Of a stretch of DNA of 64,000 nucleotides, positions 1 to 64,000 are shown piece by piece. The notes under the pieces were generated by a model. The model worked only from the letters and a program-made list of their open reading frames with translations, was not told where the DNA came from and did not search any database. Position 1 is the first letter of the stretch. Each line of letters opens with the position of its first letter. A program made the translations under genes and the position numbers. The DNA comes from Brachionus plicatilis (Eukaryota > Rotifera > Eurotatoria > Ploima > Brachionidae): positions 123,080 through 187,079 of the forward strand of contig QEOQ01000212.1 in assembly GCA_010279815.1 (NCBI GenBank), in the 5' to 3' direction.

Positions 1-2050
1 TTTAAAAACCGTAATGAAAAATTATAATTAGTAATTTAAAGAAAATTTTGTTTCATTTTTTGACAAATATTCGCAATTTTACGTAAACTTCACTTAAAAA
101 ATGTAAATTCCTTTTTTTTATTTAAGAAGAAAAAAGGAAAATCTTTATTTTTGGCCCCAATTTTTTTTTAAAAGGACCTTTGATAATTAACCATTTTTTA
201 GGTAAATTTATGTAAACTTCAATTTTTTTACCAACGCACGTATCCAACGTAATTTCGATAAATATGGAAAATTCAGAACCCTTTTAGTATAATCCTTTCA
301 TTGATAGAAAAAAATTCCAATTTTTATATTTAATAGCTAAAAATAGTTAATTAATATATTTTTTATAATTTGAATAAAAATATCTTAAATTTTACTTTCT
401 TTTTTTCCAAAATTTACGTCTATTTTAGTTATTTTTTGTAATAAAAAATAATAATTAAAAATAAGAGACCTAATTTTGGACTTTAAAAAAAAAAAAATTA
501 TTTGTTAATTTGAATGTTATTGTCAAAACAGAGACCAAACTTTAGATAACACATTAAAAATTAAAAGACGTTCCACTTTTTAAGTCAAAATTCAAGCAAA
601 ACTCTAGTATCTCCGATTTAGAGTAAAAATTTTTTAAATAAAAAAAATAAATAAGAATAAAATTACACTAAAGCAATTCGTAAAAATGAAAAGATTAATA
701 TCTTTATTATTATTAAGGAAAATTTAATTTTTAATTTATTATTTGTCAAAAAGGTGTTTTTAGCCAAATCCAAATTAAAAAATCAATTCAGACTTGTTTG
801 ATAAAATGTCAAGGAGTCAACCTATTTAAGAGGACATTTGACAATTTATTCCATGCCCAATTTTTTTTAATTAATAAAAAAAAAATAGCCGTGGTGACCC
901 AGGCCCGAAAAATTAATTGTTACGACTAAGAATGGTGAATGTTTCGAACCTGTTAGCAAATCTACTTTAAATCTGTGTTCGCAGCATGCTGAAAATTTAA
1001 ATAATTTTTTGTTCAAACATTTACAATAAGCAGCATGAGCTAAATTATAACAAAAAAAAAAATATCGATTTAACTCAAGTGGCTCTTATTCAAATTAAAA
1101 TTAACTTATTCAATTGATTTTTCATTATTGTGTATGCCAAATTATTTAATAGAAAGTAGACCGAGCTCAAATACAAGTTTAATATTTTTTTTTGTGATTT
1201 AAATTTAAAACAATGGTCTCAAATTGTTTAGAAAGCGAGTAGGGTCTTTTTGGGTTTTAAGCAGAAGCCCTATAACTCAAAAAGCGTCTCTTAAATTTTA
1301 TTTTTCTAAAGCTTTCATTTTAGATTTAAATCACGAAAAATCGATTGAATTATGATAAGGAATTTTTAAACTTGTAATTTTGTTCAAAAGGTAAGAAATT
1401 TGGTTTGTTTAAGAAAAATCAATACAAAAAAGCTCAGAGACCGCTCTCAGTTCGATTAAATTTAGGCTAATTTATTTTTTTTTTAATCCTCAATTAAGGT
1501 TATTCTTCCTAAAAAAAAGTTTACTATTTAGTAATAACAGGATTTCTCGTAGATAAATTAAAAACTGATTTTTCCTTTATAAAAAACATATCGTTTTTTT
1601 TTTTTAAACTCTAATTATTTGAAATTAAATTTTTATGTTTGTGATAAAATCTTTGCATTTTAATTAAATTATTAGTTTAATTGAAAAGGGATGTTAAAAT
1701 AATTAAATTATCAAATTTAATTAAAAAAATCTTAAAAAAAATCTAATTTTAAATGTTTTAAATTTTAATTTAAAACAAAAAAAATGCCCTTCTTTTTCGT
1801 AAAAAAAAATTAATTAATACTCTTTTTGTGTAGACGCTCTTATTATTTAAATTATTTGTTGTAGTAGACCTTCACAACGTTTTGATAGCGAAAACTCAGT
1901 AAAAGTCCATGTATACTTGTTTATCTTATCATCATCGCAAAGGTGTTATTAGGCAATCGATTAAGGTTTATTCAACCTTAACTAAAATTTATAAAATTAC
2001 CTTAATACTAACTTTGTGAAAATAGGAAATAAAAATAATCGAAAATTGTC
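1..2050. other. AT-rich DNA without a gene
   Basis: No open frame with protein-like composition is visible on either strand. The stretch is dominated by A and T runs. A weak inverted similarity exists around 1155-1460 (a motif like GTGATTTAAATTTAAAA recurs in reverse near 1320), which may be an old foldback element but is too decayed to delimit. Confidence 0.5.
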
Positions 2051-3110
2051 TTTGAAAGACGATTGACTCTTGGTTTATAGCTTTTTTATTTCTAATAAAT
2101 TCCTGATGATCTAAATATTAATTTGCAGAGGAAAAAAAAATCCGAATGATTTGATATATATTTGATATATCATCTAATATTTTAGGTCCATCTTTAAGGA
2201 AGTTATGAGTATGTAAAAAAATTATAAAAGGTAAATAAATTAAATATTGCTCCGTTACCGGAAGTTTCTTTAGTTAATATCAGACGAAGGAGCTGGTCAT
2301 GATGGTTAATTTATAAAAAATACTGTGCAAATAAAAGTTGTGGGTTGGAGGCGGGTATTGGGGTTAAAAATTTCAAAAACAAGAAAATTTTCATGAGCCT
2401 TTCAGCTTATAATTTAGGAATTTAAGTTTTAATTTTTTTTTCAAATTTTTTTATAAATGATTACTAATATTGTCTTTAACAAATTGGTATTTTTTTTCTA
2501 AAATTTTAGTTACTAAATGGAGAATAGCTCAAAACTTTTTTGGTACATTTTTGGCTTCTATTCTTCGGTAATTCATAACTTACTTAAACATGGTCCTAAA
2601 AGACTTATCTATTTGTCACTGTCAATTTGTAAAATGCCTTGTCAAATAATAAAACTCCAGAGAAAATAAAGTATATATATTCACTTAAGGCAAACCGAGT
2701 GCTTTCATTTGGACATAGTTAGGTATTTCTAAAGTTTCCTTTGTCGATTAGTCATGATGTCATGGGAAAATATTTCAATGAAAAAATTGCGATAAATTAA
2801 ATTATAAATGAATTTTTTATTTATTTTTGTAGAGTTGATATTTTTACAAATTTTTGTGTGATATAAATGAGAATAAATATTTGGGGGAAAAAGATTTAAA
2901 CTTTGCCAACTAACTTTCGGTAGAAGCATTAAAAATGAGTTATTTTAATTTTTTTGAATTTTTTAAATGCCTGGTCAAAGTAAAAAGGAAAAATTTATCA
3001 TTTAAAATAAAGCCATTTTACAAATTGACAGAAACAGATATATCAAAAGAATCACTTTTTTCTCTTCTTCAAATTGATATATAGATCATTGGAAATCTGT
3101 ATCCTTCAGA
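2051..3110. repeat. Composite of dispersed repeat family also found at 32.75-33.04 kb
   Basis: Pieces at about 2100-2215 (plus), 2385-2690 (reverse) and 3005-3105 (reverse) resemble parts of 32745-33040. Shared marks are TTAAGGAAGTTATGAGTA (2197 region and 32855 region), an ATGATCTA-ATCAATTTG-AGAGGA block, and a TATAAGC-GAAAGGCT block. The pieces sit in both orientations, so this is probably a broken foldback element. No coding remains are seen. Confidence 0.5.
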
Positions 3111-3710
3111 ACATATTTTTAAATTTTTATTATGTTTTTTAAATAATAAGCAAACCTATTTTTATCAATAAAATTTGAGGGCTCAAAGGGATCGAATCCT
3201 GAGGTCCCATCGGACTTGGTCCACAAAAATATTAGCAGATTAATTAATTAATTATTGTTTAAGAGAGTTAATCAACACTGTCTTATTATTTTTTATGAAA
3301 AATTTTTTAAATATTATGAATTATTTATGAATAGAAATTCTTAAAATTAAGTTTTTGTGAATTTCCGTAAAATATATCAAAAGATTCTGCGACTTGTTTA
3401 AACTCAAATTTCAAATTAATTTATAAATAAACATCTAATTTGTTTTTAAAAACATTAACAGTCAATTGATTTTTAATTTCTAATGGTTCCATAACTGTGC
3501 TTGAGAAATTGTACTAGGTCCTCTCTGTATTCAGTCATAGTAATTTAAACATTTACTCGTAATTTTTGTTACTACAGTACAAATTAAAACTATCTTGTAC
3601 GCATTTTGTTCTTCGACTATTCCTCAACTATTTCTTTTCTTAGCTTTTCTTTTCCTCGACTATCTTTTTCTTCAACTCTTAGCAAAGGAAAAGAAAAGTT
3701 GAAGAAAGGA
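3111..3710. other. AT-rich DNA, no gene; short pyrimidine/purine inverted pair
   Basis: Nothing coding is visible. A small inverted pair, CTTTTCTTTTCCT near 3643 and AGGAAAAGAAAAG near 3686, lies just before the MITE that starts at 3711. Confidence 0.4.
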
Positions 3711-3940
3711 GCAAAGTAAAATTTTTGATCAAATTTCAAGCGCTCATCTTGCTCAAAAATTTTTAGATGCGCAATTAAATTTCATCGCAGATTTTAAATT
3801 CTTTTAATATTTCAAAGCTTTATTTTTAAACTTTTGAAAAAGGATTGTAATTTCTAAAAATGCAATGAAATTTAATTGCGCATTTAAAAATGTTTGGGCA
3901 AGATTGAGCGCTTGAAATTTGATCAAAAATTTTACTTTGC
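3711..3940. mobile_element. Foldback MITE, GCAAAGTAAAATTTTTGATC family, copy 1
   Basis: The left end GCAAAGTAAAATTTTTGATC is matched by its reverse complement at the right end (GATCAAAAATTTTACTTTGC, about 3921-3940), and similarity between the arms continues inward (GCGCTCATCTTGC against GCAAGATTGAGCGC). The flanks carry AGAAAGGA on both sides (left ending at 3710, right starting 1-2 bases past the element), consistent with an 8-bp hAT-like target duplication. A second copy lies at 35205-35439. The element is non-autonomous, with no ORF. Confidence 0.75.
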
Positions 3941-6667
3941 TAAGAAAGGAATAGTTGAGGAAAATAAATGTACAGGTTAGTTTTTAGTTGTACTGTAGTG
4001 GATGGTAAAAGTTTGGCTGGCCTTATTTTTAACATTTCCAGTCGCTTAATGTCTTTCTTTTTTGAATGGTCTCCAAAATACTGAACCAAATTGAAGTAAT
4101 GGTCTAAAAAATTAGGTATAACTTAAATCTAATTTGAATTTTTTTTAAGCAAAATTGAAATTTTTATAGAGTAAAATTAGCTCTGTGCTATTCTCTTTCA
4201 GATTTTATTTTAAAGCAAAAAAATTAATAGTAGACAATAAATATATTGAAATTGATTTATGTATTGCTAAATTATTAAATGAGACAACAAGAATTTAAGA
4301 GAAAATTAAAAAATTTAAAACATGCACAAAATATAATTAATTAACAGCTCAATTACACCGTGATTCAAGATTTTTTCATGATATTTAGTCGAGAAAATTA
4401 AAGCTATTTGTAATTAAGTAATGTTTGAGTTTTTGTGGGATTTTTTATCCAAAAAAAAGCAGTCCTTTCTTCAAAAAAGTTTAACTAATTAAAAAAACTT
4501 AAGTTCTAGTAAATATTTAAAATTGAAAAAAAAATATTTTGACGTCAATTACAAGCTAAGTTCAATTTGTTTTCATTGAATGTTATTTCTTAAAATTCTG
4601 CTAATTTAGACTAATTTGCTAAAAATAACAATATTATTATTATTTATTAATTTAAAGCCTCATAAGCAAAACAAATAAAAAAATTTAATTTTAATGAGAA
4701 TCAAATAGGTGAGATCAAAATTTTAGCTTTTATCATGATATTCGACATGTCGTAGGGTAAGAATTAAATACGAATAAGAAGAGATTAAAAATATTATCAT
4801 GGTTCAAAAGAAAACTTTTTACTGAATGCTGAAAAACGCATAAAATAAATTTACTGAACTTTGAAAGTCACATAAATTAAATTTTAAATCAACCTCATAA
4901 AAATGTCACAAAAATGTTGTATAAATTTTTTGTTCAAAAAAAGTTAAGATCAAAAATATTAAATGAAGATTAATTAAAAAATTTAAGAACGCATTTATTA
5001 GAATAAAAAAAAAAAATCTGATTAGAATTTAAAAAAATATTCTTGACAGATTTAGTTTTTTGTGTTGTTTTTTCTTGTTTCACATTTTTTCTTATTTTTT
5101 TAAGTCCTAATCCCATGTCGGTGATTGAATTGTAATAATTCCCTAAAAATTAAGAAATATAATTCATGCAGTAGAATTTGAACTAGATTTAGGGTTTAAA
5201 AATTAAGTTAAGATTTCAAGGAAATTATTTTTCTTTCATGGGTATCATGCGTTTTTTTTCTAAATATTTCAATATTTTACTCAAAAAATTAACTAAAATC
5301 TTAAAAGATATTTAAAAGATATTTTCAGATATTTGCATTCTCTAGCCTTCTTTAAAATATTTATAATAAATAATGTAGTTTATCAAAAGTCCCTTTTTAG
5401 AAAAAAAATTAGGTTATTTTTTGGCATTTTCATAATAATGTAAATTCTTACAATTAATCTGAAATTACCGTAATCTAATAAACAATTATTTACGTAAATC
5501 TCATATTTGATTTTATGGATTAGAAATCGTTATCAATTTAAAGACTCTAAAAACAAAACATCAAAAAAAAATTTTGTCACGACTAAAAGCATTTCTGACT
5601 TAATTAGGCTTTGTTTAAATAACTCAGTATTTATAATAAGAATGAGAGGGAATCCCTAATTTTTTGATATTTTTTTCCTATACTAATATTTAATGATTTA
5701 AATTTTAATTTAACAGTCTCCTTTCATATCTATTTAAAGAAGTATAATTTTATTAAATAAATAGAAAAAAAGTCGACTCAGTTAAAATTTAAATAAATAA
5801 CTCAATGGAGGACACATGATTTTTTTAATTTAATGATTTCTTAAAAGATCTAAAATGACTAAACGCATTCTGACTTAATTTTTAATTTTGTTGGGTAATT
5901 TTGCCTTTTTTTAGTAAAAATTATTGTTTCTTGAATTTGTTGTATCTTTATTAAATAATTAATTGAAATTTTTATAAAAATAATAATCTTAAACGCATTG
6001 TCCAACCGATCTATCAAAAAGAAACTCTTTTATTTACAATTTTTTTGTATTCTAAATATGCGACTTAAATAAATTAATTTAAAAAAAAATTGTCACCATC
6101 CTATTTATTTTTGCGGTAAAGTTGATTTAAAAAGATTTTGAATTAAAAAATATACTAAATAGCATTTGGTTGCCCCCATTTAAAATTCTGCATTTTCTTA
6201 TTTTATCAAAATAGACTTGTAGCCTCTGGGTGGTCTCTTGACGTGTGCAAGTCGCTCTGGTTAAATAAAAGAACGAAAACCAACTGATGAACAGATGATT
6301 AAGACACTCGTCTGCATAAGATATGGTTTTCTTAACAGATCACTTAAGATAAAGCAAGATAAGAAGCAGAGATTTTCGTATTTAAATCAATTTTATTTTT
6401 AGATCTTAGAAAAAATTAAATAAGATTTTCGAATAAAGTTTGATTTATCTAAATTAGTTCAGTACAAATATATTTACTTGTTTATTTTTCTTCTAATACT
6501 TATTATTAATTATCACTCAATAAAAAAAATTTAATTTTTTTTTAGATTTTTTAATTTTCTCTAGAACAAAATTTTTAATAAAAAACAGTTACCAGATCAA
6601 ACGTACAAATAGATATTGAATAATAATTTCTTAATTATTTAATCAGAATTCTGACCATACCATTACA
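3941..6667. other. AT-rich DNA without a gene
   Basis: I see no convincing coding region, RNA gene or delimited repeat. A and T runs break all frames. Confidence 0.45.
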
Positions 6668-6862
6668 TTACACTGCATCAATAAATGTAAGTTTTAAATT
6701 TTTTTTTATTAAATTCTTTTTAAAGTACCAAGTTTTGAGATTGCTGTCAACAGCAATGCGCAAAACGTTCTGTTCACAGCTATTTAGTTTCCTAGACCCT
6801 TTGTCCTTTGGCAGACTACTTTCGCCAAAATAAAATTTCATAATTTCATCAAAGTTTTTCAT
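6668..6862 (-). other. Possible small coding relic, unrecognised
   Basis: A 64-codon open frame on the minus strand starts MKNFDEIMKFYFGESS and has fewer A/T runs than its surroundings. Its composition is mixed and protein-like up to about residue 48, after which it becomes Lys/Leu-rich like untranslated DNA. I do not recognise it. It may be an exon or transposon relic, or chance. Confidence 0.2.
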
Positions 6863-7780
6863 TTTTTAAACCAATTTAAAATAAAAAAATAAAAAGTTAA
6901 ACAAACAGTTCTTAAAAAAAAGGTCTAAGCATTGTAAAATTTTATACAAAACTTCCAATACAACAATTTATAACTATTGTTCTAATGGTCAGAATTTGTT
7001 CTGCAGGTGAAACAGAGTCAAAAATATATTAGAATCGAGTCTAATTTACGAATATTCTTATCCAATTTGAATTGAATTTTTTTAATTATTAGCCAAGCTT
7101 TCTTTTTTATCTAAAGTGAAATGCATCAAAATCAAAAAGCCAAGTTGAAAAAAAATTTCAAATTTTTATTTGAATGCTTGTTGGTATTAACTCTTTTTCG
7201 AATGATACCTTACTCACTAGTTTCGTTTTAAAGAAACACTTTTTTTAAAAGTATATTTTGACATAAGCTCTTCAAATTAAATCAATATATTTACTAAGAA
7301 AATATTAAATTTAAAATCAAGTAACTGTACCTTGAGATTTATTTTTGCTTGTAGCAAAATTCATTTAAAATAATTCACTACAAGGTTAAACTTTATATTT
7401 TATTGAAATTTAAAGTAAAATATGAAAGAAGAATCATTATCTGTATAAATATATGTATAATTTTATCAACATTTTTAAAATTTTGAGATTTGTATCAAAA
7501 TAGCATTTATTTAAAGTGTCAACTTAATTTCCAGCGTTAAAAATAAAATCTTCAAAAATCCTCAATTCTTAAAAATTTAATTAAATTTAAATTTTTGTTT
7601 CTTTCTAATTAATAATTTTGTATTAAATTTAACGGAGAATTATATTTTTCAAATCAGTTTTATTCAATCTGATCAAGAATCCAAATTTTTTATTTTCAAA
7701 AAATTAATAATTTTAAAAAATGACCGCTCAATTTTACTCTCTTCTAAGGAAATTTTTAAAATTTGTAGAAAATCCAGCAA
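6863..7780. other. AT-rich DNA, no gene; partial copy of a dispersed repeat near 6930-7010
   Basis: On the minus strand, about 6930-7010 resembles the repeat at 37614-37708 and 51627-51721 (shared TTGGAAGTTTTGTAT and a GTTCT-AATGAAAC-like end). Nothing else can be delimited. Confidence 0.4.
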
Positions 7781-7990
7781 TGTGAAATTCTAGTTTAAAA
7801 ATTCTAGAGCAAAAAGTAAAACCTTTTTTCTAATTGTGCAAAAATTGTTCTACAAATAGTACAATATTGTACAAATTTGTACAAAAGAATTCCAAGCTCA
7901 GCAAAAACTCTGCAATTTATTAAATATTTTAATCAAATATTTTTTGATGGTGTGCATTTTACAGAAAGTTGCAGAGCTTTCGGTCATTTC
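7781..7990. repeat. Dispersed repeat related to 36.71-36.92 kb
   Basis: Shared blocks with 36710-36925 include GTACAA-ATT-GTACAAATTTGTACAAA-GAATTC, CTCTGCAATTT and TTGCAGAGCTT. The core of the MITE at 58182-58537 has similar TTTGCAGA and TGCAATT words. This is probably a decayed foldback family without coding capacity. Confidence 0.5.
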
Positions 7991-10770
7991 TAAATTTTTT
8001 TTTTTTTTTGAAAATTATCACTAAATGAACTCAGTAAGTGTTTATTCTTTAAGGTTTTAAATAGAAAAATTCATATGATTTTGATGTTTGTTTTTAAATT
8101 TTAGCTCAAATTTTTCATTTTTTTATGATTTATAAATCTCAAAAACTAAGAGCAAAAGTAATTACTTATTTTATTTCACAAAATTTTATGGTAAATTCAT
8201 GTTTTATTAAATGGCATTTATTTCATTTCATTGCATTTATTGCAAACTTAATGTTTATAATGCTAAATTTTTGATGAAGTCTAAGTGCTTTATTTTGATT
8301 ATATTTTGGTTATGGAAAAGTTCAATTCCTTCCAGCTCTCCAATTTTATATTTACTGCTTATAATTTCAAATAAATATTCTAGGAAATTACTGACACAAC
8401 AAAAAATAAAAATTGGTATTCGATAGACATTAAATGGTATAAATTTTACAATTAAAATGTTTATATTTCGTGTTTTTAGAGGTTATTAATAAATTAAATA
8501 ATTAAAAAGAAAAAGCAAATATTTAATCAACAAAGTATGGTCCATTATCTATTCCAAATTTAAAATATTTTCTTTGGCTCTATGTATAGTTTGGGATTTA
8601 GCGTTATCTCGTTGAAAAAATCAATCTTCCTGTTCTATTAAGTATATTCCTTGAAGTGAAGTATTTACTAGTTCTATTTGTTCTCAATAGAGTCCAAAAC
8701 TTATCATACGACTATCTGTATCAAGTTCAAAATTTATTTGCTCCTTAAAATTCGGCTTGATGCACGGCGCTGTTATTTTTAGTACTAAAATAAACAGGAG
8801 ATATTAAATAAATATTAATTATATGGGTCTTAAAGAGTAACCCCTACCTTGAAAATTAAAGTTTGATATCGTTTATGATGAAGATAAAAATGGAATAAAG
8901 AAATCAAAATTCCATTCATATAAATTAATCTTTTTCACCTTTAGATATTTCAGAATTATAGAATAAAACAATGATTTAAAAGTTGCTTTTTTTTTAAATT
9001 TTAAATAAATCTCTAAATATTTATCTTTTATAAAATTTAAAAATTTTAATTGTCTATAATTGTAATTTGAATGTATTTTATAGAATTTACACTCTTTATT
9101 AAATGCAGGACAAATAATTGAGTACTTTTCAGCTTGTTTCTTTTTATGAGCTTATTTTTAAAAATTTTAAATGAATTTTTCAAATCAATGTTGACATTTA
9201 TTTAAAAAAAATTGTCTTAATTGTACCAAGAATAACCCAAGGTGTCAATAATTTTTATTTACGAAAATCTTTTGCACAAAACTTTCTTCTCTTTTTTCTT
9301 TTCGAAGTTTCATTTGATATATACCTAGTTTATCTTTATAAATTTTTTGTTATTTATTTTTCTAATTTTTAAGGAACAATAATCAAACAATCAAAGCAAG
9401 TTTTGGGTACATTGATTTTTTAAAAAAAATTTTTTGATTTAACAGAAAAATTGGGTTTTAATTAGGAAGAAAGTTTTCTATTTCGAGAGAGATACTTAAA
9501 TTTAAAAAAAATTTTAAGTCGATTTATATATTTTATAAAAAAAATATTTTTTGAAAAATAAGACCAACTATTGCAAAAATTAAGTCATCTTTTTTAATCA
9601 ATAATCTTTTTTTATTAAGTTTTAATTTAACTGCCACAGGCATATTGTCGATGATTTTATTTTTGGATAAAAAAATTTTTAAGAGAAAGAGTAATCAGAG
9701 TTTAAAAGTTTATTTAAATTTAAATTAAATTTTTAAAAAAAAATTCAAACCAAAAAAGTTGCCTTTTACAAAAGATCATCATCTAAACTTTTTGATTTAA
9801 AATTTTTTTATTACCACTTAACTACATTAGATAAAACAATGATTTCATACGATTTTCAATGTAAATTTTCGAAATGCTAGTCAAAATATTTTTTTTTGGT
9901 TTAAAAATTTAATACTATGAACACAAAATGAATCACGTTTAGTAATTATATTTTAAAATAACATGTATAAATATTCAAGGTATTTAAAGAGTAAAAAATA
10001 CCAACCAATTTAAGAGATCGAGCATACTTTGGATTTAAATTTGCTTATTTTAAATACAAAACATTTTGTCCCTAAAGCCTACAACAAAAATCCACACACG
10101 TTGGTATGCAGTTGCTGAACAGATACAAAATCAATCTCAAACGTGTTGCATAATAGGCAAAGTGTTTGCAATTGATTGAAAAAATACCAACTAAAAGCTG
10201 TTTGCGTACACTTTTAATCAGAAACCTTTTGAGAGATAAGATAAAACCAATATTCTTAGCTAATATTTTTATTTTAATGAATAATTTTGCGCAACCAATT
10301 TGTTATAATTTCGTTTAAAAATAGGAAAAATTTTGATTATTTTAGATTTTTCATACTCGACAATGGGTGATTTTTGCAACACAGGGTGATATTTTAGCAA
10401 AGGTCTCAAGTCTAAGTCTCAATTTACTGAAATTAATAAAAAAAATTATAATTTGATCTATTAAAATTATTTAGCCATAGCCGATAGGACATACATATTT
10501 TTAAAGTGTCAATAGGTTTTGTTTAATTCTTGGATTTATAACCGAGCTTTTTGTTTGCACAAATAAGCAAAATTCGATGTCATATATGATAAGAATTCGA
10601 TTTGAAACAAAATAATAAAATTGCTAAATTATTCAAAAAAAAAAAGAAAACACTTAAATTTCAATTAGTTTAGTTTATGAAGCCATGAAATAAAAAGCAA
10701 AATTTAAATTTTTTTATAATTTTCTCAATTTTTTTAGATTTTTAAAATTACCTAGAAAAATGAGTGACCA
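7991..10770. other. AT-rich DNA without a gene
   Basis: The only open frame of note (8211-8426, plus) is Phe/Ile/Leu-rich and looks like translated AT-rich DNA. No repeat was delimited. Confidence 0.45.
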
Positions 10771-11110
10771 TTTATTGTGTTGTTTTTACTTCAACCGAGA
10801 CTCGTCTCAGCAGCAACACAACCGAAAAGTAATTTAGAATTTTCAATTAATCTCTTGAATAAGCTCTGGTTTTTTCAGTTTACCATCAGGAACATAGACA
10901 AAAGCATGATTGGGTTGCCGACCAATTTTCAGCATTGTGCACACATTGGTTGCTCTGATATAATTTCGAACGCGTTGCCCATAACCAACGCGTTCGATTC
11001 CCAATTGCCGGAAAAATCTGTTCTAGCCAGACAGCAAAGTGGTGCTCAGCAGCCGCTTGTGGCTCATTTGAAGCTAATCGATTTGAACGTGTCTTAAGCA
11101 GTTTTGTTAA
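10771..11110. other. GC-rich island, unidentified gene or element relic
   Basis: This stretch is clearly richer in G+C than its surroundings. On the plus strand 10777-11097 is open for 106 codons. On the minus strand a different frame reads protein-like segments such as NHAFVYVPDGKLKKPELIQE. The two readings cannot both be genes. The minus reading looks more like protein, but the frame is broken upstream, so I cannot choose a model. A perfect 12-bp hairpin lies inside (10966-10997). Confidence 0.3.
10966..10997. repeat. Perfect 12-bp inverted repeat with 8-nt loop
   Basis: TCGAACGCGTTG (10966-10977) pairs with CAACGCGTTCGA (10986-10997) around the loop CCCATAAC. The right arm runs into GTTCGATTCC, which resembles a tRNA B-box, but no tRNA cloverleaf could be drawn around it. 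Confidence 0.8.
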
Positions 11111-12940
11111 TTTATGAAATTATCCTATACGAACCAAATTTGTTGATCCGATTTCACAGTATTAAACAGAGATATTTCATTCCATCTCTATGGACTTTTT
11201 GGGAAAAAAAATTAGCGCTATTTTGTTTTATTTTATTCAGGGACAATGTGCTATTTAGACGAGCGCTGTGCTCCCAACAAAAAATTATTTTAAGTTTTTT
11301 TTGTTTTATTTTTTTTATTTTGTGAGTGAAATATTTTTGAATTATTTAAAAATGATTGATACTTTTATATATTTTTTTTTCGAATGTTTATTTTTACATA
11401 ACTAGTTTGTACTAAATAAAATTTGTTCAATTTAGCTTTAAATCAATTTATAGCTATGATTTAAAATGAAGAAAAAAAAATTTAAAAAAAAATTTTTAAA
11501 TTTATTTATAACTATTAAACAATTAAAGGATCTAGTCAGTTATGTGAATCATGGTTCATCTTTAAATCATGTGTATTCAATGAAATGCTGCTAATGCTTG
11601 AAACAGATATTCAAATGAATACGGTGCCCGAAATTAACTTGTCACATCATATTATCTGATATTATCTGATATCAAATAATATGATCTGAAATCAGCTAAT
11701 ATTGATAATCTTAATATTTAAAACCCAAATGTGTGAAAAACAGTAAACAGTTTCATACACTTCCTTACGATAACTAGCTTTAATATTTAAATACATTGTT
11801 CTGTTCAGAATTGTCTTAATCTTTATTCATAAAATAAAATTAATATAAAAAACACAATTAAAAGATATTAAAAAAACATTAAAGAGAAAAAAATATTCAA
11901 TCTCAATGAATCTTAATATTTAAAATTTAAACAATCAAATATTTAAATAAAATGATAATTTAATAAATATTTTGGTTATTAGTAAAGCAAAAAATTAAAT
12001 TTTAGAGTTACTTTTTTAAATTAAACATATATTGAAAGTAACTTTTTTCATTATAGTGTCTTTTTTCCAAAAAATTAATTATTATTATTACTATTTAATT
12101 CAAAAATTACGCCAGATTTGGCGATGATAAAAAAAATTAAATATAAAAGAGAAATTTTATAAAAATAAAGACTATGTTTTTATTTATTAATATCATAGAA
12201 CCAAACAGACCCCAGAATTGAATTTTTTGTAACCAAATCCACTAAAAATCATTTTTTTTTAAAGTTTTTTTAATGATTATTTTTCAAATAAAATATAGGA
12301 ATAAAATAAAACTCGATTTTTCGTTTATTTATTTTTATCAAAAATTTAAATCTTGTGAAAAAATAGACCCTGTGTTTGAATTTTTAAGCCTTAATTTACT
12401 TAGAAACATGTCTATGAGCCTTTTTCTTTTAATAAATGTTTGTTTGTTTAATAGTTTATTTCTTTTTTAAAAGAAAGGCTACGAGCAAAGGTTCTTCAGA
12501 CACTTATAAGATTTTAATGCCTTTTTCTAAACAAAAGTAAGACTAAATAAACGAAATTAAGATAAAAGTAAATTAAACTTTTATATTGATACCGAAATCA
12601 AAATTAAAGAGAAAAAAAATTGTGCGTTTTTCAGGTATCCAAATAATTAAATTAAATTCACCTTTTTTTTTAATTTTTAATATTCCAGCAGCGAAGCAAT
12701 AGGTAAAACCTTGTTATAATAATAACAATAGCAATAAGACACGCCAAGCAGGCTAGATGCATAGAAATCTAGCTCCATATACAAAGACATTATAACGTAA
12801 AGAAGCAAAGCTTTTTAATAGCGAGTAACGAAACGTTAAATTTTTGTTAATTTTTTATTAAATTGTAGTAAATCTTGAGTATTGGATTAATTTAATAAAA
12901 GTTTTTTATTAATTTTATTAATTGAAAAGAAAAAAATCAA
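11111..12940. other. AT-rich DNA without a gene
   Basis: A short imperfect palindrome built on ATCATATTAT and TGATATC occurs near 11646-11690. No coding region is supportable. The segment 12690-12800 is less AT-rich and may include the 3' end of the Helitron that follows, but I could not identify a hairpin plus CTRR terminus. Confidence 0.4.
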
Positions 12941-14950
12941 TCAATTGTCTAGTAAATTTTGATATTTTTTTAATGTTTCTTCTTTTAATTTTGACAGCCT
13001 TTCTTCTTCATCTAAGCGCGGCTGCAAAGACTTACTATTTTTTATCCGTGTCAATCTATCGTATGGGAAAGGTGGTATTAAAAAATCATTAACATTTTGT
13101 AGCCTTGATAAGGCTACGAAATGTTCAGTCAATCCGGGGTCATTTTTGAAACGTGCTGCTCCATGAGCATGTATTGCTGACCTTGACTGCCATTCATATC
13201 TGTGCCAGCGCCATTTACAGTCGAGTATTTCATCGAAAAAAATTTGAAGAAAATCATTCAAACGATTGCTGAAATACCAATCAGCCAGATGGGGGTTATT
13301 AAGTACATTTTGGTATCGAACTTTCGGGTCATCTGAAAAACCACCGGCAAAAAGCCTATGTAAGTCTTCCCAGTGATTGTCGGCGTATGAAAATTTAAAA
13401 AATACCGTTGCAGGTTTTTTCTGTTCAAAGGTGGCTTCTAATTAATTACGCTTTTGAAACCAAAATGCACCAGTTATGTTTGCTGAATAGGGTGTAATTC
13501 TTTTCAATAAATCAGCACCTAAGTTTAATTGGATTTGGTTAAAATTTTTTATTTTAAAAAAGTTTTAGCCTATTTTAAGATACCTGTGCCAGTTTACACC
13601 ATCTTTTTAAAATTTCCATTTTTAGATTTGCATCACTCTGGTTCTGTTTTAAAAATATTTTAGTCTGGTCAAGTGCCCTATGTCGACTAATTCGGTCATA
13701 TGCCCAAAACTTAAATCGATGAGTTTGCGCAAATGGATAATGGTATAGACCTGTTTTGGGATTAATTATAGCATATTTTAATAAGTGGTTGAATCCATTT
13801 GTTTCTGACACATCCTCCAATCTAACTTTTTTTGTTGGATCACCTTTCCCATAGGGAAACAGTTTTGGAAATATTAATGATGCTATACCATCGAAATTAA
13901 ATTCATTTATAGGCTTTTTTGAAACCCTAGGCCAGTTTAAACATGTTTTTATTTTATCCTTTTCTAAACTGTGCTCTTCGTCATTTGAAACAAAAACGTG
14001 ATTATCTTCACAACACTCATCTTGATTTTCTCCTATAGATGGTCTAATATCAGCTTGGATTTGGTGATTGTTTATAATTTCAGCAAAGTTTACAGGAATA
14101 TTATCTTCTGGCAATACATCAATATTATCATTTTTAATCTTGATATTATATTTCATCCATTTAAAGTTATTTGCTGAAAGAAATTCCAAAACTTTTAAAA
14201 TTCGATTGCTATTAACTTTAAGTTCTTTTCTGGTGTTGTCTTGTCCAATTTTTTTAAATAAAACCATAGGCAAATCTTTTATAGTTCTAGGGAGTTCGCG
14301 TACAATTTCTGTAATGTCTTGTTTAAAGTTTACAACGCATCCTTTTGATACCAATTGTCCTCCAGACAATCTAAATACAGACATTATCGGAATGACCGGC
14401 GAAATTAACATTTCTTCAACCACTGTTAATTCATTTAACAAAATTTTTATTTCTTCGGGTAATAAGTCTAAACAAGGATCCATGTCGTTTTCTGCTGTAA
14501 ACTTTTTTTTAAAAGTGGAACATGTGCTAGATTAATCGAATTTTGTTGGCCATAATTCATGACATTTTGAAGAATAAAATGATTTGAATTCTCTCACCTT
14601 TTGATGAAACATTTTGGTTTCATTTATTGCCCAGTCTTGTTGATCTAAGGGACCATTCTTCTCTGAGTTAAATTCTTTCAAATATTTTACTTTTAATGAT
14701 TTATCTAAGTTTAATCCAATGTCATTAGAATTTAGTATTTGTACATTGCTATTAAACTAATTTGGTTGTACAATTGAACTTATAAGTGATGTTGTTTGAT
14801 TAATATTTTTTTTGGAATGTTTAGGGTTTAGCGAACACTTTAAACTAGTTATCCTTTGATGAGTATTTGAGCCACATTGACAATTATTTTTGCTTAATTT
14901 TTTTTGGTGCATTTAGGAAAAGCCCATTATCAATTGATGTCTAGAAAATA
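12941..14950 (-). pseudogene. Decayed Helitron replicase/helicase gene, N-terminal half
   Basis: Reading down the minus strand, a Cys motif of the form CxCGSxTHxR...CxLN (about 14882-14824) is followed by ENDMDPCLDLLPEE (14483 region) and PIMSVFRLSGGQ, typical of the region ahead of the Helitron Rep domain. Then come DADLLKRITPYSA-like and FSYADNHWEDLHRLF segments and the HUH motif in YEWQSRSAIHAHG (12941-13261). Rep of Helitrons nicks and religates DNA through the HUH histidines, here H-A-H. Stops interrupt the frame near 14757, 14533 and 13440. A frame change lies between the 302-codon block (13575-14483) and the HUH block. The C-terminal Pif1-like helicase is absent. This is therefore a dead, 3'-truncated copy. 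The family call is firm; exact limits are not. Confidence 0.85.
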
Positions 14951-15280
14951 ATATCAATAATATTGGCAAAACTATTCTAAACCATATTCTTACATGATAA
15001 ATGGAAGCTGAGGTGGGTCTTGGTGTCAAATTGAAAAGCCTTGTTTAAGGAGAAGGTTGATAATCAGTAGACTAGACTTCATGTTGTCTTTTGTGTGATA
15101 TAGGTGTTTTAGGTGTAACATACTTAAATTATTATAGCTATTTAAGTATGTTTAAAGCATACTGACGAGTAATAATTAAGTTTACTGCTATTGGCAGAGT
15201 AGAGAGATATCCAATCTTTAGATCACTTTTGGTTGATTTCTGCTTTAAGGTCAAATAAATATTTCGAAAAAAGGAATCAT

Positions 15281-15418
15281 TTAAATTATTAAAGTTACGT
15301 TTTTAGGTTGAATATGCACTGGACTTGTATTTTGGAAAGCCAATATAAAATTTCGACTAGTTGACTTAGGAGTATTACATGGATTAAATCGAAAATTCAA
15401 TAATTCAGTTATATTCAT
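15281..15418 (-). pseudogene. Small open frame upstream of the Helitron gene
   Basis: A 45-codon frame starting MNITELLNFRFNPCNTPKS has balanced composition and lies on the same strand as, and just upstream of, the Helitron gene. It may be a fragment of the Helitron protein's variable N-terminus. I do not recognise a domain. Confidence 0.35.
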
Positions 15419-15559
15419 TTTATTAAAATTAATCTATAAAAGTTAATAAGTCTAATTGATACATAGTGTTATAAAAAAATCGATAATAATCAATAGAAGT
15501 TTAATTGAATTTAAGAAAATATAAATTATTGTTATGTATTAGGATCAGTTTTTGTTTTT

Positions 15560-15798
15560 TTAGCTGGTCTTAATTCGGACTGGCTGATTGATGTGTCGTG
15601 AATGTTGAGGTAAAACTTTTTGTTGACTTGATTCATGTTGTGCAATTGATTGGTTTAACATTTCGTCTTCAGTTCGTTCATTTTTTTCAGGATCCTTTAA
15701 AGATACTGCCTTTTTTTAAAAATCTTTATCTTTGAGTCGTCGTCATCGTCTTCAAAAATATCTTCTACTTCTTTGTCAGACATTCGATAATAGCGCAT
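15560..15798 (-). pseudogene. Acidic coding relic upstream of the Helitron gene
   Basis: The minus strand reads MRYYRMSDKEVEDIFEDDDD, then after one frame change in an A run continues as SLKDPEKNERTEDEMLNQS and ends at a stop at 15560. The composition (acidic cluster, then Gln/Glu/Ser-rich) is protein-like and unlike the flanks. Its strand and position suggest the N-terminal part of the same Helitron ORF, or a neighbouring gene relic. No family recognised. Confidence 0.4.
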
Positions 15799-16182
15799 AA
15801 GCTTTTTTTTATAACATATTTCAAAAAATGGACTTGTTTGAACCTCTCTTTATATTCCTTTATTTGTGCCTAAACTTTGAAAATGATTTGGAAATATTGG
15901 GACCCGTCCATGTTTTGCAATTAAGAATTAAGATTTTTTAGAATCATGTGTTTTTTTGTTGTTACTTAAATGTTAAATACTCTTAGTTTTTATTCTTTGT
16001 ATTTACAAAAATCAATTTTTATTTGGGCAATCTAGTTAAGACTAAAAATATAACATCGAATTTTATTAATGTCACTGTCAAATTTTATTTAAATTCAAAA
16101 AAAAATATTTTTTTTTGTTTAACCAATCAAATCGACTAGAGTTAGCAATACCCTCCAGCAAAGGATCGAATTTTCAATACTC

Positions 16183-16569
16183 ATGTGTCTGGTTATTAGC
16201 ATCGTCACTTCGTTCCACGTAAAAAGTTGTCTAAAATTTAACGCTCCTTTGTCCTCGACTAATTTGAAAACACCAAACAAACAAACTCAAGTAATTGACC
16301 ACGAGTCTCAAAATCCTAAACCTATAAGTAAATCTGGTAAGCCTAGAGTCCCAAAACCAGCTCAAACAAATGACAACAAGAATTAAAGAAAGCGTACAAC
16401 TGATGCCTGTCTTAGTCTTGATAACTCAACAACCACAAATCGAAAACAAAAAAATATGACGAAAGATTTTTTAACCGAGTCTGAAGTAGAATTTGAGGCA
16501 AACAAACTTCTGGTCAGCTTCCAAAATAGTGGCAATCACTCGACTCCAAATCAATCAATAATCATGTGA
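16183..16569 (+). pseudogene. LINE ORF1-like segment
   Basis: One frame runs from 16183 to 16569 with a single stop at 16384. It is rich in Ser, Thr, Asn, Lys and Pro (for example KPISKSGKPRVPKPAQTN, then TESEVEFEANKLLVSFQ). It sits immediately 5' of the endonuclease domain on the same strand, so it is probably the remains of ORF1 or of the ORF2 leader. No RNA-binding motif is seen. Confidence 0.5.
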
Positions 16570-16684
16570 AAAAAATTTAATCTCTATACAAAAAAAAACA
16601 GACTATTTAATTATTTATTATTTGAAATTCTTTTGATTTATCTCCCTTTTTTTTAATTATTTATTTATATTTATCTTTCTTTAA

Positions 16685-19247
16685 ATGAAAATACAATACA
16701 TAAAAATTGTCGGCTGGTATTGCTTTTCCATTTCGAATAAAAAGGTAATTCATGAGCTTTTTCTCAAAAGACATCAACCGGGCATAGTTTTCTTAAATGA
16801 ATTAAGTTAGATACATTTAGAGCAAATTTTGTCTTAAATTTTTTTGGTTATATTAGTATTCATAAATGTAGAAATTCAAAGGGAGGCGGTGTTGCAATTT
16901 TAATCAAAAAACATTTAAAATTCCATCAACTGAATGATCTTGATTATTTTAACAACGAAATTCTTCTCATTAAAGTTCCGGTTACTTCAGGTTTTTTTAA
17001 AAAAGATCAGGATCTACCAACCTCATCCTAACTTCAAAAACAAAACTCCAGTTTTTTTAAATCAGAAAGTCTTTAAGTATATTGAAGAAAAATATGATTA
17101 TTTTGTAATTGGTGGTGACCTTAATGCCAAACTTACCGGGCTTGGTTCGAATAAAGCAAATGAGAATGGAAAAATTTTAGAAGAATTTATTGAAAATTCA
17201 AGATTTATTATTGTAAATGACGACTCTCCTACTTTTAGATTTAGTTGTCGGGATTACTCTTCTATCTTGGACTTGTTTATCTATACAATAATTTTGGTCC
17301 TTTTTTTAAACAGGTTCATAGCCTCGAATGACGATTTGACGAGTGATCATTATCCTATCGAGTAAGAATTGGGCTTAGAATACTATGAAGTAAAAAAAGA
17401 AAATGGAAATAAACTAGACTAAAAAACGCTGATTGGAAAAAATTTAAAAAAGCCCTAGAAGTTGTCTTTTTTTGTTTTGATTCAAAAGATCTGAATCTAA
17501 GTAATGAAATAATTATCTAAAGTATCTAAGACCCAATTAATTCCGCTATTCCTAAATTTCCGTCCAAAAAATTAAAAAATTCACTGCCTAAAAATACAAT
17601 CTCTGGGTCCGAACCTAACTCATCTAGACCCTTTTGGCAGAAAAATTAATTCCTCTAAAAAAAGTTCTTACTTGAATTATACCCTTAAGTTAATTTTTGA
17701 CTCAAAAGAATTTAAAACAGATGAGGAGAAAGATGAATTGTTTAAAAAATATTAAGTGATAATTCATTTGATCGGTCATTTTTTGTGATTGTTGAAAAAA
17801 ATTTATCCCAAAAAGAGTATCTTAATTCGGAATTATTCAAAAATGAAAATAGATTCTTCCCTAAATTACCCTAAAGGAACTAAAGAATAAACTTAAAACT
17901 ATGAAAGATGAATCAGCTTCTGGCCCTGACAATATTAAAAATCAAATGTAAACCTCCCCTAAACCTTTCTAATTAGGCTAATTGAATTCTTTAATTTATG
18001 ACTTGAAAATAATGATATTCCTGACAGTTGGAAAATTTCAAAGATAACGATGATCCCAAGAAAAACAATAAGCCATGATCCATCAAAGTACAGACCAATA
18101 AGTGTTACCAGCTGTCTGGGTAAAATCCTAAAAAGGATAATTAAAACAAGACTCTATACATTTATGGAATCCAAAGGTTTCATTTGTTAAGAACAATCTG
18201 GTTTCCAACAACACAGTCGTACCTAAGACAACCTTGTGTTCTTAGGCCAAAAATTCTCTGAGACATTAATTAGGAAAAAAAAGTATGCTCCCTTTTCTTT
18301 GACATATCTCAAGCCTTTGACAAGGTTTGGCATATTGGCATAACGGTATCATTTATAAACTAAGTAAAACTGGATTCCCACTCTTTATTCTTGAGTGGGT
18401 AAAGAACTTCTTAATTAATAGAAAGTTTTTTATTAAATTAAATAACTTTGATTCTACTTGTGGAGAAATAGCAACTGGCGTCCCCATGGTGCCGTTATTA
18501 GCCCTCTTTTATCTTCAATTTTTATTAATGACGTACCAAAACAGGACAAAAAAATACAATTCTTAATCTTTATTATTTTCAGATGATTTTGTCTACTTCT
18601 TCATATTTCAGAAATATGGTAACAATTCCAAAGTAATAAATAGCTATACTTGAAAAAGTCGAAACTTGGCTCTACAAATGGAAACTAAAAATGGCTCCCG
18701 ATAAGTGCTGTTACTTAATTTTTTCTAGAAATTCTTCAAAAAATCAGGATCTAGTTCTTAATCTTCTTGGCAAGAAAATTCCATACTGTGATTCTCCAAT
18801 TTTTTTAGGTATAAAATTTGATGAAAGCTTTTGTTTTAACTCTCAGTCGAGTTTATTATGATTATAGTTTTTTTACTAAAAAACTAGTCTCAAAAACAAA
18901 TATCCAGAGGTTACAAGTACTTCAAAATATCTCTATCAATTCGACTTTACCATCGCCCCTTTGACACCCCGTCGAAAATTTTTTATAACTTTCTTGAACA
19001 AACTAAATTGGATCAAATAAAATTAAGGCTAGAAAAACTGTTTATTAGATACTTAAAAAATTGTTTCGGTCACAAAAACGCTTTGATAACAACCTTACGG
19101 AAGAATACGTTGATGTCTTTGTTGAAAGCTCAAGAATACCTGACTTTAGAACTCGGCAAAAAATTTGCAGCAGTGGATAGTTCAAAGCTTGTAACTTTTC
19201 TAAAATATATTTGTCATTTGTTTATTTTGAAATTATTTATACTCTAA
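16685..19247 (+). pseudogene. LINE ORF2: endonuclease and reverse transcriptase, broken
   Basis: The frame opens MKIQYIKIVGWYCFS at 16685, the usual start of the LINE endonuclease with its Asn and Glu catalytic region (IVFLNELS near 16790). The conserved endonuclease GGDLNAK and SDH motifs lie at about 17110 and 17340. RT motif A (FDISQAFD) and motif C (FSDD for the usual FADD) are both present with catalytic Asp retained. At least six frame changes or stops separate these blocks (for example stops near 16810 and 18190). The copy is old and encodes no full protein. Confidence 0.85.
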
Positions 19248-19389
19248 CAATATTTTAAAAATTTTCTAACAATGGTGAAAGGAGTTTAATTACTCAAAAC
19301 CATTTAAAAAATATATTAAATAAACTATTTAAAAAAAAAAAAAAAAAAGTTGTCTATTTCAAAATAAGTACAATATTATAATTACAATA

Positions 19390-20585
19390 CTGGGAAACCG
19401 GTTTAAGTCGAACTTAGCTAAGGGTTCAGGGTTCAGCTGCCTCACACTATTCCGGCAGTTTTCGAACTCTTTTTTAAATTTTTGAAATAAAAACAGCTAA
19501 CCCGCAGTTCACCCACCGGTCAGCCACCACGTTCAGTTTAGTGTCTCTCTTTTCAATACAAAAAAATAACCATTCAACACAATTTCAAAACGCTCAGCTC
19601 AAAATGATTTCTTCTTTACACAAAAATTAAAATTTGAAAAAAATGCATTCAACACAAAAATTAATGGCTTGTTGAAACTTCAACTTTTAAATATCATTAA
19701 ATAAAATATAAAATTTAAAAAAATTTATTTTATTATAAATATTTTTGTGTTGAAAAAATTTCCTTTAAGAATTATTTATAAACACAATTTTTTTGTGTTA
19801 AATATTTTTTTTTTAAATATAACTTTTTGTGCTGATAAGAAATCGAATTGTTTTGAATGTTTTTTTCATTGTGCTACTCAGAAATTGATTGTGCTGAAAT
19901 AATTTTCCCCTTAGTTAAGTCCAAATTTCGTTTAAGTCGAAAAATATTGAACAAATTGGTTGGTTTAGATTGAAATCAATTGTAAAATTTCACTGTTAAC
20001 TCGAACTCGTTTAAGTCGAATATCGCTTAACTCGAAAGAAAAATATGTTAAAATTCGGTTTTTTTAACACTTAAGACAAAAATTAAACTTAAGTTTTTCA
20101 TTGTTTCAAAATATCCCTTTCATTTTATCCGGATACACATTTACTATATCTGAAAAAGATGTCGAAAATATAGCCACAAGAAGAAAAAGACATAATTTTA
20201 AAACATCAAAGAAATAATTGACTTTCTGTAACTGAAACTAATTGAACAAGTTAAATAAGAAGATGAATACGACGATGATGAATCAGACGAACAGTCTCTT
20301 AGACAATACTGTCTCATAGTGAAGCTTATAATTTATTTCAAGACTTAAATTTCTTTGCTACTCGAAACTAAATGGATCTATAGTTACAATTGCAAATCTA
20401 AATCATATTGTCAAGCTTACTAGATTTACCAATAAAACAATCAAAGAATACGTACTTTACAACTTATTCCATTAGTAATAAAAAATTCAACTCTTAATAA
20501 TACTTGTTTTTAATTTTTTTTTCTTACGGTCAAGTCGAAACTTTTTACGACTGCCCTTCGACTTCGACTTAATTGGGTTTACCTG
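19390..20585. mobile_element. Tigger/pogo-like DNA transposon remnant
   Basis: The ends CTGGGAAACCGGTTTAAGTC (19390) and the inverted right end finishing at 20585 agree at about 20 of 27 positions, and TA flanks both sides (19388-19389 and 20586-20587), the target of pogo/Tc1 elements. GTTTAAGTCGAA-type subterminal repeats recur near 19930 and 20005-20030. A transposase C-terminal remnant lies inside (20309-20371). Most of the gene has been lost by internal deletion. Confidence 0.75.
20240..20371 (+). pseudogene. Tigger transposase C-terminal remnant
   Basis: A frame reads DEYDDDESDEQ, then after a one-step frame change LSHSEAYNLFQDLNFFATRN and a stop at 20369. An acidic stretch followed by a short helical segment with HSEA is the usual tail of pogo/Tigger transposases. 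It lies on the plus strand inside the element with matching inverted ends, which supports the call. No DDE core remains. Confidence 0.55.
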
Positions 20586-20859
20586 TAAGTAAATTAAATA
20601 CAAAACTACATTTAGAAAGATGTAAACAAGAGCTAGCAAAAAAGAGAGTAAATAGTAAAATCATCCCATTTTTTTTATCCCAAAAAAAAATCAGAATATT
20701 ATTCCTTCTTCTCAGGAATTTAATAAGAGAAATTATTAAGGCAATTATAATTTATTTAATATATATGAAAAAATTAAGTAATATAATAAAAATTAAAATT
20801 AATCCAAAAAATTTACTTCTCCTAATAGTTAGGATTACTTGAATATCTTTCCAAAAAAT

Positions 20860-21176
20860 CTAGGTCTTTTCTTTGATTTTCCTCAGTTCTTATTTTACTG
20901 ATCAAACTTGCTTTTGCTATTTCTCGGTCCATTTTTGATGCCCGTTGTTTATGGTGCCATTTTTCGCCCATAACCTCTTTGCTTCATTTTTGATATCCGA
21001 ATCTGTTGAAGCTTTATTCTCTCAGCAATTGCTCTTTTAACACGTTCTTGCTCATCTCATTTGGCTTGTCTCATTCTTTCTAAATTATCACTATTTATAA
21101 CTGACTCAATTATATTAAAAGAATCATTATTATCACTGAAATCTGATTCAGCTGAATTCAATTCAGCTAGAAAATC
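20860..21176 (-). pseudogene. Charged coiled-coil-like coding relic, unrecognised
   Basis: On the minus strand a frame reads DFLAELNSAESDFSDNNDSF, then DEQERVKRAIAERIKLQQIR after one stop, and after a frame change WHHKQRASKMDREIAKASL and RTEENQRKDLDFLER. The composition (Glu, Arg, Lys, Gln, Ala) is clearly protein-like, suggests helices or a coiled coil, and differs from the AT-rich flanks. It may be a host gene relic or a transposon ORF. I do not recognise the family. Confidence 0.4.
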
Positions 21177-21223
21177 AAAAGTTAGAAACTTAGCAACTAG
21201 TAGTTGCTAAGTTTCTAACTTTT
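21177..21223. repeat. Perfect 21-bp hairpin
   Basis: The arm 21177-21197 (AAAAGTTAGAAACTTAGCAA plus C) is the exact reverse complement of 21203-21223, with loop TAGTA. It lies at the 5' edge of the coding relic on the minus strand. Confidence 0.9.
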
Positions 21224-21800
21224 TCTAAATTCGCATAGGTTAATTCGGATGAAGTATTAGGAATATTTTGCTCTGGTAAAGATAAGTTTAATTTTTAAAT
21301 TTAAGAAAAAAAATATACTATAGAGTTTGTTTATAAGTGAAAAACCTTAAGAAAAGTTTTATGATTTATTTTTTATACATTCGAAAACAGTTAATAAAAA
21401 AGTATGCAGTAAATTACTAGTATATCTTGAAGAATCCTAAAATTCATTTGCGTTTTTTAAAAAATCTTAAATTCTTGATTTCTGTTCAATAAAGATTTTA
21501 ACTCATAATTATTTAAACTTAAAAGCTCCTCAAATTTTTTAAAATTTTGACTTATCAAATTTAAAATATCAGACTTAGCTAATTTGTTATTTTTTCTGAT
21601 TTTGTTTGATTTTCTTTTTCGTCATTTAGCCGACTTTATATTTTTAGAAAATTTTTAAAGAATAAAAACCCAATTTTAGGGTTTACTGACCTAAACCACC
21701 TTTCACCTAAAATTATAATCGAATTAATCTGTGACATATTCTGGTAAATTTTTGTTAAATTGAAGATAGTTTATTAATTATTCAGGAATATATTTTAAAA
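21224..21800. other. AT-rich DNA without a gene
   Basis: No gene is visible. The 3' part (from about 21660) may belong to the Tc1/mariner relic that follows. Confidence 0.4.
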
Positions 21801-21813
21801 ATAGAGCAGAACT

Positions 21814-21879
21814 CTGGCAAATTCTCCAGACTTAAAACCAATTAATCTTTGGAATGATTTAAAACTGTATAAATTTTAA
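21814..21879 (+). pseudogene. Tc1/mariner transposase fragment (third catalytic Asp motif)
   Basis: The plus strand reads LANSPDLKPINLWNDLKLYK, a good match to the (W)PxxSPDLNPIExxWxxLK signature around the third catalytic residue of Tc1/mariner transposases. Only this piece is recognisable; flanking frames are broken. N-P-I-E has become K-P-I-N. Confidence 0.65.
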
Positions 21880-22284
21880 TGTAGCTGTATAAATTTTGAT
21901 AAAAAAAATTGTCAAAAGTCAAAAAAAAAGTCATTTAATGGTCTTTTGAAAGTCAAATCAGTAATTTGACTTTAAAATTTTTATTTTAGAATTAAAATGG
22001 TATTAAAAACTTTGTCCGTAGCCTTGTAACATTTTTACTTTATACCAACTCTTGCCTTAATACTGAAATTTTTCAGATTGATTTAATTTTATTTTTAACT
22101 AATGATAATCAACAGCTTTTAGTCTTGATTATTTTCACTCTTTTTTTAATAGCCTTTTTGTTTGAAAAGGAAATAAATATTTTGTATGATTTTTTTTATT
22201 TATAAAATAAACATTTTTCAGATATAATCATTCTATGAAATTTAGATATTCAAAAGGATTGATCTTAACTCTTGGAAAAATGTA

Positions 22285-22962
22285 TTTGACGCATAAAAAA
22301 AAAAAATTATAGTTTAAAAAAAAATATAATAGCGCATAAACCAAAAAAAATTAAGTAACGCATAAAGATTGTGTCATTAAAGCATATAAAAATTAGTCTC
22401 GCATCAAATAAAGCAAGTTAAGCATAAAAAAAATATTATAGCATAAAACAAAAATAATTTAATCAATATTTAGAACCGACTTGGCCTTTGGGAGTCGATC
22501 ACGTCTTTTTTTAAATTGAGTTTCTTAGATATTTCTTTCAACGTTAGCCTTACGTTTAGATCGACGATACCGACTGAACCTCCACCGTTTTGTAACCTTG
22601 GTAAACAAAACTTCGGATGAAACTTCCCATTTATAAACTTTTTTACTTTTACTTTTGATTAACGATTAAAGACCTAAAAATTGAACTCGTCATTGAAGAT
22701 GACTATGTACCAATCTTCTAACTGTCCAATTTAGTCTCTGTTTATATCACTCATATCTTTTTTATATTTTTTTTTATCTTATTCTTAATAAATTTTTGAT
22801 TACTTATGCTTGAAATTAAATATTCTTATGCTTTCAAAATTTTTTTATGCTTTATTAAAAAAAAATATGCGAGAAAAAATAACAAAAAAAAAATCTTAAC
22901 TTTTTATTCATTATGCTATGGTTTAATTTTTTATGCTTTATTATTTGTATTTATGCGTCAAA
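22285..22962. mobile_element. Inverted-repeat element with subterminal GCATAAA repeats
   Basis: The ends TTTGACGCATAAA (22285-22297) and TTTATGCGTCAAA (22950-22962) are perfectly inverted. GCATAAA or close variants recur many times inside the left 170 bp, and the inverse TTTATGC recurs inside the right 150 bp, as in transposase-binding subterminal repeats. A 10-bp direct repeat CTTAACTCTT lies outside both ends (22264-22273 and 22973-22982). A Tc1/mariner-like fragment lies inside. The superfamily is uncertain: the internal relic points to Tc1/mariner, while the flanking direct repeat would suggest a longer target duplication. Confidence 0.65.
22540..22730 (-). pseudogene. Tc1/mariner-like transposase relic
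   Basis: On the minus strand one frame reads EDWYIVIFNDEFNF, resembling the second catalytic Asp motif (usually VIFSDESxF), then after two stops PRLQNGGGSVGIV, resembling the H-G-G-G-S-V-M-V-W segment. The spacing of these two motifs is right for a Tc1/mariner DDE core. The rest is unreadable. It lies within the GCATAAA element. Confidence 0.55.
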
Positions 22963-22982
22963 ACCCCCCGTCCTTAACTCTT

Positions 22983-24266
22983 TTAAAATTAAAAATTTTT
23001 ATTATTATTATCAAAAAATTACTCAGGCAATAGAAAAAAGCAAAAAATAAAAAATGAACTAATTGATTTTTATTAAAGAAAGAAAATAAAAGCAAAAATA
23101 AAAATTTTTAAAATATCTAAAATTTCGATTTTCATAAGACACTAGCATATTTACTAAGTATTTTGCAGCTACGTGAAATTTAGTAGACAAAAAAAATTGA
23201 AATTGAGATGAAAAACATCAATTTCTCTTCTAGAAATCAGGCCTTATTTTAATTTATAAAATATATTAAATTTTAAAAATCCTTCAATTTTATTGAATCT
23301 ATTTGCACACTTAAAAGAATAATTTTTTTAAGTTGAAATAAAATTCCATATAATTTGAAATTGAATAGTGTGTTTCTGAGATTTTAAAAAAAATAATTGT
23401 TCGAAAAAATTATCGATTGTTAGTAAAAATTTTAAATTATAAATTTTCAAATCTTCTTTTTTAATTTAGAAAAAATATCAGTGATATGAAATGAAGAATT
23501 TACATAAATTAAAGATATTCTACTTAAATGTTATTTATTGCAAATTTAAAAAAATTTTAAAAATCAAATTTTTTTTGTTAAAACATCGAAATATTACGTT
23601 TATTTTCAGACTCAAATTTTCTTTAAAAAAATTCAAAATTCAGTATTTATGCCTTTTACAAATAATTTAATTTCGTATACTAAAAATATTTACGAAAAAT
23701 AAAATCATTCTTAAAAATGAAATATTCTTTGAATTTTAAATAAATTGACAATTTTTTTTTTGACAAATTAAAGAAAGCATCAAACATTTATGTTTATTCA
23801 TCATGTTTGATAGCTGAGTTTAAATAAAAACACAATAGTGAATTTAAGATAAAACTCCTATTTAATAATAAAACTATTCAAAAAAAAACAATATTCTGCA
23901 AAAAATAAATTTCAAGAACATTAAGGTAAGCTATGGTATTTGTAAAAAAGAGGGTATACTTTACTACAAATTAAAACTGCGTCTGACTTTGTTCTTAAAA
24001 TTTAAAAATTATTAATAACACAATCAATTTTTTATTTTTAAAATATCAAAACACTCTTTTAAAACTTTTTCTCAACTATTTCACTGTATATTTTAATTCA
24101 AATTAAATTTGATTTAATAAATATCTAATTTTTGCCTTGAAAATTCTGAAAAATTTGTAAGAGAAAATGAAAATTCGTCAAAAATTACAAAAGCAAAGAC
24201 CTATGTTCTAAGCCATGAGTGAACAATATTCAATTTTCAACACTGACTAAATTCATATTTTAAACA
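22983..24266. other. AT-rich DNA without a gene
   Basis: No coding region is visible. The part next to 24267 is presumably the 3' UTR and downstream region of the receptor gene; AATAAA-like words are too common here to name a poly(A) signal. Confidence 0.45.
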
Positions 24267-25940
24267 TTATTTTTTTGAAAATAAAAAAAAAGATACATCG
24301 TTGAATACAAATATACACATAATAAAAAATCCTTGCAAAGAACCAACAACTACATAGATATACCATAGAAATGAATATTTGTTGTTTATTACAGTGCTAA
24401 TGATCGCCAAAATCCAGCTGAGTCCAGTAATTACAAAAATCTTTAGAAACAAAACAATTCTGTTTTTTTGTGGCCCTTTTGACTGCAAGCTGGTGAACTT
24501 TTTAATATCCTTGTCCACATTTGAAATCAGTTTTATGCTTATGAGCATGAGAAAAATATTTTCAAATATTATTAGACTTACTGGCACTACAAAAAATATC
24601 CACAGATCAAAACTTGACGAAATAAAACAAATTCTGTAGCCATAAGATACTCGGTCATAGTTCTTAAAGATCATTGTCAAAGCTACAATGGCCGGAATTG
24701 ACCACCCACAAATACTGTATTTTAGAAAAGTGTTTTTTATGGATGATTGATGAAAACTATTGAGCATTTTGAATAAATCAATTGCCATTATATTTGACCA
24801 AATAAAAAAGCTCAGATAAAAGTAGTGAAGAAAAAAGCCAGACAAAAAACAGGGCAAAGATGGCACCAAAGCTTTGAACATGTCATTTATCGATTTATAA
24901 ATGCGATTATCAGTTAAAATTAGATCACTGTCAGTTAAAATTGACGAAATAATAAAACTCACATGAGAAAATATCATCGAAACACTTAGGCTAATTATAA
25001 TTTTTCCTGGCAATTTTTTATTCAATTTTTTAATAAAATAATAAACTATCAAAATAATTAAGCTTATAATAGATATCGACTGACCGGCTATGGTAATGTA
25101 TTTTTTCACCAAATCTGTCTCCTCGTCAAATTTAATTCTTGTGAAATTAATAAAATTTTTTTTCTCATGAACATTGGTCACATTCATTTCAATTATTATC
25201 TCATTTTTTAAATTTCTCAAGTCGAAAAGTATTTGTAGACTCATGTAATCAGCTAATCCACTTTCTATTTTAGAACATAATAAAAAGGTCTCTGGCTCAT
25301 TGCATCTTGCACAATATTCATTTTTATATAATTTTCCGAATATCGAGAATCTATATGCGGTGTAATTTGAACATAGTGAAATTATTTCCGAATTATTGAA
25401 ATTGTTCGGACAAGTGTCGATGTGTTTGATGCATTTCCTGGGCCAGGGCACACCATCCGGCTTGGAGACTTCAAAACCATGCCAAGGTTTTTTGATGATA
25501 TATTCCAAGATTGACACATTGTATTTCATATTGGTCTCAAGTGAAAAAAATTTCAGATCATTTATTTTTTCACTGTTTAAATTACATAGTGCACAGAAAA
25601 TATTTTTAAAAAATTTATTTGTTTCATAAGAATATACTGGAATTGACTGGATTATGGTGCTAGGCTCGAGAACACATTTAAGCATTAGTTTTTTGATTTT
25701 GTAGTTGTCGGGGCATTTGCCAATGGTGTAAATTGTGCCATAATTTTTTAGCTCTGAATTGCACTCGTAGTTGTAAAGAGTAGTTGTTGTTTTGGGTGTC
25801 ACATCAGAACAACAATCATCAAAAAGATCGCACTCGCTGCAAAAACAATTTTGGTATTTGGGCAGTGTTTTGTTAAAGCAAAAGTCATCACAAGCAAACA
25901 CAATTTTAAAATTAAAAAACAGGAGATAAAATATATTCAT
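24267..25940 (-). CDS. Class B 7TM receptor with somatomedin-B-like N-terminus, copy 1
   Basis: The 557-residue protein is intact and intronless. A signal peptide (about residues 1-16) precedes a somatomedin-B-like cysteine set (residues 17-44: C-x3-C-x10-C-x-C-x2-C-x5-CC). Further Cys-rich ectodomain follows to about residue 280. Seven membrane segments lie at roughly 282-303, 312-334, 361-385, 407-425, 445-470, 494-518 and 524-547. The sixth and seventh carry GLSWILAI and GSLQGFFI, as in secretin/adhesion/methuselah-type receptors. The conserved disulphide pair is probably C364 (top of TM3) with C438 (loop 2). No GPS autoproteolysis site is visible. The role is inferred: a plasma-membrane G-protein-coupled receptor with unknown ligand. 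A near-identical copy lies in opposite orientation at 49462-51150. The Met start is directly before the signal peptide in both copies. Confidence 0.9.
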   Translation of the reverse strand: MNIFYLLFFNFKIVFACDDFCFNKTLPKYQNCFCSECDLFDDCCSDVTPKTTTTLYNYECNSELKNYGTIYTIGKCPDNYKIKKLMLKCVLEPSTIIQSIPVYSYETNKFFKNIFCALCNLNSEKINDLKFFSLETNMKYNVSILEYIIKKPWHGFEVSKPDGVPWPRKCIKHIDTCPNNFNNSEIISLCSNYTAYRFSIFGKLYKNEYCARCNEPETFLLCSKIESGLADYMSLQILFDLRNLKNEIIIEMNVTNVHEKKNFINFTRIKFDEETDLVKKYITIAGQSISIISLIILIVYYFIKKLNKKLPGKIIISLSVSMIFSHVSFIISSILTDSDLILTDNRIYKSINDMFKALVPSLPCFLSGFFLHYFYLSFFIWSNIMAIDLFKMLNSFHQSSIKNTFLKYSICGWSIPAIVALTMIFKNYDRVSYGYRICFISSSFDLWIFFVVPVSLIIFENIFLMLISIKLISNVDKDIKKFTSLQSKGPQKNRIVLFLKIFVITGLSWILAIISTVINNKYSFLWYIYVVVGSLQGFFIMCIFVFNDVSFFLFSKK

Positions 25941-26126
25941 TTTATTTAAATGAGAAAAAAATAGGGATTTTTAAAGGTGTTAAAATTTGATATTAAATGC
26001 GTAATAAAATTTCTGAACAACTAATTGAAAATTTCATTTAAATATCACTGTATCATTTTAGATTAAAAGAAATCGGTTATGTTTCTGTTGAAATTTAATA
26101 TAAATCCAATTTGTTGTATTGAATTC

Positions 26127-26560
26127 TTACTGACTAAAAATGATACACTTTTCATTTTTGAAATTTATTATTTTACACTCATTCAGTTGGTAGCAACTGT
26201 TTAAACAGTGAATTAGATCAAAGCTCTTTAACTCTTTCAAAAGAGTTAATTGTAAAGTCTCTGAATCATAATTCCAAGTCTCAAAATATCCTTGAACATC
26301 ATTTTTGTTGTCAATTTTATTTGATAAGAAAAACCAATTTTCTTTAACAGGAACCTCCTGCAAAAATTCTGTTGAAACTTTTTCTAGTTTTATTATTGTT
26401 GGCATTGTTGTTTCAAATGTTTTTATGACATTAATTTTTCGTCTGTATAATATTTTATCTAAAAAGGACTTTGAATCTACTTCAACAATTTGTAATTCAA
26501 TTGAACCTTCTATCGGACATTTGAATACGAAATAAAATTTTTCAACTCCCAAACCAGTTC
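26127..26560 (-). CDS. Terminal exon of a secreted or surface protein with a PAN/apple-like Cys pattern
   Basis: An open frame of about 144 codons on the minus strand ends at a stop at 26127. It is preceded by a good splice acceptor (T-run then AG, exon starting at 26560 in phase 1), so it is probably a last exon rather than a whole gene. It has no signal peptide of its own. The C-terminus carries HCLNSCYQLNECKI and KNEKCIIF, a C-x3-C-x5-C-x10-C arrangement like PAN/apple modules. It ends 187 bp upstream of the 7TM receptor on the same strand, in a separate frame. Upstream exons were not established. The function is unknown. Confidence 0.5.
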
Positions 26561-26644
26561 CTAAAAAAAATTTTTAATTTCTGAACAAGCAACAGGATTT
26601 TGTTTTTGCTTGAAATTTCAATAAATTTATCAAAAAATTATTTA

Positions 26645-26769
26645 AATAATGATAAATTTATTTTTTCTTTATAAAAAATAATATTTAGATCATCAATTGC
26701 ATGAACTCTCCCAGGGACCAAAATAATATAAAATCCGAAATTTTTTTTCTAATATTCTGATTGCATCAC
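26645..26769 (-). pseudogene. Possible broken upstream exon
   Basis: After an acceptor-like TATTTTAG the minus strand reads DAIRILEKKF, then after a frame change in a T/A run GFYIILVPGRVHAIDDLNII and FYKEK to a stop. The composition is protein-like. It lies on the same strand just upstream of the PAN-like exon and could be an exon of the same gene that carries a frameshift, or an unrelated relic. Confidence 0.3.
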
Positions 26770-27082
26770 CTAAAATACACAATAAATTAATATTTTTTGA
26801 AATTTTCATAGCTAATTTTATTTTTTTTTAAATTTTTTATAGCATAATCAATTCTCAATTGTGCATTTATTTTTCTTGACAATCAAATTCAAATTTTGAC
26901 ATGCTATTAAGCTTTTAAAGAATGTTTGAATTTTCAAAATTTTTACTTTAAATTGCTTCTCAAGTAGCTTTTTTATGCAAGAATTTTTCAATAAGTTACC
27001 GATTTTGCCTCATCGATAAGACTACCACACAATTCTTTAAGTTACCGATAGAAAATATCGCTGACTTATCGATAATAACTAT

Positions 27083-28228
27083 CATTCATTTATCCCTCAA
27101 GGTAGCGTCCTAGGTCCGCTCCTGTTCGTCATCTTCATCAAAGACATTCCAGCGGCGGTCAGCCACCTATTCAAACTATTTGCCGATGACAGTAAACTGA
27201 TTGCCACAATAATCAGCACCAGTGACTTATCCACGCTGCAACATGACCTCGACGCACTCTCCGAGTGGTCAAACACGTGGCTTATGCTCTTCAACGTGAG
27301 CAAATGCAAGGCGATGAAATTCAGCAGGTCCGGAAAGAAAATCTACGCCCAATCCGAACTACTGATGGGGGATGACGAGTCCAGGAGCGCACTAGCTTTC
27401 GTCGACACAGAAAAGGATCTGGGAGCCACGTTTTCACGTAACTTGAAATTTTCCATTCATATTAAAAATAAAGTAAACAGAGCTACAGAAATTCTCGGCC
27501 AGTTGAAAAGATCATTTAGATATTGGACCATAGATACATGCAGGACCCTCTATTGTGCCTACGTAAGACACCACCTGTAATATGCCACTGTTGTCTGATC
27601 CCCCCCAGCAAGAAAGACGCAAAGATGCTCGGGCCACCAAACTGGTGCCCTGCATTAGAAACTGGCGCTACGATGACCGTCTTGCCGTCCTTAGTCTAAC
27701 TCCCCTTCATGAGCGCCGTGTTCGTGGAGACCTGATCCAGATGTCCAAACTCACCAAAGGCATCAACGAAGTGGGCTGGGTGTACCCCCCCCAGTTCCCG
27801 CAAGTTCACTATCCCAAACCGGACCCGCCAGTGGTATCAGAGGTCATGCAAGAAGACTGTCCGGCCAGGCCTCCACCAAATGTCTACAACGGACAAACAC
27901 ATTTACCAACAGGAAAGTCAACGTGTGGAACGCCCTGCCAGCTACAGTCACAGACGTCGACTAGGTCAACAAGTTCAAGAACGGATACGATGCCTTCCGG
28001 TCTAGTCAACAGTCTTAAACATGAACACTTATTTTTATAATTTTTCTTTTACAGCTTTTTCCATCTGTAATGTTAACTTTTATTTTGACCTAAAAATTTA
28101 AACAGTACTTCTTTTTTTTTCAGTACTTTCTATGTGTTATGTGCAAGGAGCTACCATAGGTGACCTCCTAGTAGGCCACCTTCGCAAGCTAGTTTTGCTG
28201 TAGCTAATATATATTATTATTATTATTG
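27083..28228 (+). mobile_element. 5'-truncated, GC-rich CR1/L2-type LINE fragment
   Basis: The element begins inside the RT palm (IPQGSVLGPLLFVIFIKDIP), has an intact catalytic motif LFADDSKLIA, continues as SEWSNTWLMLFNVSKCKAM and KDLGATFSRNLKFS, and ends with the typical C-terminal segment RATKLVPCIRNWRYDDRL and RRVRGDLIQMSKL (27600-27750). A 3' region follows, ending in (ATT)n near 28206-28228. Stops replace expected residues near 27578 and 27594, and a frame change follows them. Its G+C content is far above the surroundings and above the other LINEs in the window, which suggests a different and probably younger family. Confidence 0.9.
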
Positions 28229-28327
28229 CTTTTAGTTTTCGCTTATTTTCAATAAGCCTGACAAAAATCGATCTCCAAAGGTAAAATGTGGGGTTTATTA
28301 ATGAAGACGTGAATAAAAAATTAATGA

Positions 28328-28335
28328 AAATATCA
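28328..28335. repeat. Left target-site duplication AAATATCA
   Basis: Eight bases directly left of the foldback element at 28336; the same eight bases occur directly right of it at 29082-29089. Confidence 0.85.
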
Positions 28336-29081
28336 GGCATCTTGAAGTTGATGATCAATTCAAAATATCATTTCAATTCAAAAACTTTGTCTTGAGATAT
28401 TAAACTAAATCTTAGATTTAATTTAAATAATTGTAATGTATTATGCTTTACATGCAATGTAGATTTAGAAAATAAGAAAAAATTGAAAAAACATTTTCTC
28501 AATCCAATAATAAAATCGATTTTCACTTTAGTTAGCTGATTTTTTGTAAAGTTTCATTTTCATTTTATTACTAATTTGGAATTTTTTATTTGAATTTTTA
28601 TTTAAATTTAATTGTGAATGTTAACACAAATACTTTTGAAGGCAAAATGTAGAAAATTTTACATTTTTACATTTTCATATTTTTAGATTTTTTGTGCAAT
28701 ATTTCATAAAATTTATATTTTTAATTTTGGTAACTAAATAAATTAGAAGAGTTTTTTTTTTATTTTCTGAAATATTGCACAAAAAATCTAAAAATTTGAA
28801 AATGTAAAAATGTAAAATTATTTTCATTTTGCCCTTTTGAAATAAAAAATCTCAAATAAACTCTACAAAAAATCAGTTAATACATTTAAATATTAAAATC
28901 GATTATCAATGGACTGAGAAAATGTTTTTTCAATTTTTTTTTTATTTTCTAAATCTACATTGCATGTAAAGCATAATACATTACAATTATTTAAATTAAA
29001 TCAAAAAATTAGTTTAATATCTAAAGACAAAGTTTTTGAATTGAAATGATATTTTGAATTGATCATCAACTTCAAGATGCC
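28336..29081. mobile_element. hAT-like foldback MITE, GGCATCTTGAAGTT family, copy 1
   Basis: The ends GGCATCTTGAAGTTGATGAT and its reverse complement start two arms of about 350 bp that are nearly identical (for example TGCTTTACATGCAATGTAG at about 28448 and inverted near 28960). A perfect 8-bp target duplication flanks the element, as for hAT transposons. No ORF is present; non-autonomous. A second member with the same first 16 bases lies at 58182-58537, and a fragment of the core (TTTTAGATTT-TTGTGCAATAT) recurs near 51590. Confidence 0.9.
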
Positions 29082-29654
29082 AAATATCAAATGATTATAA
29101 GAAACAATTATTAATTTAAATGTAAATGTATTGCCTTTCTTTACGTTAATGCCTTACGTAAGATAAGAATATTTAAAAATAAGATAGATAAGATAGATGG
29201 TGCTGAATGTGTCAAAGTCGTTTTCTGATTTTTGAGGCTGAAAATTTAAACAAAGTTTGAGTGGGACTGCTGAATTTGATAACTAATTAGTAAGTCGAGT
29301 TTAAATGTTACAGCCAGAGACTGATTGTGTTGAGTTTCCCTTAATTTATTTGAAGCTTATTGCTTTAAAAAATTATTTAATCTATTTATATGTGAATTTG
29401 TTCGAGTCATGAATCCTTCAGAAAAAAATGAAGATAAACAGTTTACAGTCCATTTAACAATGTATTTAAAATTTAATTGAGTAAAAATTTTTAAATACGC
29501 TAGCATTTGACTTTTTTTTAATATTCAAAAAAGTTCTAGCTTAAAATTTTAAAAATTATTTAACTGCTTTCTTTAAATGACTGATTTTTTTAATCAGTTA
29601 AATAAAAATTGATTATGTTGACACATATTTTTTATTCTTGCTTTCATTTATATA

Positions 29655-30349
29655 CCGTATTCCCTTGTTCGATATTGCAGCCTTACAACCCGAAATACAA
29701 CTTTGGCGCAGGCAATAAATACCATCTCGCCCATGTTAAAAAATTCTTAACTTACACCGCATGCGTCAAAGTTGTATTTCGAGTCTTGGATCACGTTAAA
29801 AGTAAAGTTTTTTAATTTAATGCAGCATTAACATTAGAGTTTCTGTCATAAATAAAAAAAATTTATTTTTGAATTATGCATTTGGTGCAGGATCCCAAAT
29901 TAAACCGAAAAAAAAAAATTAGAAATGAATATTTTTATTATTCGATTTAAAAAAATACTAAAATTTGATTCTTTACGCGGCATTATTTTTTGAAAAAATT
30001 AAAATTGACTTGAAAAATTAATAAAAATTTAATTTTTAAAATATTTATCATATTTTTCAAGTCAATTTTAAATTTTTTCAAAAAATATGTCGCGTCAAGA
30101 ATCAAATTTTAGTATTTTTTTAAATCGAATAATAAAAATATTCGAAAAAATTTTTTTTTATTTATGACAGAAACTCTAATGTTAATGCTGCATTAAATTA
30201 AAAAACTTTACTCTTACGTGATCCAAGACTCGAAATACAACTTTGACGCATGCGGTGTAAGTTAAGAATTTTTTAACATGGGCGAGATGGTATTTATTGC
30301 CTGCGCCAAAGTTGTATTTCGGGCTGCAATATCGAACGAGGGGATACGG
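29655..30349. mobile_element. Foldback MITE, CCGTATTCCC family, copy 1
   Basis: The left end CCGTATTCCCTTGTTCGATA is inverted at the right end (ATCGAAC-AGGGGATACGG) with TA on both sides (29653-29654 and 30350-30351). The arms share GGCGCAGGCAATAAATACCA, CATGTTAAAAAATTCTTAAC and TGACAGAAACTC blocks. A block absent from the right arm (around GGTGCAGGATCCC, about 29885) lies only in the left arm. In copy 2 the same block lies only in the right arm. No ORF; the frames inside it are shadows. Confidence 0.9.
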
Positions 30350-30576
30350 TAATAATTATTGTTTTTAAAATTTAAATAAAAAAATTTAAATAAAAAAATT
30401 TAAAAAAATATTATATCTTTTTTGTAGTGGATGCCATTTTTCATGATATCAAATTTTGGTATCTAATTAATTTTAGTTGGTATCAAAATAATTGGCATCT
30501 GCTATCTAACACTTCTTTTTTGACACTTGTAAATTTTGTATTAAAACTAATCAAATATTAAAATAATTTAAAAAAA

Positions 30577-30777
30577 TCGACAAGTTATGGGTTTGTACGA
30601 CCTACCAATTTGTTAAATGCCAATGAATATTTCATAATGAATAAAAAATATATCTGTAAAAATATAATAGCATGCCGTGAAAAGGGCTTAGAATGGCATT
30701 CTAACTCTAAAGATGTCACCAAAAAAGGAATACACTGTCAGCTTTGTCGTTTCAACTGGTGGAAACTCAGCATGTAA
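30577..30777 (+). pseudogene. Coding relic with two CxxC-type Cys pairs, unrecognised
   Basis: A 66-codon frame reads RPTNLLNANEYFIMNKKYIC, then a C-x5-C pair and later HCQLCRFNWWKLSM before a stop at 30775. A second, acidic Ser-rich frame follows in a different phase (VQNVSSESDLDEQENLVPIV, about 30815-30885). The composition suggests a zinc-finger-bearing transposon or host protein exon. The first 64 bases recur at 31659-31724 with an extra stop, so part of it was duplicated. Family not recognised. Confidence 0.4.
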
Positions 30778-30923
30778 AAAACAATAAAGCTAAAGTTCCA
30801 GATCAAATCGAAGTTCAAAATGTTAGTTCTGAGTCTGATTTAGATGAACAAGAAAATTTAGTTCCGATAGTTAACACTCTAAAAAGACCCTGATTCAAAA
30901 AATAAAACATCGGCTCAAAAAAA

Positions 30924-31110
30924 GGAAAAATCTTAATACAATTATCTTCTGAATTACTAATAATTTATCAGTGTATTTTTTTTAATTTAAAAATATTAAG
31001 ATTTTTAAATTAAAAAAAAGGAAAAATCTTAATACAATTATCTTCTGAATTACTAATAATTTATCAGTGTATTTTTTTTAATTTAAAAATCTTAATATTT
31101 TTTAATTAAA
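30924..31110. repeat. Tandem duplication with 96-bp period
   Basis: The block starting GGAAAAATCTTAATACAATT at 30924 is repeated starting at 31020, with about 80 bases essentially identical. Confidence 0.9.
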
Positions 31111-31658
31111 TTATTTGATAAGAATTTTGCTGTTTTGGTACCTTTGAACTTAAATTAGACATCAATAAAAAATTTAAGTGTTTAATTTATGGGCTATGTT
31201 AAAAAAGCAATTTGATCGATTTATTTTTAATTTTTAAATAAACAATTTTGCAAAGATTTTATTTTGTGTTCATGAAGGTTATAATAAGTGAACTGAATCT
31301 TTTCTACTAATAAATAAAATTTATTGGTTATCAATTATTATTTTTATTTTGCCTATTGCTGTATTGAGGTTGGACAAAGATTAAAAAAAAGAATTTAAAA
31401 TGTTTTATACTTTGAGGAGTGTATTTTTAAATTTCAGTACCAGCTTGCGTTTGCGAGACTTAAGGCATTTATCGATATTACTCGTTTTTTTATTGTTAAA
31501 AGGTTTACTTGGGTTTAATTTAATTTTATCTCAATATGATCTTAATCGTAGTAATTATTTTTTAAAATTTTTTAAAAAATGCTTATTAGATTTTTTTAAA
31601 AAGATTATTTTTAAATTCTAGTATCTTGAGATTTCTTATGATAAAATTGAAAAAAAAT
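31111..31658. other. AT-rich DNA without a gene
   Basis: An open frame at 31400-31621 (plus) is Phe/Leu-rich. It begins with FYTLRSVFLNFSTSLRLR, but the rest looks like translated AT-rich DNA. Nothing supportable. Confidence 0.35.
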
Positions 31659-31726
31659 TTGTTAAATGCAAATGAATATTTCATAATGAATAAAAAATAA
31701 ATCTGCAAAAATATAATAGCATGATT

Positions 31727-31804
31727 TATATCTACATTTATAGTCTATCATTTATAGTCTATCATTTATAGTATATCATTTATAGTATATATCTACATTT
31801 ATAG
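31727..31804. repeat. Short minisatellite, 14-bp unit
   Basis: Units like TCTATCATTTATAG are repeated about five times with small changes. Confidence 0.8.
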
Positions 31805-32109
31805 GCTTTATAATCTAAGTCTAAGATTTTGATTAAGATCTTACAGTGGTATAAAAGCTTATTATAAATTCAATTTTTATAAATATCCAGAAAATGCATC
31901 TATTTAATTTAAAAAAATCCAATAAAATTTCATTATATATTAACTTAATAAATATCAGATTTAGATAAATAATTATTTTTAGGTCAAAAGCCGTAATCAG
32001 GTAGGTAATAGTGAAATTTAAAAGGGTTAATTAGTTTAACAAAGTTTATATTATTTTCAACAAGCTTAGACAAAATAGTATTTTTTGAAACGATCCTTAA
32101 GCAATAAAA
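31805..32109. other. AT-rich DNA, probable 3' flank of the NIDO gene
   Basis: No coding region is seen. By position it includes the 3' UTR of the minus-strand NIDO-domain gene. Confidence 0.35.
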
Positions 32110-34845
32110 TCACTTAGTTAAATTAGTCATAACAGAAATTAGAATTATTAAAAATAAATACACCACAAAAAATCTAGTATTCTTACCATTTGATTCGTGT
32201 GTATAACTTATTTCACAAAATTTTATTTCCAATTTGAAAATTTCTGATTGATTCGACAAAAGAGTACAATACAAATTTTGATCTTGGTATATTTCTGCTT
32301 TGTCACACACGAAATTTGCTTTAAAATAAAAATTTATTATTATTTTCATTTTTTTTTAAAAAGATGAGATTTTTAGTGATTGTGAAATTCTCTACAAATG
32401 GACCAATTTGAAAAAAAAATTTCCTTTTTTATAGCTTAAAATAAAAGATTATAAAATTTAAAAAGATGCGTCTCAAAAGATGATTGACACTTAACATATA
32501 CCTTAAATATTTGTTTTTTAGCGTTGCACTAAAAGCCCAAGAATTTAGATTTGGTGCCTTAAAAAAAAAGTTTTTTCGACTTAATAAAAAATCAAAACTG
32601 AAAATTTCGTCATTAAGTTGTCTTCCAGTTGCATAGATTTTCACCTTTGCTATCTTAAGTCTTGAAAAATTCAATTTTTTCGAGGCAACAAAACCAAATT
32701 CTTGGGCTTTTAGTGCGACGTTAAAAAACAAATATTTACGGTAGTTTTTTATTTTTAATTAATTTCCAATGATCTATATATCAATTTGTAGAGGAGAAAA
32801 AACTAAATCATTTGATGTAAAGATTTTTTTTTAAGATCATCTTTAAGGAAGTTATGAGTAACAGAAGTAGACATTCTAAAAAAGTACCAAAATAGTTTCG
32901 AGTTATTTTAAATTTGGAAGATTTAATTTAAAAAAAAATTGAAAAACTTTTCAATTATTAGCAATCATTTAAAAAAAATTCGAAAAAAAATCTTATACCC
33001 GAATATCTTACTTATAAGCCGAAAGGCTTTTGAAGTTGAATATTTTTTCTTTTTTTCTCCTTTTTTTAATTCTTGAGAAATAATTTTGAATTCGAAGTTT
33101 TATATTTAGAAGAAAACCTAGATAATTAAAAATTTTAATAAAATAATGCTGATCCAAACAACTGAAAAATTCTGTAAAATAAATAATAATTAATTTAATT
33201 TATTTGATTTGGATGAATTAATTTAACAAACGATAAAAAATGGGGGCAAATTGAAGTTTCAGATCAAATTTTAAGATCAAAAGGATCATTTAAAATTTTA
33301 AAGCTTAAATAATCTAAAGATTTTAATAATTTTTAAGTAATAAATACTAAACATTACTAGACATGTTATGTCTAATAATAGTTCATTACCATATTAACAT
33401 CAAAATGATTGATCTCTAATTTATTTAACAAAAACAATCAATAATTTAAATAATTCAAGTCAAGTTAATTCACAAATTCAAATTTATAACTTTTATATCC
33501 ATTCATTCAAACTGAAATAATTTTATTTTTCTACTTCAATAAATTTAAAATTTTAAAACAGTTAATTTTTTTGTCTTTAAAAATAAGTTTTCATTAAAAT
33601 CAATTTAAATATTTAAATTGATTTTAAAGTTCATTTTAAATAAAAAGGGACATTTTAAAATTTTAAATATGAAAATAAACTTGACATGACATGTCAAGTA
33701 AATGCTTTTGAAAAAATTAATTTTTTCTCTTTTATTAAAAAAAATATTAAAATTTATATTTTGATCTTTTGATTTTGATCTCAAACTTCAATTTGCCAAA
33801 ATGGGATCCTTTTTCCAAAAAATTTTCCAAACAAGTTTCTCTTTTTCAAAATCAGAGTAAGTCAAAAGTCTTAAGTCAAAAATTGTCTTATTAATGATTC
33901 ATCTATCAATTTTCGTCGATTAATCTTTTTTTTTTTAACTGGGATTTAAAAATAGCAAATATTTAAAATTATAAAAAAAAAAATTACAAAATAAACTGAA
34001 CCATAAAAAAAGAAGAAGAGCTACAATTGAAGAGAAGAAGAGGTCAACTAAAAGAAACTCGTTCAGTAAAAAACCAAACAAGATCAATTGATTATTTTTT
34101 TGAGAAAATATTTTTAAAAATTTCATAAACATACCATTAACTTCGAAAATAAATACTCCACTTTGATTTACATTACTAAATTGGTTGATTGAATCAAACT
34201 TGTTAGAAGAAAGAAAACTTTCCAAACTTTCGTAGTTTGTAGTATGCCTTAGATTTATTTCAGAACATGGAAAACCTAAATCCCCGTAGCTGAAGATCAC
34301 AAATGATCTAAATTCATCTGATATTGATATTATTTGAAATGAGACTGTAGAATTTATAGCTTGATCTAAACTTCTAATATTAAACCAAGTTAAAACAAAA
34401 GCATTAGTTGGAATAAATCTAACTCCATATCTATCACCGAATTGTGCTTGGATTAATTCTTTCATATTCTCCAACTCAGAAGGACGGTTTACATAGCTTT
34501 GGTAAAAAATACTCCCATTCCCGAACTTGTTTGTCATCATTGACCGGTAAATGTTTATGTAAAAATCAGGTGATTTAAAACCAATATAACCAAATTGGCT
34601 CATAAAAAAACTATCATAATAAATATTCAAATAAGGAAATTTAAAGCCAAATTCATATTTATTAAACTCAATGTCAGTTTTGGAAAGTTCGATATCTCCT
34701 TTCCCGATTCCATAATCAAAAATAAGTTCTTAAATTTAATAATTGAATTGAGAATTTTCTAAAAACATGGACTGAACTTACCTGCCGTTAGCGGATTTTC
34801 TTTTATTAGAAGAATAATTAGAAGTAAAAAATATTTTTTCATCAT
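32110..34845 (-). CDS. NIDO-domain single-pass membrane protein, three exons
   Basis: The model joins exon 1 (34845-34782), exon 2 (34728-34135) and exon 3 (32318-32110). It totals 867 nt, giving 288 residues. Exon 1 is a clean signal peptide (MMKKYFLLLIILLIKENPLT) ending at a GTAAGT donor; intron 1 is 53 bp. Exon 2 is a nidogen-like NIDO domain (LIFDYGIGKGDIELS, then PTNAFVLTWFNI and SFVIFSYGDLGFP), ending at a GTATGT donor in phase 1. Intron 2 is 1.8 kb. Exon 3 starts after TTTTAAAG with two bases that complete the codon. It encodes a short Cys-containing stretch and a C-terminal membrane segment (FFVVYLFLIILISVM). NIDO domains are extracellular modules of nidogen, mucin-4-like and sushi-nidogen proteins. 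Uncertainty: exon 2 can also be read on without splicing to a stop at 33935, giving a hydrophobic tail. The phase match and Cys content favour the three-exon model. Confidence 0.7.
32504..32738. mobile_element. Small foldback element in the NIDO gene's second intron
   Basis: The left part TAAATATTTGTTTTTTAGCG, GCACTAAAAGCCCAAGAATT is repeated in reverse at the right end (AATTCTTGGGCTTTTAGTGC, then TTAAAAAACAAATATTTA). The loop is about 120 bp. No clear target duplication. The 100-codon frame across it is a by-product of the palindrome. Confidence 0.8.
32745..33040. repeat. Member of the dispersed repeat family seen at 2.05-3.11 kb
   Basis: Shares ATCTTTAAGGAAGTTATGAG and the AAGCCGAAAGGCTTTTGAA region with that composite. 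Lies directly next to the foldback element at 32504-32738, inside the NIDO gene intron. Confidence 0.55.
33245..33797. mobile_element. hAT-like foldback MITE, GGCAAATTGAAGTTT family, copy 1
   Basis: Ends GGCAAATTGAAGTTTCAGAT and the inverse (ATCTCAAACTTCAATTTGCC, to 33797) are flanked by a perfect 8-bp duplication AAAATGGG (33237-33244 and 33798-33805). A central palindrome CTTGACATG-ACATGTCAAG lies near 33680. No ORF. Related partial copies are at 54596-54995 and 62136-62330. It lies in intron 2 of the NIDO gene. Confidence 0.9.
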
Positions 34846-35204
34846 TTTGAAAATAAAAACTAAAACTTATTTTTTGCTTTTATGCATTTAAAATGTTATT
34901 TAGATATTATTTCAAGTTAAATATCAATAATTGTTTTAAGTTTGAATTTCTGAAATATGATTTCATTAATTCGAGTCGAAATATCGAATTATCTAAAAAT
35001 ATTTTCCCTTTTTTGTTTATTAAAAAATAAAAAAAAATATTGACAAAGAGATTGTTTTCAAAAAATAATTTAAGTACTTGAGAAAAGGAAGTCAAACCTG
35101 GTTAATCAGGACTCATTAGTTCCCAAAAACCCGTTTGATGAAGTTTGTATATTTTTTGAAACTTCTAATTTCTTTTAAATATAATTAAAATTATTAAAAA
35201 AGTG
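34846..35204. other. AT-rich DNA upstream of the NIDO gene
   Basis: No gene is visible. By position it should include the promoter of the minus-strand NIDO gene, but no motif can be named. Confidence 0.35.
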
Positions 35205-35439
35205 GGCAAAGTAAAATTTTTGATCAAATTTTATTTTTCGAAATTTTGATCAAAACATTTTAAATGCGTAATTAAATTTCATCTCAGATTTTTTTATTCT
35301 TATAGCATTTCAAAACTTTATTTTAAAATTTTTTAATATGGATTTTAATTTGTAAAAATGCATTGAAATTTAATTACGCATTTAAAATTTTTTGATCAAA
35401 ATTTGAAAAATGAAATTTGATCAAAAATTTTACTTAGCC
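35205..35439. mobile_element. Foldback MITE, GCAAAGTAAAATTTTTGATC family, copy 2
   Basis: GGCAAAGTAAAATTTTTGAT at the left and its near inverse ending TTTTACTTAGCC at 35439. The core matches copy 1 at 3711-3940 (AAATTTCAT-CAGATTTT, TGAAATTTAATTACGCATTT). The target duplication is not clear. Confidence 0.8.
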
Positions 35440-35713
35440 AAAAATTACATCTTCAAATGCCTGTTTTAACTCAAAAAATTTTTAAAAAAATCTGAAAAGA
35501 TGTTCTTCTTCTAGATTTATTACAGGCTCGAACTCCTTTACATGCTCAGTGTCTACATCTAACCGAAGCACCGGGCCTATATACACTGCAAGTACTAAAT
35601 ATAAATTAAATCCAAAAAATTGGTCCGATTTTTTATATTTTATTCCGGGCAAACCCCTTATTCACAATATTTTTAACAGGATTATTCAATTTTTTTAACA
35701 TGCAAAATGATTA

Positions 35714-36411
35714 CCGTATTCCCATGTTCGATATTGCAGCCTTACAACCCGAAATACAACTTTGGCGCAGGCTAGAAATACCATCTCGCCCATGTTAAAA
35801 AATTCTTAACTTACACCGCAAGCGTCAAAGTTGTATTTCGAGTCTTGGATCACGTTAAAAGTAAAGTTTTTTAATTTAATGCAGCATTAACATTAGAGTT
35901 TCTGTCATAAATAAAAAAAAATTTTTTCGAATATTTTTTTTATTCGATTTAAAAAAAATACAAAAAATTTGATTCTTGACGCGGCATATTTTTTGAAAAA
36001 ATTTAAAATTGACTTGAAAAATATGATAAAAATTTAATTTTTAAAATATTTATCATATTTTTCAAGTCAATTTTAATTTTTTCAAAAAATAATGCCGCGT
36101 CAAGAATCAAATCTTAGTATTTTTTTTAAATCGAATAATAAAAATATTCATTTCTAATGTTTTTTTCGGTTTAATTTGGGATCCTGCACCAAATGCATAA
36201 TTCAAAAAAAAATTTTTTTATTTATGACAGAAACTCTAATGTTAATGCTGCATTAAATTAAAAAACTTTACTTTTAACGTGATCCAAGACTCGAAATACA
36301 ACTTTGACGCTTGCGGTGTAAGTTAAGAATTTTTTAACATGGGCGAGATGGTATTTATTGCCTGCGCCAAAGTTGTATTTCGGGTTGTAAGGCTGCAATA
36401 TCGAACCGTGG
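35714..36411. mobile_element. Foldback MITE, CCGTATTCCC family, copy 2
   Basis: The left end CCGTATTCCCATGTTCGATA is preceded by TA (35712-35713). The right arm is intact to ATATCGAACC but its last bases are damaged (CGTGGTA). Arms and core match copy 1 closely, including GGCGCAGG and TGACAGAAACTC. The GGTTTAATTTGGGATCCTGC block is in the right arm here. Confidence 0.85.
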
Positions 36412-37613
36412 TACAATAAAATCGGTGGTCGCAAAATTACATTTCCTAATGGAAATTCCGGATTAAAACCCTAAAATCCTACACTAGTGCTGAATTAAAA
36501 ATTAAAATTTGAATTAAAAAATTAAATTTTCAAAAATCAATTATATTTTATTGGTTTTTAATGCAAGATTGAAAATCGAAAATTAATTTAAATTTTAAAT
36601 TTTATTTAACTATTTTTCTTGAAAAATAATTTTTATTAAAATATTAGAAAATTTTACTATCATTCAGCTAATTATACCTGATCTGTTTCTCCGCTACTAA
36701 AACTGTTTTTTTTGGCAATGTGAAATTTTAGTCCAAAAATTACAGTAAAAAAAGTAAAAAAGCTATAATTTTTTTTCTAATAAAGCAAAAATGGTTCTGT
36801 AAACAGTACAAGATTGAACAAATTTGTACAAACGAATTCTGAGATCTGCAAAACTCTGCAATTTTCTATAAAATGCTAACCATCAAATTCTATTAAATGC
36901 AATTAATTGCAGAGCTTAATTAGAAAAAAAATTATAACGTTTTTACTATTTGTACTGTAATTTTTGTACTAAAATTTCAAATTAACTTTTTTTTTTAATC
37001 ACAGATTCCCTTCTTTAAATTTGATAGGAATAAAGCTATAAGCTATAACTTTTACAGTTATTTTTCTAAAAAATAATTTTAAAAGCAAAAAATGACTCAT
37101 TTTTATACTTTATTAAATTATCTATTTGCTAAATATCAACTTCTGAAGGATCGAAACCTACGGTATCATTTGACAGGTCCATAGGTCAGCAAGATCAGAT
37201 TTTGAGAAGGAAAATTTTCAAGAGAAGAAATCAATGATTTGAGCAGAAATAGTTGCAATATTGATCAATGTAAAACAAATGGAGAATTAAAAGAAAAAAG
37301 ATCAAATTAAACTGTCAATAAAAACTTAAATTAAGTTTTAAATTAACTTGAATTTATTATTTCAAATGATTTTTTTTATTGGAATCTTGATGATGTTATC
37401 AATCTTTTGTAACACTTTTGTAATACCAAAACTTTTGTAACAAATAGGATATAATAATGTACTTTTATCATTAGTTTTCATTTTAAGTTTTATTTTTGTT
37501 CCTTTGTTGCAAAATTGCACCCTATTTAAAAGTATTAAAAATAAAGCGGAATCTATTTGCACAGATTTTGCAGACTTCTGCAGAAGGTGAAAAAAAAGTT
37601 GTTTCACTTTGTT
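36412..37613. repeat. AT-rich DNA with the 36.71-36.92 kb dispersed repeat; no gene
   Basis: 36710-36925 resembles 7781-7990 (GTACAAATTTGTACAAACGA vicinity, TCTGCAAAACTCTGCAATTT, TTGCAGAGCTT). Elsewhere nothing coding. The 81-codon minus-strand frame at 37362-37607 has no recognisable feature. Confidence 0.45.
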
Positions 37614-37708
37614 TCATTTACAGAACAAGTTTTTGACTTTTAGAACAAAAGTTATAAAATTTTTTAATTTTTGTATTGGAAGTTTTGTATGAAATTTCAC
37701 AATCGCCA
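37614..37708. repeat. 95-bp dispersed repeat, copy identical to 51627-51721
   Basis: From TTTCATTTACAGAACAAG to GAAATTTCACAATCGC the sequence reads the same as at 51627-51721. A more diverged inverted relative lies near 6930-7010. Confidence 0.9.
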
Positions 37709-38018
37709 AAAACTAAATAGTTGTCTAATTAATTACAAATTCGAAGAAGTTTTGTCTTTTTTAAAATTTGTTTCTAATTGTAAATAATTGAATTAAAAAA
37801 AAAAGAAATGTAAAAAAAATATAATGACTTTATAGATTTAATTGATTTTTCTTTAGTAATAAATTTCTGTCTAAATTGTTTTTGTCTAAATTTTATCTTG
37901 TCGAGTTTATCATTTGCCGAAATTAATTGTGTCGAAATTAACACTTTTTTGGTCAAAATTATCTTTGTCGAAATTATACTATACTAAATAAATTTGTCGA
38001 AAAATAGCATATCCCCTT

Positions 38019-38466
38019 AAATCACTTAAGTGGTTAGAAAAATTAAGCCCAGTCGCGCCACAAATCGTAGCATCTGATTGGAGCAAAACCATCCAAAAAT
38101 AATATAACATAACAAAAATTTATGTTAAAGAAATTTTTGATCAAGCTTTCAAATAATTATAAAGTGATTTTGATCATTCATTACGACTAGACTCTTTGGA
38201 TGAAAATACTTTAAATCAAAAGATTACATGCAATATCCAGGAGACATTTTTGGAAGAAAATTTTGCTAAGTTAGTTAGTTAGTGGAACAGCTGCAATTAA
38301 ATTTTGATAAAGATTCGAAAGCTTCAGGCTTGATGTGAATAATTATTTAAAATCCCAACAGTTCGCAAGCTGTGAATTCACTTAAACATGAATTAAGATC
38401 GCCTAGAGTTAGTAATCAACATCCATCAAGGGTAAAATTGGATGAACAACTCATTTTTAGTTGAAA
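38019..38466 (+). pseudogene. Unrecognised decayed coding region
   Basis: One frame from 38019 reads KSLKWLEKLSPVAPQIVASD, WSKTIQK, YNITKIYVKEIFDQAFK, LRLDSLDENTLNQKITCNIQ and ETFLEENFAKLVS with TAA or TAG stops between these pieces. After a frame change near 38290 another piece reads LKHELRSPRVSNQHPSRVKL to a stop near 38466. The protein-like composition over about 90 codons in one frame is unlikely by chance in such AT-rich DNA. I do not recognise the family; a transposon-encoded protein is my guess. Confidence 0.45.
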
Positions 38467-39205
38467 GGAATCACAAAAAATAGAAGAATGGATCAGAATC
38501 ATCGTGAAAAACTTGGCTTCTATACTAAAAATTTCTACTCGTATCTCCTATGGCATGCTTTATCTCCACAATGCACATAACTGCAATAAGGAAATATTTG
38601 CCAATTATTTTTATTTCAAAGTTCACGAAATTCAAGACTTTAGTGCTATCTGAATTTCACATTTTTGACTCAAAATTCGTAATCTACGCCCTCGAATACC
38701 ACTTTAAAAAATTTTCTATGGGGGGGCTAAAAAATAATTTTTTACACTCAGGGTTCCAAAAATAGCAAACCGTTTAAAAAGTTGTTGTTCTTTAAGACTC
38801 AAAATCTCAAAGATAAAACTTAAAAATATTAAAAAAGTATATATATATTCTGAAAGAGCATAAAATTCTCTACATGCTAATGTAATTTAGAAAAAAAAAA
38901 ATGTGTTTTTTCTGGTTTAAATAGTATCTCCTCCGAGGGATCAATTATGACCAAAATTTTTTTCTTTTAAAAAATTCTAGACAGAATTCTGAACAAATCT
39001 ATGGTTTTACTTTTTTACTTTATTGCTTTATTTTTCTTAAAAAATCTCTTCAAATCATGTGAATTTTAACAAATTTGTATATTAATATTCTTTCAAAAAA
39101 CTCGGTGTCAAATGACCAAACAAAGATATAATCAGTTAGCTTCGGAAATAAAATTGAACCTTAAAAAAATTTTAAAATCAAAATTGGTTTGATTTTATTA
39201 AAAAA
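38467..39205. other. AT-rich DNA without a gene
   Basis: The 71-codon frame at 38550-38765 has no recognisable motif. Nothing else is visible. Confidence 0.35.
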
Positions 39206-39725
39206 ATGGGAAAAAAAACCCTATCAAGCAGGCCATTCTGGAAAAAAATTAATAAATTTAGATCAAAAATAGGATCTAATTTAATCCCGACCTTAACAAT
39301 CAATAATAAAGACTTTAAAACTGATAAGAAAAAAGAAGAATTGTTTGGAGAAATATTATCAACACCATTTAGCCTTAATACTGACCAAAAATTCTCTGAA
39401 AAAGATAGAAAAAACTAATTCTAATATGGAATTTTTCAAAAATAATTTTCAATCAAAAGTTTATGAACTAATTATTCTAAATGAATTAATTTCGGCCTTA
39501 AGAAAGTCTAAAGGGGAAGCAGCTTGTGGACCTAATCTTATTCATAATTTAATGTTAAAAAATCTACCTTTAAATTTATTAAATGAACTGATAGAACTTT
39601 TTAACTTAAGTATACGAGGAGGTATAGTTCCTATAGCTTGGAAAATTGCCAATATCACTATGATACCTAAGAAATCTTCTTTAACATAAGATCCATCTAA
39701 TTATCGACCAATAAGTTTATTTATT
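39206..39725 (+). pseudogene. LINE fragment: linker and start of reverse transcriptase
   Basis: The plus strand reads SSRPFWKKINKFRSKIGSN, the usual link between LINE endonuclease and RT. After a frame change it reads ALRKSKGEAACGPNLIHNLM, RGGIVPIAWKIANITMIPKK and DPSNYRPISL, the first RT blocks of Jockey-type elements. It breaks off at 39725 against minus-strand LINE sequence. Both ends are truncated and a stop splits the last block, so it is inactive. Confidence 0.85.
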
Positions 39726-39789
39726 TATTTAAATTGAATTAACCTCCTATTAGGAGAAGTAAATGTAAAAATTTTAAATTTGAAAAACT

Positions 39790-40010
39790 TTAGAGAATTT
39801 ATTTATAGATTTTAACTCAAAGTCTAGATTTGATAGAATCTCAATACCGAGATAGTCTTTCTTATCTACTTTTGTTAAATGATTATTGCCTAGATAAAAT
39901 TCATTTTTAAAAATATTATTTCCAAATTCAATTATCTTTGATTTAGACGGGTTAAATTTTATTTTCCATTTATTTCCATATTTATTACATATACCTAGAA
40001 GCTCTTGTAA
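39790..40010 (-). pseudogene. LINE reverse-transcriptase palm fragment
   Basis: The minus strand reads LQELLGICNKYGNKWKIKFN, PSKSKIIEFGN and VDKKDYLGIEI, the segment that follows the RT catalytic YADD motif (helix, then the W-K-(I/L)-x-F-N-x-x-K motif, then YLG). No stop is visible over about 70 codons. It is probably a downstream part of the minus-strand LINE at 41.8-45.3 kb, separated from it by a MITE insertion and decay. Confidence 0.75.
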
Positions 40011-40832
40011 ATGCGATCGAATGCTTAGTTAAAAAGTAAGCATAATAATTTCTTAAATTAACGAAATGATTTTTTTATTATTGGTAATGATTTAACATAT
40101 GGCGATTTATTATTTTTTAACTAAAATTACTGAAACTTTAACTAAAATTACTAGAAAAAATTTTTTTTTCCTAAATTTGCATAACTGATATTATTCTTAT
40201 TAATTTTTCTAAATCGTATTAAAATTATAAATTAAGCATAATTTTACTTTAAAAAAACTAAAAATCAGCAGATAGACGTTTAACTCGATTTTGAGCATCT
40301 TTTTAAGCCAGAGAAGGATGTTTTGTACAATTAGATTTTTTTTTTTTTAAATTAGAACAATATTTGGATAATTAAGAATATTATGTTATGAATTTTGATG
40401 AAAAATGTAAGTTCTGTAATCTGGTTTCTAATTAAGATCTCAATAATTCTTTGCTAATTACAATTTGGTTCATATAGAGGCAAAGTATAGAAAAATTTTT
40501 TTAAAAAAGTTAAATAAAATTTTATTTTTTTTTAAATTTAATTAAATATTGAAAAAACTAGCATCAAACTTGATTTTTAAAATAAATTCACATTTTTAAA
40601 TTAAATAAGTAATTTTATGAAATGTAAGTCATTTTTATATTCATCTAGTAAAATTGGTAAAAAATCAGTAATTTTAGTTAATGAATTAGCACACGCCTTT
40701 AACATATTATGCCACAGTCTCAAAAAATTATTTCAAGTTGATCATAAAATAAATGGATTAATAATCGATTTTTAGAATTAAAAAGAGTACAAAATCCGAA
40801 AGACAAAAAACTTAACTTCGCAAAGATAATTA
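40011..40832. other. AT-rich DNA without a gene
   Basis: Nothing coding or delimitable is visible between the LINE palm fragment and the MITE at 40833. Confidence 0.4.
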
Positions 40833-41559
40833 CCGTATTCCCTTGTTCGATAATGCAGCGCCACAACCTAGAACACATCATTGGCGCAGGCGCTTTACTA
40901 AATCTCGCCCATGTTAAATTCAACTTAACTTGTGTTGCATGCGCCAAAACCGTATTTCGGGTTGTGGCGATGCACTATATCTAGGGTCTTGAGAATGGTG
41001 CTGCATTATTTAAGTTTAGCAAAGGGATAATATTTAAAAAAAAAAAAAGAATTTTTTTTAATTAAGTATTTGGTGCGGCATTAAAGTTTAAAAATAAAAA
41101 AGAATTTAAAATTAAAAAATATTGTCTTGAATTATTTTTATATTTTCTTTTTAAATCATTCAAATAATGCAGCACCATTCTCAAGACCCTGGATATAGTG
41201 CATCGCCACAACCCGAAATACGGTTTTGGCGCATGCAACACAAGTTAAGTTGAATTTAACATGGGCGAGATTTAGTATAGCGCCTGCGCCAATGATGTGT
41301 TCTAGGTGTAATGCCGATGGATGGGTTCTTTCCTGACAATGAGGCGGATATGTGAATAGTTATTAAATGATAGGATGCGGGTGCTTTTTCCTAAATGCCT
41401 TAACAAATCCCTATGAGACTTATGCAGCCCCGTATGGATGACTTATTCAGCCAGAGCCTAGAACCAATCAGTTGGAATCAGAATCAAAACAAATAAAAAG
41501 TCGGGGAACATCTTCATTACATAGGTTGTGGCGCTGCATTATCGAACAAGGGAATACGG
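40833..41559. mobile_element. Foldback MITE, CCGTATTCCC family, copy 3
   Basis: Ends CCGTATTCCCTTGTTCGATA (40833) and TATCGAACAAGGGAATACGG (to 41559) are perfect inverts, with TA on both sides (40831-40832, 41560-41561). Next to the ends it has GCGCCACAACCTAGAACACA instead of the CCTTACAACCC of copies 1-2, so it is a distinct subfamily. The right arm is split by a 215-bp TG...CA insertion. Confidence 0.9.
41307..41521. mobile_element. Solo-LTR-like insertion (TG...CA) nested in the MITE
   Basis: The insert starts TGTAATG and ends CATTACA (7-bp inverted ends) and is flanked by a 4-bp duplication TAGG (41303-41306 and 41522-41525). The undamaged left arm of the same MITE supplies the empty site (TTCTAGGTTGTGG on the right-arm strand), which confirms that TAGG was duplicated on insertion. 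A TG...CA terminus with a 4-bp duplication fits a solo LTR of a Ty3/BEL-type retrotransposon. It is more GC-rich than its host and carries an AATAAAAAG TATA-like word near 41493. Confidence 0.8.
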
Positions 41560-43673
41560 TAGATTAAAAAACCAAATAATATTTTATGTTAAGAAAAAAA
41601 TTTATTTATTTGTATTATTAACTTTACTAAAAAATCAAAAATAATCGATGATTTTAGTTAATTTTAAACATACTATTAATTTAAAATTTTTTTTTTTGAA
41701 ATTTTAATTTAACAAACTATGTTAAGCAATGTTACATCAAGAATTTCATAAAATTCTACCTAAATCTTCAGGAAATTTATTATTAAATATAAAATGAGCA
41801 ATTTTATATACAGTTTTGATCATAAACTTCAACATGCCAAGAGAGATCATAATATTTTTTGAGAATAAACCAATAATTGATATCCATATTAGGAATCAAT
41901 TTATAAAACAGTCCATCTCTCCAAACTTTATCGAATGCTTTTTCAGCATTCAAGGATGCCATTTTGCATCCTGAATTGTTTTTTAGATATTTAAATAGTG
42001 TCTCTTTAACAATAAATATGGCATGGTTACACGAAGTTTTTTTCTTAAATCCAAATTGGTTTTTGCTAGTTTTTGATAAATTTGATGAGCTCATCAGTAT
42101 TAATTTTTTCAAGAATTTGAGCAAGACAATTCGAAATTGAAATAGGTCTAATGTTGTTTAAGTTATTACATTTTTTTTAATGGATCTTTTATTATTGGTC
42201 TTATTTTTGATATATCAAGTTCTGGAATTGAGCAAAAGTTTACCATCTGGTTAAAATACTTTAAAAAAATAGACCTAATTTCAATATCATTTCGATTCTT
42301 TAACATAGAGTGAGAAATCATATCGTTTCTTTTACATTTGGGTTTTTGCACTCATCTATAATCTTATTGAGTAGATCTTGATCAAATTCTGGAGCTCTAC
42401 CTTCACGGTTAATTTCTTTAAAGGTTTTATCTACATTTTCTTTGATTAATTTTTGTTCATAATCTAAATCTTGAGTCTTGGAGAAAATATCTTTATAATG
42501 TTCAAAAAATTTGTTAATTGGTACTTTAACTTCTAATTTATTTTTCCTGTTATTTTTTTGTTTTTTAATGTACTTCAAAAATTTTGCTCTATTTTTATCA
42601 AATGATAATTTTTCTAATTTAATTAAATGGTTATTTTCGTGTAGAAATATACTTCTTGGCTGAATTCTCCTAAAATTTTTTTTGAAGCATTCCCTCTCTT
42701 TCTCTATTATTAAATTATTATTGCATTTATACAAGTAAGTCTCTAATTTCAACTATTCTGTTCTTAATGGTTAATAGTTCATGACTGAACCAGCTTTTTT
42801 TTATTACGTTATTTTTCGAAAAATTTAAATTATTTTCAATTAATTTCTGAAAATCAATGGTTTGATCTAAAGCACTAGTAAATGATTCACAAATACTTTT
42901 CTAAAACTTATCAATATGTTCTTGTCCTGACACATAAATACTTTTTGGCATATATATTCCACAATTATTTATAATATTAATCTTTAAACTTGTTTTAAGG
43001 AACTGTAGAGTTTCAGGATTATTGAAATTTATAATATTTACGTATTTATTGAATGAATGGTTATTTTGAAGATTTGAAGTTAATTTTCATCCATTATTCA
43101 TTAATTTTATATAAAACTGGATTTCAACTGTCCTATGATCACTCATGTTTCCTATATCATCTATAATGTTACATTCTAAATCCTTAAATGAAACATAATT
43201 TTGATTACTTAGTAATATACAGTCCCGTTCTGTTCACTTGTTTTTACCAAAATTTACGTAATTTTACGTAAATTTACGCAAATTTACGTAAAATTACGTA
43301 AAATTACGTAAATTGACAAATGTAAAAAATGGTAATTTTACGAAAAATTACGTAAATTTACGTAAAATTACGTAAAATTACGTAAATTTGCGTAAAATCA
43401 AAAAGGGACAAAAAAGTTATGATTTTTTGAAAAAAAGGTTACAATTCTGCTTTTTCATCGACTTTCTACTTTTTACCATTTAAATAAAAATTTACGTAAA
43501 TTTACGTTAAATTTAGTAAATTTATTTATTTTTTAATGTAAAATTGTGTAAATTTACGTAATTTTACGTAAATTTACGTAAATTTTTAACTTTTTTAGGA
43601 TAATCTAGAAAAAAGTAAATTTTTTATTAAAATTATTTTTAATTTTTATTTTTGATAAAAAAATTAAAGTTAA

Positions 43674-43871
43674 TCATTGTCTTTTTAAGCAGCTGTTTGC
43701 CTTGGATTTCTTACCAGGCTTACATTTAGGTTCAATAGCATCTTGTATGTACTGCGTAGGAATTTCGGTTAAACGCTGGTTAGCAGCTAAAGCAATAATG
43801 TGGTTACAATTATAATTCTTCAAATATAACCAGCAGCTACACTTGCTCTTGGTGAAAAAACGAATGATCAT
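43674..43871 (-). pseudogene. SWIM-type zinc-finger fragment
   Basis: The minus strand reads FFTKSKCSCWLYLKNYNCNH followed by IIALAANQRLTEIPTQYIQD and a Lys-rich tail to a stop. C-x-C-x(9)-C-x-H is the SWIM zinc-finger pattern, common at the C-terminus of MULE-type transposases and related nuclear proteins. Immediately upstream the frame is cut by the 234-bp MITE. Beyond that insert, TLSRKILNKVLDFTGRNWT and MSYDYL (about 44190-44115) probably continue the same protein in another phase. It is a fragment inside the Tc1-like element. Confidence 0.65.
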
Positions 43872-43874
43872 TTA

Positions 43875-44108
43875 CCAGAGTTGTTTAAAAGTCCAAAAAA
43901 AAAAGTCCGGACTTAAAAATTTTAAAAAAATAAGTCCAAGTCCAGAAGAAATTTATGGTAAAATTGCAACAAAATTCAGATATATGGCAAATCTATTGCA
44001 TTAGACAACCCAAGAGTATATACATTTTTTGATATGAAGCCTGATCTAGCAAATTTTTAAAAAAATTCTGGACTTGGGCTTTATTTTGGGACTTTTAAAC
44101 AACTCTGG
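43875..44108. mobile_element. Foldback MITE, CCAGAGTTGTTTAAAAGTCC family, copy 1
   Basis: Ends CCAGAGTTGTTTAAAAGTCC and GGACTTTTAAACAACTCTGG are perfect 20-bp inverts with TA on both sides (43873-43874, 44109-44110). The core includes AAATTGCAACAAAATTC and TTGCATTAGACAACCC, also found in the second copy at 55217-55584. No ORF. Confidence 0.9.
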
Positions 44109-44176
44109 TAAATAATCATATGACATTGTCCAATTACGCCCAGTAAAATCTAAAACCTTATTTAAAATTTTCCTAC

Positions 44177-44522
44177 TTAATGTATCGTTACTGGAAGAAT
44201 TTGGTTTATAGCTTCCACTTGTCCAGATTCTTGTAAATTAGCTTCTATGTTATTATTTACTTTTTTCAAATTGTTAATATATTTTACACAGTGTTCCGGG
44301 GTTAAATTTTTTTGAAAAGATCGAATTGACTCAACAGCTTCTTCGATGGTTTTTATATTTCTTTTCCTCACATAAGTTTTCAATTCACTCCATATTATCT
44401 CTATAGGGTTTAAATCAGGCGATTTTGACGGAGACTTAACCTGAGAAAATTATAAAAAAAGAAATAAAAAAAAAGGTTTTATTTTACCCAAAGCACCCCG
44501 TATCTCTCTAAAAACATTTTGC
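44177..44522 (-). pseudogene. Tc1/mariner transposase C-terminal half, inverted copy
   Basis: The minus strand reads CKMFLERYGVLW, then a likely 51-bp intron (GTAAAATAAAACC... to ...TTTTCTCAG), then VKSPSKSPDLNPIEIIWSEL, KTYVRKRNIKTIEEAVESIR and LTPEHCVKYINNLKK. SPDLNPIExxW carries the third catalytic residue of Tc1/mariner DD(E/D) transposases. After LKK the reading departs from the plus-strand copy. It pairs with the plus-strand copy at 44527-44735 as a large palindrome with a loop of about 120 bp. Confidence 0.8.
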
Positions 44523-44526
44523 ATAA

Positions 44527-44735
44527 ATTGAAAACTTATGTGAGGAAAAGAAATATAAAAACCATCGAAGAAGCTGTTGAGTCAATTCGATCTTTTCAAA
44601 AAAATTTAACCCCGGAACACTGTGTAAAATATATTAACAATTTGAAAAAAGTAAGTAATATTAATTGAGAGAAAGAAAATTAATATTTTGTAATAGACCA
44701 TTAAGATTGTCATTGAAAATAATGGTGAATGGTCG
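44527..44735 (+). pseudogene. Tc1/mariner transposase C-terminus, plus-strand copy
   Basis: Starting at 44527 the plus strand repeats LKTYVRKRNIKTIEEAVESI and HCVKYINNLKK. A GTAAGT donor follows, then an intron of about 45 bp ending in AATAG, then TIKIVIENNGEWSNH and a stop. This gives a natural transposase C-terminus, so the plus copy is likely the original orientation. Its catalytic region is missing because it begins at the inversion junction. Confidence 0.75.
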
Positions 44736-45267
44736 AACCACTGAAATAATATTATTTTTAATTAAAACTAATTTGTAAATAATATACCATGAATTTGTTT
44801 TAAAAATAGCGTAAAATTTATATATTCATATATTTTTCTAATAAAAATTAAAAATAATTTTAATAAAAAATTTACTTTTTTCTAGATTATCCTAAAAAAG
44901 TTAAAAATTTACACAATTTTACATTAAAAAATAAAAAAATTTACTAAATTTTACGTAAATTTACGTAAATTTTTATTTAAATGGTAAAAAGTAGAAAGTC
45001 GATGAAAAAGCAGAATTGTAACCTTTTTTTCAAAAAATCATAACTTTTTTGTCCCTTTTTGATTTTACGCAAATTTACGTAATTTTACGTAATTTTACGT
45101 AAATTTAAAATTTTGGTAAAAACAAGTGAACAGAACGGGACTGTATGATCTAGATTCGCATAATATTTTTTTTTTGTTTTCAGTTTCTTTTTCATAAGTG
45201 TAAGAACATTCCTGAGTTTTCAGACTGTTGATTAAAATAAGATCTAATTCATTTAGTATTATTAATA

Positions 45268-46607
45268 AGTATTACCAGCTGTCTGTGTAAATTACTTGAA
45301 CGAATTATTTATTCAAGAATATACAGTTTTTTGGAAAACAACTCAATGTTAATTCAGGAACAATCCGTTTTTAGAAAACATCGAAGAACCATATTTAACC
45401 TAGTTTTTCTAATTCAAAAAATCGTCGAATCTTTTAATAAAAAAAAAAAAGTCTGATCATTATTTTTTGACATTTCCAAAGCCTTTGACAAGGCTTGGGA
45501 TGAGGGTTTAATTCATTAACTTATAAAGATGAACATATCTGGCTATTTAATATATTGGATTAAATCATTCTTTGATTCAAGAAAATTCAGAGTAAATATA
45601 AACGATCAATTAAGTTATGAGTTCAATATAACAGCAGGTGTTCCTCAAGGATCAGTTATTAGTCCTTTATTATTTAGTATATTTATTAATAATATTCCTA
45701 AAAGAAGAAAATCAAATAATAAATACTTCCTTCTCTTTGCTGACGAATTTTCCACTTTCTTCATATATGAAAAAATGGCTACCTAGAAAGTAAGATGAAT
45801 GGATGCATAGGTGAATTAGAAAAGTTGCTTTACAAGTGGAAAATGAAGATATCAGTCATGTTCAGTAATTATTTCCTAAAAAAAATATTGAAAAAACCTT
45901 TTTTTACCCAAGAATATATGGAAATAAAATCGAAAGCCAAAAAGAAATTTAGTTTTTTGGGATTAAATTTGATAGTAAATTAACCTTTGCTTCAATGATA
46001 GAAGATATTAAAGAACGTTGTAATTCTAGGTTGAATTTAATCAAAATCTTATCAAACGAAAAATGGGGCCTTAAATTTAACACATTAGGCAACCTTTACA
46101 AGTCTTTGATTGGATCTATCTTGGATTATTCTTTTCCAAGAAAGATCCCATCAAAAAGTTAAAAGTAATTCAAAATTCAGCGGTTCGTTCTATTCTAAAA
46201 CTTAAATACGATACTTCTTCAAATATTTTGAATCAAGAGGCATACAATCAAACTCAAACTACTTACAATCTCAAATCGACTCTGTGAGTTGAGTGAAAGA
46301 TATATAAGGGCAGGACTTAGTAATTCTTTTCCATTGGTTCTAAGACTAATGGAAGAATTTAAAGCAAGCTTCGAATCAAGATTTATGGAATATCCAACTT
46401 GTGTAATTGCTACCTAACAATTTCTAATTTAATTTTTAAATCTAATTTTTAATATTGCGCTATTTTTTTACTTATCTTATTTTACTTTATTTTTTTTTAT
46501 TTTATATTTTAATACTAATTTTTTTAACTTTATTTTGATTTTTTTTTTAATTAATCTGAAGGAGCTTTAGCTCAGTACAGATACGCAAATAAATAAAATA
46601 AAAATAA
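45268..46607 (+). mobile_element. 5'-truncated Jockey-type LINE
   Basis: The plus strand begins inside RT (ITSCLCKLLERIIYSRIYSF), continues with SKAFDKAWDEG (about 45480), ISGYLIYWIKSFFDSRKFRV, ITAGVPQGSVISPLLFSIFI and LLFADEFSTFF (about 45737), then FLGLNLIVN and a C-terminal region ending ASFESRFMEYPTCVIAT near 46410. The catalytic FADD has become FADE. Stops and frame changes are frequent. The 3' region ends with a GAGCTTTAGCTC hairpin (46562-46573) and an A-rich (AAATA)n tail to 46607. It abuts the minus-strand LINE head to head at about 45267. Confidence 0.85.
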
Positions 46608-46791
46608 TCTCTTTTATCTAGGAGATTTATCATTTAATATATAATCAATTAATATTTTGCGATTAAAATTTAAAATCTCTTTAAAGATCTGAACTCATCG
46701 TTGTTTTAAAATGCGATTAAATTTTTTAAAAAATTAAAAACCAATTGAAATTAAAGCCAAAATTCACTAATAACGGCAACGAGACAATATA

Positions 46792-47381
46792 CAGTCAATC
46801 CTCCGTATAACGAGGCCCTATATAACGAGAAACCCTTTATAACGAGCAACTTGGCTAGAATCGATTACGAGCTATAGAAAAAGATATAAAAATTAATTCG
46901 ATATAACGAGTTTCGATAAAACAAAAACTTGATATAACGAGCTTATAATGAAATACCGCTTAATCATTTTCTTAAGAATAAAAACTTCCTATAACGAGCT
47001 TGAACAAAAGAAATTTTTTCACACTTTTTATATAAAAAAAAAAAATAAAAATAAGACAATTAACTTATCTTCATGAATAACTATAAATCACCAGAAAAAA
47101 TTTCCTATCTAATTGTTTATAAAAAATTTCCAATCTTAATCAAAAAAAATTTTGTTTAATATTGAAAATGTTGTGATTGAAAAATGTAATACCAAACAAA
47201 CATCTATTAAACATTTTGAAAAAAAACAGTAATTTTGTATTTTTTTTCCTTTTTTATTTATTTTTTTACCAATAAACATTTTGAAAAAAAAATTTTTTTG
47301 CCCATCTTTTTCAATGCAATTTCGATATAACGAGCAACGAAATTTCCGCCCAACTTGCTCGTTATATCGAGGATTGACTGT
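46792..47381. mobile_element. pogo/Tigger-type MITE
   Basis: Ends CAGTCAATCCTCCGTATAAC (46792) and the inverse (GTTATATCGAGGATTGACTG, to 47381) match at 21 of 23 positions and are flanked by TA (46790-46791, 47382-47383). TATAACGAG-type subterminal repeats occur seven or more times near the left end and again at the right end. At 590 bp with no transposase it is non-autonomous. The CAGT end and TA target fit pogo/Tigger. Confidence 0.9.
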
Positions 47382-47383
47382 AC

Positions 47384-47875
47384 CGAAAAAAAAGATTTGA
47401 TATTTTTGAATTTTTTTGGGTTATTTGATCAAAAAAACGCCGAAATTTTAGATTATAACATGGTATGCATTGGTAAAAAAAATGACTGGCTAAAAAATGC
47501 TCGTTGCAAAAAATAAATGCAATTATTTTTTTAAATTAAAATTAATGAAATTGAAAAGATTTTACTTTAACGAATTTTTAACATTTTTTTACAAAATTTT
47601 ACGATTTTTTACCTCAATTTCATAAAATTTTTAAAAAAAAAAAGTAGAAAATTTTCAAAACAATCCAAAATTTTAATTTTATTTTGCTCATAATTAAAAA
47701 AAAAAAAAAAAAATTAAAATGAATTTCAAAAATTTTCAAAAAAATTATAAAATTTCAATTTTCATTTTTTTTCTTCTTTTTATTTCAAACTCTGCTTCTC
47801 CCTGCTTCCTTTTTACCTCAGACTTTTTCCTGTTCTGCGCTCTGAAGTTGTGGCATACTTATCATTTCTCTCTAG
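47384..47875. other. AT-rich DNA without a gene
   Basis: Includes a 16-17 base A run near 47697-47713. No element end or coding frame can be tied to it. Confidence 0.4.
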
Positions 47876-48625
47876 TCATAAAATGCTGCTTGTATTTTCT
47901 GCAGCATTCATCGTCTCCACATAGCATGTGACCACTATTAGAATAATTAACTTATCCTCCTCATTTAAGATGGTTACACAGACTGGGCATGCCATACATT
48001 TGTGATTATGACCAATAACTTCCTTGCACAGTCTGCAATTTTCATGATGGACCAGGTATTCAACAATCTGTTGTGCGAACTCATCCTCTTTTAGTCCCGT
48101 TTTGCAACTAAAAATAGGGACAACTGCCGGGCGAAAAGTCAGTAGGTTTTGAGCTTCTTCAATCTTCCTTATTTCCTCCCCAGAATTTTTGCAAGTTTTT
48201 GTCATTTGTCAAGTGTTTGTGTTCATTTCCTCTTGTTCATTACAAATGGTACACTTTCTCTCGCTGACCAACATTTCTGGGGCGAACCTCTATATCATTT
48301 GATTAAAGAATTCCATTTCGGCTCCACTTTCTTCATACAGCTTTTTCCACCATGACCAGGCTGTTATCCTTTAAGCCCCATCTTTAGTCCCATGCCAACC
48401 ACTTGATCACCATCCTAACGCACTATATTGGACTTCGTGCCCCATCACTCCTTCCTCCTCCAGCATAATTGCTTCCATAGTGAACACAATTTCGTAAATT
48501 TCAAAAATAAAAATTTAAAAAAAAATCATCCTAGGTTTTCCTCGTTTCTCTTTTTGTGTAGGCAGATTTTTATTGTCAAGGTCCGGAAGAATCACTGCCC
48601 TGTTCTCAGACTCTGCAAACTGATT
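47876..48625 (-). pseudogene. Unidentified Cys-rich protein pseudogene
   Basis: A single minus-strand frame can be followed for 250 codons with only about five stops, in DNA clearly richer in G+C than its surroundings. Readable parts are AESENRAVILPDLDNKNLP, MEAIMLEEEGVMGHEVQYS, WWKKLYEESGAEMEFFNQMI and a KCTICNEQ pair. The longest open part (48205-47876, 109 codons) carries C-x2-C-x7-H-x3-C-x2-C-x2-C (CRLCKEVIGHNHKCMACPVC), which could bind zinc. The frame is kept across all the stops, which points to point-mutation decay of one exon or a processed copy. I do not recognise the family; a transposon or virus-derived protein is possible but unproven. Confidence 0.5.
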
Positions 48626-48984
48626 AATATTATATTAACTGAACATTTAATTATTATTTTTGAAATTATTACTATTTTTTTGAATTATTTTACTGAATAA
48701 TTTACTGCAGATTAAAATACTTTTGCTGAGAAAATTCAATAAATTTACTGAAAATATAAATATTTTTTCTATTTCTTTTTAATTAATTTACTGAAGTATA
48801 TTTAATGATTAAATATACATTATTTTACTGACCATGTAATATTTTGTCAAGATTTATTTATTTAAAAACAAAATAGACTTTTATTTAAAATTATTATGGT
48901 TAAATAAAGAACATATTTAAAAAAAATTTATTTCTAGTAAACAATTCCAGCCTCTATATTGATAAAAATAAAACAAAAGAATTG
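48626..48984. other. AT-rich DNA without a gene
   Basis: Several TTACTGA-type words repeat between 48640 and 48840, giving a loose tandem look. Nothing else is seen. Confidence 0.35.
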
Positions 48985-49065
48985 TAGAATACAAAGCAGA
49001 TTTCGAATCAAGATTTTTTGCGAACCCGCTCCATTGTGTAATTGCTCTTTTGCTATCTTTTTTTT
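48985..49065 (+). pseudogene. LINE C-terminal fragment
   Basis: The plus strand reads EYKADFESRFFANPLHCVIA, matching the last coding segment of the LINE at 45268-46607 (ASFESRFMEYPTCVIAT). This is a scrap of LINE 3' end just upstream of the second receptor gene. Confidence 0.6.
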
Positions 49066-49461
49066 CTTTCTTGAGCCCTTCAATTTGAAAGCATGTAGTT
49101 TTTATCATTCTTTATATCAATATTTCTATACTAAACAAAATGATAAAAGCCATTTATATGAAGAAATTCCACAATGAATTTTTCTAGAAAGGCGAAACAA
49201 AATAATTTTTTTAAATTTGAGACAGTAAAATTTTGAGTCATTTGTTTGATTGCAACAAGGTACGATGCCAACCCTATAAATTATTAATTCAGTAACATAA
49301 CACTTAAACTATTACTTATCATAATTAAACTGATGATAAAATTGATGCACTAGCGGATTGAGATTAAAATTAATCTTTCAAAAATGTTTTTAAAATTTTT
49401 AAGGTATTTAATTTCCAAATTTAAAACCTTAAAAATCACTAAATTTTTTTTTCTCAATAAA

Positions 49462-51150
49462 ATGAATATTTTTTATCTACTGTTTTTTAATTTTAAAATT
49501 GTGTTTGCTTGTGATGACTTTTGCTTTAACAAAACACGGCCCAGATACCAAAATTGTTTTTGCAGCGAATGTGATCTTTTTGATGATTGTTGTTCTGATG
49601 TGACACCCAAAACTACAACTACTCTTCACAACTACGAGTGCAATTCTGAGCTAAAAAATTATGGCACTATTTACACCATTGGCAAATGTCCCAAAAGCTA
49701 CCAAATTAAAAAAATAATGCTTAAATGTGTTCTCGAGCCCAGTACCATAATCGAGTCGATTCCGGTGTATTCTTATGGGACAAATAAATTTTTTAAAAAT
49801 ATCTTTTGTGCACTATGCAATTTAAAAAGTGCTAAAACAAGTGATTTGAGATTATTTTCAATCGAGACCAAAATAAAGTATAAGGTATCAATATTGGAGC
49901 ACAGAATTAAGAAACTTTGGCATGGTTATGGAGTCCACAAGCCAGATGATGTACCCTGGCCCAGAAAATGTATCAAACACATCGACACTTGTCCGAACAA
50001 TTTCAATAATTCGGAAATAATTTCACTTTGTTCAAATTATACAGCATATAGATTTTCAGAATCAGGAAAATTATATAAAAATGAATATTGTGCTAAATGC
50101 AATGAGCCATTCTCTACTTTAGCTTGTTCTAGGACAAAATTTTCATTTGTCGATTACATGAGTCTACAAATACTTTTCGACTTGAGAAATTTAAAAAATG
50201 AGATAATAATTGAAATGAATGTGACCAATGATCATGAGAAAAAAAATTTTGTCAATTTCACAAGAATCAAATTTGACGAGGAGACAGATTTGGTGAAAAA
50301 ATACATTACCATAGCCGGTCAGTCTATATCTATAATAAGCTTAATTATTTTGATAGTTTATTATTTTATTAAAAAATTGAATAAAAAATTGCCAGGAAAA
50401 ATTGTAATTAGCCTAAGTGTTTCGATGATATTTTCTCATGTGAGTTTTATTATTTCGTCAATTTTAAGTGACAGTGATCTAATTTTAACTGATAATCGCA
50501 TTTATAAATCGATAAATGACATGTTCAAAGCTTTGGTGCCATCTTTGCCCTGTTTTTTGTCTGGCTTTTTTCTTCACTACTTTTATCTGAGCTTTTTTAT
50601 TTGGTCAAATATAATGGCAATTGATTTATTCAAAATGCTCAATAGTTTTCATCAATCATCCAAAAAAAACACTTTTCTAAAGTACAGTATTTGTGGGTGG
50701 TCAATTCCGGCCATTGTGGCTTTGACAATGATCTTTAAGAACTATGACCGAGTATCTTATGGCTACAGAATTTGTTTTATTTCGTCAAGTTTTGATCTGT
50801 GGATATTTTTTGTAGTGCCAGTAAGTCTAATAATATTTGAAAATATTTTTCTCATGCTCATAAGCATAAAACTGATTTCAAATGTGGACAAGGATATTAA
50901 AAATTTCACCAGCTTGCAGTCAAAAGAACCGGAAAAAAACAGAATTGTTTTGTTTCTAAAGATTTTTGTAATTACTGGACTCAGTTGGATTTTGGCGATC
51001 ATTAGCACTGTAATAAACGACAAAAATTCATTTTTATGGTATATATATATAGTTGTTGGTTCTTTGCAAGGATTTTTTATTATGTGTATATTTGTATTCA
51101 ATGATGTATCTTTTTTTTTACTAGTAAAAAAAATAATAGGGAGAAGATGA
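49462..51150 (+). CDS. Class B 7TM receptor with somatomedin-B-like N-terminus, copy 2
   Basis: The 562-residue intronless protein has the same layout as copy 1: signal peptide 1-16, somatomedin-B-like Cys set 17-44, Cys-rich ectodomain to about 280, then seven membrane segments with GLSWILAI and GSLQGFFI. I start at 49462 rather than at the in-frame Met at 49384, because 49462 puts the signal peptide at the N-terminus as in copy 1. The extra 26 residues are Lys/Phe/Leu-rich leader-like translation. All ectodomain Cys are kept. About forty of some fifty substitutions against copy 1 fall in the ectodomain. The C-terminus differs (LLVKKIIGRR instead of LFSKK). Similarity extends only a few tens of bases upstream of the start and ends at the 3' end of the CDS. 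Ligand and coupling are unknown. Confidence 0.9.
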   Translation: MNIFYLLFFNFKIVFACDDFCFNKTRPRYQNCFCSECDLFDDCCSDVTPKTTTTLHNYECNSELKNYGTIYTIGKCPKSYQIKKIMLKCVLEPSTIIESIPVYSYGTNKFFKNIFCALCNLKSAKTSDLRLFSIETKIKYKVSILEHRIKKLWHGYGVHKPDDVPWPRKCIKHIDTCPNNFNNSEIISLCSNYTAYRFSESGKLYKNEYCAKCNEPFSTLACSRTKFSFVDYMSLQILFDLRNLKNEIIIEMNVTNDHEKKNFVNFTRIKFDEETDLVKKYITIAGQSISIISLIILIVYYFIKKLNKKLPGKIVISLSVSMIFSHVSFIISSILSDSDLILTDNRIYKSINDMFKALVPSLPCFLSGFFLHYFYLSFFIWSNIMAIDLFKMLNSFHQSSKKNTFLKYSICGWSIPAIVALTMIFKNYDRVSYGYRICFISSSFDLWIFFVVPVSLIIFENIFLMLISIKLISNVDKDIKNFTSLQSKEPEKNRIVLFLKIFVITGLSWILAIISTVINDKNSFLWYIYIVVGSLQGFFIMCIFVFNDVSFFLLVKKIIGRR

Positions 51151-51815
51151 ATTTTAAGAAATGTTTATTTAAATTTTAATAAAAAGATCCCTTTAAATTG
51201 TGTTAAAAAATTCAATTAAATTTAGGAAATTTTAAAATAACTCATTCTCAATATTTAATAAAATATCTAAATAAAAAAAATGCCTGTTATCTCAAATTTA
51301 ATTTTGTATTTTAAAATTTCCTCCTTTTTTTCCCTTTTTTTTAATCAGCTTGATATCTTTTTAAAAATATAATTTTCTAATGCAAAATTATAAAAGCCAG
51401 ACTTTTTTTAAAAAGTAAATTTTAAAAAAAATTCATGTCATTAGTTTACCTTTTAGGTGAATGTGGAAGCTTCAACATTAATTTTAGATAGATTAAAATT
51501 AATTCAATTAAGTAAAATGAAAGATCTGAAAATATCTCAAAAAATTTTTAATCGATCTAAATACTTCATTTTTTACATTTTTATATTTTCATGTTTTTAG
51601 ATTTATTGTGCAATATCTCATAAAATTTCATTTACAGAACAAGTTTTTGACTTTTAGAACAAAAGTTATAAAATTTTTTAATTTTTGTATTGGAAGTTTT
51701 GTATGAAATTTCACAATCGCATACATGTGATAGTTTTCATAACTCAATTAAATTTTCTTTTTATTTTTGTCACTTAAGTGGTGTTAATTAATTTTTAGAT
51801 AAATGATAAAAATTT
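51151..51815. repeat. Intergenic AT-rich DNA with a 95-bp dispersed repeat
   Basis: Between the convergent receptor (plus) and gemin5 (minus) genes. 51585-51626 resembles the core of the hAT-like MITE at 28336-29081 (TTTTTAGATTTATTGTGCAA), and 51627-51721 is identical to 37614-37708. No coding region. Confidence 0.6.
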
Positions 51816-54800
51816 TTATTCAACATTTAAATAGACTTTGAATTTTTCTGATAAAAGTTTTAGACAATGTTCAAACTCAGAATCGTTTTTAGAGTTTCGT
51901 CTGATTAATGTTTTGTAAGCATTCTCTAGATCACCAAGGCGAATGTAACATAGAACAGCCATCTCGTAGTCACCAACCTGTGTCGAGTACACTGCGTACT
52001 TGATCAAAATTTTGCTTAAAATCTCACTATCAGCTGCTAGCCGAATTTGGGCAATACATAAGGCATATTGGTACATATTGTAATCCAAGCAAATATCCAC
52101 AGCTTTTTGTATCTGATATGTACAGCAGCAATGCAAAATTGCTCTGATTACACAATCTGAATTGTTTCCATTTAAAGACAATTGTTCAATGTAAGAATTT
52201 ACCAGTTCCAAACAACTTTTGTTCAGAACAGAAATTGTGGATTGGTACAAAGACATGATCAAATCATTTAGTTGCTCAGAATCTTTGAGTTCTTTGACAA
52301 CTTTAAATAAGTTTCCTTTCCATATTTCAAAAATCCACCATCTTTCAAAGCCCATACGTTTGAGTTCAGTTTCTTCTTGTCTCAAAAGATTCAATGAAGA
52401 AATTCGATTGCAAAAAATGCTCAAAATTAGATTCTCTCTATCAAACTCAAATATTTCCGCATTTATATTTGAGATTTTATTTTTCTCAATTAGATTTTCA
52501 TACAAGACTAGGCAGTCGTTTAATTTCAATTTTGGAGTGCTACTGCCAGATGAGCTCAGAATAAATAAAGACTTGAGTTCGGCTTGCTTTTGACTTCTGG
52601 GCGCTGGTTTGACCACTGGCTGAACTATCTTAATATTTTCAGGTTCAGTTCCGCTTTTTAATACCTTTAGTTCTTGGCTTGTTATCTGGGAGTCAATTGT
52701 ATTAATCTCTTGCTCTGTTTTTTTTGCATTTACTTGCTTTCTTATTTGTTTGCTTTTTTTCTTTCCAAACAAAATTGGACCTAAATAAAAGTAAAAATTG
52801 ATCAAGGCTATTTTTTGTTGTTAATTTTACATTCTTCAGGTGGTGTTTTGAATTCTTGTGTATCTATATTCCATTTGTGCAGACAATAGTCTTCTCCACC
52901 GGAATAAACTTCATTTGTTTTCTCGTTGGAAAATAAACAGCACAAAAGTTTATCACTGTGACCTCTATAGTTAGCTATTGCCTCTCCCGAGTCCACATCC
53001 CAAATCTAAAAATAAAATTGATAAATATATTTTCTTAAATTCAATAAATGTATCTCAAAAATAAAAAATATCCTAAAAAAATAATTGAAAATATTTTGAA
53101 AATTTTTGCGAACTCTTTGTTTCCCTAATCTTTTAGAAAAATTTTATATAAAAATGCTTACTGATGATACCTAGACCAATCAATCAGATAAAGACTTGAA
53201 CTGTGTTTTCATAAATTTTTCAACTACCATTTAAAATATTAATAATTAGTGTTTTTTTAAAAAAAAGATAGATTTTGTTCCAAAATTTGGTAACACGGTT
53301 GGTATTTTTTGAGATGATAAACAAATGGCAAATAAAATAAGGGAAAGAGGACAAAATATAGACTAGGACTAAATGTAGAAAAAATATAAATGCTGAGTCT
53401 TGGCATCGCCAGATTCAATTAGACACTAGAAAACATTTAGCTGTTCCGAAAGTTGTAGAATTATTCAAGAGAGAGCAAAATAAAGTATAATATTGAAGCA
53501 TTTTTAGATGGTTTGGGTAATAATTTACTAATTGATAAAGAAAAAAATTGAAATAAAATTAATTAGACTATTTATTCATTCTACATAAAATTTTGAATTC
53601 GATATCTTTTGATTCTATATTTTTTTTCTACATTTTTTCTGGCAGGTAAATTCGATATTTTTTTTTCTACATTTTTTTTTCCAGGTAAATTCTAAATTAT
53701 TCAATAAAAAAAATTTTCTATATTTTGTCACAATGCCAAAATAAGTCTCTTAGATTTTGAAATTGATCAAATCGTATTTTTTTTCAAAACTGGCTTGAAG
53801 TATAGCGTTGCTTGATTAACTGTTAGATCTGATTAATTTACGTAATTTTTTAAAAGAAAATTTTTGTAAAATGTAAAATGTAAAAAAGAGCTTTTAAGAG
53901 CTTTTCTTAGAATAGTGTAGATTTTATTATTTTTAAGATTTTTTCTGTATAAAAGAATAAATGTAAATTTGAAAATGGTAAAAAATAGCAAAAAAAAAAT
54001 ATATAAAAGAAAAAAACAAAAGAATTTTAAAAAACCAATATAATGATTCAAAGAATATAGCTGCCATTACCTTAGAAAATTTAAAAATTAATAAAATTTT
54101 AATGGGTTTTATACTACTTTTTTTCTACATTTTTATTTTTATTTTTTACATTTTTAACTTTTAAACCTTTTTCTTGTTTCTTTTTTTTACCAATTTTTTT
54201 TATTAATTTTTACTTTAAAAAAGTGTGAATTGGTGTAAATATACGTAATAAACTTAAGAAATTAGCTAAAAAATTAATAAAATTCACACGATTCAAAGAA
54301 AAGCGCAAAAAGAGACAATTTTTGGACCTTAAACAATTATGTAAAATTAACTTCATGTCAAATCAAAACTGTACAAGAAACTATTTTGTATTAAAAGACT
54401 TTTTTAGCTGTCTTCTTCAGCAAAAATGCAGTTTTTTTAAACATTTATTTTGTCCTATTTTGATTATTGTTCCAAGCTTTGTGTTATTTTTCAAAACCTA
54501 CTTTTCAGCCTAGAAACCTATGATAATTTGAATGAAATTAAAGAAAAATGACTCTAAGAATTTTAAATAGAATAAAATGAATAGTGAGAATCTGAGGCAA
54601 ATTGAAGTCTGAGATAAAGATTATAAGATCAAAATATGAAATATAAAATTTTTTTAAATAATGGAGAAAAAATAATTTTTTTCCTAAGCAATTACTTGAC
54701 ATGTTATCTGAAGTTTATTTTGATTTATAAAATTTTAAAATGTCCTTTTTAATTGAATTTTGATTGTTTTAAATTTTTTAATTTATTAGAATAGAAACTT

Positions 54801-57800
54801 TTAGAAACTAAAAAATTTAATTTTTTTAAAATTTGTTTAAGTGGAAAATTAAAATTATTTTAGTTTGAATGAATGAAATTAAAAGTAAAAGATAAATTTG
54901 CATTAATTAACTTAACCTTAATTATTTAAATAATTGATTGTTTTTATTAAATAAATTAGAGATTAATCATCAAACTTTCTTTATTCAACAATATCAACTT
55001 AATTCTTACCGATTTTGAAAAAAAAATTCAAACAAATTAATTTAAGAATTTCAATGTTTTACTTATTTAAATGATTTCATAAAAAAACATTTTTTTTTAT
55101 TTTGTAATAACAATTTTATAAAAATTATATAAATGAAGTATTGATAGGTATTTCATGGTAAGGGCACTTTCCTATTGATTGATCTTGAAATATTTAAAAA
55201 ATTTTCTAAACTTTTAAGTCTTGACTTGGACTTTTTTTTGGGACTTTTAAACAACTCTGTTTAATTCAATATTTTGATTTCTAGAATCTCAACAAATATA
55301 ATATATATTTGAAAAGTCCAAAAATTTATCTTTAATCAGTCTCCAACAAAAATTTAAAGTAAACGGCTATTTGTTCTTTTTGAATCTAATCAAAAAATTC
55401 ATATACTCTAGGGTTGTCTAATGCAATAAATTTGCCATATTAGAATTTTGTTGCAATTTTAGCATAGATTTTTTCTTCAGTTTTCAAAATTTTAAAGCCT
55501 GAACTAGGACTTTTGAATGAAATTAAAAAAAAAAAGTCCGGACTTGGACTTGAATTGAGACTTGTGACTTTTAAACAACTCTGGAATTAAATAATCCAGA
55601 AAAAGAACTATTTAGCGAATGCAATTACCAAAAATAATATTTATGAGACCTCGAAAAATTTAGTTTTAAACCCCTCTCGCCTTCAAAATAGCCTCCATAG
55701 ATTATACATTTGTAGAATTTTTTTAAACTTTTTTTAAAATAGTTTTATGAAGTTCAGTACAAAAGAACAGAACAAAATGATAAAAAATTAAATAAATTTT
55801 TTTGATCGTGAATGCAATCAAGATACTAATTTTTGAATAATGGAAAAAAGTTATTCAATTTTTTACTATTTATTTCTGTTCTTTTGTTCATTTTGTACTA
55901 AATTTCACAAAACCTTTAAAATTAGGTGAAAAAATTTTAGATTAAGTGAATTAATTGTTCAATAAACCCGAGAACAAGATTTGTTCTCATAATAGTTGAG
56001 CCACAGTTCACCTAACCGACTAGACCTAAATGTTTTTTTGAAAGTCATTAAAATTTTGAATTATTATTGTTTTCGGACAAATGCCTATATTAATTAGAAA
56101 AAAAAGACAATCGCTTGGAACATAATAGGATTAGTCTTTTTTATTTTTTATAAAGAAAATTGAGGTATTGTGAAATTCAAATACAAATTGAACAAGAATT
56201 CTTCCTTTTATGATGAATTAAAATCAAAGTTAATAAAATATACTTAAAAAAATACTGCAACAAAGTGCAACTTACTTTGTTGCACTTTTTTTATAAAAAA
56301 AACTTTGTCTCATGTTTAAATAAGACAAAAAATTAAAAATCCATTAATATTTAAATTGATTACTGGTTTAATTTACCAAAAAAAAAGAAAATAATGATTT
56401 TATTTTAGGTAATTAAGGTGCAACAAAGTAAGTTGCACTTTGTTGCAGTATTTTTTTAAGTATATTTTATTATCTTTGATTTTAATTCATCAAAAAAGGA
56501 AGAATTTTTGTTCAATTTGTATTTGAATTTCACAATACCGAAAATTGAGCTAAATCTGAAATTGTTGTGTTAATTGACATTATTAAATATAATACGAATT
56601 TTAAACATGTTATTTATAAAGATAAAATCATAAAGTAAAATTAGTGATAAAATCAGAAATTAAAGTTTAACTTAGAGAACATTTTTTAACAATTGAAATT
56701 GTAACTTTGTTATAATTTTCTTTTTTTAAATAAAATGGATTAAAAAAAGCTTGGCCCAAGTCCATTTTTAATAAATTGAAAAAATTTTAATTTTTTAATT
56801 TTTTTTTAAATTAATTTACCTGAACAGTAGAATCATATGAACAGCTAGCCAGCAACGAATTCAATCCTTTACACCAACTCAGACACGTAATTCTTTCTTT
56901 GTGTCCCTCAAGCTTGAGTTTGTATTTCGAGTATACATTAATTGTTGTGTTTGAATCATTAAACTGATTCAAAATTTGGTTAAACTCAACAACTATCACA
57001 TTAAAATCATTCGATCCACTAGCCAAATAAACTGGTTGCTCTGAACCCTCATCGTACTCATCAGCATTCCATCTCATACAAGTAATCAACTTTTGGTGAT
57101 TGAACAAACTGCAAATTTTTGACACTTTATTTGACTGACTTTTGTAGCACTCTATTGATCCGTCAAATTTACCAATACAGAAAATATTTCCACCAGCTTT
57201 TATCTTCAATACTGAAAATTCTGTCAGACCATATTCAGAATTTGTTTCTTCTTCGTTCAATAAATTTTTTAAAAACTTATAAAAATTGGTGCTTTTTACA
57301 TTGTCTGGATTGAGCGAGTCTTTTCCCAGAGAAAATGATTGAACATAGTGCTGCATTATTTTTCCATCAGATACAGAGAACAAATTATATTTTTTTGAAG
57401 TGTCTTCGTCCTGCTCAGTGTTTAGCAAATCCTCGCTCCAGACTAAAGTATACACACTTTGATTGAAGCTTGTGTAAATGTAATAGGCAGGCTTGGAGCC
57501 TGAAATTATATCAGCAATTCCCACTTTGCCATCTTTGGTACCAAATGCTATCAAAGACTCTTTGGTTGGGTGCCAAGTGATTTGGGTTACTTCGCTGTTT
57601 ATATTTTTCGAAAATGATTTAACTTTTTGCTTGTTTTTCATTAGTTTTATGCTTGAGTCCCCAACTGCTACGGCAACAAAGTCTTTTTAAAATTTTATTA
57701 ATTTATTACTTTTAATATGCAAGCTGATTTTTTACTTGGATCGATTGGTGAAGATGCAACGGCATACACGAACCCATTCAAGGTAAGAAGACTTTTTTCT

Positions 57801-60621
57801 TGTTTAAAACTATTTAAACACCAAGTATTGAGCTTAATAAAATAAATTTTTTATTTTTAAAAGACAATTGTTAATGGTGCTTAGAAGTAATGAAATCAGA
57901 CTAATTTGTGAATGATATTAAATGTTTTAATTTAATTTTCAATTAAATAAAACAAATAAAAGAAGTTTCTTTTTAGAATTCAATTTTACAATTTTATAAA
58001 TAATCTAATTTGTTTTGGAAAATTTTAAATATTCAAATATATTTTAAATCTGGAAAAAGGGAGTATTCTTAATAGAAAAATAAAGGTAAAGATTAAAAAC
58101 AAAAAATAAAGAGATCAAAAATAAAATGAAAAAATTCAAACTTTAAATTCAAGATGAATAAAAATAAATCAAATAAATTTAGGCATCTTGAAGTTTAGGA
58201 TCACAAAAATCAGATCAAATAGTTTTTTGATTGTGACTTTTGAATGGTATTAGCATTGTGAAGTTTCGTTCAAAAAGTTCAGTTCAAAATCTTAAATTCG
58301 TATATATTTTGAATAGAATGAAGTGATAAAATAAAAATTTAGCAAAAAACTCTGAGATTTTGCAGAAAAATGCACCTCATTAAAAAGTATTAAATTCAAT
58401 TGCACAGTTTAATTGCAAAGTTTTTGCAGAGCCATTTCTAATATTTAGCATTTTGCAGAAATATTTAAATACCATTCGAAAGTTATAATCAAAAAACTAT
58501 TTGATCTAATTTTTGTGATCCTAAACTTCAAGATGCCATAAATTTATCCAAATGTAAAAATAACATAATTAATTTTTTTATAATGAAAAATTTATTATTA
58601 AAAAGTTATAAACACACAAAAATATTATATTATATAAAGTCAATAATTTAATTTTAATAGAATATTTATTTTGTTATCATTCAAAATGAATTTTGAGTTT
58701 ATCAATAATGAGATATGCAAAAAGAATTCAAATAAATGAAAATTCGAACATTAAAAAAAATTCAAATAAATTATTTACATTAATCAAATCTATGAATTAA
58801 TTATCAACCAAACTTAAACATCATACTTTTGATTAAATTTTATTTAAAATTTAAATTTTAAATTTTTTTCAATTTAATGAAAAAAAAACATCGACTTAAT
58901 CAGTAAAATTTAAAAAACATGGAATTATTTAATTTAAACAATATTTATTTAACAATAGTTGTTTGAAACAGATATTAGTCCCAATATTTAAAAACCAAAA
59001 TCCAAGATGGGAAATAAGAAAATTAAGTTTTATGTGGGTGACCGAAAGGCCAAAAACTTTCAAAAAAATTATGAAACTTTAATAAACCCATTTTGTTACT
59101 TCTTTTCTTTGCTTTTTATTAATAAATTTAATAATTTTTGAAAGTTTTTTTCTTTAAAATCAAATTTTAAATAAAAAAAAAAATTTTATATTTAATTAAT
59201 TTTTGCTACAAAATATTTTTATTTTCATCCAAAAATAATTAATTAACAATAACTATCGAAAAAACTCATCCGGCCTTTGAGTTTTAATATTTAAAAAGAA
59301 TTTTATATCTTAAAATTTTGATTTTAAAGTGTTGCATGAAAGAACAAAATAATAAAAAAAAATGTCAACTGATTGACTTTTTGCATATCGATTGATTTAG
59401 TCATGGTTTTATAATAAAAATCAGAATAACCTTTAAAAATTAAAAAAACAACTCTTAGAATAATAATTAAAAAGAAGATGAATAAGGTAATAATTCAAAA
59501 ATGTTATTTTAATATGGATTGTAAAACTAAGAATCAAAATGGAAAAATTAATTTTAAATTTACTCACTAATCTATCCAAAGAAAGAGTGATAATCTTATC
59601 TTTCGAATGAATGATGTCAAAAATAATTTTTTTGTGACATTGCGGGCCTGGCAAGGCGCTAAAATGATTCCATTTAACCATGCTTTCATTAGCCAAAATT
59701 CCTTTTAAATTCTCCAAATCAATAAAAAACAAATCTCCTCTAGAACAAACAATTAAGTATTAGAAAAGAAAACTTGGCAAAAATCTACTTGAATGATCCT
59801 GTTAGAATAAGATTAATCTTCGGCCAACACAATGGGACATAATTGATTTGATTAGCTTTTGATTGCGCAGTCTTAGAGCCACTTGATGGAATTTTGAAAT
59901 TTTTGAGCTGAATTTCCTTCAACGTGTCCCAAATTCTGATCGTTTTGTCCTCAGAACTGCTTGCCAAAACGTGTTCTAAATTATCACATTTGATTTCTTC
60001 ACAAACCTTTGAGGAATCAAGCTGGCTCTTAGGACACCATAAAAGACAATTAATTGAATCTTCATGATTTTTGAGCTTGGCCAGAATGCTCATTTGATCA
60101 CTTTTTGAATCCAGTAGAACAATAGATCCATGTTTGTATCCGATCGCAGTTTTGAATGAATTTTCAAGTATTTTAATTTGAGTTATGGGTCTATTCTCTG
60201 GAAAATATCTCACATGATGATTTGTGTTTAAGTTCCATTTGAATATATTTCCCTTGATATCACAGCTTAATAAAGTTGGATCCAAAGATTGGACTCGTAT
60301 CCAATCCAAACAAGTTGGTGGATTTTGGTGAAATTTGTGATGAGTGGACAAGCAGCGTGATTTAAAATTCCAAATTTTTATTTCCAGATCTTCTGAACAT
60401 GAGGCCAAGTAGTCGAATGTGGGAATTTTGTAAAATGATACTGCATGAAGACGCTTGGAGTGAGCGTCCTTAATTGTGCCAATGTGGCACTCGAATCTGG
60501 TGTCTGTTAGGATGATTGAATTTAGGGCGCATGTGGCCAACATTGAATCTTGCTCATTGAGGTCAGCTGGTTGAGAAATGAACCAGTTTGGAGTTGGCAA
60601 AAAAATTATTTCTGAATTCAT
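51816..60621 (-). CDS. gemin5: Gemin5, SMN-complex snRNA-binding WD-repeat protein
   Basis: Six exons on the minus strand: 60621-59789, 59739-59568, 57832-57736, 57682-56820, 53005-52831 and 52780-51816. They sum to 3105 nt (1034 residues) and every junction keeps frame. Introns are 49, 1735, 53, 3814 and 50 bp with GT-AG ends. The N-terminus has PTPNWF (residues 9-14), which corresponds to the human segment that helps bind snRNA. Exons 1-5 (residues 1 to about 713) hold two WD-repeat propellers (for example DLEIKIWNF, EDKTIRIWDTL, LNGFVYAVASSP, ITWHPTKESLIAFGTKDGKV, QIWDVDSGEA, FRGH-like YRGH and YSGGEDYCLHKWN). A Lys/Gln-rich linker precedes a helical, TPR-like region (residues about 815-1034, for example YQIQKAVDICLDYNMYQYAL and GDYEMAVLCYIRLGD), as in the Gemin5 dimerisation module. 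Human Gemin5 is about 1508 residues, so the C-terminal RNA-binding part is missing here. Gemin5 delivers snRNAs to the cytoplasmic SMN complex for Sm-core assembly. Confidence 0.93.
54596..54995. mobile_element. Partial MITE, GGCAAATTGAAGTTT family
   Basis: Starts GGCAAATTGAAGTCTGAGAT and follows the reverse complement of the 33245-33797 element (shared TTACTTGACATGT, AAAATTTTAAAATGTCC, TAAATAAATTAGAGAT). The expected far end is missing, so it is truncated. Lies in the large gemin5 intron. Confidence 0.7.
55217..55584. mobile_element. Decayed MITE, CCAGAGTTGTTTAAAAGTCC family, copy 2
   Basis: The right end GACTTTTAAACAACTCTGG (to 55584) and an internal GGACTTTTAAACAACTCTG near 55242, with AGGGTTGTCTAATGCAATAA and GAATTTTGTTGCAATTTTA in between, match copy 1 at 43875-44108 in the opposite orientation. 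The arms are rearranged. Lies in the large gemin5 intron. Confidence 0.7.
56164..56539. mobile_element. Foldback MITE with 9-bp target duplication
   Basis: Ends GGTATTGTGAAATTCAAATA and the inverse (to 56539) begin arms of about 120 bp, nearly perfect (including ACTGCAACAAAGTGCAACTT at about 56257 and its inverse near 56430). A 9-bp repeat GAAAATTGA lies on both sides (56155-56163, 56540-56548), which fits a Mutator- or hAT-like insertion. No ORF. Lies in the large gemin5 intron. Confidence 0.85.
57833..59567 (-). other. Gemin5 second intron (1.7 kb)
   Basis: Bounded by a GTGAGT donor (59567) and a TTTATTAAG acceptor (57833). It contains the foldback MITE at 58182-58537; the rest is AT-rich without coding features. 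Confidence 0.8.
58182..58537. mobile_element. hAT-like foldback MITE, GGCATCTTGAAGTT family, copy 2
   Basis: Ends GGCATCTTGAAGTTTAGGAT and the inverse (ATCCTAAACTTCAAGATGCC) are perfect; the arms run on (AGATCAAATAGTTTTTTGAT and its inverse). ATAAATTTA (58173-58181, 58538-58546) is directly repeated on both sides. The core (TTTGCAGA, TGCAATTGAA-like words) resembles the dispersed repeat at 7781-7990 and 36710-36925. Non-autonomous. Lies in a gemin5 intron. Confidence 0.9.
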
Positions 60622-61211
60622 TTTTTAAAAATAAAATTTTTTCAAATATTCAAAATTTATTTTAATACAAGTCACATGAATTTTTATAGGAGATTAACTA
60701 ACTTAACCTCATCGAAGATAATCTGCACTAAAATATGCTTTTCGTTTTTGATATTTTCGTAATTTTATATACAGTAGTGATTTGAGATAAGTATCCATGG
60801 TAAATTTACGTAATTTTACCAAAAACTACGTAAGTAAAACCAGAATTGTAAAAATGGTGATTAACTAAATTTTACATTAATTTAAGGCAATTCGCGTAAA
60901 AAGAAGTAAAATTACCAATTTTAAAGTTAAATTATGTAAACTCTAAAAATGCCAAAATAATCTCAAATTTTGCTGTTTTTCATGAGATTCTGTTAAAAAT
61001 ACGATTTTGACTTTTGAAATTTTTTTTTTTTTTAAATTTAATTTTTTATCATTTTTTGCGTAAAAATAGGTAAAATCCAAAATTTTACGAGTAAATTTTG
61101 GTTAAAACTATTTCTTATTTACTATTTCTACTTTTGTTGTATTTTTAGTTTGTGTTTATTTTTAAATTGTGTCTTAAAATAACTCATAATTAAATTAATT
61201 GTTTTATTAAA
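60622..61211. repeat. Gemin5 upstream region with ACGTAAA-rich repeat tract
   Basis: The first bases after 60621 are the gemin5 5' flank; no promoter motif can be named. From about 60795 to 61100 the DNA has repeated TTTACGTAA and GTAAAATT words like the arms of the 43220-45143 element. A TACAGTAGTGATTTGAG sequence near 60773 could be a degenerate TA-flanked end. Confidence 0.4.
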
Positions 61212-61846
61212 GTGATCAAGATCTTAATTTTACAAAACTTGTCTCTAATCTATCAATCAAAGTTTACAGAAAATTATTTTCTATCAAAAGAATTGTCTAT
61301 CTTGCTACTTCAGTAAAAGTCCAATTTTTTAAGACCTTTATTTTACCGTATTTTGACTATTGCTCTTCGCTATTATGCTATTTTTCGAAAGAAGCTATCT
61401 ATAAATTAGCAAAAAGCTATTATATATCTATCATAAAGCTTCTAAATTTAAAGCTTGAAGTGTAAGGTTTTAATGAAATAAATAATGTTTTGGAAAAATA
61501 TGGTTTATTTTCATTTCAACATAGAATTTTTGAAAGAATGCTTACTTTTTCATTTAAATGTCTTTTTTATGACAATTCTCCTTTGAATTTAAAAGAGAGT
61601 CTTAAGAAAAATGACTCAAGAAATTTGAATTATAATTTAAGAAACAGCAATAATCTAATAGAATCGATAGCCAAATCGAAATGTGGTGAAAAATTATTTG
61701 AGTTTTTTTATTCAAGATTAATAAATTGCTTTGTGATCAAGAGATCAATATTGAAGTTTTCATCATGCAAGCTTTCAATTTTCAATAACATTAACTTGAT
61801 TTACAGTACTGCTATGAATTTCTGTTTTTACGTAATTTTACTTTAA
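61212..61846 (+). pseudogene. LINE reverse-transcriptase C-terminal fragment
   Basis: One frame, broken by a single TAA at about 61462, reads FFKTFILPYFDYCSSLLCYF, KEAIYKLAKSYYISIIKLLN, LFSFQHRIFERMLTFSFKCL and SRNLNYNLRNSNNLIE. PYFDYCSSL and the following helices are the standard C-terminal region of Jockey/CR1-type RT proteins. The 5' end is truncated and no tail is seen. It is better preserved than the other LINE copies. ACGTAAA-rich DNA lies on both sides (60795-61100 and 61828-62090). Confidence 0.85.
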
Positions 61847-62135
61847 AATACGTATAATTACAGGAAATTACATAAATTTTTGTAAAAAGTAAAAATTCCA
61901 AAAAATAACAGCTTTTTTGAGAATTTTGACATTTTTTAGCTTTTCAAATTTTTTGGGCCTGAATTCGAAAAAAAAATTACTTTTTTTCACCTTATTTTAC
62001 GTGAAATTTTGTTTAATAATGGTAATTTTTAGTAAAAAAAAGTAAATTTTGTACCTATTTTAAAAAAGTAAATTTATAAACAATAAAACTTTTCTTATTT
62101 GGTGTTTAAAGTTTCAAAATAGCGAGTTCAAAAAC
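61847..62135. repeat. ACGTAAA-rich tract, right side
   Basis: Words like TTTTACGTAA, AAATTACATAAA and TTTTAGTAAAAAAAGTAAA fill this stretch. It may be the second arm of an element of the 43220-45143 type. Confidence 0.35.
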
Positions 62136-62330
62136 GGCAAATTAAAGTTTCAGATCAAATTTTAAGATCAAAACGATCGTAAAAAATTTTAAAACTTAAT
62201 TTATCTAATGATTTTAATAAATTTTAAAGAAATAAATACTAAGTATTACTAGGCATGTAATGTAAAATTATGGTTCATTATCAAATTAACATCAAAATGG
62301 TTGACCTTTAATTTACTTAATAAATGACTC
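62136..62330. mobile_element. Half MITE, GGCAAATTGAAGTTT family
   Basis: Starts GGCAAATTAAAGTTTCAGAT and matches the left arm of the 33245-33797 element (TTTTAAGATCAAAA, ACTAAGTATTACTAGGCATG, ATTAACATCAAAATGGTTGA). The second arm is missing. Confidence 0.75.
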
Positions 62331-64000
62331 AAATGGCAAAATGGCGGTCAAAGAATTCGAAAAATTTTTAACGAAAGGAAAATGACAAAATTATCTAAAT
62401 CATTTAAAAAAGGTTTTTATTAGTTTTTATTTTCAATTTAATCTTTAAAAAATTACTAATATAAATTAAGGAAATTAAAGTGGTTTTAGAAAAAAATGGA
62501 GATTGGTAGAATCATTGAATTATATTGAAATGTGTATAATTGAACACTTATTAATTTTGTGTTTTGTTTATTGTTTAAAATTTACTTTTTTAAAATTTGT
62601 ACAAAATCTACTTTTTTTTACTTTTTTTTTTACTTTTTCACAGATCTTATGTTTTTATTTTATTAAATAAAATATGAAAAGTGCGCGATTACAAATATTT
62701 TTTTTTATCTTCGCATTGGTTTTTAAAGACTTAATATTTTTTTTTCACCAAAAAATATACCATTAAACAAAATATATTTATTTCCTATAAAAAATCATCT
62801 ATTAATTAAGTTCAATTTATCATTTAAATATATAAATGTTTATGTAAAAAATGTTGTTTTTTAAATTCTAAATTTTTTTTCTTTTTGTACCAGTCTTTTA
62901 CCGCAGTTATTTTCGAAACCAATATTTTTGTAGCTAAAACAGATTTAAATCAGTTTAGTCTTAAATGCGGACAGCTACACAGTAAATTTAAAAACCGAAA
63001 AAAAATGTAAAATCAACGAAAAATAAAATCGTAAAAAAACGCCGAAGATGGTCATAATCTATGCAAATTTTTCGAAATAACTTGTTGAAAATTTTTCGCA
63101 AAGTAAAATTGACAATTTTACATAAAATGTAAGTGAAAATTTTACGAAAAATCTTAATGATTAATTTTAATGCATCTTATTTAGTTTTAGTTTTAGTTCA
63201 TTAGTTTAAAAAATTAAACTCAGTTTTTAAGTTGAATATGTTTTATAATCAGACTAGAATTTTTAGATTTTTAAAATAAAGACAAAATTAATTAAATTGA
63301 ATTGACAAGGCCAAAATATTTTAAAAAGTTCAAAATATTTTTAATTAGAATTAAATGAATAATATCCTCGCAAATTTTTAAACAGGGTAAAATTTTAATT
63401 TGAAGCATAGTTTAAGTAAAAACTCAAATTTTGAACTTTTGAATCAGATAAATTGGTAAAATTTAGAAAAAAGTTCTAATTAGTGATCTATCGGCTGATA
63501 AAATATCAAATCAAGTTAAATTTATTTTCTGAGAGCAATTTTCTGATTTTCGACTCAAAACTTCCGGCTTTCGGCAGTAAAATTCTTGTTATTAAAAAAA
63601 ATAATCTAAAATATACATATAAAAATTAATTAGCAAGATAAATTATTTAGAAAATAAGAATGTGAATATAAGCAGTAATTTAATATAATTAAGATGTATG
63701 TTTCATGAAAGGCTAAATATGAAGGATTAAAAAAAAAAAAAACGTTATAATTTTATTTCATATTGAAAAACGTCTTTTGAATTCTAACAGCCAATTAAAT
63801 CTTTTTGTTGAGTAAACACTTGCAAAGTACAAGATTGAAACCTAAAGAAAAGACTCTTCCCACTAATATAAATTTGACTGATTAGAAATCTATTATCAAA
63901 ATATATCCATAATCAATAAAAAATTGTGCGCAAGCCGTCCGAACAGCCCTGATGGTCTGTTACCTAAATTATTTTTTAACATATTCAAAAAATTAATTTA
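62331..64000. other. AT-rich DNA without a gene
   Basis: No supportable coding region. A short GC-richer stretch near 63925-63965 (GCAAGCCGTCCGAACAGCCC) is too short to interpret and may be the edge of something outside the window. Confidence 0.45.

What the first reader, a model, noticed from the sequence alone, without database searches (positions are those of the whole stretch)
24267..51150. Inverted duplicate 7TM receptors with an SMB-like N-terminus diverge mainly in the ectodomain
Two intact intronless class B receptors (24267-25940 minus, 49462-51150 plus) differ at roughly 40 positions in the first 275 residues but only about 10 in the 7TM core. All ectodomain cysteines are kept. A cluster of 11 changes in about 22 residues lies just before the conserved DYMSL. 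This suggests positive selection on ligand binding, or gene conversion that homogenises the 7TM half. A somatomedin-B-like module on a secretin-type 7TM core without a GPS site is not a layout I know as a standard family.
Basis: partly seen in the sequence, partly recalled or inferred. Interest (0 to 1): 0.75.

Follow-up and report, generated by a model that had tools for sequence, protein, structure and literature searches.

The report
Gene-converted pair of rotifer receptors
Two old, neighbouring copies of a cell-surface receptor gene in what is very probably a rotifer (a microscopic aquatic animal) have had their membrane-spanning halves copied over one another while the middle of their outer, probably signal-binding, parts stayed different; the receptor type and this way of evolving are both already known elsewhere.

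Summary
Two intact ORFs (A, 24267-25940 minus; B, 49462-51150 plus) differ at 42 residues in 1-275 and 9 in 276-551; all 18 ectodomain cysteines are kept. The genome is Brachionus or very near it. Silent sites show the same contrast: A-B dS is 0.33 (ectodomain) against 0.06 (7TM), while A against a third paralogue (L003) is flat, 0.46 against 0.50; dN/dS is 0.26 and 0.29. This points to partial gene conversion between old paralogues, not positive selection. Residues 231-552 and, less fully, 1-74 (with the SMB-like part) look converted; 75-230 escaped. A 14-codon hypervariable linker (217-230) is not demonstrably selected.

The layout is not new: SMB plus 7tm_2 is published for Nematostella NvX, planarian PARF1 and some Methuselah-like receptors. 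The SMB-like piece is degenerate: 7 of 8 cysteines, no Pfam hit. TLR1/TLR6 is a close precedent for the pattern. New member of a known kind; modest interest.

The parts
24267..25940 (-). Receptor A, 557 aa, single open frame, signal-peptide-like start (by eye), class B 7TM
49462..51150 (+). Receptor B, 562 aa, single open frame, class B 7TM
25719..25940 (-). A residues 1-74 (signal-peptide-like start and SMB-like part): low A-B divergence block, 4.5% nt
   Evidence: change-point
49462..49683 (+). B residues 1-74: the same low-divergence block
25251..25718 (-). A residues 75-230: unconverted block (14.8% nt in 75-216, 50% in 217-230)
49684..50151 (+). B residues 75-230: unconverted block
24285..25250 (-). 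A residues 231-552: converted block (2.4% nt), pre-TM region and 7TM core
50152..51117 (+). B residues 231-552: converted block
25803..25892 (-). A SMB-like Cys cluster, residues 17-46 (C-x3-C-x10-C-x-C-x2-C-x5-CC)
   Evidence: no Pfam SMB hit
49510..49599 (+). B SMB-like Cys cluster, residues 17-46
   Evidence: no Pfam SMB hit
25581..25763 (-). A Cys module 1 (residues 60-120, ends FKNIFCALCN)
49639..49821 (+). B Cys module 1
25275..25433 (-). A Cys module 2 (residues 170-222, holds YKNEYCARCN)
49969..50127 (+). B Cys module 2
25251..25292 (-). A hypervariable linker, residues 217-230
50110..50151 (+). B hypervariable linker, residues 217-230
24321..25103 (-). A 7tm_2 domain (residues 280-540)
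   Evidence: E 2e-23
50299..51081 (+). B 7tm_2 domain (residues 280-540)
   Evidence: E 5.1e-24
25941..26047 (-). A 5' flank, homologous to B and L003 flanks, not closer to B than to L003
49359..49461 (+). B 5' flank, homologous to A and L003 flanks, not closer to A than to L003

Best explanation
A and B are old paralogues, about as old as their split from a third copy (L003), of a rotifer secretin/adhesion-type receptor family. Supported by sequence: gene conversion between A and B has more recently homogenised residues 231-552 (7TM core) and, less completely, residues 1-74 (signal-peptide-like start and SMB-like cluster). Residues 75-230, mostly two tandem cysteine-rich modules, kept their original divergence under ordinary purifying selection apart from a weakly constrained linker at 217-230. 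Inferred: both proteins are plasma-membrane receptors whose Cys-rich modules bind extracellular ligands and whose near-identical 7TM cores couple to the same G proteins, so the two would differ in ligand but share output. Without a detectable GPS/GAIN they would not use adhesion-type autoproteolysis; with almost no C-terminal tail they may escape tail-phosphorylation/arrestin control. No ligand or expression has been tested.
For: A-B dS 0.330 in ectodomain and 0.063 in 7TM; A-C 0.455 and 0.496; B-C 0.524 and 0.464. Synonymous changes by half: A-B vs A-C Fisher p = 3.6e-5; between halves A-C p = 0.66 and B-C p = 0.51 (counts rounded). Change-point BIC chooses four blocks for A-B and no ectodomain/7TM step for A-C or B-C. 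Longest run of A=B at 110 silent variable sites is 22 (codons 273-406), reached in 5 of 10,000 shuffles. The 7TM protein tree joins A and B at 99/97; the 75-230 tree leaves A, B and C an unresolved fork. 5' flanks are homologous (0 of 500 shuffles for each pair) but A-B identity (89/117) is no higher than A-C (88/122) or B-C (93/118), so the duplication looks old. A B. plicatilis protein (P0033) matches A's ectodomain at 98% and B's at 85%, so the A type also exists in another assembly. Whole-genome DNA search with B's middle segment finds only A, B and L003, so no fourth donor was seen.
Against: The 3' flanks show no detectable homology in any pair, so only the 5' flank speaks to age. In 75-230 the AU test does not exclude A+B as sisters (p = 0.41); the best tree puts A with C at weak support 56/33. 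For residues 1-74 the best tree does not hold A, B and P0033 together (AU p = 0.051, 74 columns, long-branch warning), so conversion of that block rests on nucleotide divergence alone; the 7TM tree also carries a long-branch warning (P0009). One genome and one outgroup DNA sequence only; no B-type orthologue was found (one hit, P0033). The ligand and coupling statements have no experimental support.
Confidence: 0.82

Rival explanations
1. Positive (diversifying) selection on ligand binding caused the ectodomain contrast after a recent duplication.
For: 12 changes in residues 209-230; A-B nonsynonymous excess in 205-232 relative to the rest of A-B (Fisher p = 0.010) and of the ectodomain (p = 0.008); pn above neighbouring ps in 217-230 for A-C (binomial 0.007, Fisher 0.020) and A-B (0.038, 0.069).
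Against: Silent sites show the same contrast; whole-ectodomain dN/dS 0.26. B-C shows no excess in 217-230 (0.56) and a lenient all-neutral scan gives P = 0.82. The segment ranks second in variability of 549 14-residue windows across 23 family members, as expected of a loose linker. Small compensated indels could explain part of it: a gapped alignment scores slightly above the ungapped one (A-B 120 against 115).
Confidence: 0.08
2. A and B are a recent duplicate, and the middle (75-230) of one of them was imported by conversion from another, unseen, paralogue.
For: The middle is about as divergent between A and B as either is from L003.
Against: 5' flanks are also as divergent as to L003; no donor seen in the genome; P0033 shows A's middle in another assembly.
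Confidence: 0.1
3. Assembly artefact: two haplotypes of one locus placed in inverted order on one contig.
For: Copies 93% alike and inverted on one contig; the source is presumably a diploid animal (recalled).
Against: Homology of the two copies ends about 100 bases upstream and within about 20 bases of the stop, and divergence is block-like, not uniform.
Confidence: 0.03

Closest known systems
NvX receptors of Nematostella and PARF1 receptors of Schmidtea (SMB plus 7tm_2)
   Same: Secretin/adhesion-type 7TM with an N-terminal somatomedin B domain, one in all PARF1 but one (PMC3261222, passages)
   Different: Here the SMB lacks one cysteine and falls below Pfam detection; NvX and PARF1 sequences themselves were not compared
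Methuselah/Methuselah-like receptors (Mth/Mthl)
   Same: 7tm_2 core without a detected GPS; SMB domains reported in three non-arthropod homologues (PMC4768249); B. plicatilis relatives bear the names Mth-like 1 and Mth2 in their source
   Different: No Methuselah_N hit; all 24 PDB matches are adhesion receptors, none a Methuselah ectodomain, whose structure is recalled to be in the PDB. PMC4768249 reports no Mth/Mthl in Rotifera, so these either escaped that search or fall outside its definition
SMB + PF28443 + 7tm_2 proteins (coral P0022; unnamed-source P0034, P0037)
   Same: Same order: SMB cluster, YKNxxCAxCN motif(s), 7tm_2
   Different: They carry a Pfam SMB above cut-off (E 4.1e-7, 4.9e-9, 1.8e-5) with C-x3-C spacing, where 18 of the 19 N-termini aligned have C-x2-C
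TLR1/TLR6 of mammals
   Same: Gene conversion homogenises the C-terminal, transmembrane and signalling part of neighbouring receptor paralogues while N-terminal sequences stay distinct (PMC2077338, abstract)
   Different: Unrelated protein family; there recurrent in nine mammals, here one genome was tested

Membership tests
Secretin/adhesion (class B) 7TM, Pfam 7tm_2 | 7tm_2 core above curated cut-off | tested here: met
   83.4 and 85.3 bits against cut-off 20.6; the model's first matches are adhesion GPCRs ADGRG2 and ADGRF1
Somatomedin B domain | Pfam PF01033 above cut-off | tested here: not met
   No PF01033 row for A or B at E up to 10, HMMER's filters on; close relative P0004 12.4 bits, E 0.2, cut-off 23.1
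Somatomedin B domain | Eight cysteines with a CC pair (consensus recalled) | tested here: not met
   Seven of eight; C-x2-C in place of C-x3-C; after CC the next Cys is 16 residues on
Somatomedin B domain | Homology to SMB of receptor relatives | tested here: met
   Profile of 19 N-termini of the close family vs 8 (of 9 cut) more distant relatives: probability 95.7, E 9.7e-9, 25 columns. Of those 8, P0022 and P0034 pass the Pfam cut-off, P0036 equals it, P0021, P0035 and P0044 fall below, P0023 and P0043 have no SMB row
Somatomedin B domain | SMB fold | tested here: inconclusive
   Residues 16-55 predicted with block pLDDT 43-56; the profile found no solved SMB
Adhesion GPCR (strict) | GPS/GAIN domain | tested here: not met
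   No GPS or GAIN row among Pfam matches of A or B
Secretin hormone receptor | Hormone-binding (HRM) ectodomain | tested here: not met
   No such row among Pfam matches of A or B
Methuselah (arthropod type) | Methuselah_N ectodomain, ten cysteines | tested here: not met
   No Methuselah_N row; ectodomain has 18 cysteines
NvX/PARF1 receptors | Direct sequence kinship to those proteins | not tested
   Only the paper's passages were read; sequences not fetched
Gene-converted paralogue pair | Sharp block of low silent divergence absent from control pairs | tested here: met
Gene-converted paralogue pair | Tree conflict between blocks | tested here: inconclusive
   7TM A+B 99/97; middle unresolved, A+B not rejected, p 0.41; residues 1-74 not resolved, p 0.051
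Kazal-type domain (for the Cys modules) | Kazal homology or fold | tested here: inconclusive

The most novel reading that the evidence does not exclude
In monogonont rotifers a lineage of tail-less SMB/Methuselah-like receptors uses partial gene conversion as a lasting device: a shared signalling core and SMB-like cap are kept alike between paralogues while the tandem Cys-module region is exempt and specialises for different ligands, as in TLR1/TLR6. The Cys module itself may be a diverged Kazal/follistatin-like fold not yet described as a receptor's ligand-binding unit.
Probability: 0.2. Interest if true: 0.5.

Novelty: new member of a known kind. Interest (0 to 1): 0.3.

Why it matters
It shows that an apparent 'ectodomain under positive selection' is, at silent sites, a gene-conversion mosaic: a warning for reading receptor duplicates by protein identity alone. 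It also places SMB/Methuselah-like receptors with a two-module ectodomain in rotifers, a phylum for which a 2016 survey reported no Mth/Mthl members (PMC4768249), and points to an orphan receptor pair with one signalling core and two outer faces.

Tried and rejected
Retroposition as the cause of the pair: the seven full-length paralogues found in this genome are each a single open frame, so the intronless look is a family trait, and 5' flanks are shared. Hidden 3' exon for a C-terminal tail: the open frames end after GATGTATCT (A, B) or GATGTGTCA (L003), not a consensus donor (consensus recalled); not excluded. Compensated small indels in 217-230: BLAST aligns A and B without gaps over 1671 bases, but under the scheme a gapped alignment scores slightly more than the ungapped one in all three pairs (A-B 120/115, A-C 74/65, B-C 91/85); not excluded. 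PDB search with the SMB-like profile gave one unrelated chain at E 0.65. PDB search with the Cys-module profile (24 of 47 cut fragments) gave nothing below E 0.18. Foldseek with the ectodomain model gave nine matches, best E 0.81. Whole-genome search for PF01033 gave nothing, but its 14 controls gave nothing either, so it shows nothing. No Kazal relation could be established (the separate module profiles scored lower still, probability 0.4 and 0.9). Papers: I judged the searches by their listings; no listed title or shown abstract is about these rotifer receptors. The motif itself was not searched in papers, and listed rotifer papers that mention GPCRs (for example PMC7721884) were not opened. 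PF28443 appears only as a precomputed label; its name was not available. PMC4768249 was read in parts 1 and 2 of 3; PMC2246102 and PMC3261222 in passages; PMC2077338 in abstract and section list only.
Full report
What is there. The window lies in an unnamed 102.9 Mb genome, contig C82. The named best relatives of the receptors are from Brachionus; the copy L003 is 98% identical (538/549) to the B. plicatilis protein P0003, so the source is that species complex or very near it (inference). Two single-frame receptor genes lie in inverted orientation, A at 24267-25940 minus and B at 49462-51150 plus. Pfam gives only 7tm_2 above cut-off for both.

There are 42 amino-acid differences in residues 1-275 and 9 in 276-551; the densest 22-residue window is 209-230 with 12; all 18 ectodomain cysteines are kept. 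But the SMB-like end is almost unchanged: residues 1-74 hold 3 differences, 75-230 hold 37, 231-551 hold 11.

Selection or conversion. By counting (Nei-Gojobori style, with L003 = C as outgroup), A-B dS is 0.330 in codons 1-276 and 0.063 in 277-end, with dN/dS 0.26 and 0.29. A-C dS is 0.455 and 0.496, B-C 0.524 and 0.464. The drop in the 7TM half is therefore special to the A-B pair and alike for silent and replacement sites. A BIC change-point model splits A-B into codons 1-74 (4.5% nt), 75-216 (14.8%), 217-230 (50%) and 231-552 (2.4%); A-C is split only around 216-231 and B-C not at all. The longest run of A=B among 110 silent variable sites is 22, reached by 5 of 10,000 shuffles; among all 315 variable sites it is 28, reached by 2 of 10,000.

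Age of the pair. The 130 bases upstream are homologous in all three copies (0 of 500 shuffles reach the score of any pair) and A-B (89/117) is no closer than A-C (88/122) or B-C (93/118); downstream there is no detectable homology in any pair. Protein trees were built from 10, 10 and 9 chosen rows. In codons 75-230 A, B and C form an unresolved fork (best tree A with C, support 56/33; A+B not rejected, AU p 0.41). In 231-550 A and B join at 99/97. In 1-74 the best tree does not hold A, B and P0033 together (AU p 0.051; 74 columns, long-branch warnings). So the branching order is open, and conversion of the 1-74 block rests on its low nucleotide divergence. A partial B. plicatilis protein, P0033, matches A's ectodomain at 98% (241/247), B's at 85% and L003's at 74%, so the A type exists in another assembly too. 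A B-type ectodomain was not found in the protein database (one hit, P0033), nor a fourth copy of the middle in the genome (three places).

The cluster before DYMSL. Codons 217-230 have 17.1 nonsynonymous and 3.9 synonymous A-B differences. Relative to the neighbouring silent rate this is a nominal excess for A-B (binomial 0.038, Fisher 0.069) and A-C (0.007, 0.020), none for B-C (0.56, 0.58); a lenient scan that takes the whole segment as neutral reaches the A-B count in 82% of runs. Across 23 family members this stretch ranks second in variability of 549 windows and carries indels; small compensated indels may contribute. I read it as a weakly constrained linker between the last module cysteine and the conserved SLQILFDL stretch; selection there is not excluded.

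Family in this genome. Two protein queries, P0002 and P0015, find the same set: A, B, L003 and L004-L007 full length, L008 with ectodomain only, and the distantly related L009; P0015 adds one weak match on C31 (E 3.7e-5). Only the best candidates are scored, so this is a lower bound. In the alignment of 23 proteins (16 of the 23 hits, plus A, B and five loci), A, B, L003, P0003, P0004 and P0005 keep 3-15 residues after the last TM7 asparagine column; of the other 17, sixteen keep 17-49 and P0009, a likely chimaeric annotation, 149.

Literature. SMB with a secretin-type core is published: NvX and PARF1 (PMC3261222, passages), amphioxus adhesion receptors (PMC2246102, passages), and three Mth/Mthl homologues (PMC4768249, parts 1-2 of 3). 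The last reports no Mth/Mthl in Rotifera. TLR1/TLR6 (PMC2077338, abstract) is the closest precedent found for conversion confined to the transmembrane and signalling side.

Verdict. Observation confirmed; conversion supported; positive selection not supported; layout known. Function (different ligands, same output) is inference.

Noticed in passing
L008:1429-2337: Ectodomain-only copy of L007 (96% nt over 961 bases), breaking off before TM1 and ending in 28 unrelated residues and a stop. Over 271 shared codons 9 nonsynonymous and 6 synonymous changes, ratio 0.39: a secreted decoy or a young partial copy.
   Followed up: partly
24267-24285 and 51115-51150: Receptors A, B and their closest relatives have almost no C-terminal tail after TM7 (3-15 residues, 6 of 23 aligned proteins).
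   Followed up: partly
window 51816-60624 (minus): Gemin5-like gene (GEMI5 TPR and WD40 propeller open frames) converging on receptor B about 0.65 kb downstream.
   Followed up: no
window 33935-34729 (minus): Nidogen-like (NIDO) domain open frame between the two receptors.
   Followed up: no
window 26127-26573 (minus): Open frame with a sub-threshold PAN-like match (E 0.006) just upstream of receptor A, same strand.
   Followed up: no
window 29653-29868, 35712-35927, 36200-36406: Repeat of about 205 bases, 97-99% alike, direct and inverted copies between the receptors.
   Followed up: no
window 12941-14483, 16934-17365, 27065-27580: Mobile-element-like open frames: Helitron-like N-terminus with DUF6570, endonuclease-reverse transcriptase and RVT_1.
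   Followed up: no
P0009 (B. calyciflorus protein): Receptor annotated with a sub-threshold reverse-transcriptase piece at its C-terminus (PF00078 E 3e-4); probably a gene-model fusion.
   Followed up: no
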